DNA of 59,524 nt, taken from positions 1 through 59,524 of the forward strand of contig NZ_VOGY01000015.1 of the NCBI RefSeq assembly GCF_008033385.1, read 5' to 3'. Source of the DNA: Algibacter pacificus. GTDB lineage: Bacteria > Bacteroidota > Bacteroidia > Flavobacteriales > Flavobacteriaceae. This document shows positions 1-59,524 of the stretch, one piece after another (position 1 is the stretch's first letter; every line of letters starts with the position of its first letter). A program made the translations under genes and the position numbers. The notes under the pieces were generated by a model. That model was not told where the DNA came from. It ran no database searches and saw only the letters and a list, made by a program, of their open reading frames with translations.

Positions 1-99
1 TTTTAGCGCGGAACTTTTTAATTGTTTTTAAAGAAACAAGGTGTAAAACAACCCATTATCTACTTTTTATTTTAGAATCACTATGTCATGTCGACGTTA

Positions 100-161
100 G
101 GAGACATCACATAATCATGGTTTTCGTTACTTGTGTTATGTCTCCCCGAGTAGACATAACA
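100..161. repeat. Overlapping inverted repeats downstream of the first gene
   Basis: A perfect 10-bp inverted repeat (134-143 with 152-161, arms TGTTATGTCT/AGACATAACA) overlaps a second, imperfect 15-bp one (100-114 with 131-145, 13 of 15 positions matching). The two cannot both fold. The element lies 20 to 80 bases downstream of the stop of the minus-strand gene at 182, so it may shape the end of that transcript, but no T-tract follows on that strand as in a classical terminator. Operator half-sites for a regulator of a gene outside the window are an alternative. Confidence 0.5.
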
Positions 162-181
162 AAACCGATAACTGCTTTTTT

Positions 182-1705
182 TTATTCCAAACTCTTAAAA
201 TCCTTAATGGCTTGGTTAGGTTCAATCACGTTATAGCCTTTCCAAAATTCAGGATCGTATTTTGGTAAATACACCAGCTCTACTTTTGGTTTTTCTTCAA
301 AGTTGTTAAAAGTAACTTCCGATATGTTTTCATTTTCAAAAATCACGAGTTCACTTTTTTCCTTAATGCTCATTATAAAATGAATATCGGTATCTAATTC
401 GTTTTGTTTACGCCTGCCTTTAACATGTTTATTTTTTTCAATAATGGTTAATGGGCGTTTAATACCAAATTGGCTGCCTTCTTCTAATTCAGCATATTTT
501 AAAGCGTATTTTTCGGTGTCGTTTTTAGAATAAATAAGGGTGCCTTTTTTTAATTTTTTTGAGTACGATAGACCTAATAATTTAAAGTTTTTTAGATTTT
601 TTACGTTTTCATAATCTATTCTAACAATCGCGAAATCATCAGTGTTTACATAAATAGTTCCTTTAAAATCTTCTTTTCGTTTTGGGGTAAAACTTATTTT
701 ATAAACAAATTCATCGTTTAAAAAACTATAGTCTTCTACTTTAAAATCAAAACGGTTTTGTTTTTCTAAAAAGTTTAAATCACTATCTTCATAAATAAAA
801 CTATCTTGCTCAAGTTCTGCTATGGCCGATTTGCGGTAGTTAGAGAAATCTTTTTTACGTTCAGCTTCTTTCTTTTGTTCTTCTTCAAGCATAGCTTCCG
901 TTTTTTTAACGTCTTCTTTTTGCTCACCAAAATCAAAGGCCGTAGAGTCTATATCTGTTTTAACACGATAGAAACCCGATTTAATTTTGAAATACGAATC
1001 ACGTTTTACATGCTTTTTCAGGATAGTATTTAGCTTTTCCTCATAACTATCAAAACTCATCTCTGCATTTTTGTCGTATAAATGCGAAGCTTTAATAATG
1101 TCTATTTTTTGATCATCACCGTCACCAGGTTTACCATATAGGTTGGCTAAAATCTCGGTGTAATCGTCGGCGTTTTTCGGAATAGCAGTAACGATGCTGT
1201 CTATAAATTGTTGGTTAAATTCCGGAATAGTAGATTTGTTGACTTCAACCTCGCTTTTTATTAAATTTTGAAACGATGAAGCTCGGTAAAAGAGTTTGCT
1301 TTTGGTTAAATTATGCTTGTAGTTGTTTTCTAGGTTTTCTTGTACTTTTTCAATAATTTCCTCTGGAGTATAATTTTTGTTAGACACTAAAACTTCATCC
1401 AATTCCATGGCTTTAGCATTTAGAAAAACAATAGAGTCTTTAAATGTTTTAACCAGAAATTGTTTGGTTTGATAACCTAAACATCTAATTTTTAAAGAAT
1501 CTTGTTTAGCCGATTTTTTATTTAAATAAATTAGGAAATTGCCGTTGGCATTACTAATTACCCCCGAATTATCATTAATAGAAATAGTGGCGTACGGAAT
1601 AGGTTCTTGGCTAAGTGAATCTATAATTTTGGCACTTAAAGACTCTTGGGAATGGCCATAAATTGATAATAAACTGATGGCTATATAAATGTAGAAATGT
1701 TTCAT
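182..1705 (-). CDS. Carboxypeptidase-regulatory-like domain envelope protein
   Basis: The 507-residue product starts with a signal peptide (about residues 1-19) and continues into a carboxypeptidase-regulatory-like beta-sandwich (about 23-105), recognisable from the PIPYATISI stretch, a GVISNANGNF turn and a LGYQT strand. This fold is common in Bacteroidota envelope proteins and TonB-dependent receptors. Residues about 110-500 resemble no enzyme family I recognise. They include a charged, probably coiled-coil stretch near 262-295 and a beta-rich C-terminal half, as in DUF5686-like relatives. The protein is likely periplasmic or attached to the outer membrane. The gene is monocistronic as far as visible, with 190 bases separating it from the arsenosugar-type cluster upstream. 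Its substrate cannot be inferred from the sequence. Confidence 0.75.
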   Translation of the reverse strand: MKHFYIYIAISLLSIYGHSQESLSAKIIDSLSQEPIPYATISINDNSGVISNANGNFLIYLNKKSAKQDSLKIRCLGYQTKQFLVKTFKDSIVFLNAKAMELDEVLVSNKNYTPEEIIEKVQENLENNYKHNLTKSKLFYRASSFQNLIKSEVEVNKSTIPEFNQQFIDSIVTAIPKNADDYTEILANLYGKPGDGDDQKIDIIKASHLYDKNAEMSFDSYEEKLNTILKKHVKRDSYFKIKSGFYRVKTDIDSTAFDFGEQKEDVKKTEAMLEEEQKKEAERKKDFSNYRKSAIAELEQDSFIYEDSDLNFLEKQNRFDFKVEDYSFLNDEFVYKISFTPKRKEDFKGTIYVNTDDFAIVRIDYENVKNLKNFKLLGLSYSKKLKKGTLIYSKNDTEKYALKYAELEEGSQFGIKRPLTIIEKNKHVKGRRKQNELDTDIHFIMSIKEKSELVIFENENISEVTFNNFEEKPKVELVYLPKYDPEFWKGYNVIEPNQAIKDFKSLE

Positions 1706-1895
1706 GTAAATTGTTGTTTCTTATAAAAGTAGACGAATTACCGAACCATTTGTAACATTTAATGTTTCTTTAAGTGAATTTTATTAGTTTTTAACACGGT
1801 ATTAAAGCGTTGTTAAATAAAGCGTTATGTTGGTGTTTTTCTTTGTTTTCTTTTAAAATAAGAATAAAAAAAGGACTAGTTAGATTTGAAATAGC

Positions 1896-2603
1896 CTAAT
1901 TGTTCTGCGCCGCAATATGCTTTAAGTAATAGCTGTTTAGTTTTTCTGGGGAAGCGCCAAGACGTTTTTTTAAATGAATAGCCAAAAAATGAAATTGAAG
2001 TGTCCAAATTCCATGGGAATTGTATTTTCTAGCCGAAGTTGTTAGCCAGTCTTGTAGTACTACAAATTGCTTTTGTTGGTATAATTTAGCAATAAAATCG
2101 TTGTCTTCGTAAATGGTGAAATTTTCATCAAAGCCACCAATCTTTTTGAAAAGTGAGCGTGTAACAAATAAGCTTTGGTCGCCGCCACGACACGCTTGCC
2201 AATTAAATTGAGTAAACCAACCAGCTAATTTTAACCACCAATGGTTGCTGTCGAATTTCATTTTAAAACACCCTGCATGATTTCCGTTTTCTATTTCATT
2301 AAGTATAAGTTTATCGTATCGATTAGGCGGGAAGGAATCGGCATGTAGAAAGTATAGAATATTACCGTTGGCCTCACTTGCTCCAAGATTCATTTGTTTA
2401 GCACGACCTTTATCAGCATTTAAAACTTTAATATTTAAGCCTAAATTTTTAATTATTGGTATCGTGCCATCCGTACTACCACCATCGACAATAATGATTT
2501 CCGAGATGTTGTTTAATGATGAGCAATCGATAAGATGAAAAAGTAAATTTTCAATCGTTTCAGCTTCATTTAAAACGGGAATAATAATGGAAATTTTATT
2601 CAT
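1896..2603 (-). CDS. Family 2 glycosyltransferase, TIGR04283 (arsenosugar-associated) type
   Basis: The 235-residue GT-A glycosyltransferase opens with IIIPVLNEAETI. It carries the nucleotide-sugar-binding IIIVDGGSTDGT segment and an FLHADS motif in the place of the usual DXD. No signal peptide or membrane anchor is seen, so it is cytoplasmic. TIGR04283 proteins are typical neighbours of arsS in Bacteroidota and are thought to make or extend the sugar part of arsenosugars. The start codon overlaps the end of the DUF547 gene by 8 nt, indicating translational coupling. This is the last gene of the long minus-strand cluster, followed by 190 bases without a gene. The acceptor is unknown. Confidence 0.85.
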   Translation of the reverse strand: MNKISIIIPVLNEAETIENLLFHLIDCSSLNNISEIIIVDGGSTDGTIPIIKNLGLNIKVLNADKGRAKQMNLGASEANGNILYFLHADSFPPNRYDKLILNEIENGNHAGCFKMKFDSNHWWLKLAGWFTQFNWQACRGGDQSLFVTRSLFKKIGGFDENFTIYEDNDFIAKLYQQKQFVVLQDWLTTSARKYNSHGIWTLQFHFLAIHLKKRLGASPEKLNSYYLKHIAAQNN

Positions 2604-3486
2604 TCAAATTCCAATTATAATCTTTGAAACTCTTTTTCGCTTTCGCGGAAATATTAACGTCAGAGTATTGATTTAAAAAATCGATAACATCGCCATCTTG
2701 CTTAAAATCTTTAGAAAACCACTGAAATATTTTTGAAATTTTAATGCTGTTTACCGAAAGTTCATTGCGTTCTGGATCGTTTAAAAATTCTTTTGTAGCA
2801 TTGGTGAGTTGGGTTTCTAAATTGGAAGGCGTAAACGCGGTATTTTGTAATTTAGGACAAGACACCGAAGCACAAACAATAGCGAAATGAATTCGAGGTT
2901 CGTCCATTTTACGTAATATTTCGTGTTCAATATCACTCAAGTTAAACCATTTGTTACCCAGTTTCCAAAACCGTTTATCCCATGGTTTATCAATATCTTT
3001 TATGCTTTTTATAGGGTAGTTTTTTAGAATTAAATCTACTGTTAAAGCGTTATAGGCGTTTATCCAAAAGGCAAGTGTTTTTTCTTTAGATAGTGATGTG
3101 AAATTAGTATTAGAATAGATGAGGTTGAGCACCTGTATATAACTTAGTAGTTTTCCTTTTTCTGTTTTAAAGGTTTTGTAGTTTACATGTCCAGCATCTG
3201 AAACGTGTTTTTGTAATAAGGCATTCCATAATGTATGCGGCTCATCAAGATTCTTTTCCTTGGTTTCTGCTTGGGGATTACTCTCGTTTACTAGTTCTTC
3301 GGAAGTATTAGTCATTACTATTTCGCTAGTTTCTTTAGTGAGTTCTTTTTCTTGTGTCTTTTCCGGTTCAGAAATTACTACTGGAAGGGTAGAGGGTGTG
3401 TTTTGGAGTGGTACTTGTGTAGTGGTTTTATTGGCACTGCAAGCGACCAAAAAAAAACTAAAACCGAAGTAAATTAGGTATTTCAT
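2596..3486 (-). CDS. DUF547 lipoprotein
   Basis: The 296-residue protein begins with a lipoprotein signal peptide ending in LVAC (lipidated Cys16). A low-complexity Thr/Glu linker follows (about 20-80), then a DUF547 domain (about 85-285). Typical DUF547 signatures are LAFWINAYNALTV, the LSDIEHEIL helix and VCASVSCPKL. The domain resembles a thiol-peptidase or transglutaminase fold, with the conserved Cys and His as candidate active residues, but its reaction is not established. It should sit on the periplasmic face of a membrane. The gene overlaps both neighbours, the hydroxylase (4 nt) and the glycosyltransferase (8 nt). DUF547 proteins recur in arsenosugar-type clusters. Confidence 0.85.
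   Translation of the reverse strand: MKYLIYFGFSFFLVACSANKTTTQVPLQNTPSTLPVVISEPEKTQEKELTKETSEIVMTNTSEELVNESNPQAETKEKNLDEPHTLWNALLQKHVSDAGHVNYKTFKTEKGKLLSYIQVLNLIYSNTNFTSLSKEKTLAFWINAYNALTVDLILKNYPIKSIKDIDKPWDKRFWKLGNKWFNLSDIEHEILRKMDEPRIHFAIVCASVSCPKLQNTAFTPSNLETQLTNATKEFLNDPERNELSVNSIKISKIFQWFSKDFKQDGDVIDFLNQYSDVNISAKAKKSFKDYNWNLNE
2635..2651 (+). repeat. Dispersed 17-bp motif, copy 1
   Basis: The sequence TTTCGCTTTCGCGGAAA lies inside the 3' end of the DUF547 gene, where its complement encodes an SAKAK-type stretch. Three more copies occur at 9085-9100, 10155-10171 and 19991-20004. It is near-palindromic (CGCTTTCGCG core). Confidence 0.7.
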
Positions 3487-4364
3487 TTTTTAAGAGGGTA
3501 AAGTTCCTGACTAATAAAATCTTTTGGGAACTTTTCATCATCATCAAAACCTAATTCAATATCTCGACCATCGTGTGGTACATAATCGGTTTTAAAAATG
3601 TAATCCCAAAGACTTAAGGTTAGTCCGTAGTTTACTCCAAACCTAACATCTTTAGGCAAGCTTTTTACATGGTGCCAAATATGCATTTTAGGGTTGTTAA
3701 ACACGTATTTTAAAATACCGTAGTCCCAACCTAAATTGGCGTGATTTAAATGCCCAATGGCAATACTGAAAAAGTAAATAATGGCCACATCTTGCGCGTT
3801 GTAGTTTGCTATTAATGCTAGGGGAATATAAAGGAGGGATTTGTAAACTACCGGCTCCATCCAATGGTAGCGCAAATGTGCAGCAAAGCCCATTTCTTTT
3901 ACAGAGTGGTGCACTTTATGGAAATTCCAAAAGAACTCAAAACGGTGTAATAAACGGTGGGTATTCCATTGTACAAAATCGGAAACCAAAAAGAAAATAA
4001 CTAAACCAAGCCATTTTGGTAAATCGTTGGAGTCGAACAGTTGAAAATCTTTTAGTGATAAGCCAACTGTTTTTAAAACATCATTAAAAATTTCGGCTAC
4101 CGTATTCGAGAGTGCAATGAGTATAATAAGGTTTAAAATAAAGAAATTAAAGAACATGTAAAAGGTGTCTAACCAAAAATCTTTCCTAAAAATAGATTGA
4201 TTTTTACGCCACGGAAATATAATTTCCAACCCCCAAACGATTAGTGAAATAGCAATTAATCCGTAAAAATAATTGTCCCAGTTGTTTTGAAAAAGGATCT
4301 CATTTTTAAGATAATTCCAGTAACCAGAATACGCGTTTTTTATTATTTCTAGGTATTTTTCCAT
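3483..4364 (-). CDS. Sterol desaturase / fatty acid hydroxylase superfamily membrane protein
   Basis: The 293-residue integral membrane protein has hydrophobic segments at roughly 28-50, 65-92 and 115-135, plus a pair near 175-205. It carries the clustered histidine boxes of the non-haem di-iron hydroxylase/desaturase superfamily: HRLLH, HKVHH and the downstream HIWHH. Such enzymes use O2 and electrons to hydroxylate or desaturate lipid-like substrates at the membrane. Its place in the cluster hints at a lipid-linked product or substrate, for example an arsenolipid-type molecule, but this is inference. The stop overlaps the DUF547 start by 4 nt. The upstream neighbour is a 67-residue membrane protein, 15 nt away. 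Confidence 0.8.
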   Translation of the reverse strand: MEKYLEIIKNAYSGYWNYLKNEILFQNNWDNYFYGLIAISLIVWGLEIIFPWRKNQSIFRKDFWLDTFYMFFNFFILNLIILIALSNTVAEIFNDVLKTVGLSLKDFQLFDSNDLPKWLGLVIFFLVSDFVQWNTHRLLHRFEFFWNFHKVHHSVKEMGFAAHLRYHWMEPVVYKSLLYIPLALIANYNAQDVAIIYFFSIAIGHLNHANLGWDYGILKYVFNNPKMHIWHHVKSLPKDVRFGVNYGLTLSLWDYIFKTDYVPHDGRDIELGFDDDEKFPKDFISQELYPLKK

Positions 4365-4379
4365 ACGGTACTTTTAGAC

Positions 4380-4583
4380 TTATACACCAAATCGTTTTTT
4401 GTCTTGATATATTTTAAAAAGGTTGTAAGCAAAGGCTAAACCTGCGATAATCCATATTGCCCTATAGATCCAAATGTTTATTTTTATATCGAAAAGAATG
4501 CCTTGTTTTTCGTGTAATAGAAAACTCGTGAGTACTTTATAAATAGATATTAAGAGCACAAAAAAGGAGAGTAAAATTTTCAC
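4380..4583 (-). CDS. Small two-helix membrane protein of unknown function
   Basis: The 67-residue product has two hydrophobic helices (about 2-22 and 39-60) joined by a short polar loop, and a basic tail. I do not recognise a family. It sits 3 nt downstream of the purine nucleoside phosphorylase and 15 nt upstream of the hydroxylase on the same strand, so it is almost certainly co-transcribed. A subunit or partner of the neighbouring membrane hydroxylase is a reasonable but unproven idea. Tight packing in the operon is the main reason to treat this short ORF as real. Confidence 0.6.
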   Translation of the reverse strand: MKILLSFFVLLISIYKVLTSFLLHEKQGILFDIKINIWIYRAIWIIAGLAFAYNLFKIYQDKKRFGV

Positions 4584-4586
4584 AAC

Positions 4587-5399
4587 TTATAAGGTTTTTA
4601 TCAAGGCTTTAAAAAGCGTAATCATGTCAGGTTCTGCTTTATTGGCCATAGCAATAATTTCGTTAATATCTACAGGTTTTAAGTTGTTTGGGTCGCATTC
4701 ATCTGTTAATACAGAAATAGCTGCAACCTTTAACCCTAAGTGATTGGCAACAATAATTTCGGGAACGGTACTCATACCAACGGCATCGGCACCAATAATT
4801 TTTAACATACGGTATTCGGCACGGGTTTCCAATTGAGGTCCTACAACACTAGCGTAAACCCCTTCGTGAAGTTTAATGTTGTTGGCTTTTGCAATAGCTT
4901 TGAATTTGTTGTTAATCTCTGTGTCGTAAGGTAGGCTCATGTCGGCAAAACGTTCTCCTAATTGTTGGACACCTTTAAAGGCTAACGGCGAACTGCCTAG
5001 TAGATTTATATGATCGTCGATAAGCATTAGTTCTCCTTTTTTATAGTCGAGATTTATAGCGCCAGATGCATTAGAAACTAACAGCGTTTCTATGCCTAGT
5101 TTTTCCATAATACGAACAGGATACGTTACATCTTGCAGACTGTATCCTTCATATAAATGAAAACGTCCCTGCATTACAATAACTTTTTTTCCAGCTAAAT
5201 CGCCATAAATAAGTTTGCCTTTATGGAATTCTACAGTGGCTGTAGGGAAATTAGGTATGTGGTTATAGCTTACTTCTTTTATAATGTTTATTTCATTTTT
5301 AAGTTGGCCTAAACCTGTACCCAGAATAATACCTATTTCTGGTTTTTCGAACCCTTTTTCTTTTAAATAATCTACCGTTTCTTCTATCAGTTTAATCAT
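4587..5399 (-). CDS. Purine-nucleoside phosphorylase
   Basis: The 270-residue enzyme matches trimeric class I purine nucleoside phosphorylases in length and motifs: the phosphate-binding ILGTGLG segment, MQGRFHLYEGY, LVSNASGAI, and the purine-binding region GPQLETRAEYRM with the AVGMSTVPE loop. It cleaves a purine nucleoside with phosphate to give the free base and ribose 1-phosphate. ArsS chemistry leaves an arsenical attached to the 5' position of adenosine, so removal of the adenine is a chemically sensible role, although ordinary purine salvage is an alternative. The start overlaps the preceding glycosyltransferase by 8 nt. Confidence 0.88.
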   Translation of the reverse strand: MIKLIEETVDYLKEKGFEKPEIGIILGTGLGQLKNEINIIKEVSYNHIPNFPTATVEFHKGKLIYGDLAGKKVIVMQGRFHLYEGYSLQDVTYPVRIMEKLGIETLLVSNASGAINLDYKKGELMLIDDHINLLGSSPLAFKGVQQLGERFADMSLPYDTEINNKFKAIAKANNIKLHEGVYASVVGPQLETRAEYRMLKIIGADAVGMSTVPEIIVANHLGLKVAAISVLTDECDPNNLKPVDINEIIAMANKAEPDMITLFKALIKTL

Positions 5400-6021
5400 G
5401 GTATTGTTTTATTTTTTCTTGTAACTTTAAGTTAGATTGATAGAATTTTGAAGCTACTAAATCCTCAAAATTATCAATGTCATTTAAGGTCTCTAAAGTA
5501 CTAAAAGTTATGCGTTTTTCTTTTAATTCACTAAGCGTTTCTTTTAATAAATTATCTTGGCTCCACGGTTTGTTTTTAAAAACGGTTGCATGCATTTTGG
5601 ATAAGCCTACTAAATAATAACCACCATCTTCGGCAGGACCAAAAACAACCTCGGTTTGGTTTAATTTGTTTAGGCCAACTTCTATATGCTTACTGTTTAT
5701 ATCTGGTAAATCCGATCCTATTAAAACAATTCTAGAGTAACCTGCTTCAAAACCATTTTTAAAAGCATTAAGCATACGCTCGCCTAAGTCTTTTCCCTCC
5801 TGTACAGTTTTATAATCGTTTGGCCATTGGTTTTCAACTATAGATTCCGAAAAATAAATATGCTTATCACAGTTTAAATTTTTAGTGGCGTTTTCGGTAA
5901 CTTTTACAAGTTCGCTATACACATCAAAAGCACCTTGGTTACCAATAGTTTTTGCCAATCTCGTTTTTACTTTTCCTAGTTTTATGTTCTTTACAAAAAC
6001 AATAACAAGTTCTTTATTCAT
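5392..6021 (-). CDS. DUF2064 glycosyltransferase, TIGR04282 (arsenosugar-associated) type
   Basis: The 209-residue protein has a compact GT-A-like nucleotidyl/glycosyl transferase fold. It has the N-terminal VKNIKLGKVKTRLA segment, in which the GK..TRL residues normally contact the nucleotide. It also has the metal-binding IGSDLPDI motif and a GPAEDGGYYLVGL loop. The family is strongly associated with arsS loci and is annotated as an arsenosugar biosynthesis glycosyltransferase. The gene overlaps both neighbours by 8 nt (rhodanese upstream, phosphorylase downstream), consistent with translational coupling. A second, diverged family member lies at 13425-14108. Confidence 0.87.
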   Translation of the reverse strand: MNKELVIVFVKNIKLGKVKTRLAKTIGNQGAFDVYSELVKVTENATKNLNCDKHIYFSESIVENQWPNDYKTVQEGKDLGERMLNAFKNGFEAGYSRIVLIGSDLPDINSKHIEVGLNKLNQTEVVFGPAEDGGYYLVGLSKMHATVFKNKPWSQDNLLKETLSELKEKRITFSTLETLNDIDNFEDLVASKFYQSNLKLQEKIKQYHD

Positions 6022-6508
6022 ATACTTTTATGCCTTTTTTTAGCCATTTACTCCATGTTTTATTAAAGGTATGGATGCTATCTGTTTCTTTTTCTTCTTT
6101 GTTATAAACGGGTAAATTATTGTTTTTCCATTCAAAAATACCACCGCGTAAGTTTTCTACATTTTTGTAACCTGCTTTTTTTAGACTGTCTCCAATTGAC
6201 TCGGACCGTATACCAACCGAGCAATACACCACAATTTTAGAATTCTTATTTGGAATTTTTTTATGAATACTATCAATTTTAAAATGATTGTAACCTACGT
6301 GAATCGCGTTTTTTAAGTGACTGGTTTCGTATTCTTTTAATTCTCTTGAGTCTAATAAGAAAATATTGTTTTCTGGTTCAGCTAATTCTTGAGGAGAAAT
6401 ATACGGAATGCTATTGTCATTATATTTTTTTAAAAGTTTATCTATTGATTTTTGAGCAAATAATGAGGTGCTGCTAAAAAATAATAAAATTAAAAAGATG
6501 TTTTTCAT
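6014..6508 (-). CDS. Exported rhodanese-like protein
   Basis: The 164-residue protein has a signal peptide (about 1-18, ending LFAQ) and one rhodanese domain (about 35-140). The catalytic loop reads VVYCSVGIRS with Cys96 as the sulfur-carrying residue. A FEWKNNNLPV segment near the C-terminus is usual for single-domain rhodaneses. It is expected in the periplasm, where it could carry persulfide sulfur or, by analogy with rhodanese-fold arsenate reductases and phosphatases, handle an arsenic oxyanion. The sequence alone does not decide. It overlaps the next gene by 8 nt and starts 29 nt after the metallophosphoesterase-like gene. Confidence 0.83.
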   Translation of the reverse strand: MKNIFLILLFFSSTSLFAQKSIDKLLKKYNDNSIPYISPQELAEPENNIFLLDSRELKEYETSHLKNAIHVGYNHFKIDSIHKKIPNKNSKIVVYCSVGIRSESIGDSLKKAGYKNVENLRGGIFEWKNNNLPVYNKEEKETDSIHTFNKTWSKWLKKGIKVYE

Positions 6509-6537
6509 AATTATTTAGTCTCTCAAATTTAAGAAAA

Positions 6538-7374
6538 TTACAGTTGAACACCGAAACCTTGCAAACCACTTTCTAGAGCTGGCAAAATTTCTGTGTTATC
6601 CCAAATGCCAGTAACTATGGTTCGGGCGTATTCTTGTGGTAATAATCCGTTTTGCATAAGCTTGTTGGTTAGCTTGTAGTTGTAGTTTAAGGTATGGTGT
6701 TTATATTCTAAACGCCCCGTAGTATCATCTAAAATAGCATACCAAACCGAAGGAGAACCATCGTTAGCAGGCATACCAATTACTCCAGGGTTAAGCCACA
6801 GTTTGTTGTTTTGCGAGTCGTTAAAAGGTAAGCCGCAATGGCCAGCAATTACAACATCGTAGTCGTTTTTGTTGTTTGGTGAAAAATTAGGTGCTTTAAA
6901 TTCCCAAGGTGAAGATTTAAAAATAAACTCTGATGTGTTTCTGTACGAGCCATGCACCACCATAACATTTTTTCCTGCATAATTAAAAGTGATGTGTTCC
7001 GGTATGCTTTTAATAAAATCTAAAGAGTTTTTTGAAAGCTGACTTTGCGCATAAGGATACCATTGTTGCGAAAAATTATCGCATCGAGATCCTTCTTTAA
7101 ATTCGCAACCACAATTTTCTGCACCTTCGCTAAGCTGAATTTCAACATTGCCAGCAATACTTTTTGCTTTCCAAATTTTAAACAGCTGCACGGTTTCTTC
7201 TGGCTGTGCGCAATAACCAACAATATCTCCTGTGCAAATGCAGTTTTCTGGCAGAATGCCTTCGTGTTCCGCAATTTGCTTTAGAGCTTCTAGAGCTTGA
7301 AGATTACTGTAAACGCCACCAAAGAGTAATACTTTACCCGAAAGTTTACCTAAATGTTCTATTTTTTTATCCAT
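6538..7374 (-). CDS. Metallophosphoesterase-like protein with degenerate metal site
   Basis: The 278-residue protein follows the YfcE/MJ0936-like calcineurin fold, but several canonical residues are changed. The first metal motif (usually DxHGN) reads GGVYSN (Asp to Gly20, His to Tyr22). GNHD reads GNVE, and GHTH reads GHCG. The second motif (CTGDIVGYC), the VVHG histidine and the NPGVIGMPAN loop are kept. The region also holds an unusual number of cysteines (CIC, GYC, NCGC, SRC). The ATG at 7374 is preferred: an upstream in-frame start at 7401 would overlap the symporter much further. With this start the overlap is 16 nt. Activity may be altered or lost. Confidence 0.78.
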   Translation of the reverse strand: MDKKIEHLGKLSGKVLLFGGVYSNLQALEALKQIAEHEGILPENCICTGDIVGYCAQPEETVQLFKIWKAKSIAGNVEIQLSEGAENCGCEFKEGSRCDNFSQQWYPYAQSQLSKNSLDFIKSIPEHITFNYAGKNVMVVHGSYRNTSEFIFKSSPWEFKAPNFSPNNKNDYDVVIAGHCGLPFNDSQNNKLWLNPGVIGMPANDGSPSVWYAILDDTTGRLEYKHHTLNYNYKLTNKLMQNGLLPQEYARTIVTGIWDNTEILPALESGLQGFGVQL

Positions 7375-8702
7375 CTTGGAATAATATATAATGTGATACA
7401 ACTTAAAATGCCCCAGAAATTAATCCATAATAAATCGGCGTATTTTCCTTGGGTAAAAATGAGTGATTCTGGAAATATCTCTAATACTAAAATGATGCCG
7501 AAAATGAGTCCGCAACCTACGCTGAGGTAATAGCTTATTTTTGGAACGTCTAGTTTCCAAAACAGAAAAACAGGTGTTAGGCCAATAACCATAGTTCCCG
7601 ATATGGTTGTTGCCGATAGTATTTCGGCATTAAGAAATACAGGAAGCGTGCCTAGAACAGCAACAAGAACCATAGAAATTCTACCGAATGTTACGTTTTT
7701 TCCAAGATTTAAATCGATTGATAATAATTTTGAAAAAGATGAAAAAGTAGAATCTAAAGTTGAAGCTGCCGAAGTAATCATGATAAAATTAATAACAAGT
7801 AAAATAATAACACCAAAGGCTTTACCGACTTCAACCGCTGCTTGCCCTTCCATATTTTGCGTTTGAGCATAAATACCAATAACACTAAAAGCAACAATAC
7901 AAAAAGCGCCCAAAACACTTGCGATTAAAAAGCTACGACGGGTAACTTTTGGTGAACTAATAAAGGCTCTATCTGTTAAAACTGGGTCGTGAAACGGATA
8001 GCTGAAAGATTGAATAATAGCAGCAAAAAATAGATTTAAACCGAGTTCGAAACTCCATGTTCCTGAAGATACTACATTCTGAATTGAAAAACTTTCTATA
8101 GAAAATATATGATATAGAATTACAATGAGTAAAATAGAAAACAACCCCATTTGAATTACATCGGTAAAAATAGAACTACTCAATCCGCCTTTTAATGCGT
8201 AAGCCAATGTTAATAGCGTAAATAGAACAATAGACCAATAATAAGGTTCGCTTCTAGGTGCTCCAAAATAACTACCAATAACCATGGTGTTACTCCAAAC
8301 CTCGTTAAAAAGTCTAAATGCGATTAAAACTGAAAAAATAGCCATCGCTCCTTTTCCAAATTTGGTAGTTAAAAAATGATGTATGCTGTTGAAACCTCCT
8401 TTTACTCTAAGTTGATAAAGCAATATTCCGGCAACAGCAAAAGATAAATAATAGCCAGCATAAGCTACACCACCAACAAGACCAAAGCTTAACCCTAAGT
8501 TAGCAGCATTGGTGATGCTTTTAGCAAAAATCCAAGAAATGATTAAGCTACCTGTTAAAACCAAGGTGTTGGGTTTTTTTAATTTTTTGGTAGCTTTAAA
8601 AAACTGATCTTTTGTTTTTGAAAATGGCGATAATAAAAATAGCATTAAACTCGATGCTATAATTAATCCCCATTGCCATGTTGTTACGTCTATATTATTC
8701 AT
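7359..8702 (-). CDS. Sodium:solute symporter family transporter
   Basis: The protein has about 447 residues and around 13 hydrophobic helices, with the length and pattern of the SSS/LeuT-fold Na+ symporters. Recognisable stretches are FGLVGGVAYAGYYLSFAVAG in the first helices and the sodium-site-like segment TSAASTLDSTFSSFSKLLSID. The start is placed at the ATG at 8702, giving the usual family start MNNIDVTTWQWG and an 8-nt overlap with the SusD gene. A longer frame running to 8771 would extend 77 nt into that gene. It probably moves the compound delivered by the neighbouring SusC/SusD pair across the inner membrane. The substrate is unknown. Confidence 0.82.
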   Translation of the reverse strand: MNNIDVTTWQWGLIIASSLMLFLLSPFSKTKDQFFKATKKLKKPNTLVLTGSLIISWIFAKSITNAANLGLSFGLVGGVAYAGYYLSFAVAGILLYQLRVKGGFNSIHHFLTTKFGKGAMAIFSVLIAFRLFNEVWSNTMVIGSYFGAPRSEPYYWSIVLFTLLTLAYALKGGLSSSIFTDVIQMGLFSILLIVILYHIFSIESFSIQNVVSSGTWSFELGLNLFFAAIIQSFSYPFHDPVLTDRAFISSPKVTRRSFLIASVLGAFCIVAFSVIGIYAQTQNMEGQAAVEVGKAFGVIILLVINFIMITSAASTLDSTFSSFSKLLSIDLNLGKNVTFGRISMVLVAVLGTLPVFLNAEILSATTISGTMVIGLTPVFLFWKLDVPKISYYLSVGCGLIFGIILVLEIFPESLIFTQGKYADLLWINFWGILSCITLYIIPRWIKK

Positions 8703-10137
8703 TCCACCAAACTGGGCTGTTAATACTGTTGTTATCTGTTCTGGCTGCTGCTTTAGAATAGTTATCGGCATTTAGCGTTGCTTCTTCTGCAGGATATGGC
8801 ATTCTTACCGGTATTGCATCGTTGTTTAAACTGGCAGAAATGGTTTTTAATTCAGGGAATCCTGTACGGTTATATTCTATCCAACCTTCGTAACCGTTAA
8901 TGGTGTTGGCAATCCATTTTTGAGTAATAATTTGCTCTAAAGGCGTTTTGTTGGTGGCATTAAAAGCAGCGGTTCCTGTTAGGTAATTTTCAGGTAAATC
9001 CGTATTCCAATACTCAAAAGCTAGTGTTACGCCTGTTTCATAAAGTTGTTTGGCATTAGCAGTTATTAGATTTTTGGTAGCAGCTTCCGCGAAAGCGAAA
9101 TAAACTTCCCAAGCAGTTATAAAATTAGCGTCTAAAGTCGATGTATCTTCCCTAAACATGGTTCCCGCTAATGAGTAATTGGCAAGTTTTGGAGTGGTAG
9201 CTGCACCGTCGATACCATTTAAAAGGCCATTAAACTCGTTTGTAGTAGAGTTAGAGAATGGCCTAAAAAGAGTGCTTAATCTAGGGTCGTTAAAATGGGT
9301 TAAAATATCTTCCATAGTTTCAGATAATACAAAATTGTTAAAATCCCCAACTCGTAATTGTGCTAATCTAAAACTGTTAGGGTCTGAGTTTGTAAAATCG
9401 AACACCGCATTTTGTGTGTTGTTTTTTATATAGTTGTCATTGTTAAAAAGAGTTTGTAAATCGGATGAAACATCTATTTTATCTGAGATTCTGATAAGAC
9501 TTTTAATTTTTAATGAATTAGCAAACCTAATCCATGCTTGTAAATCACCATTAAACAAAATATCGCCTTCTAAAGTAATGGCATCGTTGTAATTTTGAAT
9601 AGCGATTATGCCTTTGTCTAGGTTGTCTAAAATACCATCTTCACTGGTGTAAATATCTTCTTGATTGTTATAGGCAGGTGTTACACTTCCGTCTACGCCA
9701 TTAAAAGCTTCAAAATAAGGCACATCTCCAAATAAATCTGTTAATCCTGCTGCCATGTATGCTTTAAGAATTAACGCAGGTCCTTCGTATACTTTATAAG
9801 CGTTTATAGTTTTAGCTTGATTTAAAATAATTTCATTATCACGTAAATTGGTGTAAAATATAGGCCAAGGGTTTCCTCCTAATTGTGGCGATTTAAGTGC
9901 GTGTCTATCAAATAAATTAAAGTCTAATGCAGTTCTGTGTTGCGATAATAAATCGCCTGCTACAAAACCTTCATAGCTCATTTCTTCTCCAAAATTATAA
10001 ATAACTTGGCGTAATAATAAGCTTGGTTGTACCGAAACGGGAGCGTTTGGGTTGGTGTTTATGTCTTGAAAGTCGTCGGTACAGCTAGTTGTAAACAAAA
10101 GACTTAAAATGAATACTATATATGTTGTATGTTTCAT
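8695..10137 (-). CDS. SusD/RagB-family outer-membrane lipoprotein
   Basis: The 480-residue protein has a lipoprotein signal peptide with TTSC at the processing site. The SusD-like N-terminal signature DFQDINTNPNAP follows, then a helical repeat body with SusD-type segments such as ALILKAYMAAGLTDLFGDVPY. It belongs to the SusD-like_2 branch rather than classical starch SusD. It should cap the SusC barrel encoded 42 bases upstream and select the ligand. Co-transcription with arsenosugar-type genes on both sides points to an arsenosugar, an arsenolipid-related or another sugar-phosphate-like compound, which is inference. The stop overlaps the symporter start. Confidence 0.9.
   Translation of the reverse strand: MKHTTYIVFILSLLFTTSCTDDFQDINTNPNAPVSVQPSLLLRQVIYNFGEEMSYEGFVAGDLLSQHRTALDFNLFDRHALKSPQLGGNPWPIFYTNLRDNEIILNQAKTINAYKVYEGPALILKAYMAAGLTDLFGDVPYFEAFNGVDGSVTPAYNNQEDIYTSEDGILDNLDKGIIAIQNYNDAITLEGDILFNGDLQAWIRFANSLKIKSLIRISDKIDVSSDLQTLFNNDNYIKNNTQNAVFDFTNSDPNSFRLAQLRVGDFNNFVLSETMEDILTHFNDPRLSTLFRPFSNSTTNEFNGLLNGIDGAATTPKLANYSLAGTMFREDTSTLDANFITAWEVYFAFAEAATKNLITANAKQLYETGVTLAFEYWNTDLPENYLTGTAAFNATNKTPLEQIITQKWIANTINGYEGWIEYNRTGFPELKTISASLNNDAIPVRMPYPAEEATLNADNYSKAAARTDNNSINSPVWWNE
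9085..9100 (-). repeat. Dispersed 17-bp motif, copy 2
   Basis: On the minus strand this reads TTTCGCTTTCGCGGAA, identical to copy 1 over 16 bases, and lies in frame inside the SusD gene, where it encodes FAFAE. Confidence 0.7.
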
Positions 10138-10154
10138 AAAATGACTAGTTTGTG

Positions 10155-10171
10155 TTTCCGCAAAAGCGAAA
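10155..10171 (-). repeat. Dispersed 17-bp motif, copy 3 (one mismatch)
   Basis: The minus strand reads TTTCGCTTTTGCGGAAA in the 42-bp gap between the SusC and SusD genes, differing by one base from copy 1. Confidence 0.6.
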
Positions 10172-10179
10172 AACTATTT

Positions 10180-13100
10180 TTAAAAATTAATACCAATTTT
10201 AAAACCGATACTTCTTGTTGTGGCATAGCTTAAATCTTCTACACCACTTACTAAACCATTGCCTTGAACAGCAATTTGCTCAGGATCAAAATGTGGATTT
10301 TCGGTAATAGCGAACAAATTGTTTCCGGTAAGCGATAGGTTTAAATCACTTCCATTTTTTAAGCCTAAAAGCCCTTTTTTTAATTTAAAATTATAACCAA
10401 TAGCAAACTGGCGTAGTTTTAAAAAGGAAGCATCATATATATTATTCTCTTCATGATTTCTATCGTAAAACTGTCTGAAATAACTTTCTGCAGAAACAGC
10501 GACAGTATTTGCTAAACCCGTAGTTTGGTTAACGCCTTGAGCAACAATACCAGACTCTGGTCTAAACGCAGTTTCTGCTAATTGGCCACCAACATTCCCT
10601 AAGGCACGTGTTCTAGACACTATTTCGCCACCTTGTCTCCAATCGAAAAGAAAATTTAAATTCCAGTTTTTGTAATTGAAATTATTATTCCATCCTAAAG
10701 TAAAATCAGGATTGTAATTGCCGAGTTTTTGTAAATTATTATCGGCAATAAATTCGCCGTTATCATTTATTATAAATTCACCCTCACTGTTTTTTAAATA
10801 CCCTGTGCCGTAAAAATCGCCAATACGTCCGCCTTCTTCCACTTGAAACCAAACGGTTTGGTTGGCGCTATCGTAAATTCGGCTAAAAGCGAGTGTTAAT
10901 CGGCCATCGTTTTGTGGTAAGTTTTCTATTGTAGATCGGTTAGTGGCAAAATTAAAAGTGCTATGCCATTTAAAGTTTTTGTTTTTAATAGGAGTAATGC
11001 CTAAAACAATTTCAACGCCTTGTGTGTTTACTTCGCCACCATTTACAACCTGCTGATTATAACCAGAGGAAATGGCAATGGGTAACGAAATAATTTGATC
11101 TTTGGTTGTCGCGTTGTAATAGGTGAAATCTAAATTGATACGGTTTTTAAAGAATCGTAAATCGGTTCCAATCTCGTAACTTGTAGTTTGTTCGGGTTTT
11201 AAATTAGCGTTAGGTATAAAATCTTGGTTGCTAAATGTTGGCTGACCATTAAATGGTGTTTGCGATACAAAAGCTCCCGAGGTTTGAAAAGCACCAGTAT
11301 CGTTACCAACTTGGGCAACACTTGCGCGTAGTTTAGCAAAAGATATCGCATTTGGTAATTGAGCAACATTAGATAAAACAAAACTAGCAGAAGCAGAAGG
11401 ATAGAAAAATGATGTGCCATCGACAGAAAATGGTGTTGCTAAGGCGCTAGACCAATCGTTACGTCCTGTAATATCTAAAAATAAATAATTTTTGTAGCCT
11501 AATTTTGCAATACCGTAAAGTGAATTGATGCGCTTATTGCTTTCAAATTGAAAAACTTCTATGGGTGAAGCTGCATTGTTTAAACTAAAAATTCCTGGTT
11601 GCGCTAAGTTTACGGTTTGAGATTGTTTTGTAGAAGCAGTTTGGTCTAACCGATTACCACCAGCAGAAATATCAAAAGAAAAATCGCCAAATTGGTTTTT
11701 GTAATTGATTAAAAAATCGGTGTTAACTTCTCTGTATTTAACATCGTGCTCGGCGTAAGCACCATTTTTAAAACGGTTACTGCTAAAGTTTCTTAGTAGT
11801 TGTCTAGTTTCGCTACTATAATCCATTCCCGTTCTTAACGAAACACTTAAATGATCTGTGATTTGTTGTTTTAAAGCAATGTTTCCAAAAATTCTATCGC
11901 GATTAAAAGCATTTCTATTTTCTAATAAAATAAAATAAGGATTATCGAAAAACGTATAGTTAAACGCGAATTGTTGCACGCCTTCTAAACCAGGTTGCCA
12001 ATAGTTTTTTAAGCTATTAATATTTAAAGACCGTGGTCCCCAAGCAACAAGAGAGTAGTTTACGTTTTCACTTCCGTAACCGTTAGATGGTCTGTTGTCG
12101 CTACTTGAATTTACGTAACTTATAGAAGTGTTTATTTCTGTGTTTTCCGAAGGTTTAAAATTTAGTTTTGTAGCCACAGTTTGGCGGTCTAGATTTACAC
12201 CTGGAATAATAGATTCGCTTCTTAAATCGGTAAACGATAATCGATAACTACCCGTATCAAATCCATTCGAAATAGATATGTTGTTAGATGTGGTTACGCC
12301 TGTTTGGTAAAAGTCTTTTAAGTTGTTTGGGTTAGAGTTAAAAGGTGTTGCTGTAATAGGCAAGTCGTTATATAATGCTGTATCGCCTCCGCGAACAAAA
12401 GATCCATCAGGGAGTTGTACGGGACTATCAAATTGCGGAATTAAATTTCCAGCATCCAATCGTGGTCCCCAAGAATAGGTGATATTGTCGCTTGTGCCAC
12501 CACCTAAACCATCGACGTATTCGAACGCGCCAGATTGCCCTTGGCCATATTCATTTTGAAAATCGGGAAGTTTAAAAGCAGAATCGATAGTAACCGATGA
12601 ATTTAAGCTTACTTGAAATCCTTTTTGGTTGTTTCCGTCTTTCGTTTTTATAACAATAACACCGTTTGAGGCTCTGGTTCCGTAAAGCGCAGCAGCACTA
12701 GCGCCTTTTAAAACGGTTACCGATTCTATATCGTCTGGGTTAACTTCCATGGCGCCATTTCCAAAATCTATTTCTTGAAAACCAGCAGCAGCTTCGTTAG
12801 TGAAATTAAAAACGGTTTCGTTGTTAATTGGTGTACCATCGACAATAAAAAGCGGATTGTTGTTAGAGAACGATGCTTCGCCTCGAATAGTAATTTTAGA
12901 AGTAGATCCTACACCTGTTGCGCCTTGCGTAACGGAAATTCCTGCTAGTTTACCTTGTAAATTATCAAGAAAGTTAACTGTTTTTACTTCGGTTAAGCTT
13001 TCATGTTTTATGGATTGAACAGAGTAGCCTAAAGCTTTAGATTCGCGTTTTATGCCCAAGGCAGTAATTACAACTTCGTTAAGCGCAGCAGCATCTTCTA

Positions 13101-13371
13101 CTAAACTTACGTTTATTATGGTGTTGTTTGCTACGGCAACGGTTTTTGTTTTGTAGCCTATATAGGAAAATTTTAAAAGACTCGATTTAGAATTTACATC
13201 TATAGTGTAGTTTCCGTTTTCGTCGGTAATGGTTCCGGTTTTATTGCTCGTAATATTTACAAACGGGAGGGGAGTGTTGGTTTTAGAATCTGTAACACGA
13301 CCGGTTATAGTTGTTTGTGCATGCGAAATACTAAATATAGCAAACGTCATGCATAGTAAAATATGCTTCAT
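10180..13371 (-). CDS. SusC/RagA-family TonB-dependent outer-membrane transporter
   Basis: The 1063-residue protein has a signal peptide (1-18), a carboxypeptidase-regulatory-like domain (about 20-95), and a TonB plug with VTVLKGASAAALYGTRAS and the GVIVIKTK strand. A roughly 22-strand beta-barrel follows and ends in FKIGINF with a terminal Phe. No STN signalling domain is present, so it is not of the FecA-like regulated type, unlike the SusC at 36484. With the SusD next to it, it should move an unknown ligand across the outer membrane using energy from the ExbB-ExbD-TonB system. It lies 53 nt downstream of a DUF2064 gene in the arsenosugar-type cluster. Confidence 0.93.
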   Translation of the reverse strand: MKHILLCMTFAIFSISHAQTTITGRVTDSKTNTPLPFVNITSNKTGTITDENGNYTIDVNSKSSLLKFSYIGYKTKTVAVANNTIINVSLVEDAAALNEVVITALGIKRESKALGYSVQSIKHESLTEVKTVNFLDNLQGKLAGISVTQGATGVGSTSKITIRGEASFSNNNPLFIVDGTPINNETVFNFTNEAAAGFQEIDFGNGAMEVNPDDIESVTVLKGASAAALYGTRASNGVIVIKTKDGNNQKGFQVSLNSSVTIDSAFKLPDFQNEYGQGQSGAFEYVDGLGGGTSDNITYSWGPRLDAGNLIPQFDSPVQLPDGSFVRGGDTALYNDLPITATPFNSNPNNLKDFYQTGVTTSNNISISNGFDTGSYRLSFTDLRSESIIPGVNLDRQTVATKLNFKPSENTEINTSISYVNSSSDNRPSNGYGSENVNYSLVAWGPRSLNINSLKNYWQPGLEGVQQFAFNYTFFDNPYFILLENRNAFNRDRIFGNIALKQQITDHLSVSLRTGMDYSSETRQLLRNFSSNRFKNGAYAEHDVKYREVNTDFLINYKNQFGDFSFDISAGGNRLDQTASTKQSQTVNLAQPGIFSLNNAASPIEVFQFESNKRINSLYGIAKLGYKNYLFLDITGRNDWSSALATPFSVDGTSFFYPSASASFVLSNVAQLPNAISFAKLRASVAQVGNDTGAFQTSGAFVSQTPFNGQPTFSNQDFIPNANLKPEQTTSYEIGTDLRFFKNRINLDFTYYNATTKDQIISLPIAISSGYNQQVVNGGEVNTQGVEIVLGITPIKNKNFKWHSTFNFATNRSTIENLPQNDGRLTLAFSRIYDSANQTVWFQVEEGGRIGDFYGTGYLKNSEGEFIINDNGEFIADNNLQKLGNYNPDFTLGWNNNFNYKNWNLNFLFDWRQGGEIVSRTRALGNVGGQLAETAFRPESGIVAQGVNQTTGLANTVAVSAESYFRQFYDRNHEENNIYDASFLKLRQFAIGYNFKLKKGLLGLKNGSDLNLSLTGNNLFAITENPHFDPEQIAVQGNGLVSGVEDLSYATTRSIGFKIGINF

Positions 13372-13424
13372 TATAAAGGGTAAAAGTTAGTGTAATCTTC
13401 GAAAAGATTTTTTAATTATGTTAT

Positions 13425-14108
13425 TTATAAATGAAGTATAGCAGGAGATCCCTTGTTGTATTGCCTATTTAAAATGAAGTTATAAAAGGCAATATTGTAA
13501 TAAGCTATTATTTTTGAAATGTTTAAAATAGATTGAAGTAAAATCGATTTTATGGTAGTCGAAATACTTTTGAAACTATTTAAAACTAGTTTTATATCTG
13601 AAGCATTATCAATATCTGTTAATACTTCTAAATAATGAATGTTAGATTTTTTAGAAGCTAAAACTTTAGAAATGCTTCTGTTTAAATTGGTGGTTTGCCA
13701 AGGTAGTTTTAGAAAAACATCGGGATTAAACTGTTGTTTTTTTAATCCCATTAAATAAAAACCACCATCTGTAGAAGGCCCTAAAACAACATGGTGTGTT
13801 TTTAGTTTCTCGACAGTTTTTAAAATATGTTTACTTGTTAGGTGTGGCGTATCGTTACCAATAGTAATTACGCTATTATAACCTTGGTTGTAAACGGCTT
13901 GTATGGCATTTGTAAAGCGTTCGCCAAAGTTAGCACCAACTTGCTGCGCTTCGTTAAAATGAAAATAAGGTAAGCCTGTTTTTTTTACAATATTAATAGT
14001 TTGAAGATTTAAGGCTTCAAACAAACTGCTTGATGAAATTGGTTTGGAAACCAGCTCCTTCTCGGCAGAGTTCGCAAAAATTAATATGGCTATTTTATTT
14101 TCTTTCAT
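13425..14108 (-). CDS. DUF2064 protein, diverged TIGR04282-like paralogue
   Basis: The 227-residue protein keeps the core of the DUF2064 fold (IGNDTPHL, and GPSTDGGFYLMGL matching the GPAEDGGYYLVGL of the copy at 5392). It lacks the N-terminal GK..TRL nucleotide-contacting segment, which here reads FANSAEKELVSKPI. It also has a different C-terminal tail of about 45 residues, rich in Ile and Tyr, ending in NKGSPAILHL. The gene starts 2 nt after the arsS stop, so the two are surely co-expressed. It may be a catalytically altered partner of the other copy or may use a different donor. Confidence 0.8.
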   Translation of the reverse strand: MKENKIAILIFANSAEKELVSKPISSSSLFEALNLQTINIVKKTGLPYFHFNEAQQVGANFGERFTNAIQAVYNQGYNSVITIGNDTPHLTSKHILKTVEKLKTHHVVLGPSTDGGFYLMGLKKQQFNPDVFLKLPWQTTNLNRSISKVLASKKSNIHYLEVLTDIDNASDIKLVLNSFKSISTTIKSILLQSILNISKIIAYYNIAFYNFILNRQYNKGSPAILHL

Positions 14109-14110
14109 CT

Positions 14111-15169
14111 TTATGCAACCACGCCTTGACAGCTACTTCCTGCACCCGCAGTGCACCCGTAACAATGTTGAGAAATTACTATGTTTCTGCCTTCTAGCAG
14201 TTCTTCGTTGTATTCGCTAATGTGTTTGGCTTTACTATTTACGGGTAAATCGAGCATTTGATTAAAATCGCAATCAAATAAATAACCATCCCAACTTATA
14301 GATAGGGTGTTGGTACACATTACGTTTTTAACCGCCGACGGATTGTATGCTTCTACAAGAGAATACATATAATCTTCGTAATTTTCTGAAGCAATAAGGA
14401 AATCTAAAAACCTTGCGATAGGTAAATTTGTAATCGCAAATAAATTATGAAACTGAATATCGAAATCGTCTTTTAACGCTTTTTTGAAATCTTTTTCCAT
14501 AGCCACTTGGTCTCCTGGTAAAAAGGCTCCCGATGGGTTGTAAACTAAATCTAAGCGTAAATCGCTGCCTGGCATGCCATAGCCTATGGCGTTGAGGTCT
14601 TGCAAAGCTCTAATAGATTTATCGAAAACACCATCACCACGTTGTTTGTCGGTTTTTCCGCGTGTCCAGTGTGGCATAGAGCTTACTACGTGTACGTTGT
14701 GTTTTTTAAAGAACTCTGGTAAATCGTAGTATTTTTTATTGGCTCTAATAATGGTTAAGTTAGAACGTACAATAAAATCTTTAATGCCCGCTTTTGCGGC
14801 TTCTTCTACAAACCAACGGAAATCGGGGTTCATTTCTGGTGCACCACCAGTTAAATCGAGTGTGTGTGCCCCTGTATTTTTTATAACCTCTAGGCATTGG
14901 CGCATGGTATCGCGCGTCATGATTTCTTTTCGGTCTGGACCTGCATCTACATGGCAATGGTCGCAAACTTGGTTACACATGTAGCCTACGTTTATTTGTA
15001 GTATTTCTAGTTTTTTCGCTTTAAGCGGAAATTGGCCTGTTTCGGATATTTTATCTTTAAAGGTTGGTAATTCTCCATTTTTGAAGATGCCGTTCGATAA
15101 TATTTCGAGTTGCCTGTTACTATTTGCTAAGTCGCTGTCGCGCTTTTGTAAAGACTTTGTTGCTGCCAT
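14111..15169 (-). CDS. arsS: Arsenosugar biosynthesis radical SAM protein ArsS
   Basis: The 352-residue protein has the radical SAM cluster motif CNQVCDHC (Cys65, Cys69, Cys72), the SAM-contacting LDLTGGAPEMNP segment, and a C-terminal DUF3641-type cysteine region with HCYGC and SSCQG (Cys336, 339, 347). In ArsS enzymes the adenosyl group of SAM is joined to a methylated trivalent arsenical, giving a 5'-dimethylarsinoyl-adenosine, the committed step towards arsenosugars. No ArsM-type arsenite methyltransferase is present in this window, so the methylated substrate must be made elsewhere or imported. It is the second gene of the cluster, after the peroxidase-like gene. Confidence 0.92.
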   Translation of the reverse strand: MAATKSLQKRDSDLANSNRQLEILSNGIFKNGELPTFKDKISETGQFPLKAKKLEILQINVGYMCNQVCDHCHVDAGPDRKEIMTRDTMRQCLEVIKNTGAHTLDLTGGAPEMNPDFRWFVEEAAKAGIKDFIVRSNLTIIRANKKYYDLPEFFKKHNVHVVSSMPHWTRGKTDKQRGDGVFDKSIRALQDLNAIGYGMPGSDLRLDLVYNPSGAFLPGDQVAMEKDFKKALKDDFDIQFHNLFAITNLPIARFLDFLIASENYEDYMYSLVEAYNPSAVKNVMCTNTLSISWDGYLFDCDFNQMLDLPVNSKAKHISEYNEELLEGRNIVISQHCYGCTAGAGSSCQGVVA

Positions 15170-15240
15170 TAATTGTTTTTACAGTTTTTTTATAAATTAA
15201 GATGTTGTTTTAGTTTTTAAAACTGCACCTGGCGGATAGT

Positions 15241-15340
15241 TGCGCTAGGGATTGTAGCATTGTTGGAGCTCTTTTTGTGTTGTTGCACCTATGCAACACA
15301 AAAAAGCGACTGCGAAAAGCCCGACCCTTGGGTAGCGCCC
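15241..15340 (-). repeat. Intergenic palindromic repeat element, copy 1 (about 100 bp)
   Basis: On the minus strand the element begins GGGCGCTACCCAAGGGTCGGG, contains a central stem (13 base pairs with a 3-nt bulge, around 15272-15307), then GAGCTC, and ends AATCCCTAGCGCA. The same order of blocks occurs at 49733-49818, with shared termini but a different centre. The element fills the gap between the peroxidase-like gene and arsS. A 7-bp inverted repeat (15233-15239 with 15346-15352) flanks it, and the right arm includes the peroxidase-like stop codon. Confidence 0.72.
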
Positions 15341-15345
15341 AAAAT

Positions 15346-15681
15346 CTATCCGTCTAATTTGTTTACTTTATTCATCATTTGTACGCCATGCACAAGGGTT
15401 GCACCACTTTTTATGGCTGCGCCAACGTGTATGGCTTCCATCATTTCTTCTTTGGTAATCCCGCGTTGCAAGCCGTCTTTGGTGTAAGCATCTATGCAAT
15501 AGGGGCATTGCTCGGTGTGAGCTACGGCAAGTGCTATTAATGATTTTTCGCGGGCTGTTAGTGCGCCTTCTTCGAATACTTTACCATAATAATCGAAAAA
15601 TTTGTTGCCCAATTCTTCGTTCCATTCTGTTATTTTTCCAAACTTTCTTAAATCGGCTGGATCGTAATATGTTTTTGACAT
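15346..15681 (-). CDS. Arsenosugar-associated AhpD/CMD-family peroxidase-like protein
   Basis: The 111-residue protein is a single carboxymuconolactone-decarboxylase/AhpD-like helical domain with the redox pair CPYC (Cys59, Cys62) in the usual EQCPYCIDAY context and the EEMMEAIHVG helix. AhpD-like proteins reduce disulfides or peroxides. The arsS-linked subgroup is annotated as peroxidase-like, but its substrate is not proven. It is the first gene of the cluster, 176 nt upstream of arsS with a repeat element in between. The last two codons and the stop fall inside the repeat's flanking inverted repeat. I see no clear TAnnTTTG promoter ahead of it. Confidence 0.85.
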   Translation of the reverse strand: MSKTYYDPADLRKFGKITEWNEELGNKFFDYYGKVFEEGALTAREKSLIALAVAHTEQCPYCIDAYTKDGLQRGITKEEMMEAIHVGAAIKSGATLVHGVQMMNKVNKLDG

Positions 15682-15746
15682 GTTTTTGTTTTTTACGAAA
15701 TAATGAAATCTATTTTTAATTGTCGAGTACTTTTGTGATTCTTAAC

Positions 15747-15781
15747 AAAAAAAGGCTCAAAATATTTTGAACCTTTTTTTT
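15747..15781 (-). terminator. Terminator of the acyl-CoA dehydrogenase gene
   Basis: A long A/T-flanked hairpin with the core GGTTCAAAATATTTTGAGCC on the minus strand contains one mismatch. A seven-T run follows it, starting 20 bases after the stop at 15802. Confidence 0.75.
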
Positions 15782-15801
15782 AGTGTATAAATCGGGAAGT
15801 T

Positions 15802-16944
15802 TTATGCTTTAATTAAACTTCTCGAAATAACAATTTTTTGTATTTCTGAAGTGCCTTCGTAAATCTGTGTTATTTTGGCATCTCGCATAAGGCGTTCTAC
15901 ATGATAATCTTTTACAAAACCATTACCACCATGTATTTGTACGGCTTCTACGGTGTGTTCCATAGCGACTTTACTGGCGTATAGTTTTGCCATGGCGCTC
16001 GATTTATCGTAATTTTTGCCTTGGTCTTTATCCCAAGCCGCTTTCATTACAAGCATTCTGGCAGCTTCTATATCTGTATACATATCGGCAAGTTTAAAGG
16101 CAATGGCTTGGTGATTGCAAATTTCGGTACCAAACGCTTTACGTTCTTTAGCGTATTTTAGGGCAAGTTCATAAGCGCCAGAGGCTATGCCTAGTGCTTG
16201 TGCAGCAATACCTATGCGACCTCCCGATAGTGTTTTCATGGCAAAACGAAAACCAGAGCCATTAGTGCCAATTCGGTTTGCTTTAGGGACTTTCACATCG
16301 TTAAATTGCAGGGTGTGGGTGTCGCTTCCGCGGATACCGAGCTTATCTTCTTTGGGGCCAATGTGGAAACCTTCCATGCCTTTTTCTAAAATAAACACGT
16401 TGATGCCGTGCGAGCCTTTATCACGATCGGTTTGTGCAACTACCAAATAAACATCGGCGCGGCCACCGTTTGTAATCCAGTTTTTTGTACCGTTAATAAT
16501 ATAGTGATCGCCATGGTCTATAGCTGTTGTTTTTTGAGATGTGGCATCGCTGCCTGCTTCGGGTTCGCTTAAACAAAAAGCACCTACAAATTGGCCTGTA
16601 GCTAGTTTTTTGAGGTATTTTTCTTTTTGTTCTTCGTTACCATAAGCTTCCAATCCGTAGCAAACTAAGGAGTTGTTTACAGAAACAATTACGGAGGCAG
16701 AGGCGTCTATTTTAGATAACTCTTCCATAATTAATACATACGAAATGGCGTCCATACCGCTTCCGCCATATTTTGGATCGACCATAACACCTAAAAAACC
16801 TAAGTCGCCCATTTTTTTAACGAGAGACTGCGGGAATTCTTGTTTGTTGTCGCGTTTAATAACGCCAGGGAGTAATTCTGTTTGCGCAAAATCGCGAGCA
16901 GCGTCACGTATCATAATATGTTCTTCGGAGAGTTTGAAATCCAT
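15802..16944 (-). CDS. Acyl-CoA dehydrogenase, short-chain type
   Basis: The 380-residue flavoenzyme matches bacterial butyryl/short-chain acyl-CoA dehydrogenases in length and motifs: AFCLSEPEAGSD (FAD/substrate loop), NGTKNWITNGG, RIGIAAQALGIA, the QIHGGNGF segment, and the active-site IYEGTSEIQ that carries the catalytic Glu near residue 366. It oxidises acyl-CoA to trans-2-enoyl-CoA and passes electrons to ETF. It is expressed alone: a promoter is visible at 16985-17015 and a terminator at 15747. A link to the neighbouring arsenosugar-type cluster is unlikely. Confidence 0.93.
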   Translation of the reverse strand: MDFKLSEEHIMIRDAARDFAQTELLPGVIKRDNKQEFPQSLVKKMGDLGFLGVMVDPKYGGSGMDAISYVLIMEELSKIDASASVIVSVNNSLVCYGLEAYGNEEQKEKYLKKLATGQFVGAFCLSEPEAGSDATSQKTTAIDHGDHYIINGTKNWITNGGRADVYLVVAQTDRDKGSHGINVFILEKGMEGFHIGPKEDKLGIRGSDTHTLQFNDVKVPKANRIGTNGSGFRFAMKTLSGGRIGIAAQALGIASGAYELALKYAKERKAFGTEICNHQAIAFKLADMYTDIEAARMLVMKAAWDKDQGKNYDKSSAMAKLYASKVAMEHTVEAVQIHGGNGFVKDYHVERLMRDAKITQIYEGTSEIQKIVISRSLIKA

Positions 16945-16984
16945 AATTCGTAATTAAAAGGTGTTAAAAAGAAAAGACTGTTTT

Positions 16985-17015
16985 CAAATATAGGTTTTTA
17001 GTGTGAATATTTCAA
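16985..17015 (-). promoter_or_regulatory. Promoter of the acyl-CoA dehydrogenase gene
   Basis: The minus strand carries TATATTTG (16985-16992), a perfect TAnnTTTG box, about 40 bases before the ATG, with a TTG (17013-17015) 20 bases further upstream. It lies in the 95-bp interval shared with divergent anmK. Confidence 0.65.
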
Positions 17016-17039
17016 TGGGTATTGTTATTTTTACAAGCG

Positions 17040-18095
17040 ATGAAAAAAAATGAATACCATGTTGTTGGCGTAATGTCCGGAACTTCTTTAGACGGAATAG
17101 ATTTAGTTGAGGTTAAATTTGTTTTAGATGAAACTTGGCGATTTGAAATTATTTGCGCTGAAACTGTGGCTTATTCTAGTAATTGGCATAGCAAATTGAA
17201 AGCCTTAGTATCGTGTTCTTTAGATGAATTGAAAAAGATTGATACCGAATATACTGTACTTTTAGCAGAGGTTATTAAAAAATTTATAGTTAAACATAAC
17301 ATTAAAAATATTGATGCGGTGTGTTCGCATGGGCATACAGCGTTGCACCGACCGGAAGATAAATTAACTTATCAAATAGGAAATTTACCTAGTATTGCCG
17401 AAATTTTAAATGAAACTGTAGTTTGCGATTTTAGAGTGGCCGATGTTGAGCTTGGCGGACAAGGTGCGCCATTAGTGCCTATTGGGGATAAACTTCTGTT
17501 TTTTGAATACGATTTTTGTTTGAATTTGGGTGGTTTTGCTAATATTTCTACAGAAATTAATGAGGAGCGCATTGCTTATGATATTTGCCCTGTAAATATT
17601 GTTTTGAATAAATATGCTCAACAATTGGGGGTAAATTATGATGATGGCGGAAAAATTGCGGCTTCTGGAAATTATTTGTCGCATTTAGGAGATGCACTTA
17701 ATAAATTAGAGTTTTACAAAGAAGCGCCTCCAAAATCTTTAGGTTTAGAATGGGTGAATAAAAATGTGTTTCCATTAATTGAAGCTTCTAATAGCAGTGA
17801 AAAAGATGTTTTACGAACGTATTCCCATCATATTGCCCAACAAATTTCTAAGGTTATAAAACCAAATGCTAAAATTTTAGCCACTGGAGGTGGTGCTTAT
17901 AACGATTATATTATTTCGAAAATTAAGCTAAAAAGTAAAGCCGAAATAATAATACCAAACCCAGATTTAGTAGAGTTTAAAGAAGCGCTTATTTTTGGTT
18001 TTTTGGGTGTTTTAAAACTACGTAATCAAGTTAATTGTTTACAATCGGTTACGGGGGCATCAAAAAATCATAGTTCGGGAATAATTTATTCATAA
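17040..18095 (+). CDS. anmK: 1,6-anhydro-N-acetylmuramic acid kinase
   Basis: The 351-residue sugar kinase of the ASKHA fold has the N-terminal VGVMSGTSLDGIDL signature of AnmK, VCSHGHTALHRP, the QGAPLVPIGD segment and the ATP-binding LATGGGAYN motif. It phosphorylates and hydrolyses 1,6-anhydroMurNAc to MurNAc-6-phosphate in cell-wall recycling. The ATG at 17040 is chosen because the family signature starts directly after it; an in-frame extension upstream has no ATG. No other recycling gene is adjacent. It diverges from the acyl-CoA dehydrogenase gene. Confidence 0.92.
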   Translation: MKKNEYHVVGVMSGTSLDGIDLVEVKFVLDETWRFEIICAETVAYSSNWHSKLKALVSCSLDELKKIDTEYTVLLAEVIKKFIVKHNIKNIDAVCSHGHTALHRPEDKLTYQIGNLPSIAEILNETVVCDFRVADVELGGQGAPLVPIGDKLLFFEYDFCLNLGGFANISTEINEERIAYDICPVNIVLNKYAQQLGVNYDDGGKIAASGNYLSHLGDALNKLEFYKEAPPKSLGLEWVNKNVFPLIEASNSSEKDVLRTYSHHIAQQISKVIKPNAKILATGGGAYNDYIISKIKLKSKAEIIIPNPDLVEFKEALIFGFLGVLKLRNQVNCLQSVTGASKNHSSGIIYS

Positions 18096-18134
18096 AATAA
18101 CAAGAATTTAATCTTACAAGATTTTTAGTTTTTT

Positions 18135-18539
18135 TATATTTGTTACTTAGTATGGGGTGCTTAATATGCGTCATTTTTTTTGGGAAAAACCATATTAACA
18201 CGTTTTTTAATACGCGCTTAAAAAGCAAGGTGTTGTAGTGTAACTAGTTAAGGAGGCTTGCTTAACTATTTTACTTTATTTGAAGTAAATGTGTAAAAAA
18301 GTGACTGGAATTATCGATATTGCAAGTAGTTTATTTACATTAAAACACTTAGTGTTTTCTCGATATTATAATTTGATAATAAGTAGCGTTTTTAAAAAAG
18401 AAAACCAAAGCTGTTATTGATAACTTATAGAGAAAACAAAGGCATGAATAACAATATTTAATTATAAACCAAAGTAAGCACTCTAGCTTTCGAGCAAGTG
18501 CAGAATTAACTAATATGAAAATCAATTTTAACATTTAAT
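18135..18539 (+). promoter_or_regulatory. Promoter and long structured leader of nhaD
   Basis: A perfect TATATTTG box at 18135-18142 is followed by about 390 untranslated bases before the nhaD ATG. The leader holds several hairpins. AAGCAAG/CTTGCTT (18223-18229 with 18257-18263) and TAGTTAAG/CTTAACTA (18245-18252 with 18261-18268) share bases and exclude each other. TTTACTT/AAGTAAA (18270-18276 with 18283-18289) and AACACTTAGTGTT (around 18344) follow. The layout resembles a regulatory leader, but I cannot match it to a known riboswitch class. The 444-base gap between anmK and nhaD holds no convincing gene. Confidence 0.45.
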
Positions 18540-19976
18540 ATGGAAGCAGCAATTATTTTAGTATTCGTTTTTGGCTATTTGGCCATAACTATGGAGCATA
18601 GTCTGAAAATCGATAAATTAATACCCGCGTTAGTCATGATGGCTATTTGTTGGGCTTTAATCGCATTAGGTCTGGATGGTTTTACACAGTGGTTCGATTC
18701 TGCTAACCATAGTTTAATGGGAGATTTTGGAGGTTTGCCTTTGCATGATGTATTAGATGAAAGTGGACACGTAGTAACCTCCGGAAAAATGAGTTTAATG
18801 GAGGATACGCTGTTACACCACTTAGGTAAAACTTGTGAGATATTAGTGTTTCTTTTAGGAGCAATGACTATTGTAGAAATTATTGATTATTTCGATGGGT
18901 TTTCTACAATTAAAGACTTTATTAAAACAAAAAAGAAAAGTAAAATACTTTGGATCTTTGCTATTTTAGCCTTCGTTTTATCAGCGATTATCGATAACCT
19001 AACGGCTACTATCGTATTAATTTCAATACTTCAAAAAATTGTAAAAGATAGAAGCGTTCGTATTTGGTATGCTGGTTTAATTATTATCGCGGCCAATGCT
19101 GGTGGTGCTTGGTCTCCTATTGGAGATGTTACAACCACGATGCTTTGGATTGGTAAAAAAGTAACTACTGGACATTTAGTGGGGTACTTATTATTGCCAT
19201 CATTTTTATGTATGGCTGTTCCTACCTTTATCGCATCATTTTTACCAGCCTTTAAAGGAGAATTAGACGTGGAAGAAACAGTAGAAAAAAAGAAGTCTAA
19301 GTTTAGTAGCAAAATGCTTTATTTAGGCTTAGGCGCAATTGTTTTTGTACCTATCTTTAAAATGATAACGCATTTACCCCCATATGTTGGTATGATGTTA
19401 TCTTTGGCAGTTGTTGCTATTTTTGCCGAACTTTACAGTAGTGCTAAATTTAGTATGACGGATCATGATTCTGAAGAAAGTGATAACGCCGCTCATCACA
19501 GTCCAGTACATCAATCATTATCGAAAATCGAATTACCAAGTATCTTGTTTTTCTTGGGGATATTAATGGCTGTTGCCGCTTTAGAATCTTTAGGGATTTT
19601 ATTTAATTTTGCTGGATCTTTACAAGAATCTATGCCAATGTTAGGAACAGAAATTCACCCAGGAGGTCACGAAGGTGTTTCAGATTTAGTAGTACTATTA
19701 TTAGGTGTTGGTTCGGCAGTAATCGATAATGTACCTTTAGTGGCTGCTAGTTTAGGAATGTTCCACGAACCTATAGATAATGAACTATGGCATTTTATAG
19801 CTTACTCTGCAGGTACAGGCGGATCTATGTTAATTATTGGTTCTGCTGCAGGTGTTGTAGCTATGGGAATGGAGAAAATAGATTTCTTTTGGTACCTTAA
19901 AAAAATTGCTTGGTTAGCCTTATTAGGTTTCTTAGTAGGAGCCATAGCCTTTATGTTCACAAGAACATTGTTTTAA
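18540..19976 (+). CDS. nhaD: Na+/H+ antiporter, NhaD type
   Basis: The 478-residue inner-membrane protein has 10 to 12 hydrophobic helices and belongs to the NhaD/ArsB ion-transporter superfamily. Typical NhaD segments are SAIIDNLTATIVLISIL, ANAGGAWSPIGDVTTTMLW, a second DNVPLVAASLGM half-motif, and GTGGSMLIIGSAAGVVAMG near the C-terminus. It exports Na+ (or Li+) in exchange for protons, fitting a marine or halotolerant bacterium. It is monocistronic and preceded by the long leader above. A copy of the 17-bp dispersed motif lies 15 bases downstream. Confidence 0.93.
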   Translation: MEAAIILVFVFGYLAITMEHSLKIDKLIPALVMMAICWALIALGLDGFTQWFDSANHSLMGDFGGLPLHDVLDESGHVVTSGKMSLMEDTLLHHLGKTCEILVFLLGAMTIVEIIDYFDGFSTIKDFIKTKKKSKILWIFAILAFVLSAIIDNLTATIVLISILQKIVKDRSVRIWYAGLIIIAANAGGAWSPIGDVTTTMLWIGKKVTTGHLVGYLLLPSFLCMAVPTFIASFLPAFKGELDVEETVEKKKSKFSSKMLYLGLGAIVFVPIFKMITHLPPYVGMMLSLAVVAIFAELYSSAKFSMTDHDSEESDNAAHHSPVHQSLSKIELPSILFFLGILMAVAALESLGILFNFAGSLQESMPMLGTEIHPGGHEGVSDLVVLLLGVGSAVIDNVPLVAASLGMFHEPIDNELWHFIAYSAGTGGSMLIIGSAAGVVAMGMEKIDFFWYLKKIAWLALLGFLVGAIAFMFTRTLF

Positions 19977-19990
19977 AATATTTTTTATAT

Positions 19991-20004
19991 CGCTTTCGCG
20001 GAAA
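19991..20004 (+). repeat. Dispersed 17-bp motif, copy 4 (14-bp core)
   Basis: CGCTTTCGCGGAAA, the core of the motif at 2635, lies in the gap between nhaD and exbB. Confidence 0.65.
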
Positions 20005-20156
20005 AGTGGCATAAATATTGCTAAAAATGTCACGTTTAGAGAGGTGATAAAAAAACAACTATTAACAACCTTTATATTTTATTTTAAATAGATATGGAGG
20101 TTGTTATAATTTAATACGAATATAAACGTTATAGAATTGCAATAAATTAAGATTAT

Positions 20157-20858
20157 ATGCTAAGTATATTATTACAAAATGCACAAGAAAGTGCAGAGGG
20201 AGTAACAGAAGGAGAGCCAGTAGAAAAAACACTCTCCATAATAGAGTTAATTAGTAGTGGCGGTTTTGCAGGACAAATTATTATTGCCATACTATTTTTG
20301 TTGTTGGCTGCTGCTGTTTATATATATTTTGAACGTTTGTTTACCATTAAAGCAGCATCGGAAGTCGATGCAAATTTTATGAATCAAATAAAAGATTATG
20401 TTAGCGATGGTAAAATAGAATCGGCACAAACACTTTGCAGTCAAGTAAATTCCCCAGTATCAAGATTAATAGGAAAAGGAATCTCTAGGATAGGAAAACC
20501 TTTGGCAGATATTAATACGGCCATTGAAAATGCAGGACGTTTAGAAATTTACAGACTTGAAAAAAACGTGAGTGTTTTAGCAACTATCTCGGGTGCGGCT
20601 CCAATGATTGGGTTTTTAGGAACCGTTGTCGGGATGATTTTAGCTATTTTTGAATTAGCAAACGCAGGTGGAAGTATCCAAATGGATGTGCTAGCTAGCG
20701 GTCTTTACACAGCCATGACCACTACAGTAGCTGGATTAATTGTTGGTATTGTTGCTTATGTTACATACAATCATTTAGTAGTCCGCACTGATAAAGTAGT
20801 GTATCAGATGGAAGCAACTTCGCTAGAGTTTTTAGACCATTTAAACGAACCTTCTTAA
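20157..20858 (+). CDS. exbB: ExbB/TolQ-family proton channel protein
   Basis: The 233-residue MotA/TolQ/ExbB protein has three membrane helices (about 38-58, 135-160 and 178-200). The family signature is in helices 2-3 (ISGAAPMIGFLGTVVGMI and LYTAMTTTVAGLIVGIVAY). With ExbD it forms the proton channel that powers TonB. It is the first gene of an operon exbB-exbD-tonB-folC: exbD starts one base after its stop. Flavobacterial ExbB proteins often have this short acidic N-terminus. A TolQ-like role in cell division cannot be excluded, but the neighbouring TonB favours ExbB. Confidence 0.9.
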   Translation: MLSILLQNAQESAEGVTEGEPVEKTLSIIELISSGGFAGQIIIAILFLLLAAAVYIYFERLFTIKAASEVDANFMNQIKDYVSDGKIESAQTLCSQVNSPVSRLIGKGISRIGKPLADINTAIENAGRLEIYRLEKNVSVLATISGAAPMIGFLGTVVGMILAIFELANAGGSIQMDVLASGLYTAMTTTVAGLIVGIVAYVTYNHLVVRTDKVVYQMEATSLEFLDHLNEPS

Positions 20859-20859
20859 T

Positions 20860-21252
20860 ATGAATTTTAGAGGAAGAAATAAAGTATCACCAGAATTCAA
20901 TATGTCGTCTATGACAGATATTGTATTTCTGTTACTTATCTTTTTTATGATTGCTTCTACTTTGGTAACAACAAATGCTATTGATATTATATTACCAAAA
21001 GCAAGTGGAAAAACTGAAAACAAGAAGTCGATAGCCGTTAGTATCAAAAAAGATTTAACCTATTATATCGATCAAAAACGAGTAGGTGAAAGTGTGCTAG
21101 AGAATGAGTTGATGGCAGCATTGTCTAAAAAAGAAGAGCCAACTATTGTATTAAGAGCCGAAAAATCGGTTCCTGTAGAAAATGTAGTAAAGGTTATGGA
21201 TATTGCGAATAGAAATCGATTCAAAGTCATTTTAGCAGTTCAGCCTAATTAA
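20860..21252 (+). CDS. exbD: ExbD/TolR-family protein
   Basis: The 130-residue protein has one N-terminal membrane helix (about 20-40) beginning with the family motif MSSMTDIVFLLLIFFMIAST. The membrane Asp here, Asp20, is the proton-carrying residue in ExbD/TolR. A periplasmic domain follows, ending in VMDIANRNRFKVILAVQ. It works with ExbB as the proton-driven stator complex for TonB. One base separates its start from the exbB stop, and 36 bases separate its stop from tonB. Confidence 0.9.
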   Translation: MNFRGRNKVSPEFNMSSMTDIVFLLLIFFMIASTLVTTNAIDIILPKASGKTENKKSIAVSIKKDLTYYIDQKRVGESVLENELMAALSKKEEPTIVLRAEKSVPVENVVKVMDIANRNRFKVILAVQPN

Positions 21253-21288
21253 TAACAATCACTTCAATATTTAAGCCTTAGGCTTGTT

Positions 21289-22182
21289 ATGAAATACTTC
21301 GAAACCAAATACGAAAAAGATTCGGCAAAGATAACCGCTTTAATTATGGTTATCCTTTTGTTGTTGTTATTTGTGGTTGGTCCACCTTATATGGATCCTC
21401 CCGAAGAATATGGTGTGGCAGTAAATTTTGGAACTACAGATTTTGGAAAGGGAAATGTACAACCTAAAGCGCCAATAAAATCGGAACCACAGGAAGTGGA
21501 AGAGATTCCACAGCCAGTAGAAGAAACCGTGACAGAGCAAGTAGAGGCTGCGAAACCAACAGAAACCAAAGAAGAAGTTTTAACAGCCGATAATGCGGAA
21601 GCAATTGCCATAAAAAAACAAAAAGCAGCTGAAGAGGCTAAAGCGAAAGCCGAAGCAAAAGCTAAAGCGGATGCAAGAGCCAAGGCTGATGCCAAAGCCA
21701 AAGCGGAAGCTGAAAAATTAGCAAAAGAAAAACGCGAACAGGAGGAGAAGAAAAAGAAATTAGATGCTTTAATAGGAGGTGTTAGTAAGTCTGAAGGCAC
21801 AGCGTCTGGAGGAGAAGGCAATGATAATAAAGCCGGAGATAAAGGGCAGTTAGATGGCGATCCTTATGCTCCAAGTTATTTTGGAGGTCAAGGTTCTGGT
21901 AGTGGCGGTGTAGGTTATGGACTTAATGGTCGTGGTCGAGCTACTTTTAATGCTATTAAGCAAGATTGTAACGAATCGGGTATGGTAATTGTTAAAATTG
22001 TTGTGAACCAAAGCGGTAATGTTATTGAAGCAGAACCAGGAGTAAAAGGAACCACAAATACATCACCATGTTTGTTAGAGCCAGCAAAAAAAATAGCGCT
22101 GTCGCATAAATGGCCAGCAGATTCTAAAGCACCAGTAAAACAGATTGGCTTTGTTAAAGTAAACTTCAAATTGGGGCAATAA
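21289..22182 (+). CDS. tonB: TonB energy transducer with TolA-like linker
   Basis: The 297-residue protein has an N-terminal anchor helix (about 15-32) and a Pro/Glu-rich stretch. A long Ala/Lys/Glu-rich helix follows (about 105-155), built of AKAKA/AKADA-like units and resembling TolA. After a Gly/Ser-rich linker comes a C-terminal TonB-type domain (about 220-297) with GMVIVKIVVNQSGNV. It should carry energy from ExbB-ExbD to TonB-dependent receptors, including the two SusC proteins in this window. The TolA-like helix means a TolA role is possible. folC follows 3 bases after its stop. Confidence 0.85.
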   Translation: MKYFETKYEKDSAKITALIMVILLLLLFVVGPPYMDPPEEYGVAVNFGTTDFGKGNVQPKAPIKSEPQEVEEIPQPVEETVTEQVEAAKPTETKEEVLTADNAEAIAIKKQKAAEEAKAKAEAKAKADARAKADAKAKAEAEKLAKEKREQEEKKKKLDALIGGVSKSEGTASGGEGNDNKAGDKGQLDGDPYAPSYFGGQGSGSGGVGYGLNGRGRATFNAIKQDCNESGMVIVKIVVNQSGNVIEAEPGVKGTTNTSPCLLEPAKKIALSHKWPADSKAPVKQIGFVKVNFKLGQ

Positions 22183-22185
22183 AAC

Positions 22186-23403
22186 ATGACATATAGCGAT
22201 ACTTTAGATTGGATGTTTTCTCAACTACCAATGTATCAAAGAGAAGGTAAATCGGCTTATAAAGTCGATTTAAGTAACACGGTTTTACTTATAAATCATT
22301 TAAATAATCCTCATAAACATTTTAAAACTATTCATGTTGCGGGAACCAACGGCAAAGGGTCTTCTAGCCACATGTTAGCTTCTGTTTTACAAGAAGCAGG
22401 GTATAAAGTAGGTTTGTATACGTCGCCACATTTAAAAGATTTTAGAGAGCGTATTAAAATTAATGGCGAAGAAATTAGTGAGTCGTTTGTAAAGCATTTT
22501 ATTGAAGCAAATAAAGTATTTTTTAAAACGAATCAATTATCCTTTTTTGAAATGACTGTTGGTATGGCATTCGAATATTTTTCTCTGGAAAAAGTAGATA
22601 TCGCGGTTATAGAAGTAGGGTTAGGTGGGCGATTAGATTCTACAAATATTATTACTCCTGAAGTTTCAGTAATTACCAATATAGGTTTAGATCATACGCA
22701 GTTTTTAGGGCATACGCTAGAAGCCGTAGCTTTTGAAAAAGGCGGTATTATAAAGCCGAATATTCCTGTTGTAATTGGAGAAACTCAAGAGGAAACTAAA
22801 CCAGTCTTTATAGATTTAGCGGTTAAGAATAGTTCTAAAATTATTTTTGCAGATCAACAGGTGTTAAGCGACTATGAATCGGATTTAAAAGGGGATTATC
22901 AAGTAAAAAATATTCAAACTGTAGTTACTGCCATTAAAGAGCTTCAGCTTCAGCATTATAATATTTCAGAAAAAAATATAAAAGAAGGATTATTAAACGT
23001 TGTTAAAAACACGGGATTACTTGGGCGCTGGCAAGTTTTGAATCAAAACCCAAAAGTGGTTTGCGATACGGGACATAATAGAGAAGGGTTACAGTACGTA
23101 ATGAAACAGCTTTCTAATGAAGTTTATAGCAACCTTCATATCGTTTTTGGAGTTGTAAATGATAAAGATTTATCGTCGATAATAGATTTATTGCCTGTAA
23201 ATGCAACATATTATTTCTGCAAACCCAATATTTCTAGAGGATTAAATGCTGAAGAATTAAAAACTATTTTTAATGAGAATAACTTAGAAGGTGAAGCTTA
23301 TAATTCTGTAAATGAAGCGTATAAAATGGCTTTAGAAAAAGCAACTGATGAAGATTTTATTTTTATAGGAGGTAGTACCTTTGTTGTAGCAGAAATAATT
23401 TAA
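22186..23403 (+). CDS. folC: Folylpolyglutamate / dihydrofolate synthase
   Basis: The 405-residue Mur-ligase-family enzyme has the P-loop HVAGTNGKGSSSHML, the folate-loop TSPHLKDFRERI, the VGLGGRLDSTN metal and ATP site, and the C-terminal DTGHNREGL. It adds glutamate to dihydropteroate or folate. It is the last gene of the exb-tonB operon. Its final codons (FIGGSTFVVAEII) are of special interest, because a diverged copy of them lies in front of the second tRNA-Val at 42247. The first tRNA-Val begins 64 bases after its stop. Confidence 0.93.
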   Translation: MTYSDTLDWMFSQLPMYQREGKSAYKVDLSNTVLLINHLNNPHKHFKTIHVAGTNGKGSSSHMLASVLQEAGYKVGLYTSPHLKDFRERIKINGEEISESFVKHFIEANKVFFKTNQLSFFEMTVGMAFEYFSLEKVDIAVIEVGLGGRLDSTNIITPEVSVITNIGLDHTQFLGHTLEAVAFEKGGIIKPNIPVVIGETQEETKPVFIDLAVKNSSKIIFADQQVLSDYESDLKGDYQVKNIQTVVTAIKELQLQHYNISEKNIKEGLLNVVKNTGLLGRWQVLNQNPKVVCDTGHNREGLQYVMKQLSNEVYSNLHIVFGVVNDKDLSSIIDLLPVNATYYFCKPNISRGLNAEELKTIFNENNLEGEAYNSVNEAYKMALEKATDEDFIFIGGSTFVVAEII

Positions 23404-23421
23404 ATTTTTTCAAAAAAACTC

Positions 23422-23451
23422 TTTGAAAAGTCAAAAAGTAGTGTATCTTTG
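23422..23451 (+). promoter_or_regulatory. Promoter of tRNA-Val copy 1
   Basis: TTTG (23422-23425), 18 bases, then TATCTTTG (23444-23451): a textbook Bacteroidota promoter 16 bases before the tRNA. Confidence 0.75.
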
Positions 23452-23467
23452 CACCTCCTAATAATTA

Positions 23468-23542
23468 GGGCGCGTAGCTCAGTTGGTTCAGAGCACTTGG
23501 TTTACACCCAAGGGGTCAGGGGTTCGAATCCCTTCGCGCCCA
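23468..23542 (+). tRNA. tRNA-Val (anticodon TAC), copy 1
   Basis: A complete cloverleaf is visible. The acceptor stem GGGCGCG/CGCGCCC is perfect, and the anticodon stem CTTGG/CCAAG encloses loop TTTACAC with anticodon TAC. The T arm GGGGTTCGAATCCCT is also present. CCA is not encoded. The gene and two bases after it (23468-23544) are identical to 42361-42437. Confidence 0.95.
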
Positions 23543-23545
23543 CAT

Positions 23546-23577
23546 AAAAATCCTGATAAGAAATTATCAGGATTTTT
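23546..23577 (+). terminator. Terminator after tRNA-Val copy 1
   Basis: The stem AAAAATCCTGATAA/TTATCAGGATTTTT has a 5-base loop and ends in a T run, starting 4 bases after the tRNA. Confidence 0.85.
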
Positions 23578-23849
23578 TATTTCTTATAAGTTTTTATTAC
23601 ACCTCTTTGGGATTATTCGGGATCAATCCAGATTGTTGTGTTTACGCAAAATTGTTGTTAATCTATAGAGGAAGAATTCTATATGTTTAACCTCTCTAAA
23701 TTGACTTCTTAAGCCTTTGATTTTAGGATTATTCTAAGGATTTAGCAGAGTTAAAAATATTTCTAAGATTTTGAGCCAAGTTAAAAGCTGTTTTGATTTC
23801 TTGATATTACTTGAATGTTATTTGACTTCTTTCATATTGATTTTTAGGT
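23578..23849. other. Gene-free AT-rich stretch at the left end of the candidate island
   Basis: The gap from tRNA-Val to the aminotransferase gene is 307 bases. Beyond the tRNA terminator I see no gene, no recognisable integrase remnant and no strong hairpin. A short frame that runs through the tRNA is not a gene. Confidence 0.6.
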
Positions 23850-25361
23850 TTAAAAACTAAACCAGCTTTTTGTTATTTCTTTTTCAATAACCAGACTTCC
23901 TTTATGAATAAATTCATTTTTAAAAGCATCGTATTGATAGTCTTTGCTCCATTCTGAGTAGTTTTTTGCTACTAGTTTTATAGCATCACAAATAAAGTTT
24001 ATTTCCTCATTTGTCATGGTTGGGTGAATAGACATACGTATCCAGCCTGGGCGATCAATTAAACACCCCTCTAAAATCTTTTTTTCAATAGATTTTGATG
24101 TTGATTGATTCACATTTAGTAAATAATGTCCGTAAGTTCCAGCACAACTACAACCACCACGAGTTTGTACTCCAAATCTATCATTTAAAAGTTTCACTAC
24201 TAAATTATAGTGAACGTTATCAATATAAAATGAAAATACTCCCAAGCGGTTTTTGTGGTTAGGTGCTAAAATTTTAAGGTTGGGTATTTTCGTGAGTTTT
24301 TCAAAAATGATGCTATTCAATTCATGCTCTCTTTCTAAAATATTTTGCACACCCATTTCCTCTTTTAGCTGTATAGAAAGCGCAATTTTTATAGCTTGTA
24401 AAAATCCTGGAGTACCACCATCTTCTCGGGTTTCAATATCGTCAATATAATCATGGTCTCCCCATGGGTTTGTATAAGACACTGTGCCACCACCAGGGTT
24501 ATCTGGTACCAAATTTTTATATAATTTTTTATTGAAAATTAACACTCCTGAAGCTCCTGGTCCACCTAAAAATTTATGAGGAGAAAAGGTTACAGCATCT
24601 AAATATTCATCTTCATTCTCGGGGTGCATATCGATATCGATATAAGGAGCAGAACAAGCAAAATCTACAAAGCAAAGCCCATTGTTTTCATGCATTATCC
24701 TAGAGATATCGTAGTAATTGGTTCGTATGCCTGTAACGTTAGAGCATCCAGTTATGGCTGCTATTTTTATAGGACAATTTCTGTGTTTTTCAATGAGTTT
24801 TTTTAGGTTTTCAGTACAAGGTAATCCGTTGCTGTTTGAAGCAATAACCTCTACCTTGGCTATGGTTTCTAGCCATGATGTTTGATTAGAGTGGTGCTCC
24901 ATATGAGACACAAAAATTACAGGTCTTTTTTCTTCAGGAATAGCCGTGTGATCTTTTAAATTCTCGTTGAGTTTGATACCTAAAATACGTTGGAATTTAT
25001 TGATGGCTCCCGTCATTCCCGTTCCTACTGTGATAAGAACATCATCTTTTGATGCGTTTACATGTTTTTTAATGATGTTTCTTGCCTTATGGTAGGCTAG
25101 AGTCATGGTAGAACCTGTAATAGAGGTTTCTGTATGTGTATTAGCAACAAAGGGGCCTATTTCATTAAGGATTTTTTCCTCTATGGGGCGATACAATCTG
25201 CCACTTGCTGTCCAATCGGCATAAATGATTTTTTTTCTGCCGTAGGGCGATTCAAAAAATTGATTGTTGCCAACAGTATGATTTCTAAAAGGTGTAAAAT
25301 AAGTTTCTAAATTGCTGTTATTTTGAACTTTAGAATCAGATTTTTTTGCTGTAACATTCAT
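23850..25361 (-). CDS. Class V aminotransferase-fold PLP enzyme, cysteine desulfurase-like
   Basis: The 503-residue fold-type I PLP enzyme has the family start YADWTASGRLYRPIE, HMEHHSNQ (ring-stacking His near 153), and the Schiff-base lysine motif TFSPHKFLGGPGASG (Lys263). A C-terminal loop reads TRGGCSCAGTYGH, with Cys404 and Cys406 where cysteine desulfurases keep their catalytic Cys. The enzyme is about 100 residues longer than IscS/SufS. The fold suggests release of sulfur or selenium from a cysteine-type substrate, but relatives also do other lyase reactions. It is the last gene of the minus-strand island cluster, 69 bases after dsbD. Confidence 0.8.
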   Translation of the reverse strand: MNVTAKKSDSKVQNNSNLETYFTPFRNHTVGNNQFFESPYGRKKIIYADWTASGRLYRPIEEKILNEIGPFVANTHTETSITGSTMTLAYHKARNIIKKHVNASKDDVLITVGTGMTGAINKFQRILGIKLNENLKDHTAIPEEKRPVIFVSHMEHHSNQTSWLETIAKVEVIASNSNGLPCTENLKKLIEKHRNCPIKIAAITGCSNVTGIRTNYYDISRIMHENNGLCFVDFACSAPYIDIDMHPENEDEYLDAVTFSPHKFLGGPGASGVLIFNKKLYKNLVPDNPGGGTVSYTNPWGDHDYIDDIETREDGGTPGFLQAIKIALSIQLKEEMGVQNILEREHELNSIIFEKLTKIPNLKILAPNHKNRLGVFSFYIDNVHYNLVVKLLNDRFGVQTRGGCSCAGTYGHYLLNVNQSTSKSIEKKILEGCLIDRPGWIRMSIHPTMTNEEINFICDAIKLVAKNYSEWSKDYQYDAFKNEFIHKGSLVIEKEITKSWFSF

Positions 25362-25430
25362 AATTAGATTTATTTTAAGAATAAAATAATATAGTTATTT
25401 AATAGTTACTGATGTAACCGTGAGTGTATT

Positions 25431-27404
25431 TTATTTGCCGCCTTGATTTTTAAAATTAGAGATTCCTTTTTCTAACCAAGCGTTGTATGTATCAACATCG
25501 GGTGTATAAGCAACGGGCTCTATAAGATTATCTTCATGATGATCCATCAAGACATACATGGGTTGTGTATTGGCTTTGTACTTAATGGTTTGTAATTCAC
25601 TCCACTTTTGTCCAATATATTTAAGCTTTTTACCTGGTTTTAATTTAGACTCTACAACTTCATCGTCTTTTAATTTACGCTTATCATCTACGTATAAAGA
25701 AATAAGAATGACATTATTTTTAAGTTTTTCTAATACTTGAGGTTTTACCCAAACATTTTGTTCCATCTTTCTACAGTTAACACAGGCGTGTCCAGTAAAA
25801 TCAATCATAACAGGTTTACCAACCTTTTTAGCATAAGCTAAGCCTTTATCATAATCGTTAAAAGCTAATATATCATGAGGCGGCATTATATGCGCTCCAT
25901 CGGGTAAATTTTCGTGGTTGTTAGATGATGCGTTACCAGAGCCTAGTTTGGTATAACCAACACCATAAGGCGATTCGCTATAATGTTGTGGTGGAGGAAA
26001 AGCGCTTATTAAATTTAATGGAGCGCCCCATAAACCAGGAATCATATAAATGGTAAAAGCTAATGATAGTAACCCTAAGCTAAGTCTTCCTACCGAGATA
26101 TGAGACAATGGCGAATCATGAGGTAGTTGTATTTTGCCAAATAAATACATGGCTAGAGTACCAAAAATGGCAATCCAAATAGCAATAAAAACTTCTCTTT
26201 CTAACCAATGTAGTTGTAAAACTAAATCGGCATTAGATAAAAATTTAAATGCTAAAGCAAGTTCTAAAAAGCCAAGCACTACTTTAACAGTATTTAGCCA
26301 ACCACCAGATTTTGGTAAAGAATTTAACCATCCAGGAAAAGCAGCAAATAAAGCAAACGGTAATGCGATAGCTAAAGAAAACCCTAACATACCCACTATT
26401 GGCCCCGATTGACTGCCACCTGAGGCGGCTTCAACCAGTAAAGTACCAACAATAGGGCCAGTACAAGAAAACGATACTATAGCTAAGGCTAAGGCCATAA
26501 AGAAAATGCCTATTAACCCGCCTCTATCTGCTTGCGAGTCTACTTTGTTAGCCCAAGAATTAGGTAACATAATTTCAAAAGCTCCTAAAAAAGAAGTTGC
26601 AAATATTATTAACAAAATAAAGAATACTAAATTAAACCAAACATTGGTAGATAATGCATTTAAAGCATCGGCACCAAAAATTAAACTTACTAAGGTGCCT
26701 AAAAGTACGTATATAACAATAATAGATACGCCATAAATAATGGCATTTTTAATACCAGCAGCTTTGTTTTTACTTTGTTTGGTAAAGAAACTAACCGTCA
26801 TAGGTATCATAGGGAATACGCAAGGTGTTAAAAGGGCGGCAAACCCAGAGAAAAAAGCTATGAAGAATATGCCCCATAATCCTTTTGATTCTTTTACGGG
26901 AGGCATTGATTCAGTGCTGCTTTCTATTGTTGTATTGGTGTTTTCTACACTGCTGCTAGTGTTGATGTTGAAAGTTAAGTCTACTTCTGTAGGAGGTAAA
27001 CACCTAGCATCATCACATACCATAAATTCTACGAAAGCTTGAATGCTTTCTACAGGTTCTGATACTTTTATTTTTTGTTTAAAAGCGGCCTTATTTTCAA
27101 AAAACTTAATCACCATATCAAACACAGGGTCATTAACAGAGTGTCCTATTTCTTCTAAGGTGTTTCCTATTAAGGTGATTTTACTATTAGCATCATCAAA
27201 CGTGAAAGTTGTAGCAATGGGGCCGCCTTCTGGTACGTTTTGTGAGTATAGATGCCAACCAGATTCAATTTGAGCTTCAGCAATTAAAATATATTCTGTA
27301 TCAGATAGCTTCTCTACAGATGCATTCCATTTTACGGGATCTACTATTTGCGCATTACTAAATAGGGAAAAGCATAAAGAGAGTATAAAAACTATTTTTT
27401 TCAT
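25431..27404 (-). CDS. dsbD: Thiol:disulfide interchange protein DsbD
   Basis: The 657-residue membrane protein has a signal peptide, then an N-terminal alpha domain with the redox pair [11 protein letters not shown] (Cys130, Cys135). An eight-helix transmembrane domain follows with its pair in [11 protein letters not shown] (Cys195) and [10 protein letters not shown] (Cys314). The C-terminal thioredoxin-like domain has [10 protein letters not shown] (Cys541, Cys544). All six catalytic cysteines of a complete DsbD are present. It carries electrons from cytoplasmic thioredoxin to periplasmic thiol proteins, here presumably the two TlpA-type neighbours. A free copy of its alpha domain is encoded 26 bases upstream. 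Confidence 0.93.
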
Positions 27405-27429
27405 ATAAAAAATTTAGTGCGAATAAAAA

Positions 27430-27876
27430 TTATTTAATAGTAAAGGAGAGTTCTTTTTCAGTTGGAGGTAAACATCTAGCATCATCACATACCATAAATT
27501 CAACAGTAGAATTAACTTTAAATGGTATTTTTCCTTTTAATTTAATACGTTGTTTGAAGACGGCTTGTAGCTCAAAAAATTTGATTTCCATATCAAAAAT
27601 TTTGTCATGAATGGTATGGCCTTTTTCTTCTTTGGTATTACCTTTTTTTAAGTAATAGCCATTGCTTTCAAAAGTAAAACTTGTAGCTATTGGACCACCT
27701 TCTGGTACTGTTTGCGAATATAAATGCCAATTTTCTTCAATAGTTGCTGTAGCAATTAATTCGTATTCTGAATCTGAAATTTTATTAACGCTTGTAGACC
27801 ATTTTACAGGTTCTAAAATTTGGGAGAAACTATTAGCAGAGCATACCAAAGCTAACAATATTAGTAATTTTTTCAT
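27430..27876 (-). CDS. Stand-alone DsbD alpha-like domain protein
   Basis: The 148-residue exported protein corresponds to the first 148 residues of the adjacent DsbD and nothing more. The signal peptide is followed by a PVKW strand, [14 protein letters not shown], and the redox pair [12 protein letters not shown] at the same positions (Cys130, Cys135). It looks like a tandem duplication of the DsbD N-terminal domain that became a separate periplasmic protein. It could relay electrons from membrane DsbD to more than one target, or serve as a spare acceptor domain. Both genes are in the same operon-like run. Confidence 0.85.
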   Translation of the reverse strand: MKKLLILLALVCSANSFSQILEPVKWSTSVNKISDSEYELIATATIEENWHLYSQTVPEGGPIATSFTFESNGYYLKKGNTKEEKGHTIHDKIFDMEIKFFELQAVFKQRIKLKGKIPFKVNSTVEFMVCDDARCLPPTEKELSFTIK

Positions 27877-27894
27877 AATTGTTTAATTGTTTTA

Positions 27895-27924
27895 AAAAGG
27901 GTTATGTTTTACGATAACCCTTTT
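27895..27924 (-). terminator. Hairpin after the M16 peptidase gene
   Basis: A perfect 11-bp stem AAAAGGGTTAT/ATAACCCTTTT with an 8-base loop lies in the 130-base gap between the peptidase gene and the DsbD-alpha gene. It may reduce, rather than stop, read-through. Confidence 0.6.
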
Positions 27925-28006
27925 GATCCTCTTTCTTAGATTTAAAATAAATTTATTGACTGACTAACTCAAAAAATCACACCAAAACAAGTGTTTAAAA
28001 GAAAGA

Positions 28007-30805
28007 TTATAAATTATTGTTAGGTTTAAATACTATTTCAAAAAACTTTCCTTGGTTTTGCAATTTTTTTGCTAGTACTTGGATGTCTTTAGTGGTTATG
28101 TTGTTTATAACGTCTTCAAAGTTTTTAGGATTGTTCATGTTGTACCCATCTCTATAAAACGTTGTTAATAAAGCCATATCGTAACCGTTATTGCTTTTAG
28201 ATTGCTCTCTTGATTTTTTATAACTAGTAAGGGTTTTATCTAAATCTTCTTGTTTAATATTACCTGTAGCTATTTTAGATAATTCGTTATGAACAATATC
28301 AATAAGTTTTTCAGCTAACTCTGGGTTGCAATCAAAATTGACAGATAAATATGATAAAACTTTAGGTTCTTTGGTTAAAAACGCCCCAGCTCTTGGACTG
28401 TAAACCCCACCTTCTTCTTCACGTAATGTTTCTGTTAATCTTAATTGCATGATAGCACCTAAAGCTTTGGTTGCATAATTGTTTTTTACGCTGTAGTCAT
28501 TAGCTATTTTAAATGCTATGTTAACATTGGTTTTAGGGTCTTCCATAGGAAGGAATATATCTTCATCTACATTGTTGCTTGCCCATGGTTGCGATACATC
28601 TTTAAAGGCTTCGGTATCTGTTGTTGTTGGTAAGCTTGCAATATATTTTGATAAAAGAGGCTCTAATTGTTCTGCTTTAACATCGCCTACAATAAAAAAC
28701 TCAAAATCTGCAGGATTAGCAAATCGGTCTTTATACACAGATTTTATTTTGTTAAAAGAAATTTCATTTACATAATCTTGATTAAAAATTCTTTTTCTAG
28801 GATTGCTATTACCGTACAGGGTAGTTGTAATGCTGTCTTTCATTTGCTCACCAATATCCTTGCTTCTTTTAATTAAGTAATTAGATATGTTGCCTTGAAG
28901 CACTTGAAAAGCTTGTTCATCAAAACGAGGTTTAACAAAGTATAAGTGGGCTAGTTGCAGCATGGTTTCTACATCTTTAGTCGTAGAAGCTCCTTTAAGG
29001 TTTTCTGTGGTTTCTCCTATACTCGGTGTCATTGAAGCTGATTTTCCTGCTAAAATTTTTGGTAGTTCTGTTGCTGAAAATTCACCTAAACCAGACATTT
29101 GAATTAAGTTACCTGCTAGGTTAGCAGATGGTAAATCTTCATCTTTTATTAATGAATTACCACCATGACTTATAGCATTAAAGGCAACTGTGTTTTTTTG
29201 CTTGTTGGCAAATTTATAATGTATTTTAATGCCATTGCTTAAGGTATAAGTTGTAGAACCAATAGCTTCATTTTTTTCGATACTTACTATGCTTCCTTCC
29301 TTTATATCTAATCCTGAAATTAGAGTTTTACCTTCAAACTCTTCAGTATAAGGCGTAAGGTTAGGATTATTTTCAACCGCGTTGATAATTTTATAAGCTT
29401 GCTTTTCTGTTAAATTATTTTGTCCTTCTACACCTGTAACATTTAAAAATCTATTCTTTTCAGTATAAAGTCTTTTTATGGTGTTGTGTAAATCTTCTGG
29501 AGAAAATGTAGTAAATAGTTGTTTAGCTATTTCATATTCTTTTTCAATATCAGCTATGGTTTTGTTATTTAGGTAGTTGTCTTTGATGATGTTAATTAAG
29601 CTACCGTGTGTTTTATCATCTTTTTTAGCTATTTGAGTTTCATAATGGTTTGAAAATTTTTTAATAGTTCTATCAATTTCTGAAGATGTAAAACCAAATT
29701 TAACAGCTCTATAAACTTCTGTTAGCACTTCAGCGAAGGCTTCTTGTTGCGCTCCTAGTTTAGGGCTTATTGTCATGCTAAAAACATTATTAGCTTTGGA
29801 TAATGAATTGTACCTTAAATTAGCACCTAAAAAATGAGCATCTGGTTTTTGAGCTACTTCGCTTATTCTTGCAGAGAGCATATTGGTTACCATGGATTCT
29901 AATAAAGCGTTCTTTAAATCTTTAACAGTTTCGTCATTTAAAGATTTTTTATGGCGAATACCAAAATTTATCATAGCGGTAGATATTTCTTTATCCATAC
30001 CTAAGCTATATAGCATATCTTCGTTTTCTGGTATTTCAACAATAAAACGCTCTCTTGGATTTTCAACGGCTGGTATTTTAGAAAAAAGCGCTTTTATTTT
30101 GGCTTCAATAGTATTAACATCAAAATCACCTACTACAGCAATGGCTTGTAAGTCTGTTCTATACCAGTCGTGATAAAAATCTCTTAAAGCTTTGTATTCA
30201 AAATTCTCGACAATACTCATTAAGCCAATGGGTAATCTGTCGGCATATTTTGAATGGTTAAAAGTTATTGGTAGTGATGTTTGAAACAAGCGCATTTGTC
30301 CGTTTTGGCGTGTACGCCATTCTTCTTTAATTACGCCTCTTTCTGCATCAATTTCTTCATCAGTTAATAATAAATAGTTACACCAATCATGTAATACTAA
30401 TAAACCTTGATCTATTAATTCTGGAGTCGTTGGAACATTATTAATGTTATAAACGGTTTCATCAAAACTTGTATAAGCATTTATATCTCTACCAAATACT
30501 AAACCTTTTTCTTGAAACGTATTAAGTATGCCTTTACCTTTAAAATTTTCGGTTCCATTAAAGGCCATGTGCTCTAAAAAGTGTGCCAATCCTTGTTGGT
30601 CATCATTTTCTAAAACAGAACCTACATTTTGAATTATATAATAACTAGCCGCGTTTTTTACAACATCTGTACTTTTTATATAGTATACTAGTCCGTTTGG
30701 TAACACGCCTTTTTTTATGGTTTTATCTACCGGTATTGGGGCAGATAAATTTTGGGCAAAAAGGTTTATGCTTAATAGTAGGCATAAAGCTGATAATTTT
30801 TTCAT
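28007..30805 (-). CDS. M16-family zinc metallopeptidase, two-domain
   Basis: The 932-residue protein has a signal peptide (about 1-18) and two M16 halves. The first half holds the inverted zinc motif HFLEH (His75, Glu78, His79), with the third ligand Glu155 seventy-six residues on, in EERGVIKEEW context. This half should therefore be active. The second half (about 480-932) lacks the motif, as in pitrilysin/PqqL-like single-chain enzymes. It is expected in the periplasm and cleaves short peptides held in its chamber. In this cluster it probably trims an imported peptide or conjugate. It is downstream of the first TlpA-type gene. Confidence 0.92.
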   Translation of the reverse strand: MKKLSALCLLLSINLFAQNLSAPIPVDKTIKKGVLPNGLVYYIKSTDVVKNAASYYIIQNVGSVLENDDQQGLAHFLEHMAFNGTENFKGKGILNTFQEKGLVFGRDINAYTSFDETVYNINNVPTTPELIDQGLLVLHDWCNYLLLTDEEIDAERGVIKEEWRTRQNGQMRLFQTSLPITFNHSKYADRLPIGLMSIVENFEYKALRDFYHDWYRTDLQAIAVVGDFDVNTIEAKIKALFSKIPAVENPRERFIVEIPENEDMLYSLGMDKEISTAMINFGIRHKKSLNDETVKDLKNALLESMVTNMLSARISEVAQKPDAHFLGANLRYNSLSKANNVFSMTISPKLGAQQEAFAEVLTEVYRAVKFGFTSSEIDRTIKKFSNHYETQIAKKDDKTHGSLINIIKDNYLNNKTIADIEKEYEIAKQLFTTFSPEDLHNTIKRLYTEKNRFLNVTGVEGQNNLTEKQAYKIINAVENNPNLTPYTEEFEGKTLISGLDIKEGSIVSIEKNEAIGSTTYTLSNGIKIHYKFANKQKNTVAFNAISHGGNSLIKDEDLPSANLAGNLIQMSGLGEFSATELPKILAGKSASMTPSIGETTENLKGASTTKDVETMLQLAHLYFVKPRFDEQAFQVLQGNISNYLIKRSKDIGEQMKDSITTTLYGNSNPRKRIFNQDYVNEISFNKIKSVYKDRFANPADFEFFIVGDVKAEQLEPLLSKYIASLPTTTDTEAFKDVSQPWASNNVDEDIFLPMEDPKTNVNIAFKIANDYSVKNNYATKALGAIMQLRLTETLREEEGGVYSPRAGAFLTKEPKVLSYLSVNFDCNPELAEKLIDIVHNELSKIATGNIKQEDLDKTLTSYKKSREQSKSNNGYDMALLTTFYRDGYNMNNPKNFEDVINNITTKDIQVLAKKLQNQGKFFEIVFKPNNNL

Positions 30806-30882
30806 GTTTAGTTTTTTATATGTTTATTATAAGGTAGACGTAATAATTTTTATTTACCCCTATTAATAAAATGTTAATTTAT

Positions 30883-32262
30883 TTAAATTTGAAGGGTGTT
30901 AAAAAGTTCTATCAGTTTTTCATCAGAAGGTCTAGGTGCATTATTATCAACAATGTTGCCCTTGGGGTCTAGAAGAATAAATTTTGGAATGCCTTTTATA
31001 ATATAATCTTTTATAAAATCTGACTGAAAATTATTATCAGCTATTAATTGAATACCTCCAAGCGCTTCTTCTTTAATCATGTTTTTCCATTTTTTATGAT
31101 TTTGGGGTTTATCTAGCGATATACTCACAAAATGAATGTTTTTGTTATGATATTTTTTTTCTATTTTCTTTAAAAATGGGGTTTCTTTTCTACAAGGGGC
31201 GCACCATGTAGCCCATACGTCTATATATACATATTTGCCTTTTAAATCTTCTAAAGAGGTGGTGTCTCCATTATAGTTTTCATAATTATAGAATTTTGGT
31301 GATGGATTTCCTGGTTCAACCTGTTTTAGTTTTTTATAGTACTCTTCAATTATTTTTAATTGTTCTTTATCAGTATTAGCTTTTTTAAACGCGTTATAAT
31401 AATCATCTAAATGTTTTGTAATAGTGATAGCAAAAGTGGCACCTTTTTTCGATAAATTGTTTTTAATAGATTCGCTTGGAATTTTTGCATAAGTTATTAA
31501 AGCCGCAATATCTTTTGGTACAGATTCTGTTTCACTAAATTTTTCGGCTTCTTTGGTGTAGTGTTTTGCTACTAAATATTGATATGTTTTGTATAACCAA
31601 TAATCTTTTTCATTATTATAATCGATATTTTTTAGAGAGGCTAAAAACTCATCAGAAACTTTAAAATCAGGATTTTTTGTATATATTTTATGAAATCTTT
31701 CATAATAGTTTAGGGCATACAAATAGTTATATTCAATGTCTTTTTCTTGAAAGGTTTTAAACTTAGAGGGTAATTCATCATTACTCGCAACTAAATTTGT
31801 TTTTAATGATTTTAATGCATCCATTTTTTTTGCAAAAGCAGATTCTTCTAAGAGGTAGAAGTTTTCATACCCTGTAAATTGTTTCACATGCTCGTCTGTA
31901 TATTTTATAAAATTATTTTCAATAGATCCATTGCCACTCGTTGAAAATGTGCTATCAATATTTTCTGTGTTTGCAGTAATAGATAAATCGAAACCTTTAT
32001 CTAAGTAGAGAGATATTTTTTTATTACTATATTTAAAATCGTAATAGCCTTGAACAAGATCTAGAGTGTCTAAAAAACTGCCATCTTCATTAATTTTTAA
32101 AGTATAGCTATATGTTTTTTTTAAGCTATTTGCAATCATAATGGCACCAGAATTAGCCCCATCAAGTTTTCCTTTTACGATGGCGTAATTTATTGTTGGC
32201 TTTTGCTTTTCGCAAGATATAAATGTGATTAGTGATAATAGGGCGTAAAAAATTTTTTTCAT
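30883..32262 (-). CDS. TlpA-like thioredoxin lipoprotein with DUF4369-type N-terminus
   Basis: The 459-residue lipoprotein (lipobox FISC, Cys17) has a beta-rich N-terminal domain like DUF4369 (about 25-115) and a long helical middle. A C-terminal TlpA/ResA-type thioredoxin domain (about 320-459) follows, with VWATWCAPCRKE (Cys354, Cys357) and the cis-Pro segment IKGIPKFILLD. It should reduce disulfides at the periplasmic side of a membrane, with electrons from DsbD. It lies 77 bases upstream of the M16 gene. A second protein of similar design is encoded at 32642. Confidence 0.88.
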   Translation of the reverse strand: MKKIFYALLSLITFISCEKQKPTINYAIVKGKLDGANSGAIMIANSLKKTYSYTLKINEDGSFLDTLDLVQGYYDFKYSNKKISLYLDKGFDLSITANTENIDSTFSTSGNGSIENNFIKYTDEHVKQFTGYENFYLLEESAFAKKMDALKSLKTNLVASNDELPSKFKTFQEKDIEYNYLYALNYYERFHKIYTKNPDFKVSDEFLASLKNIDYNNEKDYWLYKTYQYLVAKHYTKEAEKFSETESVPKDIAALITYAKIPSESIKNNLSKKGATFAITITKHLDDYYNAFKKANTDKEQLKIIEEYYKKLKQVEPGNPSPKFYNYENYNGDTTSLEDLKGKYVYIDVWATWCAPCRKETPFLKKIEKKYHNKNIHFVSISLDKPQNHKKWKNMIKEEALGGIQLIADNNFQSDFIKDYIIKGIPKFILLDPKGNIVDNNAPRPSDEKLIELFNTLQI

Positions 32263-32641
32263 GGTAATAATTTTTATTTGTGTTTATTATATGTGCTTTT
32301 TAGAAAAGATAATCCAATCTCTTCAAGTAGTTTCTATGTATAATATTGGGTATTTGGGTTAATGATGGGTAAAAGGACGTGTTCTTGAAACTCTAAAAAT
32401 TTCAATCAAACTCAAGTGTTAAGTACAAAATATTTTACAATTCATTTTATAATAATTCATAAACTGAGGTATACCTTATATTCCAATTTAAATTAGCCAT
32501 TGGTATTGGTGGGGCTATAATTTCCTTCTAATTACTTTTTAGTTGGAATATTGATACGGATTATACGCTACACTTTTGTTACTAGTTTTTATTCGTATTA
32601 AAAGTTTAATGATTTAGAGTTTTAATTACATTAGGAATTTT
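32263..32641. other. 379-base gap between the two TlpA-type genes
   Basis: No gene or RNA is recognisable here. The stretch is very AT-rich, and neither a clear terminator nor a perfect TAnnTTTG promoter is visible on the minus strand. It divides the cluster into a SusC-side block and a DsbD-side block, which could be separately transcribed. Confidence 0.5.
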
Positions 32642-33883
32642 TTATTTATCAAACTTATTTTCATAAAGCGCTATAAGCTTAGCATCCATCCATGAGCCAC
32701 GCATATTTCTAGTTACAATATATCCAGATGGATCAATTAAGATGCACGTAGGGATACCTTGAAAATTGTACAGTTTATTTAATTCTCCGTTAAAGGCTTT
32801 CAAGTCTGAAACTTGTAACCAAGGCATTTTTTCTTCTTCAATTGCTTCTAGCCATTTTTCTTTATGCTCATCCATTGATATGCTTATAACTTCAAATCCT
32901 GAAGGATGAAAGGCTTTGTAAGCTTCTTTTAAGTGAGGAATGTCGGCACGACAAGGTCCGCACCAAGAGGCCCAAAATTCTAGCAAAACATATTTACCTT
33001 TGCCAACATGGTCTGACAGTTTAACCTGGTTTCCTTGGTGATCTTTAAAATTGAAATCAATAAATTTAGCTCCCTTAGCTGAAGCCATAACCCTTGTGGC
33101 CTCGGTTTTAAAGTTGGCAAAAGCTTGACTTTCTTTAATTTCTGAAGAAAAATTATTTATAATAGTTTCAATTTCATTAAAATTAAATTTATTCAACCTG
33201 TTTTTTGCTACGGCAAGACCAACATAGTTATTCTTGTTTTTTGAAATAAATGTGATAATGTTTTCCTTGGCTTTTGCAGCGGAAGCATCAATCTCTTGAA
33301 TTATACTAATCCCTTCGCTTATGGGGCCTTTTACTGCACCATCTTTAGGGTTTAAATAAGCAATGTATTTGTCCCTAAAAAGATTTGAGCGCTTTTGGTC
33401 TAAAATATTTTGGGTGTTTTTAAAATCCATAAACTGATCATGTGATTTAGAACCAGATACGTTTACCGTTTTATAGGCCAAAGGGTTTTTATATAATTCG
33501 GAATAGCTATTTGGTAATAAATTTAGGTCTGCCTGTAATGAAATGTTTGAATTTTCTAAAAACAGTTGAAAACTTGGTTGATATGGAGGTCTGCTATTTT
33601 TCTTTTTTTTGTTTCTTAAAAAAGTAAGCGTGTATAAGGAAGGGGTTTCAACCCTTCCTTTAAACACAAATTTTCCTTGCTGAGTTTTTACACTGTCTAA
33701 AGGAGATTGTGCCCCCTTGAGACTGAGCTGTACCCAGATATCCTTACTTAAGTTTTTTAATTCTCCATTAATCACAAAAGAGTCTTTGGTGGAGGCTACT
33801 GCTTCTGCGGTGGTTATTTGTGCAGACCATAGCAGGTTAAAAAAAACTAAAGCTGTTATATTTATTAATTTGATTAATTGCAT
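32642..33883 (-). CDS. TlpA-like thioredoxin protein, second copy
   Basis: The 413-residue exported protein has a signal peptide (about 1-26), a DUF4369-like N-terminal beta domain (about 35-125) and a helical middle. The C-terminal TlpA-type thioredoxin domain carries FWASWCGPCRAD (Cys308, Cys311) and the cis-Pro segment FQGIPTCILIDPSG. An extra Cys sits right after the cis-Pro. It differs from the other TlpA-type protein in its N-terminus and active-site dipeptide (GP versus AP), so the two may reduce different substrates. It starts only 10 bases after the DUF4465 gene's stop. Confidence 0.88.
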   Translation of the reverse strand: MQLIKLINITALVFFNLLWSAQITTAEAVASTKDSFVINGELKNLSKDIWVQLSLKGAQSPLDSVKTQQGKFVFKGRVETPSLYTLTFLRNKKKKNSRPPYQPSFQLFLENSNISLQADLNLLPNSYSELYKNPLAYKTVNVSGSKSHDQFMDFKNTQNILDQKRSNLFRDKYIAYLNPKDGAVKGPISEGISIIQEIDASAAKAKENIITFISKNKNNYVGLAVAKNRLNKFNFNEIETIINNFSSEIKESQAFANFKTEATRVMASAKGAKFIDFNFKDHQGNQVKLSDHVGKGKYVLLEFWASWCGPCRADIPHLKEAYKAFHPSGFEVISISMDEHKEKWLEAIEEEKMPWLQVSDLKAFNGELNKLYNFQGIPTCILIDPSGYIVTRNMRGSWMDAKLIALYENKFDK

Positions 33884-33893
33884 AATTATGACT

Positions 33894-34946
33894 TTAATTT
33901 GTTAAACGAATACCATCCAAACAAAATGTAGGATCATAAACCATTGATCCAGATCCATCTGTATAAGAGGATGATATTCTAAATAATACTTTATCTACTT
34001 CTCCTAAGGAAGTTAAATCAACTTTGGTCCAATCATTTAAAATGAAATCGTACTCAGGATGTTCTGGATCTGTATTAGGTAAAGCTGCTAAATAAAAATC
34101 AACATCTCCCGTAAGTGTTTCATTTAAATAGCCTTCTATTTTAAGCTTTATATAGCCCGTTGATAGCGCATTATATGCTGTAATGGAATCGTTTATTGCT
34201 TCAGCTTCAGTGCCACCAGCGTTTCGTGTAGCTTCGGCAGCCGTAGCACCAGCCTCTCTTTTGGCTAATTCAGCATGACTACTTAGTCGAACTGCATTTG
34301 ATCCATTAGGCGCAGGTAAGGTAAAGCGACCATAACGACTTGCTGAGGTATTAGGGTTTTGAATATTTCTCACCTTGGCGCCATCAATAGTGTAGGATTG
34401 TGTTTCTGTGTCAAATGTGCCAGAATAAATAGAACCGTAGGAAGCTAGTAAATAGTTATAGGTAGTATTTGCTACCAGTATATGTTCAACGGTTGCAGGA
34501 GCGCTTAGTGTAAAGTAAGCATCCTCTCCATCTGCACGTCCTACCAAATAATTTTCAGTTCTATTGGGTCTAACGGTTGTTACACTAAAGGCTGTAGAAT
34601 CAATTGAAGCCTGCTTTTCAGCTGGTGTAATTCCTCCTGCTGGGGCAAAATCTGGACTTAAGTTCCATGGATAAGAACGCCAGTTTTTATTAGAGAGTGC
34701 AAATCCACTATAAGACCCACTACCACCAGCTGAAACATTTACGGTGATTACACCCGATTCATCATCTCCAGTTGTAAAGGGAGTGTTAGGAATGTTATAA
34801 GTAAATCTATCTAATTCAAGCTCATTAAAAGTAATATCATTAGGATAAGGAACTTTTAATTCTATACTATCATCTGCGCAAGAATATAAGCCAAGTAAGC
34901 ATGTTAAAATAGCTGCAATTTGTATATGTTTTTGTATGAATTTCAT
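33894..34946 (-). CDS. DUF4465 surface lipoprotein
   Basis: The 350-residue lipoprotein (lipobox YSC, Cys23) has DUF4465 hallmarks: GFALSNKNWRS near 81, YFTLSAP, VANTTYNYLL, then GDVDFYLAALPN, DWTKVDLTSLGEVDKVLFRIS and a C-terminal FCLDGI. A roughly 43-residue Ala/Glu-rich, probably helical insertion (about 220-262) interrupts the beta-rich domain. Genes of this type often accompany TonB receptors. I recall, without certainty, that DUF4465-type lipoproteins include cobalamin binders. It is probably the ligand-binding surface partner of the SusCD pair next to it. Confidence 0.8.
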   Translation of the reverse strand: MKFIQKHIQIAAILTCLLGLYSCADDSIELKVPYPNDITFNELELDRFTYNIPNTPFTTGDDESGVITVNVSAGGSGSYSGFALSNKNWRSYPWNLSPDFAPAGGITPAEKQASIDSTAFSVTTVRPNRTENYLVGRADGEDAYFTLSAPATVEHILVANTTYNYLLASYGSIYSGTFDTETQSYTIDGAKVRNIQNPNTSASRYGRFTLPAPNGSNAVRLSSHAELAKREAGATAAEATRNAGGTEAEAINDSITAYNALSTGYIKLKIEGYLNETLTGDVDFYLAALPNTDPEHPEYDFILNDWTKVDLTSLGEVDKVLFRISSSYTDGSGSMVYDPTFCLDGIRLTN

Positions 34947-34963
34947 ATTCGTTTTGGTTTAAA

Positions 34964-36472
34964 TTATTCTAAATCTGGATTTTGCGTCATTAATCTGTTA
35001 TTTATCATTTCTTCATTTGGAATTGGATAACAAATTTTATTTTCTTCTAAAGGTTTTCCACCTTTAATGCTTTCTATCCATGGTTTGCCTGCTTTCATAA
35101 ATCTAAGTGATGCAAAAAATTCGCTACCATTTTCTAAAAATGTTTCTAAGAAATATTCTTGAAAAATTAAATCCATTAATTCTTGTTCATTACTTGGGTT
35201 TAGGCTGGGTAAACTTGGGTTAGTGCGTATGGAACGCATTAAATTGATAGGAGCAATGGCATCTGATATAGAAGCCCCTGTTCTAGCAAGCAATTCTGAT
35301 TTCATAATATAGAGTTCGGGGTATCTAAAATAGTATGCGGCGTATTTTTCATCGGGTGGATTAGATTGTTGTCCTGCATAACGACCTAAACGAGCTAATT
35401 TTGGCCAAGTGTAATACATGGTGTTATCCCAGGTCTCGGCACCCCGAACAGGACCGGTTACAATATCCCATCGTGGGTCGGCTTTAAACCAGTCAATTCC
35501 ATATTCAAGACCAGCAGTTAAGCTTTCTCCTGGACCTAAAGGTAATCTATCTCCTATAATTTGTGCTAATCCATAGGGGTACCAATATCCGGCGTTAGTG
35601 GTTCTACGTCCATCATCATCTAAATATCTTACAAATAAGTTTTCTGGAGAATCCCATGAATCTTCATATACCTGCGCTAAATCTTCCTGCATTGCAAAAC
35701 CAGCAGGGCTTGACTCTAGTACATCATTAACCAGAGAAAGAGCTTCGTTTAAATCTGAGGTTGTATTGTTGTACCCGCCACGGTAAAGCAAAATCTTAGC
35801 TTTTAATACCTTTGCAAATTCTTTGGAAACATATCTAGGACTTTCAAAAGTGCCTAATTTGGCAATGGCATAATCTAGGTCTTCAAAAATTTTAGTATAA
35901 CTTTCACCAATAGAAATTCTGGCTTTTTCAACATTACTTAGGTTTGTTACTTCATCTCTATATAATAAACCATAAGGGTTAGTGTCATCATCACTCCACC
36001 AATGGCCATAATTCCATAATAAATTAATATTTACCCAAGCGCGTAAGCACTTACCTTCTGCAATCAAAGCTTCACGTTCTGCTTCGCTAGGTACAGCATT
36101 TTCGGGAAGGTTTATTGCTCCATTTATTGCGAAATTAGCAGCGTTTAGTGTTTTGTAAAAAGTGGTCCAAAATGCCTTTCCGGTTTCAGTATTATTAAGT
36201 TGGTTATATTCCATCTCATAATCGCCACTACTCCAATTTACAAATCCAGATTTAGAGGCAAGAGCTACATACAAACCTCCAGACCAATCACCTCCCGCGC
36301 TGGCTCCAGAAAAGTTGGCGTAAATGCCACCTAGAGCGGCTTCAGCCTTACTAAAAGAGGTTAGTGCATTTTCTTCGTTTAAGGAATAACTCGGTTCTTT
36401 TTCTAAAAAGTCTGAACAAGCGCTCACCGTAAAAATTAGGGTGAACAATGATATATTTAATAAATTTTTCAT
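34964..36472 (-). CDS. SusD/RagB-family outer-membrane lipoprotein
   Basis: The 502-residue lipoprotein (processing site VSAC) has the SusD N-terminal signature DFLEKEPSYSLNEENAL, TPR-like helical segments such as AEREALIAEGKCLRAWVNINLLWNYG, and the C-terminal ENKICYPIPNEEM typical of RagB/SusD. It should form the lid of the SusC barrel encoded 11 bases upstream. Unlike the SusD at 8695 it is of the classical RagB branch. The ligand cannot be read from the sequence. Confidence 0.92.
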   Translation of the reverse strand: MKNLLNISLFTLIFTVSACSDFLEKEPSYSLNEENALTSFSKAEAALGGIYANFSGASAGGDWSGGLYVALASKSGFVNWSSGDYEMEYNQLNNTETGKAFWTTFYKTLNAANFAINGAINLPENAVPSEAEREALIAEGKCLRAWVNINLLWNYGHWWSDDDTNPYGLLYRDEVTNLSNVEKARISIGESYTKIFEDLDYAIAKLGTFESPRYVSKEFAKVLKAKILLYRGGYNNTTSDLNEALSLVNDVLESSPAGFAMQEDLAQVYEDSWDSPENLFVRYLDDDGRRTTNAGYWYPYGLAQIIGDRLPLGPGESLTAGLEYGIDWFKADPRWDIVTGPVRGAETWDNTMYYTWPKLARLGRYAGQQSNPPDEKYAAYYFRYPELYIMKSELLARTGASISDAIAPINLMRSIRTNPSLPSLNPSNEQELMDLIFQEYFLETFLENGSEFFASLRFMKAGKPWIESIKGGKPLEENKICYPIPNEEMINNRLMTQNPDLE

Positions 36473-36483
36473 CTGTTGATTTT

Positions 36484-39400
36484 TTACTGAAGGTTAATTT
36501 TAATTCCAAGATTATAAATTTGGGCAGATGGATAGGTACTTTCATCTACTGCCATTCCAGAGCCAATGGAAGAAGATGTCCAGTTTCCTTGTGGGTCAAA
36601 TCCAGGGTATTTCGTTAATGTAAATAAATTTGTTGCTTGAAAGGTTAAATCTATTCCATTTACCACCATATTCTTAAACAGTTTACTTGGAAGTTTATAG
36701 GTAATATTTAATGCGTTTAAACGCAAGTATGATGCATCATGAAGATAAAAATCAGAGAATCTATTATTACTTCCAATGCCGTATTGAGCCATTCTAGGAT
36801 AGCTTGCTTCATAAGGACTGTTTAAAATGGTGCTTTGACCAGCAATTAAATTTGATTGATTGTAATTTCCAACATATCCAATATCACTAAGAGGCAATTT
36901 CCACAATCTTGTATGGCCAAAAGCGTAGGTGAAAGCTGCATTTACCAAAAGACCTTTATATCGGTAGGTTAATCCAAAACCTCCAAAACCTTTAGGGACA
37001 GATGATCCTAAATTTACACGGTCTTCATTGGTGATTTTACCGTCTCCATCTTGATCGATAAAAATTAAATCGCCTGCTGTTTCTTGTGCGCTATTTAAAT
37101 AGGTTGTTTGTCCTGTTTCAGTTCTACCTTGATTAGCGATGGCATCTTCTGCATTAACATAAAACCTTCCGGCGGTTTGGAAGCCAAACCATTGTCCTGT
37201 TTCTTCACCTTCAAGCATACGAATATAAGTGGTTCTAGAACTTGGAAATAATAGTTCTTCCGTATCTCCATTGATTTTGGTTACTTTGGTGACATTTTTC
37301 GAGAAATTAAAATCAAAGGTTAGTCGTTGATTTGAGGTACGAAGGATATCGTACTTGATATCAAATTCAAATCCATCATTTTTAATTGAAGCAACATTAG
37401 AAGTAATACTGCTAAACGCTGAACTTGGAGCTAGTGGAGATGAATAGATTAATTCATCACTTCTTTTTTGATAAATACCAATAGAACCATAAATTCTATC
37501 GTCTAATAAACCAAAATCTAATCCTAAATCAAACATTTGTGTTTGCTCCCATTGCAAGTTAGGGTTTCCAATAGAACTGGGCTGGATAGCTGGGTTTTCA
37601 TTATACCGAGTAGATCCTACTTGTGTAATCCAGTCAAAGTTACCGAGATTTTGTGATCCTGATAAACCTAAAGAAGCTCTAAGTTTTAGATAATTTACAT
37701 ATTTAGTGATATTTTCATTTTGCATGAATTTCTCACTAGACACTAACCAAGCGGCTGCGCCAGAAGGGAATATTCCCCAACGTTTGTCAGCTCCAAAACG
37801 AGATGACCCGTCTCTACGAATGGTACCAGAGATAATATAACGATCGTCAAATTTATAGTGCACACGAGCAAATTGAGATATTAATGCGTTTTCTGTTTGG
37901 GTTTCGGTTATGTTTCCTACAGAAGCTGCAGAGCTGAAGTTGTTTAAAATGTCATCATCTGGAAAGTTAGTAGCACTCATTGAATATCCCCGAACGATAT
38001 TATTTTCTAGAGAGTAGCCAGCTAAAGCACGAATGTCATGTTTGTCATTAATCATCTTCGCATACGTTAATGTGTTTTCCCAAACGTTTAAAGAAGCTTT
38101 ACTATTATACCAACTTCGGCTACCGGTAGTATTAAATCGACTTCCTGATCTAGAATAATTTAAGTTTTGGCTATCTGTATAATTATTGGTAAAAGCTGTA
38201 CGAAAGTCAAGGCCTTCAACAATGCCTATATCTAAAAAAGCAGTTCCATTGAATGTAATACCTTTTCCAGACCGAGTATTTTTTAAGGTTGTGTAAGGGT
38301 TCTCTGTGTAACGGTCTTTGGTGAAAATACTTCCGTCTTCATTAAACGCTGGAATATCGGGTCTAACTTTCTTTAATATATCTAGCATATAATCTTTGTC
38401 ATCAGAGTTACGAGTGCTACCACTTAAATTAAGCCCAAATTTAATGTTATTGTTTATTTTAGTATCTAAATTTACCCGACCACCATATAATTCACTTTTA
38501 CCTGTTTTAACAATCCCTTCCATATTTCTGTAATTAAAGGATACAAAATAGGTTGTTGCTTCTGAGCCACCACGAACCGAAAAATCTTGTTGCGTTACCA
38601 GTGGGTTTTGAGTCATCTCTTCTTGCCAATTGGTATTACCATCAAAATATGCAGTTGGTAAAACTTGTAAATCGGTTTTATCGTATTCACTTGTGTTTAA
38701 ATCGAAAAAAGCTTGTTGATCTAAATAAGATCTAGAGAAGTAATCGAATCCAGGTCTTACCATTATCATTTCTCTCGCTGCTGCATCAGCAAAAGTTTTA
38801 TATTCATCAGCTTCAAAATATTGATAACCATTAAAATCCATTACTTGAACACCTACTCGCGATGACACTTCAAAAATAGGTTTCATTCCGGCCTTGCCTT
38901 TTTTTGTTGTAACTATAACAACACCATTTGCAGCTCTAGAACCATAAACAGCGGTAGCAGAAGCATCTTTTAAAATATCAATACTTTTAACATCATTAAG
39001 GTTTAAGTTGTATAAAGTGTTGGCTATGTTACCTGAAGTTGTAGAAGAGTATTGGGGTACGCCATCTATAACCCATAAAGGCTGGTTGTTACCCGAAAGA
39101 GACGAAGCTCCACGGATTACTACACTAATAGGTGAAGTTGGTGATGCCGACTGTATTTGTACATTTACCCCAGCAGATCTACCTTGTAATAAGCTCTCTA
39201 CACTAGCACCCATGGGGGCATTTTCTATATCTTTAGCACTAATTCTAGAAATAGCACCTGTGGCATCTTTAATTTTTGATGTTCCATAGCCAATTACAAC
39301 AACCTCATCTAAGCCAGCAAGACTTGGTATCATATTTACATCAATTACGGTTTTGTTACCTATTGCAACCTCCAGATCTTTATATCCAAGGAAAGTAAAT

Positions 39401-39960
39401 ACCAAAACAATATTATTGTTTTGATTACTAATATTCAATTCATATTTACCATTAATATCAGTAGAGGCACCAGTCTGATGTCCTTTAAATATTACGTTTA
39501 CTCCAGGCAACGGTTCTCCTGTTTCGTCTAAAACGGTTCCTGTTATTTTTTGTTGAAATGATTTTAAGGATGAAACTGATTCAATAGGCTTTTCTGATAT
39601 TTGTTTTATGATTATTGTTTTATCGGAGGATAAAGAGTAGGAGAAATCGCCTTTTTCGAGGGTTTTATGCAATAGTGTCTCAATTTTAATTTTGCCTTTA
39701 TTTAAGGATACTTTTGGATAGTTATCAAATAAATGAGTTTGATAAATAAAATTGTAATCTGTTTGATTCATTATGAGTTCAAAAACCTCATCTACAGTTA
39801 TTGTTTGGTTTGTATGAATCGTTACTTTGCTTTGTGAGAATATGTTACCAGAGTTAAAACTAAAGACTGATGTACAGAGCAGGAGGATAAATGTTCTCAT
39901 CATAAAATGTAATGACTTGATTCTATTTTGGTAGAACCAATGGATTAATTTAATTTTCAT
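36484..39960 (-). CDS. SusC/RagA-family TonB-dependent transporter with STN domain
   Basis: The 1158-residue protein has an N-terminal STN signalling domain (about 45-118, FELIMNQTDYNFIYQ). A carboxypeptidase-regulatory-like domain (about 138-225), a TonB plug with DILKDASATAVYGSRAANG, and a long beta-barrel follow. The STN domain is the part that talks to FecR, so this receptor senses as well as transports and should induce its own cluster via the sigma factor at 41367. The start at 39960 gives a preamble before the hydrophobic signal (MMRTFILLLC), which is normal for STN-type SusC. A start at 39903 is the alternative. Confidence 0.93.
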   Translation of the reverse strand: MKIKLIHWFYQNRIKSLHFMMRTFILLLCTSVFSFNSGNIFSQSKVTIHTNQTITVDEVFELIMNQTDYNFIYQTHLFDNYPKVSLNKGKIKIETLLHKTLEKGDFSYSLSSDKTIIIKQISEKPIESVSSLKSFQQKITGTVLDETGEPLPGVNVIFKGHQTGASTDINGKYELNISNQNNNIVLVFTFLGYKDLEVAIGNKTVIDVNMIPSLAGLDEVVVIGYGTSKIKDATGAISRISAKDIENAPMGASVESLLQGRSAGVNVQIQSASPTSPISVVIRGASSLSGNNQPLWVIDGVPQYSSTTSGNIANTLYNLNLNDVKSIDILKDASATAVYGSRAANGVVIVTTKKGKAGMKPIFEVSSRVGVQVMDFNGYQYFEADEYKTFADAAAREMIMVRPGFDYFSRSYLDQQAFFDLNTSEYDKTDLQVLPTAYFDGNTNWQEEMTQNPLVTQQDFSVRGGSEATTYFVSFNYRNMEGIVKTGKSELYGGRVNLDTKINNNIKFGLNLSGSTRNSDDKDYMLDILKKVRPDIPAFNEDGSIFTKDRYTENPYTTLKNTRSGKGITFNGTAFLDIGIVEGLDFRTAFTNNYTDSQNLNYSRSGSRFNTTGSRSWYNSKASLNVWENTLTYAKMINDKHDIRALAGYSLENNIVRGYSMSATNFPDDDILNNFSSAASVGNITETQTENALISQFARVHYKFDDRYIISGTIRRDGSSRFGADKRWGIFPSGAAAWLVSSEKFMQNENITKYVNYLKLRASLGLSGSQNLGNFDWITQVGSTRYNENPAIQPSSIGNPNLQWEQTQMFDLGLDFGLLDDRIYGSIGIYQKRSDELIYSSPLAPSSAFSSITSNVASIKNDGFEFDIKYDILRTSNQRLTFDFNFSKNVTKVTKINGDTEELLFPSSRTTYIRMLEGEETGQWFGFQTAGRFYVNAEDAIANQGRTETGQTTYLNSAQETAGDLIFIDQDGDGKITNEDRVNLGSSVPKGFGGFGLTYRYKGLLVNAAFTYAFGHTRLWKLPLSDIGYVGNYNQSNLIAGQSTILNSPYEASYPRMAQYGIGSNNRFSDFYLHDASYLRLNALNITYKLPSKLFKNMVVNGIDLTFQATNLFTLTKYPGFDPQGNWTSSSIGSGMAVDESTYPSAQIYNLGIKINLQ

Positions 39961-40011
39961 AAATTTGCTTGTTATTAGTTAGTTAAACGAATAATTAATA
40001 ATGATTTTCAG

Positions 40012-40056
40012 GAGGGTAAAGCGTTTTTACTTTGGCGAGCAGAAAACTTTACTCTC
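40012..40056. other. Hairpin between fecR and susC
   Basis: A 10-bp inverted repeat (GAGGGTAAAG/CTTTACTCTC, one G-T pair) with a 25-base loop lies in the 100-base gap. It could attenuate read-through from fecR into the receptor gene. Confidence 0.4.
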
Positions 40057-40060
40057 TTTC

Positions 40061-41233
40061 TTATTTTTTAATAGTAATTGTATTGTTGTTTATGTCATAG
40101 GCTTGAATTAATTTTGTGTTTTTTATTAGGATTAAAATGTTTTCCATGTTTTGATGCTTACTTAATTGACCATTAAACGTTAAATTCTTAGCAGCTTCAT
40201 CTTCAAAAATAACATTAACATCGTACCAACGAGAAAGTACTTTCATGATATCTTTTAAGGGTTTGTTTTTAAAACTGAATAAACCGTTTTTCCATGCAAT
40301 TTCATATTTTGGTTCAACGGTTGAGATTGTCATATTGTTATTTTTGGTATTTACAACAGCCTGTTGATTAACTAGTAAACTTTTATGATGTTTATTAGCT
40401 TGAAGTACTATTTTACCTTCTATTAAGGTAGTATATATATTGTCTTCATCTTTGTAAGCTTTAATGTTAAACTCTGTACCCAATACATCTATTTCTTGGT
40501 TGTTAGTTATTACCTTAAATTTTGAACCTTGATTATTTTCACTAGGTGAAACATCAAAATAGGCTTCACCATAAACTAATTCAACTTTTCTGGTTTTTCC
40601 TTTAATAAAAGTGACAGGATATTTAAGTTTAGATTCTGAATTTAACCATACTTGTGTGCCGTCTTCTAATATAATGTAATACTGTCCGCCTCTTGGTATG
40701 GTTAAATAGTTATAGGCAATCTCTCTACTGGCTTTACTGACTTTAACTTTTTTATTAGCCTTAGGGGGTGTTTTGTAAATTATTTTCTCTCCGTTACTCG
40801 CAATATTTTTATTCGCATATTGTTTTCCTTTTTCAAGGGCTACGCTTGTACCATCATCTAAAGTTAAAATAGCTTTATCTGTTCCTGTTTTTATATTGTT
40901 GTTTACAATAATAGGTGTGTTGCGGTCTGTTTTTAAGTTGTTTAAAACGAATGGAATACTTATTAATATAGCAATTAAAGATGCCGCAGCATACTTAAAT
41001 ATTTTTCTTTTAAAAAGCGGAATAACTTTAGGTTGTGATTCTATGTTTTCTAAAACATTATTAAAAGCGGTATCAACATCTACTTTGTTGTACAGCTTGT
41101 TTAGGTTAAAATCATCAATTATAAAATCTTTAAAGATTTTATGGTTTTTGGGTTTTTTTAACCAGTCTTGTAGCTTGTTTAGTTCTATATCATCAATAGA
41201 ATTTGTTAAATACTTTAAAATTAATTTTTTCAA
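40061..41233 (-). CDS. FecR-family anti-sigma / sigma regulator
   Basis: The 390-residue inner-membrane protein has a cytoplasmic N-terminal helical part, one membrane helix (about 82-100), and a periplasmic FecR domain (about 165-275: ITIPRGGQYYIILEDGTQVWLN-type region). A C-terminal DUF4974 domain follows (NKPLKDIMKVLSRWYDVNV). It passes the signal from the STN domain of SusC to the ECF sigma factor. It is on the minus strand with susC, while the sigma gene is divergent, 133 bases away. In the usual layout sigma and FecR genes are in tandem. Confidence 0.92.
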   Translation of the reverse strand: MKKLILKYLTNSIDDIELNKLQDWLKKPKNHKIFKDFIIDDFNLNKLYNKVDVDTAFNNVLENIESQPKVIPLFKRKIFKYAAASLIAILISIPFVLNNLKTDRNTPIIVNNNIKTGTDKAILTLDDGTSVALEKGKQYANKNIASNGEKIIYKTPPKANKKVKVSKASREIAYNYLTIPRGGQYYIILEDGTQVWLNSESKLKYPVTFIKGKTRKVELVYGEAYFDVSPSENNQGSKFKVITNNQEIDVLGTEFNIKAYKDEDNIYTTLIEGKIVLQANKHHKSLLVNQQAVVNTKNNNMTISTVEPKYEIAWKNGLFSFKNKPLKDIMKVLSRWYDVNVIFEDEAAKNLTFNGQLSKHQNMENILILIKNTKLIQAYDINNNTITIKK

Positions 41234-41366
41234 TTTTTAAAAGATTTTGTGGTGATTTATATAGGTGTCGTTTCTATTTTATAAAAACCCTTAAAAAAAT
41301 TAACGTTTTTTTTATTTTTTTTTTACATTATATATCTTCACATTTGTTAAACTTAACAATTTTTTA

Positions 41367-41930
41367 ATGCAGGATTTAGATCTTATTAATGCTATAAAAC
41401 ATAATGATGAAAATGCTTTTGAAGTATTATTCCAAAAGTATTATGCAGACCTTGTGAATTATATTACTGTTTTTACGCAGCATAGGTCTACTTCGGAAGA
41501 TATTGTACAACAGTTGTTTGTAGGGCTTTGGGTTAAACGAGGTGAATTAAATATAACAAAATCGGTTAAAGGCTATTTGTATACTGTTGCTCATAGAGCT
41601 TATGTAGATTATTACAGAAGTACAAAGCGAAGAAATGCGTTACTAGACGATTTAAAAGAACAAGCGTTAAGAGATAATATAAAGGAAGATAAAGAAATTG
41701 AAAAAAAAAGAATAAGAAAATTAAAACAAATAGTAGATACTTTACCACCAAAGTGTCAAGAAATTTTAAAGCTCAATAAACTAGAAGGGTTAAAATATCA
41801 AGAAATAGCTAATCGCTTAAATATCTCTGTAAAAACTGTAGAATCTCAAATGCGCATTGCTTATCAAAAAATACGAGAAGGTTTTGATAATGACTCCTCT
41901 GTTTTTATTATTATTTCAAAAGCTTTTTAA
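41367..41930 (+). CDS. ECF RNA polymerase sigma factor, FecI-like
   Basis: The 187-residue sigma-70 family protein has region 2 (ENAFEVLFQKYYADLVNY to YLYTVAHRAYVDYYR) and region 4 (LPPKCQEILKLNKLEGLKYQEIANRLNISVKTVESQM), the standard pair for ECF factors of the Bacteroidota FecI-like group. It probably directs transcription of fecR-susC-susD and the genes behind them when the receptor is loaded. It is the only plus-strand gene in the candidate island and lies just before the folC relic. Confidence 0.93.
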   Translation: MQDLDLINAIKHNDENAFEVLFQKYYADLVNYITVFTQHRSTSEDIVQQLFVGLWVKRGELNITKSVKGYLYTVAHRAYVDYYRSTKRRNALLDDLKEQALRDNIKEDKEIEKKRIRKLKQIVDTLPPKCQEILKLNKLEGLKYQEIANRLNISVKTVESQMRIAYQKIREGFDNDSSVFIIISKAF

Positions 41931-42246
41931 AAGACTATTCGGGGTAGTTTTGTAAGTGTAAATTTAAAATACATAACCCAAAATAGTATGCAATAGGCGT
42001 AACAAAGAAACAAATAAAAGAATAAACCTTAGAGCATTTGTTTAATGTTTTTGACGGAGTTAACAATACAGATTTAACTTTAATTATTAATTTATTATCT
42101 AAACATACTACCCCGTTATTTTTGTAAATCTAATAAAGTTATCTTTTAAAAGTTAAAAAATATTTTTAATGAATTGGCTTTAAAGGAAAAGTATATAATG
42201 TGTAAATAAAACATATACAGTAACTTATAAAAATTATAAATTAAAA
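41931..42246. other. Gene-free AT-rich stretch at the right end of the candidate island
   Basis: No gene is recognised between the sigma factor and the folC relic. An 8-bp inverted pair GGGGTAGT (41941-41948) and ACTACCCC (42108-42115) is the only notable structure. Confidence 0.5.
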
Positions 42247-42297
42247 GAATTTATATTCGTTGGCGAGGGCACATTTGTATCAGCCGAAATAATGTAA
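42247..42297 (+). pseudogene. Relic of a folC 3' end
   Basis: The 51 bases translate to EFIFVGEGTFVSAEIM plus stop. The end of the intact folC (23353-23403) gives DFIFIGGSTFVVAEII plus stop: 10 of 16 residues and 35 of 51 bases match, ending at the same stop codon. Both are followed by the same kind of T-rich, A-rich spacer, a TAnnTTTG promoter and an identical tRNA-Val. The divergence suggests DNA from a related flavobacterium, or an old duplication, rather than a fresh copy. No upstream folC sequence is visible. Confidence 0.75.
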
Positions 42298-42314
42298 TTT
42301 TTTTCAAAAAAAAT

Positions 42315-42344
42315 TTTGCAGAATTAAAAACTAAGTTATATTTG
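42315..42344 (+). promoter_or_regulatory. Promoter of tRNA-Val copy 2
   Basis: TTTG (42315-42318), 18 bases, then TATATTTG (42337-42344), with the same layout as at copy 1. Confidence 0.75.
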
Positions 42345-42360
42345 CACACGCAAAAGAGAA

Positions 42361-42435
42361 GGGCGCGTAGCTCAGTTGGTTCAGAGCACTTGGTTTACAC
42401 CCAAGGGGTCAGGGGTTCGAATCCCTTCGCGCCCA
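42361..42435 (+). tRNA. tRNA-Val (anticodon TAC), copy 2
   Basis: Identical over all 75 bases to the tRNA-Val at 23468, with the same anticodon TAC in loop TTTACAC. It forms the right end of the candidate island. Confidence 0.95.
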
Positions 42436-42443
42436 CAGAATAT

Positions 42444-42469
42444 AAACCTAAGATGAAAGTCTTAGGTTT
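42444..42469 (+). terminator. Terminator after tRNA-Val copy 2
   Basis: The stem AAACCTAAG/CTTAGGTTT is followed by a T run, 8 bases after the tRNA. Confidence 0.8.
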
Positions 42470-42534
42470 TTTTATGCGAAAAGTTTAGTTGGTTTTTTTA
42501 TTTTTATTACTTTAGGGACAACCAACCGATAATT

Positions 42535-43305
42535 ATGACTAGATTCAGTATTAAAGATACCTATAAGGAAATCTTTAAATCTCACGATAACCCTTCGCTT
42601 AAAAAACATATAGAGAAATTTATTGAACTAGATACCTATCTGCCTTACAGTTCAACTTTTTTTTGTGTGACCAATACGCAAGATTTGACTTTTGAGTATA
42701 TCAGTAAAAATATGACGGCCTGTTTAGGGCTTGATAAAGCAGAGCTGAAAGCCCTTGGGATGCGAAATTTTTGGAGTAGAATGCATCCATCCGATTTAGA
42801 GCAGTGGCTTCAAGGATTAAATGAATTAATGACCTTTACATTAAATGAAATTTCTTTAGAAAATAGAGAGCGTATGACTTATACGTGGAATTATCGTTTA
42901 ATGAACTCTCAAGGAGAATATGTAAATATCATTCAGAATACTACGCCATTGGAGTTTGATACAGATAGCAAGCCTATTATAGGTTTAGCGCATTATACGG
43001 TTTTGCCAGTGCAAACGGAGATGCAGGTTTGTGCTTCGGCTAAATTTTTAAATGAAAATAATGAATACGAGACGGTTTACTATAATAATTTTTCTCATAA
43101 GTTATTAAAAGGTGGAATTAGTAATCGAGAGCGAGATATTATAAGGCTGTTAGTTTTAAATAATTCAAGTAAACAGATAGGGTTAAGTTTAAATATTAGT
43201 TCTAAAACGGTTGACACCCACCGTAGGAATATTCTAAAGAAGCTTAATATTTCCTCTACAGGAGAGCTTATAGGAATGCTTAAAATGAATAAAAACTTAT
43301 TTTAA
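42535..43305 (+). CDS. PAS-like sensor / LuxR-family transcriptional regulator
   Basis: The 256-residue protein has a PAS-like sensory domain (about 35-165: YISKNMTACLGLDKAELKALG, MHPSDLEQWLQGL). A C-terminal LuxR/GerE helix-turn-helix follows (about 192-250: LKGGISNRERDIIRLLV, SSKQIGLSLNISSKTVDTHRRNILKKLN). It has no receiver domain and is cytoplasmic, so the PAS domain probably senses a small ligand or redox state. It lies just outside the candidate island and may be the original right-hand neighbour of the folC/tRNA-Val locus. The target genes are unknown. Confidence 0.88.
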   Translation: MTRFSIKDTYKEIFKSHDNPSLKKHIEKFIELDTYLPYSSTFFCVTNTQDLTFEYISKNMTACLGLDKAELKALGMRNFWSRMHPSDLEQWLQGLNELMTFTLNEISLENRERMTYTWNYRLMNSQGEYVNIIQNTTPLEFDTDSKPIIGLAHYTVLPVQTEMQVCASAKFLNENNEYETVYYNNFSHKLLKGGISNRERDIIRLLVLNNSSKQIGLSLNISSKTVDTHRRNILKKLNISSTGELIGMLKMNKNLF

Positions 43306-43370
43306 GATGTATTGAATTTTAAAATTACTCAATTTGAGTATTGTGTGTGTTTAAAAAAAGCGAGACCTTT

Positions 43371-43404
43371 ACAATGCTATTAATTAGTTCTTAAGGGGAG
43401 AATT
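43371..43404 (+). repeat. 34-bp dispersed repeat, copy 1
   Basis: The sequence reads ACAATGCTATTAATTAGTTC, then TTAAGGGGAGAATT. An inverted copy lies at 46937-46968, about 31 of 34 positions identical with a 2-base gap. It sits downstream of the LuxR-type gene, before its terminator. Confidence 0.65.
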
Positions 43405-43415
43405 ATTTTAAAATT

Positions 43416-43446
43416 AAGTGTCTGGTTTTTAATCAGGCACTTTTTT
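43416..43446 (+). terminator. Terminator of the LuxR-type gene
   Basis: The stem AAGTGTCTG/CAGGCACTT (one G-T pair) is followed directly by a T run. Confidence 0.8.
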
Positions 43447-43482
43447 AATTTATAGCTATTTAATTTAAATTTATCGCATAAA

Positions 43483-43512
43483 AAAAGATCTTTCATTTTT
43501 GAAAGATCTTTT
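43483..43512 (-). terminator. Terminator after tRNA-Thr
   Basis: A perfect 13-bp stem AAAAGATCTTTCA/TGAAAGATCTTTT is followed by a T run on the minus strand, 11 bases beyond the tRNA 3' end. Confidence 0.85.
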
Positions 43513-43522
43513 ACAATTTAAG

Positions 43523-43596
43523 AGCCGATGGAGGGACTCGAACCCACGACCTGCTGATTACAAATCAGCTGCTCTAGCCAGCTGAGCTACATCGGC
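43523..43596 (-). tRNA. tRNA-Thr (anticodon TGT)
   Basis: The cloverleaf has acceptor stem GCCGATG/CATCGGC and anticodon stem GCTGA/TCAGC with loop TTTGTAA (anticodon TGT). The T loop is TTCGAGT. The T stem contains one T-T mismatch. CCA is not encoded. Confidence 0.95.
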
Positions 43597-43610
43597 TTTT
43601 TTAACGAGTG

Positions 43611-43640
43611 CAAATATAATACTTAGAATTATATTTGCAA
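43611..43640 (-). promoter_or_regulatory. Promoter of tRNA-Thr, inside a palindrome
   Basis: On the minus strand TTG (43638-43640), 19 bases, then TATATTTG (43611-43618) form a near-ideal promoter. The region is also a 10-bp inverted repeat (43610-43619 with 43629-43638), which places a second TATATTTG on the plus strand. Confidence 0.7.
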
Positions 43641-43658
43641 TGTTTTTTGAAAAAAAAA

Positions 43659-43925
43659 TTAACTTAAATTATTAATTTTTTCAATTAAGGCCAATCCTTT
43701 AGTTTCTAACTCTGTGTTAATGGCTTTAAAATGTGCTTTGGCATTATCAGTCTTAGCATTTACTTTAACAATTAAATCATCAAAAGTTGCTATGGCTTCA
43801 TCTATAATTGCTTCGGCGTCTTTACTGTCTTTATCTTTGTTTGCATGTTCCCAAACATATACTGCTTCTATAATATCACCTAAAACGAAATTAATATCTT
43901 TTTTTAGGTTTCTAACATTTGCCAT
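43659..43925 (-). CDS. Small conserved helical protein of unknown function
   Basis: The 88-residue acidic, all-helical cytoplasmic protein begins MANVRNLKKDINFVLGDIIE and has no cysteine, signal peptide or membrane helix. I recognise the type as a short protein conserved in Flavobacteriia but know of no assigned function. A TAnnTTTG-like box (TAATTTTG, 43950-43957 on the minus strand) lies 25 bases upstream of the ATG. Transcription from it would run towards tRNA-Thr. Confidence 0.7.
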   Translation of the reverse strand: MANVRNLKKDINFVLGDIIEAVYVWEHANKDKDSKDAEAIIDEAIATFDDLIVKVNAKTDNAKAHFKAINTELETKGLALIEKINNLS

Positions 43926-44080
43926 TTCTTATTGCTTTTAAAATTTTTACAAAATTAAACATAAACTTTTAAACCTATTGCATTTTTCATACTAATTTAA
44001 TAGGTGTTTGTTGCGCCTATGTTTACAGGGTTTTATGCTTTTTATTTTTAATTTATAGAGTTTAATTTAACAGGAAGTAT

Positions 44081-44491
44081 TTATTTTCCAGAATACTTTA
44101 CAAAGTTTCGTGGTGTTTCATAAAGCGTTATTTCTAAGGCTAACTTGGCGTTTAATTTAGGTTTTAATTTATTGTAAATAACCACGGCTATGTTTTCAGC
44201 TGTTGGATTTAACTCTTTAAACTCTGGAACTTCTAGATTTAAGTTTTTATGGTCTAGTGCGTCTTCTATTTCTATTTTAATCAGTTTTTTTAGAACTTTC
44301 ATATCAACAACAAACCCGGTGTTTTTATCAATTTCACCAGTAACACTTACAATTAGTTCGTAATTATGACCATGAAAATTGGGGTTATTACATTTTCCGA
44401 AAATAGCATCATTTTTTTCAGCACTCCAATCTTTTCTATATAAACGATGGGCGGCATTAAAATGGGCTTTTCTGTTAACAGTTACTTCCAT
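44081..44491 (-). CDS. queD: 6-carboxytetrahydropterin synthase / PTPS family
   Basis: The 136-residue protein is a PTPS/QueD homologue. It has the zinc-binding histidines in FNAAHRL and FHGHNYEL, the catalytic Cys in KCNNPNFHGH, the LDHKNLN segment and the C-terminal substrate Glu in ITLYETPRNF. It converts dihydroneopterin triphosphate to 6-carboxytetrahydropterin for queuosine. A 6-pyruvoyl-tetrahydropterin synthase activity is the alternative. The ATG at 44491 is used. An in-frame TTG at 44500 would overlap idi, whereas this start follows the idi stop by one base. Confidence 0.88.
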   Translation of the reverse strand: MEVTVNRKAHFNAAHRLYRKDWSAEKNDAIFGKCNNPNFHGHNYELIVSVTGEIDKNTGFVVDMKVLKKLIKIEIEDALDHKNLNLEVPEFKELNPTAENIAVVIYNKLKPKLNAKLALEITLYETPRNFVKYSGK

Positions 44492-44492
44492 G

Positions 44493-45014
44493 TTATACAA
44501 TGTTTATGTGCTTGTAGAATTTTTCAAAAATAATTTTAAACCATTCGGTATAGTGATCGGGATGTAATAATATATCGGCTTTCACATTTTCTAATGACAT
44601 CCATTTCCAGCTAGCAACTTCATCGGGATTTATTTTAGGTTCATCGTTATAAGTTCCAATCATAACGTGATCGAATTCATGTTCGGTTAACCCATTGTCA
44701 AAAGGAGCTTTATATATAAAAGATATGGTTTCTTTTAGGTCTACCACAAAACCCATTTCTTCCTGTAAGCGTCGTTTTCCAGCTTCAATATTACTTTCAC
44801 CATCGCGTTGGTGACTACAGCAAGTGTTTGTCCAAAGTCCCGGAGAATGATATTTGTTTAAAGCCCGTTGTTGCAACATTAATTCATTTTTATCATTAAA
44901 AATAAAAACAGAAAAGGCGCGATGTAACAAGGCTTTTTCGTGAGCTTCCATTTTAGGCATGAGGCCTATTTTTTCGTTTTGTTCGTTAACTAAAATTACT
45001 TTTTCTTCAATCAT
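44493..45014 (-). CDS. idi: Isopentenyl-diphosphate delta-isomerase, type 1
   Basis: The 173-residue Nudix-fold enzyme has the active-site Cys in LWTNTCCSHQR and the metal-binding Glu pair in HEFDHVMIG with GKRRLQEEMGF as the Nudix box. It interconverts IPP and DMAPP for isoprenoids (quinones, carotenoids). The ATG at 45014 gives the usual family length; an in-frame GTG at 45020 is an alternative. A TATTTTTG box (45020-45027 on the minus strand) lies immediately before it, which would give a nearly leaderless mRNA. It is coupled to queD downstream. Confidence 0.9.
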   Translation of the reverse strand: MIEEKVILVNEQNEKIGLMPKMEAHEKALLHRAFSVFIFNDKNELMLQQRALNKYHSPGLWTNTCCSHQRDGESNIEAGKRRLQEEMGFVVDLKETISFIYKAPFDNGLTEHEFDHVMIGTYNDEPKINPDEVASWKWMSLENVKADILLHPDHYTEWFKIIFEKFYKHINIV

Positions 45015-45115
45015 AAGCACAAAAATACCAACTAAATTTTAAATAGTAGACTAATATTGTAGATTCATATAGCCCGTCGTTTTATAAACGGGTATTTTTC
45101 GTGTAAATACTTATA

Positions 45116-45158
45116 AAAAAGGATTATTCTATTTGTAAAAAATAGAATAATCCTTTTT
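45116..45158. repeat. Perfect 19-bp inverted repeat between idi and prfC
   Basis: Arms 45116-45134 and 45140-45158 pair without mismatch around a 5-base loop (GTAAA). They have A-tract and T-tract ends like a bidirectional terminator. It lies between two divergent genes, 6 bases before the TATATTTG box of prfC, where no terminator is expected. Confidence 0.8.
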
Positions 45159-45164
45159 AACAGT

Positions 45165-45172
45165 TATATTTG
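45165..45172 (+). promoter_or_regulatory. Promoter (TATATTTG box) of prfC
   Basis: A perfect TAnnTTTG box lies 26 bases before the ATG. The expected TTG region falls in the right arm of the preceding hairpin and has no clear match. Confidence 0.55.
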
Positions 45173-45198
45173 CAGTCGTTTTACAATTTTCAAACCTT

Positions 45199-46788
45199 AT
45201 GAGCTTTTTAAAAGAAATACAACGCAGACGAACTTTTGGTATTATCTCGCATCCCGATGCGGGTAAAACAACCTTAACAGAAAAATTGCTGTTATTTGGT
45301 GGAGCCATACAGGAAGCTGGAGCTGTAAAAAGTAATAAAATTAAAAAAGGAGCGACTAGTGATTTCATGGAAATTGAACGTCAGCGTGGGATTTCTGTGG
45401 CAACATCGGTACTTGCTTTTGAGTATAATGGCATTAAAATAAATATTTTAGACACGCCTGGACATAAGGATTTTGCCGAAGATACTTTTAGAACTTTAAC
45501 CGCGGTAGATAGTGTTATTGTAGTTATTGATGTTGCTAAAGGTGTGGAGGAACAAACCGAAAAATTGGTTGAAGTTTGCCGTATGCGAAACATCCCAATG
45601 ATTGTTTTTATTAATAAAATGGATCGTGAAGGTAAAGATGCCTTTGACTTATTGGATGAAGTAGAACAGAAACTTGGTTTAAAAGTAGCGCCATTAAGTT
45701 TCCCAATAGGAATGGGGTACGATTTTAAAGGTATCTATAATATTTGGGAAAAGAACGTTAATTTGTTTAGCGGAGATAGTAGAAAAGATATTGAAGAAAC
45801 CATTGAAATATCCGATTTAGCATCGCCAGAATTAGATAAATTAATAGGAGAAAAAGCAGCCGATACACTTCGTGAAGAAATTGAACTGGTAGAAGGTATT
45901 TACCCCAATTTTAATAAGGAAGCTTATCTAAATGGTGAGCAGCAACCTGTATTCTTTGGTTCGGCATTAAATAATTTTGGTGTACGAGAATTGCTAGATT
46001 GTTTTGTTGAAATAGCTCCAAAGCCAAGACCAAAACAAAGTGAAGAACGTTTAGTGCAACCAGACGAAGATAAATTTAGTGGGTTTGTATTTAAAATACA
46101 TGCTAATATGGATCCTAATCACAGAAACCGTTTGGCATTTATTAAAATTGTTTCGGGTGAGTTTAAGCGTAATGCGCCTTATTTGCATGTGCGCCATAAT
46201 AAAAAAGTAAAATTCTCGAGTCCAAACGCCTTTTTTGCTGAAAAGAAAGAAATTGTGGATATTTCTTATCCAGGTGATATTGTTGGATTGCAAGATACCG
46301 GAACATTTAAAATTGGAGATACCTTAACCGAAGGGGAAGTGTTAAATTATAAAGGGGTGCCAAGCTTCTCGCCAGAGCACTTTAGATACATTAATAATGC
46401 CGATCCGTTAAAATCGAAACAACTATTTAAAGGAATCGACCAGTTAATGGATGAAGGTGTTGCTCAATTATTTACATTAGAATTAAATGGGCGAAAAGTA
46501 ATAGGAACCGTTGGAGCACTTCAGTATGAAGTTATTCAATATCGTTTAGAGCATGAATATGGCGCTAAATGTACCTATGAAAATTTGAATGTTTTTAAAG
46601 CCTGTTGGGTAGATCCAACCGATCCTAAAAACGAAGAATACAAAGAATTTGTAAGGGTTAAGCAACGTTATCTTGCAAAAGATAAACAGAACCAATTGGT
46701 GTTTTTAGCCGATTCGGCTTTTTCATTGCAAATGACACAGCAAAAATATCCGAGTATTAAATTCCATTTTGTTTCGGAGTTCGAGTAA
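45199..46788 (+). CDS. prfC: Peptide chain release factor 3
   Basis: The 529-residue translational GTPase has G1 GIISHPDAGKTTLTEK, the G2/G3 region EIERQRGISVATS and DTPGHKDFAED, G4 INKMDREGKD, and C-terminal EF-G-like domains 2 and 3. It has the length of RF3 rather than EF-G. It recycles RF1/RF2 from the ribosome after termination. It is monocistronic with a visible promoter and a terminator at 46901. Confidence 0.95.
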   Translation: MSFLKEIQRRRTFGIISHPDAGKTTLTEKLLLFGGAIQEAGAVKSNKIKKGATSDFMEIERQRGISVATSVLAFEYNGIKINILDTPGHKDFAEDTFRTLTAVDSVIVVIDVAKGVEEQTEKLVEVCRMRNIPMIVFINKMDREGKDAFDLLDEVEQKLGLKVAPLSFPIGMGYDFKGIYNIWEKNVNLFSGDSRKDIEETIEISDLASPELDKLIGEKAADTLREEIELVEGIYPNFNKEAYLNGEQQPVFFGSALNNFGVRELLDCFVEIAPKPRPKQSEERLVQPDEDKFSGFVFKIHANMDPNHRNRLAFIKIVSGEFKRNAPYLHVRHNKKVKFSSPNAFFAEKKEIVDISYPGDIVGLQDTGTFKIGDTLTEGEVLNYKGVPSFSPEHFRYINNADPLKSKQLFKGIDQLMDEGVAQLFTLELNGRKVIGTVGALQYEVIQYRLEHEYGAKCTYENLNVFKACWVDPTDPKNEEYKEFVRVKQRYLAKDKQNQLVFLADSAFSLQMTQQKYPSIKFHFVSEFE

Positions 46789-46900
46789 TAAAAAAGAAAG
46801 CTAAGTTGTGATATTTACTAAAAATAAAGCCTGGCCTTCAAGAAAATAATGGCATGTTACTCAAGTTAAAAAGAACAACTGCGATAAAGTTATAAAAAGC

Positions 46901-46933
46901 GAAAACTCTAAATCATTACAATTTAGAGTTTTC
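46901..46933 (+). terminator. Terminator of prfC
   Basis: A perfect 13-bp stem GAAAACTCTAAAT/ATTTAGAGTTTTC has a 7-base loop and is followed by a T-rich stretch. Confidence 0.75.
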
Positions 46934-46936
46934 TTT

Positions 46937-46968
46937 AATTCTCCCTAAGAACTAATTAATAGCACTGT
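46937..46968 (-). repeat. 34-bp dispersed repeat, copy 2 (inverted)
   Basis: The minus strand reads ACAGTGCTATTAATTAGTTC, then TTAGGGAGAATT, matching 43371-43404 with one substitution in the first block and a short gap near the end. Confidence 0.65.
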
Positions 46969-47214
46969 AAATATAGTATATTAAATGTAATATTTATATA
47001 AAACTTAAAGTGTTTTGTAAAATTAGTTGAGCCTCTATGCTAAATTTGGTACTCAGTTAGTATATAAAATCAATATTATAAAAATGTCGTGTTTTTTATA
47101 AATAATTGATTTGTAGTTGTTTAAATTATTTTTTGTTTGAATTTTAAGAAATTTATCAAAGAAAAATGCCTTAAAAATTAATAACTAATATTTTTTAAGG
47201 AATCAATTTATTTT

Positions 47215-47253
47215 TATATTTGCATACCAGACCAGAACAGTACGGTTTTAAAA
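47215..47253 (+). promoter_or_regulatory. Promoter and possible operator of the xylose regulator
   Basis: A TATATTTG box (47215-47222) is followed by ACCAGACCAG (a direct repeat of ACCAG) and AGTACGGT before the ATG. This ACC...GGT stretch downstream of the start point is a plausible site for autorepression by the GntR protein. Confidence 0.45.
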
Positions 47254-48240
47254 ATGAATTTTGAAATAAATACAAATAGCGAAATCCCAAAATATCAACA
47301 GCTCGTTAATGCCATAAATAATGAGTTAGCGAATGATAGATTAACGGCGGGCGATGGTTTGCCTTCGGTGAATGCTGTTTGTAAACAACATCAACTTTCG
47401 CGCGACACCGTTTTTAAAGCTTATTCTATTTTGAAAGAGCACGGAGTTATCGAGTCTGTACCCAATAAAGGCTATTATGTAGCCAACGAAACTCGAAAAG
47501 TACTCTTGCTTTTAGATACATTTAAAGCTTATAAAGAAGTATTGTATCACGCATTTGTAAACAATTTACCCGAGAACGTTATTACCGATATTCAGTTTCA
47601 TCATTATAATATAGATAATTTTAAAACCATTATTAATAATAGTAAAGGCAAGTATTATAAATATGTGGTCATGACTTTTGATAATAAAGAAGTTGTCGAG
47701 GTTTTAAAGGATATGGACGATAGTAAACTCCTATTAATAGATTGGAACGTACATGCCAAAAAGAATAATAATTATGTGTTTCAAGATTTTGGAAAATCAT
47801 TTTATAAGGCTTTAAAAGAAGCAACTCTGGCATTTAAAAAATATAAAAAAATAGTACTTATGTATCCCACATTTACACATCATCCCACTGAAACGGTGGA
47901 TTATTTTAAAACATACTGTAAAGAGGAGGGGTTTAATTTTGAAATTATTACAAATCCAAAAGATTTTAATATAGTAAAAGGCGAGGCTTATATCAGCGTA
48001 AGCGATAGAATTCTAGGTGTATTTCTAGAGCAATGCCGCGCTAATAATTTTGAACCAGGTACCGATGTTGGGTTTCTTTCTTATAACGAAACCCCGATGA
48101 AACAATTTATATACAAAGGGATTTCTGTAATTTCTACAGATTTTAAACAACTTGGCGCAAAAGCAGCCGAGTTTGTTAGCGAAGACAAAACAATTCAACA
48201 ATATATTCCAACTAAATTAATTTTAAGAGACTCATTATAA
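47254..48240 (+). CDS. GntR-family regulator with sugar-binding C-terminal domain
   Basis: The 328-residue protein has an N-terminal GntR winged helix (about 10-70: IPKYQQLVNAINNEL, GDGLPSVNAVCKQHQLSRDTV, NKGYYVA). It also has a C-terminal domain of the periplasmic-binding-protein/LacI type (about 85-328), ending in YIPTKLILRDS. Such fusions are common as sugar-responsive regulators in Bacteroidota. Its gene ends in TAATG, sharing one base with the xylB start, so it is very likely the xylose (xylulose) regulator of this module, binding near its own promoter. Confidence 0.87.
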   Translation: MNFEINTNSEIPKYQQLVNAINNELANDRLTAGDGLPSVNAVCKQHQLSRDTVFKAYSILKEHGVIESVPNKGYYVANETRKVLLLLDTFKAYKEVLYHAFVNNLPENVITDIQFHHYNIDNFKTIINNSKGKYYKYVVMTFDNKEVVEVLKDMDDSKLLLIDWNVHAKKNNNYVFQDFGKSFYKALKEATLAFKKYKKIVLMYPTFTHHPTETVDYFKTYCKEEGFNFEIITNPKDFNIVKGEAYISVSDRILGVFLEQCRANNFEPGTDVGFLSYNETPMKQFIYKGISVISTDFKQLGAKAAEFVSEDKTIQQYIPTKLILRDSL

Positions 48241-49727
48241 TGAATTATAACTTAGGAATTGACATAGGTAGCTCCTCTATAAAAGTGGCGCTGGTAGAAG
48301 TAGAAACAGGAAAAAGCTTAGGTGTTGTACAAGAACCTAAAGAAGAAATGGGCATGTTTGCACAACAAAATGGCTGGGCAGAACAAAAACCAAACGACTG
48401 GTGGTTTCATATTTGTAATGCGATTACACGTTTAAAAAAGGAACATAATGTAAGTCGCACACAAATAAAAGGTATCGGAATAGCTTACCAAATGCACGGT
48501 TTAGTTATTGTCGATAAAAATGGCGAACCTTTACGTAAAAGTATTATTTGGTGCGATAGTCGCGCCGTAGAAATTGGACAGAAAGCTTTCACCGAAATTG
48601 GCGAAGCCCAATGTGCCGAACATTTACTAAACTCGCCAGCTAATTTTACAGCATCAAAATTAAAATGGGTAAAAGATAACGAGCCCGAAATTTACAGTCA
48701 AATCCATAAATTTATGCTGCCAGGAGATTACGTGGCCTATAAATTTTCAAATAAAATAAATACCACCATTTCCGGACTTTCCGAAGGTATATTTTGGGAT
48801 TTTAAAAACAATTCTGTTGCCGATTTCCTTTTAGAGCATTACGGTATAAATCCTGATTTAGTCCCAGATATTGTGGATACTTTTGGTCACCAATCTGAAG
48901 TGGACGAACAAGGAGAAAAAGAAAGTGGTATTGCCGCGGGAACGCCCATATATTACCGTGCTGGCGATCAGCCAAACAATGCACTATCCCTTAATGTTTT
49001 TAATCCTGGCGAAGTGGCCGCAACTGGAGGAACATCGGGAGTGGTTTACGCAGTTACCGATAGCCTTTCCGGAAAAGAAAGTACACGAGTAAATAATTTT
49101 GCACACGTAAATTATACAAAATCTACTATAAATATTGGTAAACTATTAAATATTAACGGTGCTGGAATTCAATACCGTTGGTTACTTAATAATTTAGATG
49201 TTAGTTCTTATGAAGCTATGAATAATCTCGCTTCCGAAATCCCTATTGGATCCGGCGGCGTTTGTATTCTGCCTTTCGGAAATGGGGCCGAACGTATGTT
49301 AAACAATAAAATTATTGGCACCCGTATGGTAAACGTCAACCTAAACAACCACAACAAAGCTCATTTATGCCGCGCTGCGTTGGAAGGAATTGCATTTTCA
49401 TTTCTTTATGGTATGGAAATTTTAAAATCCGATGGCATTAAACCAAGCGTAATCCGTGCAGGAAACGATAATTTATTCCGTTCCGAGATTTTTGCAAATA
49501 CCGTAGCAACACTTATAGAGCAAGAAATTGAAATCTACAATACCACAGGCGCTATTGGTGCTGCCCGTGCTGCCAATTTGTATAAAGGGGATTTTGAAGC
49601 CTTTGGAAAAACCATAATGGATAACGATCACGTTATGACGTTTATGCCATTTAAGGACAAAACACCGTACACCGAAGCATACAACAACTGGAAAAAAGAA
49701 TTAGAACTCGTTTTAAATAAAGAATAA
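48240..49727 (+). CDS. xylB: Xylulokinase
   Basis: The 495-residue FGGY-family sugar kinase has N-terminal LGIDIGSSSIKVALVE, QMHGLVIVDKNGEPL (substrate pocket as in XylB), GDQPNNALSLNVF with the catalytic Asp, and the C-terminal GNDNLFRSEIFANTVA segment. It phosphorylates D-xylulose to xylulose 5-phosphate for the pentose phosphate pathway. It is coupled to the upstream GntR gene and followed by xylA after a 141-base gap that contains a repeat element. No xylose transporter is present in this window. Confidence 0.93.
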   Translation: MNYNLGIDIGSSSIKVALVEVETGKSLGVVQEPKEEMGMFAQQNGWAEQKPNDWWFHICNAITRLKKEHNVSRTQIKGIGIAYQMHGLVIVDKNGEPLRKSIIWCDSRAVEIGQKAFTEIGEAQCAEHLLNSPANFTASKLKWVKDNEPEIYSQIHKFMLPGDYVAYKFSNKINTTISGLSEGIFWDFKNNSVADFLLEHYGINPDLVPDIVDTFGHQSEVDEQGEKESGIAAGTPIYYRAGDQPNNALSLNVFNPGEVAATGGTSGVVYAVTDSLSGKESTRVNNFAHVNYTKSTINIGKLLNINGAGIQYRWLLNNLDVSSYEAMNNLASEIPIGSGGVCILPFGNGAERMLNNKIIGTRMVNVNLNNHNKAHLCRAALEGIAFSFLYGMEILKSDGIKPSVIRAGNDNLFRSEIFANTVATLIEQEIEIYNTTGAIGAARAANLYKGDFEAFGKTIMDNDHVMTFMPFKDKTPYTEAYNNWKKELELVLNKE

Positions 49728-49732
49728 AATTA

Positions 49733-49818
49733 GGGCGTTACCACAAGGGTCGGGCTTTCACTACTCGCTCCCTCCCAAAAGGTCGGGGAGCTCAAACAAA
49801 CCGTTCAATCCCTAACGC
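49733..49818 (+). repeat. Intergenic palindromic repeat element, copy 2 (86 bp)
   Basis: It begins GGGCGTTACCACAAGGGTCGG, has a central CCTCCC...GGTCGGGGAG part and GAGCTC, and ends AATCCCTAACGC. The block order and ends match the element at 15241-15340 (opposite strand). It fills most of the gap between xylB and xylA. Confidence 0.72.
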
Positions 49819-49868
49819 AAACAAACAATAGAAAAATAAAAAATAATATCAACAAATAATTAAAAATT

Positions 49869-51185
49869 ATGGCTACTAAAGAGTATTTTAAAGGTATTGG
49901 AAATATTAAATTTGAAGGTAAAGATTCCGATAACCCATTAGCATTCAAATATTATAATCCAGACCAAGTGGTTGCAGGAAAAACCATGAAAGAATGGTTT
50001 AAATTTTCAATTGCTTACTGGCATACTTTCTGCGGACAAGGATCGGATCCATTTGGACCAGGAACACAAAATTTTGAGTGGGATAAAGCATCAGATCCTA
50101 TTCAAGCCGCTAAAGATAAAGCCGATGCTGCTTTCGAATTTATTGGAAAAATGGGATTCGATTATTTCTGTTTTCACGATTTCGATTTAATTCAAGAAGG
50201 TGCAACATTTGCAGAGTCGGAGCAACGTTTAGAAATTATCACCGATTACATAAAAGAAAAACAAGCCGAAAGTGGTGTAAAATTACTTTGGGGAACAGCA
50301 AACTGTTTTTCAAACCCACGCTACATGAATGGGGCTTCTACTAATCCAGATTTCGATGTGGTTGCTAGAGCTGGTGGACAAATAAAATTAGCTTTAGATG
50401 CCACTATTAAATTAGGTGGAGAAAACTACGTATTTTGGGGAGGTCGTGAAGGTTACATGTCTTTATTAAATACCGATATGGGCCGTGAATTAGACCACAT
50501 GGGACAATTTTTAGGAATGGCTAGAGATTATGCCAGAGCGCAAGGTTTTAAAGGAAACTTCTTTATAGAGCCAAAACCAATGGAGCCTTCAAAACACCAA
50601 TACGATTTCGATTCGGCAACCGCAATCGGGTTCTTAAGAGAATACGGTTTAGATAAAGATTTCAAAATTAATATTGAAGTAAATCATGCAACATTAGCGC
50701 AACACACTTTTCAACACGAAATTGAAACAGCAGCAAAAGCTGGTATGTTAGGGAGTTTAGATGCTAACCGTGGTGATTACCAAAATGGTTGGGATACCGA
50801 TCAATTCCCAAACAACATTCAAGAAACTACCGAAGCGATGCTCGTGTTTATTAAAGCTGGTGGCTTACAAGGTGGTGGTGTTAATTTTGATGCTAAAATT
50901 AGAAGAAACTCAACCGATTTAGACGATGTGTTCCACGCACATATTGGTGGAGCAGATACGTTTGCTAGAGCCTTATTAACAGCCGATAAAATTATTACAT
51001 CTTCTGCTTACGATAAATTAAGAACAGAACGTTACAGTTCTTTCGATACTGGAAAAGGTAAAGATTTTGAAAATGGTAAATTAAGTTTAGAAGACTTATA
51101 TAAAATTGCTCAAGAGAATGGTGAACTACAATTAAAAAGTGGTAAACAAGAGTTGTTTGAGAATATTATCAATCAGTATATTTAG
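49869..51185 (+). CDS. xylA: Xylose isomerase
   Basis: The 438-residue TIM-barrel enzyme of the longer class II type carries [13 protein letters not shown] (catalytic His), [30 protein letters not shown] with metal-binding Glu, [15 protein letters not shown], and the [18 protein letters not shown] segment. It converts D-xylose to D-xylulose using two divalent metal ions. It is the last gene of the xylose module. A heptamer tandem repeat begins at its stop codon and a terminator follows at 51251. Confidence 0.96.
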
Positions 51186-51213
51186 ATTCAAGATTCAAGA
51201 TTCAAGATTCAAG
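51185..51213. repeat. Tandem heptamer repeat at the xylA stop
   Basis: Four perfect GATTCAA units start on the last base of the xylA stop codon and are followed by AAAATAG-type heptamers up to about 51234. Copy-number change would not alter the protein. Confidence 0.85.
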
Positions 51214-51250
51214 AAAATAGAAAATAGAGAATAGAATATTGAGTGAAATT

Positions 51251-51285
51251 AAAAGCTCGGAAATCATTTGGTTTTCGAGCTTTTT
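51251..51285 (+). terminator. Terminator of xylA
   Basis: A 13-bp stem starting AAAAGCTCG (one G-T pair) is followed by a T run, 66 bases after the xylA stop. Confidence 0.8.
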
Positions 51286-51382
51286 TCAATTTAAAATATA
51301 AATAAAGTTTTCAAAATCAAGAACTAATTAAGTCTTTGTTCTTGATTCTAATAGTGAAACGGTCTTTTATCTAATAGTTTTT

Positions 51383-51754
<372 letters not shown>

Positions 51755-51813
51755 CTAAAAGTGGGTTTCAACTTTTTAGTAAAATAGTGTTGCTGCGAAT
51801 TTGAAACAAATAA

Positions 51814-51846
51814 AAAAGGTAGAAACTTTTTACAGTTCTACCTTTT
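51814..51846 (-). terminator. Terminator of gldJ
   Basis: A perfect 11-bp stem AAAAGGTAGAA/TTCTACCTTTT is followed by a T run on the minus strand, 36 bases after the gldJ stop. Confidence 0.8.
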
Positions 51847-51881
51847 CTTATTTTTTAGACAGTATAAAACTATGCTATGGT

Positions 51882-53546
51882 TTAGTTTTTCGTTTTATTT
51901 TTATTCTTAGATTTTGAACCTAAACGAGACATAGCACATCTAAATCCAATATAATCTGTAGCCATATATTGAGGGAAATAACGGCGTTGAGCCGGGTCTA
52001 ACCAGTATTCTCTATCTTTCCATGAGCCACCTTTATAAACACGAGCTTCATCGTTAATTAAAGTGGTTCTTTTGTTAGATCTGTCGTATTCCTTAATTAT
52101 ATTTCCTGTAGAATCTTTAGCAATGCTGTTTCTTGGCGCATTGTACATCAGGCTTGTTTCAGAGTCTGTTGCTAAATCCTCGTCATCGGAGAAGTTTTCG
52201 TATTGACGCGATGAACGTCTATCGCCATCTCTAAAATTAATTTCATTACTTCTATTAAAATTCGTTCTTTGAAAAGTTTCGTTTTCATCAATAGGAATTT
52301 GTAAAATTTCACCAGGTAAGTTTCTTGCAACAACTTTTCCGTTAGGTAAAGTATCATAAATAATATCGTCAGAAGTAATTACTTTTACAGTGCCATCTTC
52401 ATTAATGGCGTTTTTAGTGTATACATTACCTCGGTAGTAATTAAAGTCGTTATATTCATCGTCTATAGTTGGTCTGTAAACATCGGCAACCCATTCTGCC
52501 ACATTTCCTGCCATATCATATAGACCAAAATCATTTGGCGCATACGATTTTACAGCGTTAGTAATATCAGCACCATCATCAGACCAGCCTGCAATACCGC
52601 CATAGTCTCCTTTACCTTGTTTAAAGTTGGCCAATTGGTCACCTTTTATTTTTCGTTTTTCAGAGCGTGTATATTGTCCGTCCCATGGGTATTTTTTACG
52701 TCCACGATAAAGGTTATATTCTCTAACTTCACTTAAACCTAAAGCTGCATATTCCCATTCTGTTTCTGTTGGTAGTCTATATCTAGGTACTAAAACACCT
52801 GTTTCTCTATTGGCGTAAATACCAGATTCGTTACCTTCTTCATCAACCGTTATATTTCTATTTCTACGTTTAGTGTCGGGTTCTCCTGTATCCATTGAAC
52901 TTGGGTCAATAGTATATCGGTCGGTATTGAAAGCATTATTAGGATCTGGTTCTCCTATGCTAATTTCTCGGTAGCCATTTTTATCTAAATTCAATTCATT
53001 AACACGATCTGTTCTCCATTTCGAAAATTCTACCGCTTGAATCCAGCTTACTCCAACTACTGGGTATTCTCCGTAGGCTGGGTGGCGTAGGTAGTTTTCG
53101 GTTAATACTTCATCGTAACCAAGTCGATTTCTCCAAACTAAAGTATCTGGAATGGCGCCGTTATAAATGGCTCTGTAATTAGGCTCAGAAGGCGGGTAGT
53201 ATTGTTTAATCCAATCTAAATACTCTAAGTACATTTTGTTTGTAACTTCGGTTTCATCCATATAAAAGGACATTACGTGTTGCTGGTTTGGGGTGTTATT
53301 CCAGTCGTGCATAACGTCGTCTTGCACGCGACCTTTGGTAAAGGTACCTCCTTCAATAAAAACAAGCCCTGGAGATGTTTCTTGTTCTATAAAATCAGTA
53401 TTGTATTGAAAACCACCATCTCGGCTGTTAATGTCCCAACCTGTAGCTCTAGATGTGTTTTTTGAACTCGAAGATTTTTTACAGCCTACTGTTACTATGG
53501 TAAGAGCTATAATAAATAAAAACTTGATTCCCACTACTTTTTTCAT
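51882..53546 (-). CDS. gldJ: Gliding motility lipoprotein GldJ
   Basis: The protein of about 554 residues has a lipoprotein signal (IVTVGC) and a formylglycine-generating-enzyme/SUMF1-like domain (about 60-545). GGTFTKG, MDETEVTNKMYLEYL, RLPTETEWEYAAL, NDFGLYDMAGNVAEW and the C-terminal GGSWKDREYW...YIGFRCA are seen. GldJ is needed for gliding and for stability of the GldK/type IX secretion machinery. The ATG at 53546 (MKKVVGIKFLF) gives a normal signal peptide; an upstream ATG at 53552 and a longer frame to 53588 are alternatives. porU and porV lie divergently next to it, as in many flavobacteria. Confidence 0.92.
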   Translation of the reverse strand: MKKVVGIKFLFIIALTIVTVGCKKSSSSKNTSRATGWDINSRDGGFQYNTDFIEQETSPGLVFIEGGTFTKGRVQDDVMHDWNNTPNQQHVMSFYMDETEVTNKMYLEYLDWIKQYYPPSEPNYRAIYNGAIPDTLVWRNRLGYDEVLTENYLRHPAYGEYPVVGVSWIQAVEFSKWRTDRVNELNLDKNGYREISIGEPDPNNAFNTDRYTIDPSSMDTGEPDTKRRNRNITVDEEGNESGIYANRETGVLVPRYRLPTETEWEYAALGLSEVREYNLYRGRKKYPWDGQYTRSEKRKIKGDQLANFKQGKGDYGGIAGWSDDGADITNAVKSYAPNDFGLYDMAGNVAEWVADVYRPTIDDEYNDFNYYRGNVYTKNAINEDGTVKVITSDDIIYDTLPNGKVVARNLPGEILQIPIDENETFQRTNFNRSNEINFRDGDRRSSRQYENFSDDEDLATDSETSLMYNAPRNSIAKDSTGNIIKEYDRSNKRTTLINDEARVYKGGSWKDREYWLDPAQRRYFPQYMATDYIGFRCAMSRLGSKSKNKNKTKN

Positions 53547-53728
53547 ATGCATACTTTTAAGAAAGCTAAAATATTTTTGGTGTCGCAATATAAGAATTAA
53601 TGCTTACACAACAAGTTACATTTATATCAAAAAAAAGAAGCAATTTGCTTTGTTTTTGAGTAACACATCGGTAATTTCATCTAAATTGACTTTTTGTCTA
53701 TGTTCGATTATGTCATATTAACGAATGT

Positions 53729-53755
53729 TTTGCTAGTTTATTATTTGTATTTTTG
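53729..53755 (+). promoter_or_regulatory. Possible promoter of porU
   Basis: A TATTTTTG box (53748-53755) with TTTG (53729-53732) upstream lies about 60 bases before the ATG. The spacing (15) is shorter than usual. Confidence 0.4.
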
Positions 53756-53816
53756 GTGTTGTTTAAAAAAAATAATTTTCGAATACTAATTGCTTGCTTA
53801 AAGCGTTATTTTATTA

Positions 53817-56800
53817 ATGAAAAAATATTTATACTTGTTATTCTTTTGTTCCATGATTTTATTTGGACAGGAAAAGAAATTTAGTTTAGATTGGATAGCT
53901 TCTGAAAAAATAGTTACGGAAAGTAGCACCATAGAAGTTCCTTTTTTTAATAAAGATGTTTGTACTTATGATTTTGATTTAGGACTTCAATTTATTGCAC
54001 AATGGGAGGTGTCTGGAGAGGTAAATGAGTCGTCTATATCCATAACACAAATTAGTTATTCTAATATGTCGTTGGCAGAGCTTAAAGGTTTAGATGTTGA
54101 TAAAATTCCTAATACACTAAAATATAGTTTAAAAAATTCAATAGCTCGAGATAAACGTTTTGCTATGTTGCAGTTATCTCCTATTATAAAAGAGAATGGG
54201 GTATTTAAAAAGGTTATAAATTTTCAGGTAAATTATCAAAATGGTCCAGATAGATCTGGTGCGTTGTTAAATAAAATGGCCAAATCTAAGGCTATTTCAA
54301 ATTCGGTTTTAAGTAGCGGAGATTGGTTTCGGTTCGCTGTCGATACAACGGGAGTTTTTAAATTAAGCAAATCATTTTTAAGACGTTTAGGGGTTAATGT
54401 GAATAATATAGATCCAAGAACTATTAAACTTTTTGGAAATGGAGGTAGAATGATACCGTATGCCAATAGTGCAGATTATCCTTTTGATGTACAAGAAAAT
54501 GCTATAAAATTTATAGGTGAAGACGATGGTGTTTTTAACGACTCAGATTATATTTTGTTTTACGCACAAGGCCCTAAAGGATATAATGAAGAAAGTAATA
54601 CTAATATTAATTGTTATACCGATAAGACTTATTATTATATTAATACAGGATCTGGTCTCGGAAAAAGAATTACGCCTTTTACGCAACCTTTGGGCTCGGT
54701 AGATTTAGAAATTGATACTTTCGAGGATTATAAATTTCACGAAATAGATAAACAAAATATAGCCCTGTTAGGAAGGCGTTGGTTTGGAGAAAAATTTGAT
54801 GTAGATGAAAAACAAACTTTTAAGTTTAACTTCCCTAATTTAATAAGTACAACCCCTATTAAATTAAAAGTTTATGTTGCGGCCATATCTACAGTTTCAA
54901 CGACTATGGAGGTATCGGTAAATGGAAATAGTGTGGCTACCTTGAGTATGAGTGAAATTGGAGAAACAGTATTGGCAAGTGAAGCTTTTTTTAATGATGT
55001 CGTTACGGTAAATTCTTCAGAAATTAACATCGACTTAAATTATGATAATAAGGGCGACTTGGATGCTTTGGGGTATTTAGATTATATTTCCATAGAAGCA
55101 AAACGTCCTTTAGAATTTATAGAGGGACAATTTCAATTTAAAAATGCTGTAGTGGAAACCATGTCCGGAATTGGGCAATACCATATTGCTAATGCTTCAA
55201 AAATTTCAGAAATATGGGATGTAACAGATATTTATAATGTAACGAATTTCGAAAACGCTACAAACGAATCTCATCTTACTTTTACTTCAAACCTTGGGAT
55301 GTTAAAAACTTATGTTGCCGTAACACCTTCCGATTATTTTGAACCTGAAATTAATGGTACAACTCGAATAAGTAATCAGAATTTAAAAGGAACGCTATTT
55401 TTTAATAATGAAAACCAGTTTCAAGATATAGACTATATTATAATTGCTCCAGATAATATGGTAACTCAGGCCGAACGCCTTGCTCAAATTAACCAAAAAC
55501 AGTATAATTTAAATGTAAAAGTAGTTAGCTTAAATAAAATATATGCCGAATTTAGTACAGGTAATCAAGATATTGGAGCGATTAGGAATTTAATTAAATA
55601 TGTGTATGATAATGCTAGTGTTCCTGAAAAACGTATTAAGTATTTGTGTTTATTGGGTGATGGTTCTTTTGATTACAAAGATAGAATACCAAACAACACC
55701 AATATAGTACCTTCTTGGTATTCTTATAACAGTTTCAGTTTAAGTAGTTCTTTTGTATCTGATGATTTTTATGGGATGATGGATAGTACTGAAGGGACAA
55801 TGGTTACTAGTGATAAACTGGATATTGCCGTTGGTAGAATTCTTGCAGACACTCCTGAGCAGGCAACTAAAATGATTGATAAAATAGAATCTTATTATCT
55901 TAAAGAAGCTGCTGGAAGTTGGAGGAATAACGTGGTAGTAATTTCTGATGATGTAGACGACGATTGGGAAGGGGTATTGGAAGAAACTACAGATTACGTT
56001 GGAAACTTAATAACTAATGATAAGCCGTTTTTAAATATAACTAAAATTCATTCTGATGCCTATAAGCAAGAATCCTCGGCAGGAGGTGATATCTACCCGC
56101 AAGCAACAACCGAAATTATAAACGCCATTAATAAAGGGGCTTTAGTGGTGAATTATTTTGGTCATGGAGGCGAGTCGGGGCTTGCACACGAGCTGTTATT
56201 GGTACAGGAAGATATTAGACAGTTTCGCAATTATGGTAAATTGAATTGTTTTATTACCGTAACCTGTGAATTTACAAAATTTGACAACCCATATAAAATA
56301 ACCGCAGGAGAGTTAACTTATTGGAATGAGAAGGCTGGAGCTATTGGTTTAATATCGACTACAAGACAAATTTATGTGTCTTTCGCGATTAATTTTAATA
56401 AAAATTTTGGACAATATCTGTTTTCGTATGCTCCAGATGATGATTATGAGCATTTTGAATATCCTTCTATGGCCGAGGCTTTAAGGCTTACTAAAAACAA
56501 TCCATTAATCTCCAATTCCAGCCAGCGTCGTTTAGTGTTTTTTATAGGAGACCCTGCTATGAAATTAGCTTTTGCTAAGCCTAATATTGAATTAACTAAA
56601 ATAAATGATGTCCCGCTAGCACAAGTAACCGATACTATAAAAGCTTTGGGGTATGTAAAGCTGGCAGGGCAAGTAACCGATGTTTCTGGAAATGTATTAA
56701 CCAATTATAATGGTACAGTTTCTACAACTATTTACGATAAAGATTTAGAACGAAAAACATTGGCCAACGATGGTACAAAGTTAGACGGTAAATTGGTGGT

Positions 56801-57692
56801 TTTAGATTTTACAACCTTAGGTAAAATTATTTTTAGAGGGCAGGCCTCAGTTAAAAGTGGTCAATTTGAGTTTGATTTTGTTGTTCCAAAAGATATTGGA
56901 ATCCCTGTTGGGTATGGAAAAATTAGTTTTTATTCAAAGGAAGGGGCTTTAGGAACAAATCAGGCAGGGGCTAGTATAGGTAGCGTTAAAATTGGTGGTT
57001 TAAATGAAAATGCACCAACAGATACTACAGGACCGGTTATTACCTTATATATGAATGATGAAAATTTTGTTTCTGGAGGTATAACAAATGAATCACCAAC
57101 CTTACTTGCTAAAATGGAAGATGAAAACGGTATAAATACGGCAAGTGGTATTGGGCATGATATTGTAGCTATTATTGATGGAGATGAAACCAATCCAATA
57201 GTTTTAAATGATTATTATCAAACTGAAGTTGACGATTATAAAAAGGGGGTCTTAAGCTATGCCTTTAGAGATTTAGAACCTGGTTTACACTCTTTATCTC
57301 TTAAAGTTTGGGATGTTTATAATAATTCATCGGTTTCCGAAATACAATTTGTTGTTCATGATAAAGATCAAGAGCTAGTAATTAACAATGTGCTAAATTA
57401 TCCTAATCCATTTGTAAATTATACAGAATTTTGGTTTAATCACAATAGTTCTGATGTTTTAGACGTTTCTATTCAGATATTTACAGTTTCTGGTAAATTA
57501 GTTCGAACGTTAAATGGGCAAACAGCTGCAGGTTTTAATGTAACAAGTTCTTTATCAAGAGATATTGTGTGGGATGGTCGAGACGATTTTGGAGATAAAA
57601 TAGGTAAAGGGGTGTATATATATAAATTATCCGTACACTCTAACTTATTGAACAAAACAGTAGAAAAAATTGAAAAACTCGTCATTCTGTAA
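53817..57692 (+). CDS. porU: Type IX secretion system sortase PorU
   Basis: The 1291-residue protein has a signal peptide (about 1-18), an N-terminal propeptide-like beta region, and a gingipain-type C25 peptidase domain (about 550-930). The catalytic His lies in VVNYFGHGGE (His783) and the Cys in FITVTCEF (Cys817). C-terminal Ig-like modules and a final CTD/FlgD-like domain follow (NYPNPFVNYTEFWF, GVYIYKLSV). PorU cleaves the sorting domain from secreted cargo at the outer membrane and attaches the cargo to A-type LPS or an equivalent. porV follows after 33 bases. Confidence 0.95.
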   Translation: MKKYLYLLFFCSMILFGQEKKFSLDWIASEKIVTESSTIEVPFFNKDVCTYDFDLGLQFIAQWEVSGEVNESSISITQISYSNMSLAELKGLDVDKIPNTLKYSLKNSIARDKRFAMLQLSPIIKENGVFKKVINFQVNYQNGPDRSGALLNKMAKSKAISNSVLSSGDWFRFAVDTTGVFKLSKSFLRRLGVNVNNIDPRTIKLFGNGGRMIPYANSADYPFDVQENAIKFIGEDDGVFNDSDYILFYAQGPKGYNEESNTNINCYTDKTYYYINTGSGLGKRITPFTQPLGSVDLEIDTFEDYKFHEIDKQNIALLGRRWFGEKFDVDEKQTFKFNFPNLISTTPIKLKVYVAAISTVSTTMEVSVNGNSVATLSMSEIGETVLASEAFFNDVVTVNSSEINIDLNYDNKGDLDALGYLDYISIEAKRPLEFIEGQFQFKNAVVETMSGIGQYHIANASKISEIWDVTDIYNVTNFENATNESHLTFTSNLGMLKTYVAVTPSDYFEPEINGTTRISNQNLKGTLFFNNENQFQDIDYIIIAPDNMVTQAERLAQINQKQYNLNVKVVSLNKIYAEFSTGNQDIGAIRNLIKYVYDNASVPEKRIKYLCLLGDGSFDYKDRIPNNTNIVPSWYSYNSFSLSSSFVSDDFYGMMDSTEGTMVTSDKLDIAVGRILADTPEQATKMIDKIESYYLKEAAGSWRNNVVVISDDVDDDWEGVLEETTDYVGNLITNDKPFLNITKIHSDAYKQESSAGGDIYPQATTEIINAINKGALVVNYFGHGGESGLAHELLLVQEDIRQFRNYGKLNCFITVTCEFTKFDNPYKITAGELTYWNEKAGAIGLISTTRQIYVSFAINFNKNFGQYLFSYAPDDDYEHFEYPSMAEALRLTKNNPLISNSSQRRLVFFIGDPAMKLAFAKPNIELTKINDVPLAQVTDTIKALGYVKLAGQVTDVSGNVLTNYNGTVSTTIYDKDLERKTLANDGTKLDGKLVVLDFTTLGKIIFRGQASVKSGQFEFDFVVPKDIGIPVGYGKISFYSKEGALGTNQAGASIGSVKIGGLNENAPTDTTGPVITLYMNDENFVSGGITNESPTLLAKMEDENGINTASGIGHDIVAIIDGDETNPIVLNDYYQTEVDDYKKGVLSYAFRDLEPGLHSLSLKVWDVYNNSSVSEIQFVVHDKDQELVINNVLNYPNPFVNYTEFWFNHNSSDVLDVSIQIFTVSGKLVRTLNGQTAAGFNVTSSLSRDIVWDGRDDFGDKIGKGVYIYKLSVHSNLLNKTVEKIEKLVIL

Positions 57693-57725
57693 AAAAAAAA
57701 TTATTTTGCAATCAAATACTAATTC

Positions 57726-58970
57726 ATGAAAACTAACTTATTGCTATTATTATCATTTGTTTTTATTTCAAAAATAAATGCTCAAGAACCTACCGTAATT
57801 ATACCTAATGATAACGATTCTAGAGTTATTACCACAGGTATTCCTTTTTTATTAATTTCAGCAGATGCTCGTGCAGCAGGAATGGGAGATATGGGAGTTG
57901 CCACTTCTGTTGATGCTTTTTCTCAACAATGGAACTCGTCAAAATATGCGTTTTCAGAAACTAAATCGGGGTTAGGAGTAAGTTACACCCCTTATTTAAG
58001 TAAACTTGTTAATGATATTTTTCTAGGGAATATTAGTTATTTTAATAGAATTGATGAGCGTAGCGCTTTTGCTTTTAGTCTTAGGTATTTTTCATTAGGA
58101 GAAATAGAGTTTTTAGACAATGCGAATGATGAAGCTAGAATACAAAAACCCAATGAACTTTCTATTGATGGTTCTTACGCCTTACGTTTGTCCGATCAGT
58201 TTTCTATGTCCGTAGCTATGCGTTATTTACGTTCAGACTTGAGATTACAAGTGAATAATGAAAATTCTTCTGCAGCAAGTACTTTTGGTGTGGATATTTC
58301 CGGGTATTATCAAGGAGAAGAAGAAGCTTATGCCGATTTTAATGGGCGTTGGAGAGCAGGTTTTGCAATCCAAAATATTGGTCCAAAATTCAAGTATGCC
58401 GATGATGGACTTGATAATTTTCAGCCCACTACTTTACGTTTAGGGGCTGGTTTCGATTTTATATTTGATGATTATAATAAAATAGCTGTAACTGCCGAAA
58501 TCGCTAAGTTTTTGGTGCCAACCCCTCCCGTTTTAGGTACACAATATGAATATACAGATGAAAACAATAATGGTGTTTATGATGAAGGAACAGATATACT
58601 TGGCAATGAAGTAGCATCTAACGTTATTTATCAAGGTAAATCCCAAGACGTTGGATTTTTAGCAGGGATGTTTCAATCCTTCGGTGATGCACCAGGAGGA
58701 TTTAGTGAAGAAATTAAAGAATTTACCTATGCGTTAGGAGCTGAATATGTTTACCAAGATTCATTCGCGTTTCGAACAGGATATTTTAATGAAAGTGAAG
58801 AAAAAGGAGCACGTAAATATTTTACTCTAGGCGCAGGATTTAAAGCTAATGTGGTTAATATAGATTTGTCATATTTGTTTTCGGCTTCAAAAGTGCAAAG
58901 TCCTTTAGAAAATACATTGCGATTTTCATTAACCTTTAATATAGGTGCTGGTGAATATCGAGAGTATTAG
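57726..58970 (+). CDS. porV: Type IX secretion outer-membrane protein PorV (LptO)
   Basis: The 414-residue protein has a signal peptide (about 1-19, ending INAQ) and a FadL-like beta-barrel (UPF0164 type) with the N-terminal PFLLISADARAAGMGDMGVATS signature. It ends in LRFSLTFNIG. PorV shuttles substrates from the SprA translocon to the PorU sortase. It is co-transcribed with porU and followed by a strong terminator. Confidence 0.94.
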   Translation: MKTNLLLLLSFVFISKINAQEPTVIIPNDNDSRVITTGIPFLLISADARAAGMGDMGVATSVDAFSQQWNSSKYAFSETKSGLGVSYTPYLSKLVNDIFLGNISYFNRIDERSAFAFSLRYFSLGEIEFLDNANDEARIQKPNELSIDGSYALRLSDQFSMSVAMRYLRSDLRLQVNNENSSAASTFGVDISGYYQGEEEAYADFNGRWRAGFAIQNIGPKFKYADDGLDNFQPTTLRLGAGFDFIFDDYNKIAVTAEIAKFLVPTPPVLGTQYEYTDENNNGVYDEGTDILGNEVASNVIYQGKSQDVGFLAGMFQSFGDAPGGFSEEIKEFTYALGAEYVYQDSFAFRTGYFNESEEKGARKYFTLGAGFKANVVNIDLSYLFSASKVQSPLENTLRFSLTFNIGAGEYREY

Positions 58971-59069
58971 AGTTTAATAAAGTAGTCTAGATAAAAATCA
59001 TTTTGTGTAGGAGCTTTTAGAGCAGAAGAAACATTTGTTTACTTCTTGTATAACTGCTATCAAAAAAAC

Positions 59070-59111
59070 AAACCCCATTTATATGAGTTTTATACTTATA
59101 TAAATGGGGTT
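59070..59111 (+). terminator. Terminator of porV
   Basis: The 14-bp stem AACCCCATTTATAT/ATATAAATGGGGTT is preceded by an A run and followed by a T run. Confidence 0.85.
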
Positions 59112-59490
59112 TTATTCTTTTAAAAGTTTTAAAACAACAATAATTTGCTGGTTTTAGTATAAATTTATTTTTTAAAGACAGCCAAAGTGTATGAATTGTG
59201 TTAAATAATTTTTGAAAAAGTGATACAGTAAAAGATTTAAATCAATATAAATGTGATTTTTATTACAAAAAAATAAATTGTTTTATGATGCTATAATTTA
59301 GACGAAATACTATTTGAATATTATTAAATCCTAATTTAGTAATCGCCAAAACTATAGGAGTCCCTTAAAAATAAATCCAATACGCTAGGGGTAGTAGCAA
59401 AAAAGATAAAGTAAAAAACTTATAACTTATTAAAAATAAAAGCATTAAGCAAAAGGATAAATAAAACTCTAAAAAAGACCACAAAACCTC

Positions 59491-59520
59491 TTGCCAGAAT
59501 CAAAAAGGCATGTATATTTG
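59491..59520 (+). promoter_or_regulatory. Promoter of the next gene beyond the window
   Basis: TTG (59491-59493), 19 bases, then TATATTTG (59513-59520): a good promoter for a transcript starting near or past the window end. Confidence 0.65.
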
Positions 59521-59524
59521 CACC

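Follow-up and report, generated by a model that had tools for sequence, protein, structure and literature searches.

Why should a run of genes in Algibacter pacificus join surface sensing and uptake to thiol reduction and proteolysis, and what would such a set import? The window, that is the whole stretch of DNA analysed (59,524 nucleotides), had been scanned before, and the original prediction read the genes at 23850-41930 as a pathway for the sensed import and reductive processing of a thiol- or disulfide-bearing ligand. All genes named for the cluster proved to be open frames in this interval, and the named families were borne out by Pfam and NCBIfam profiles, from which gene identities were taken, and by catalytic-type cysteines. 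Our preferred reading, to which we give a probability of about 40%, is that these eleven genes (ECF sigma, FecR, SusC, SusD, DUF4465, two TlpA, M16, DsbD-alpha, DsbD and a SufS-like PLP enzyme) encode an acquired, inducible outer-membrane importer that dismantles a putative disulfide-bonded peptide or small protein, Fus-like but based on SusCD and with a reducing arm added. The features are as follows.

23468..23543, plus strand: tRNA-Val(tac), the left border of the island
23620..23847, strand not given: repeated non-coding element, just within the left border
23850..25361, minus strand: SufS-like PLP enzyme, aminotransferase class-V, predicted cytosolic (no signal peptide by eye)
25431..27404, minus strand: DsbD, with DsbD_N, DsbD_TM and Thioredoxin_7 and the six expected cysteines
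27430..27876, minus strand: lone DsbD-alpha domain, a separate DsbD_N protein with CDDARC
28007..30805, minus strand: M16 protease, Peptidase_M16 and M16_C, both halves in one chain, with HFLEH
30857..39250 (edges approximate): inter-genus exchange block relative to genome G339, holding most of susC, susD, DUF4465, tlpA2 and tlpA1
30883..32262, minus strand: TlpA1, with CAPC; a lipoprotein by eye (FISC)
32642..33883, minus strand: TlpA2, DUF4369 plus TlpA domain, with CGPC
33894..34946, minus strand: DUF4465 lipoprotein of jellyroll fold, lacking the tyrosine of the B12 motif
34964..36472, minus strand: SusD-family lipoprotein (Pfam/NCBIfam match)
36484..39960, minus strand: SusC transporter (TIGR04056, 759 bits) with a sub-threshold STN-like N-terminal domain
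40061..41233, minus strand: FecR anti-sigma factor (FecR and FecR_C matches)
41367..41930, plus strand: ECF sigma factor, identity confirmed, divergent from the remaining genes
42150..42360 (start approximate), plus strand: copy of the folC 3' end, decayed and foreign, with a tRNA leader; right border
42361..42436, plus strand: second tRNA-Val, identical to the first, where native DNA restarts

The eleven-gene cluster is one acquired island. It sits between two tRNA-Val genes whose spacing is 71 and 68 bp in the two same-genus genomes examined (G153 and G335), and the DNA match to these genomes spans folC and the first tRNA-Val and ends at 23547-23548. The non-coding element inside the left border has matches elsewhere in this genome, on contigs C2 and C9, and genome G021 carries several copies of it. 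Neither the frames nor the profile matches revealed an integrase or recombinase among the eleven genes; the island probably entered by recombination across tRNA-Val. Viral carriage was also considered and rejected: 49 viral-contig stretches fitted a pattern and none encoded a relative.

In the label "STN-type SusC", the SusC part was confirmed; STN itself scored 17.6 bits against a Pfam cut-off of 28.4, and "STN-type" thus amounts to a sub-threshold match plus the FecR and sigma neighbours. Compared with PDB structures, the window SusC matched 8aa4 best and RagA second, and the matches of SusD were weak. Since similarity to RagA is family-wide, it leaves the ligand unfixed.

The grouping of the genes is real, because related blocks occur across Bacteroidota. 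We counted 30 DUF4465 loci, the window included, ranging from Flavobacteriaceae to Sphingobacteriaceae, Chitinophagaceae and Bacteroidales; L056, which has SusC, SusD and TlpA matches, was left out of this count as well as of the DUF4465 alignment and tree. The order of the core genes recurs, with SusC present in 29 loci, SusD in 30, sigma in 24, FecR in 25 and a thioredoxin-fold gene in 25, the last position being filled by different families (TlpA or, in L055 and L059, a Thioredoxin_2-type protein by Pfam). Thus the co-occurrence beyond this genome that the original prediction proposed to look for was found, and sensed uptake is repeatedly joined to thiol reduction, in Flavobacteriaceae and as far away as Bacteroidales. 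Proteolysis, which had been placed in the same set, belongs to it in Flavobacteriaceae, through differing families. DsbD is present in 7/30 cassettes, all seven of them in Flavobacteriaceae; it is absent from five of the twelve flavobacterial loci (window included; L033, L038, L041, L042 and L045) and occurs in 0/18 loci of other families. All seven DsbD loci carry a protease gene, either M16 (window and L039) or trypsin-like (L034, L035, L037, L044 and, interrupted, L036, this last gene being found separately and standing outside the 30-locus count), and no M16 or trypsin-like match was obtained in L033, L038 or L041. Mapped on the DUF4465 tree, from which L056 was left out, the presence of DsbD requires at least four changes, so that a single gain of the DsbD module is unsupported.

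The association was also seen when DUF4465-linked SusC genes were compared with other SusC genes in six genomes, five of which had been chosen for holding the cassette, with TlpA and DsbD playing no part in the choice. Among the matches listed, a long TlpA-type gene (AhpC-TSA frames shorter than about 330 aa were omitted) lay within 8 kb of 6/6 DUF4465-linked SusC versus 9/123 others (Fisher p = 8.8e-07), and DsbD lay within 12 kb of 4/6 versus 5/123 (p = 0.00016); the best 42 candidates at most were scored per genome, and the SusC total is at least 129.

Both TlpA proteins match TlpA/AhpC-TSA profiles, and the TlpA CxxC is retained in 29/29 aligned proteins. DsbD has the alpha, membrane and gamma domains of an electron relay, each with paired cysteines (C130/C135, C195/C314 and C541/C544; motifs CDDARC and CVNC). 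The M16 protein aligns over most of its chain to PqqL (6ofs, E = 4e-75) and to 6b03 (E = 3e-39), and is a full-length relative of 6b03/6brs too, which we take to be FusC; M16 proteases are known from many other contexts. The TlpA and DsbD proteins might work on the cassette's own transport proteins, an idea against which the cysteine counts argue: SusC has no conserved cysteine across 29 aligned sequences, 15 of which lack any cysteine past residue 45, and no transport protein therefore stands out as something for the reductases to act on. In SusD, two cysteines are common (18/30 and 23/30). A small precursor peptide was looked for in the 380 bp that separate tlpA1 from tlpA2, and no frame of at least 60 aa lies wholly inside them.

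The sequence itself shows which genes are present, that they have catalytic-type residues and recur together, and that they are exchanged as modules; from this a route for the cargo may be proposed. SusD and the DUF4465 jellyroll lipoprotein would capture the putative cargo on the cell surface and SusC would bring it in, the STN-like domain signalling through FecR to the ECF sigma factor to switch the cassette on. In the periplasm, disulfides of the cargo would be reduced by TlpA1, TlpA2 and the lone DsbD-alpha, with electrons from the cytosol supplied via the cassette's own DsbD. M16 would then cut the opened chain, a role that a trypsin-like lipoprotein would take in other loci. Products would pass into the cytosol, and cysteine may there lose its sulfur to the SufS-like enzyme; this is the weakest step.

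A comparison with genome G339, of another genus and outside the 30 loci, bears on which genes see the ligand. DNA identity to G339 is mostly 82-99% over the exchange block and about 67-73% beyond it. Hence a block of about 8.4 kb, with TlpA1, TlpA2, SusC, SusD and DUF4465, moved as one, and M16-DsbD-PLP and FecR-sigma differ; the order M16, DsbD-alpha, DsbD, PLP is shared with G339. The exchange thus makes the ligand-specific genes identifiable as the SusC barrel, SusD, DUF4465 and the two TlpA. In G021, the stretch examined holds the core and TlpA only.

The main rival to a disulfide-bonded cargo concerns DUF4465, which had been treated as an anonymous binder. That position no longer stands, because the accessible text of PMC13398666 presents DUF4465 as a B12-binding family, eight diverse members of which bound B12, and a cobamide ligand therefore had to be weighed. 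In such a scheme, which we consider unlikely, DUF4465 would be a BtuJ-type scavenger feeding SusCD instead of BtuB, and the thiol proteins would assist in freeing or reducing bound corrinoids. The window protein is a clear family member (PF14717, 86.4 bits against a cut-off of 25); its model (mean pLDDT 90.2) has an augmented beta-jellyroll fold, and all nine PDB matches at E <= 0.001 are DUF4465 structures. At the start of the DE-helix its TTYNYL aligns with TTYDYL of BtuJ1, and the tyrosine kept there would correspond to Tyr146 of BtuJ1, going by the published description. Against this, of the four conserved residues that PMC12751083 names as hydrogen-bonding in the BtuJ type, three are replaced, namely the motif tyrosine, Asn and Thr; the HI-loop motif MNTPSY of BtuJ1 reads MVYDPT in the window. 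Within the same DUF4465 subfamily the motif tyrosine is lost in 11/12 Flavobacteriaceae members and kept in 17/18 members outside, the latter being in keeping with a cobamide ligand. No cobalamin riboswitch was found in the window, and a scan of 29 of the 30 related loci (L060 omitted) gave one match, in L037, on the opposite strand and beyond the sigma gene. BtuC, BtuD and BtuF are absent from the island's eleven genes, and the single cobalamin riboswitch of the genome lies elsewhere, beside genes reading by eye as btuB, BtuG-like and btuFCD. Finally, B12 uptake leaves the protease unexplained.

Other explanations start from the remaining genes. The PLP enzyme is nearest the SufS model, under the NCBIfam cut-off (150.5 versus 475.1 bits), and in the alignment its SPHK, MEHH and RGGCSC (over RAGHHC) supply the lysine that binds PLP, the histidine of the active site and the cysteine, positions that we take to be catalytic in SufS; from its sequence it is possibly a cysteine desulfurase. 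It was found in 141/299 Flavobacteriaceae genomes, and in 27 of the 29 best-scoring loci examined outside the window the PLP gene adjoins DsbD, the DUF4465 cassette being present in 0 of those 29. DsbD and the PLP enzyme are a common flavobacterial pair and, because the enzyme is widespread and mostly paired with DsbD outside such cassettes, its presence is hardly informative on whether the ligand bears sulfur or selenium. The sulfur or selenium conjugate originally envisaged thus gained no specific support, no finding pointed to selenium, metallothionein or phytochelatin (the match to the model for selenocysteine lyase scored 54.7 bits against a cut-off of 525), and release of sulfur or selenium by the cluster is weakly supported. 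Since both DsbD-PLP and M16-DsbD_N-DsbD-PLP, the latter in G155, also occur without SusCD, M16, DsbD-alpha, DsbD and PLP could be passengers, an envelope-maintenance set linked by chance to a SusCD-DUF4465 importer. The island DsbD is 78% identical to that on contig C4, which holds the genome's second DsbD-TlpA pair, the island PLP enzyme shares 78-85% identity with those stand-alone copies that were examined, and M16-DsbD-PLP stayed behind when the transporter block was exchanged with G339. We nevertheless regard chance linkage as improbable: TlpA adjoins every DUF4465-linked SusC of the six genomes and moved together with the transporter, the recurrence of DsbD took several independent changes, and, where DUF4465 is missing, DsbD also lies near SusCD in G014, in clusters that include TlpA, and in one region of G291. 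Sets of sigma, FecR and SusCD are best known from glycan use, and the island could simply serve the use of a glycan or glycopeptide under sigma/FecR control, its thiol proteins being incidental. This would fit L048, where glycosidases of the rhamnosidase and GH2 families stand as a pair about 1-5 kb past TlpA, and L037, which has a PNGase-F-like protein; the profile search found no carbohydrate-active family among the island's eleven genes, and the wider locus set has three protease families instead, which makes glycan use quite improbable. Import of an intact iron-sulfur or metal-thiolate protein, followed by Fus-like cleavage by M16, would be iron or metal piracy, which we think very improbable. 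The M16 relationship to PqqL and 6b03/6brs and the SufS-like enzyme agree with such metal piracy; a FusA-type transporter, the TonB-like FusB and the ABC protein FusD are all absent from the eleven genes, and to our knowledge Fus requires no DsbD or TlpA.

If the importer acts on disulfide-bonded cargo as we propose, it would explain how Bacteroidota can use peptides or proteins stabilised by disulfides as food, for example secreted inhibitors, bacteriocins or defence peptides of a host, and protease-associated import would extend to transporters of the SusCD type. The recent conclusion that B12 is bound by most DUF4465 domains would be narrowed as well, through the naming of one clade without the motif tyrosine. 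A wider and more doubtful proposal is that Bacteroidota have a class of polypeptide importer that reduces its disulfide-locked cargo, made of SusCD, a dedicated DsbD-TlpA relay and an interchangeable protease, in which the flavobacterial DUF4465 has changed ligand.

Titles found in the open-licence literature named no SusCD-M16-TlpA system, and the known systems each share a part of this one. With BtuJ1, BtuJ2 and the B12-binding DUF4465 proteins, as described in PMC12751083 and the accessible text of PMC13398666, the window protein shares the Pfam family, the fold and the DE-helix tyrosine; unlike the BtuJ type, it has replaced motif residues, a SusCD partner and no adjoining riboswitch or btu genes. 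The likeness of SusC to the peptide importer RagAB and other SusCD pairs is general to the family. Compared with the flavobacterial DsbD-PLP pair, the pair in the island is preceded by M16 and an additional gene for DsbD-alpha, and before these by a SusCD cassette. In its way of working the proposed importer resembles Fus, or protease-associated import, of Proteobacteria, in which, according to the accessible part of PMC6793856, the gene for a TonB-dependent transporter is linked to a periplasmic M16, as here; "SusD", "thioredoxin" and "TlpA" have zero occurrences in its main text. Where Fus, as described there, has a FusA/YddB-type transporter, the window has SusC and SusD, and to the Fus arrangement it adds sigma/FecR control, DUF4465, TlpA and DsbD.

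The cluster at window positions 23850-41930 comprises eleven genes (open frames). Ten lie on the minus strand, in the transcription order fecR, susC, susD, DUF4465, tlpA2, tlpA1, M16, dsbD-alpha, dsbD and PLP enzyme, and the ECF sigma gene is divergent from them; the intergenic gaps are 10-130 bp, with the exception of 380 bp between tlpA2 and tlpA1. Profile matches and a check of the cysteine motifs confirmed the families named in the original prediction. Its "STN-type SusC" is a SusC, with an STN match that stays sub-threshold (17.6 bits; cut-off 28.4).

We asked how widely the set recurs in Bacteroidota. A profile built from seven DUF4465 proteins found 30 loci, spread over Flavobacteriaceae, Sphingobacteriaceae, Chitinophagaceae and Bacteroidales; three genomes contributed two loci apiece. 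In the 30 loci counted (the window and all profile loci but L056), SusC was present in 29, SusD in 30, sigma in 24, FecR in 25, a thioredoxin-fold gene in 25, DsbD in 7, a lone or fused DsbD_N in 3, the PLP enzyme in 6, M16 in 2 and a trypsin-like protease in 5. The thioredoxin-fold gene was absent from L049, L051, L053, L054 and L057, of which L053 and L054 have only ~3.5 kb downstream. In L055, L058, L059 and L060 a protein of another thioredoxin cluster directly follows DUF4465; it is Thioredoxin_2-type in both cases scanned with Pfam (L055 and L059). Against a background of 129 SusC from six genomes, five of them chosen for the cassette and with at most 42 SusC candidates scored per genome, TlpA lay within 8 kb of 6/6 DUF4465-linked SusC versus 9/123 others, and DsbD within 12 kb of 4/6 versus 5/123. 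Near the Bacteroidales cassettes, proteins with a DsbD_N-like part were seen at L052 11181-12917 and L051 12465-14456; the L052 protein is 578 aa long, and its Pfam DsbD_N match is C-terminal. Elsewhere in the window's genome, at L069 (G000:C13:84001-104000), two SusC-SusD pairs face each other across four TlpA-type genes; the region also has an amidohydrolase. ABC ATPase and ABC-2 permease genes adjoin the cassette in G339 (another genus), G014 and Tamlana; Pfam was applied to the L034 ATPase and one L034 permease (DUF3526), and the other calls were made by eye or clustering:

L011, 10430-13983: ABC genes
L015, 7283-10677: ABC genes
L034, 3-2781: ABC genes
L036, 2-2592: ABC genes

Each of the seven DsbD loci among the 30 has a protease gene as well. 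The window and L039 encode M16; L034, L035, L037 and L044 encode a trypsin-like lipoprotein, and L036 has an interrupted gene of this latter type. M16 is also present in the G339 cassette, and L042 has the trypsin-like gene with no DsbD in view. In genome G014, two SusCD-TlpA-DsbD clusters lie in tandem. Both lack DUF4465 and both encode a protein of 577 aa; a scan of one of these proteins identified it as a trypsin-PDZ protease, and its counterpart shares the first 60 residues. A SusCD region of G291 that includes M16-DsbD-PLP lies near an S9 peptidase gene. Just ahead of the protease domain, the trypsin-like lipoprotein bears a CDxCPN motif conserved in 5/5 proteins (L034, L035, L037, L042, L044), perhaps a redox switch.

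What do the reductases act upon? In an alignment of 29 SusC proteins, cysteine stays below 30% in every column, and past residue 45 it is absent from 15 of them. DUF4465 has one invariant cysteine apart from the lipobox, and the two common SusD cysteines (18/30 and 23/30) are not strictly paired, while the TlpA CxxC is retained in 29/29 aligned proteins. Thus, the cargo, or a partner outside this view, would be the likelier substrate.

A final release of sulfur by the PLP enzyme had also been proposed. Aligned with SufS, the enzyme has the lysine, histidine and cysteine in place, and the island copy is its genome's sole match at E ≤ 1e-100. However, this step carries little weight, since the enzyme is widespread (141/299 family genomes at E ≤ 1e-100) and pairs with DsbD outside DUF4465 cassettes: in the 29 best-scoring PLP loci outside the window, among those given as loci, DsbD lay within 1.5 kb upstream in 27, five with a TlpA gene between, and none had a DUF4465 cassette. 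G155 has M16, DsbD_N, DsbD and PLP side by side, and its fetched flanks (16 kb before, 7 kb after) contain no SusCD. The DsbD-TlpA pair at G000:C4:347400-350400 (L107) has no adjoining PLP gene; its G153 counterpart does.

The cluster is an island, bordered as follows:

23468-23543: tRNA-Val, copy 1
23620-23847: repeated non-coding element, left border
42150-42360: decayed foreign copy of the folC 3' end, ahead of the second tRNA-Val
42361-42436: tRNA-Val, copy 2, identical to copy 1

In G153 and G335, of the same genus, the order is folC, tRNA-Val, a spacer of 71 or 68 bp, respectively, tRNA-Val and a LuxR-type gene; neither has a match to the window DUF4465 protein. Similarity to them ends at 23547-23548 and restarts at the second tRNA-Val. 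We infer that the island came in through recombination across the tRNA; the 11 genes include no integrase. By eye, the folC remnant and its tRNA leader are closer to G339 than to the window's own genus, and the remnant looks like a trace of the donor lineage. The left-border element recurs in contigs C2 and C9, in the latter directly after tRNA-Met, and G021 has several copies of it; judged by eye, it could be an insertion-sequence remnant. Scans of 30 loci and 11 further stretches placed a tRNA gene no more than ~1.6 kb from four other cassettes: tRNA-Pro in G339 and L044, tRNA-Ala in L045 and tRNA-Ser in L039. Matches to the window DUF4465 protein are scattered across the family (7/397 genomes, its own included; for G381, the match was weak, partial and to a different DUF4465 protein). 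A second variable segment, 43460-51870, is unmatched in the fetched G153/G335 stretches save for a short repeat (46936-46985); it contains a tRNA-Thr (43522-43596), and ARAGORN found none in those stretches.

Window 30857-40714 aligns with G339 at 88.8% DNA identity in a single alignment, compared with 68.6% for M16, 73.4% for the lone alpha domain through the PLP gene and 73% for the folC stretch. In 300-base steps, identity is 0.80-0.99 from ~39.2 kb down to the tlpA1 end and 0.67-0.73 over the susC start; the SusC barrel, SusD, DUF4465, TlpA2 and TlpA1 have thus moved between genera as a ~8.4 kb block. By contrast, the two genomes diverge in the SusC signalling end, FecR (55% protein identity), sigma (37%) and the M16-DsbD-PLP portion (62-79%). 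In our reading, the ligand-specific part is this exchanged block, with its two TlpA.

B12 also needed consideration as the ligand. According to PMC13398666, eight DUF4465 proteins bind B12 and 97% of homologs retain a tyrosine in the HI loop; PMC12751083 lists Tyr146, Asn241, Thr242 and Tyr245 as conserved hydrogen-bonding residues of BtuJ1. The window protein is alike in fold (model mean pLDDT 90.2; all nine PDB matches at E ≤ 0.001 are DUF4465) and appears to retain the DE-helix tyrosine, at a position that we assigned. At the aligned motif, however, it reads MVYDPT where BtuJ1 has MNTPSY, and, compared with short relatives (e.g., L057 and L062), it has an extended middle loop. The motif tyrosine is replaced in 11/12 flavobacterial members (L045 retains it) and retained in 17/18 others (Trp in L059), as well as in G021. 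On a tree that leaves out L056 and G-numbered genomes other than the window's own (G021 among them), the 11 group together in a clade (support 96/92) that excludes L045; a single loss would therefore suffice. All 7/7 DsbD loci fall in this clade, the DsbD label needing at least 4 changes on the tree; Fisher on rows, with Trp counted as retained, gives p 0.00016 but ignores shared ancestry. The genome's single cobalamin riboswitch lies on contig C10, adjoining btuB, a BtuG-like gene and btuFCD (genes called by eye). Overall, we consider cobamide uptake by the island unlikely, at roughly half the weight of the reading below.

That reading, to which we give a probability of about 0.4, is that the cluster encodes a protease-associated, reductive importer for a peptide or protein with disulfide bonds. 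The predicted theme of sensing, import, reduction and cutting is strengthened by the recurrence of the set and by family swaps in two positions; the particular ligands suggested with it, such as metal- or selenium-thiol conjugates, gained no support. Among the titles that our searches of open-licence papers listed, none described such an importer in Bacteroidota. Our comparison is with Fus and PqqL, as described in PMC6793856: over most of its length, the window M16 matches PDB 9ldy, PqqL (6ofs) and the zinc proteases 6b03/6brs.
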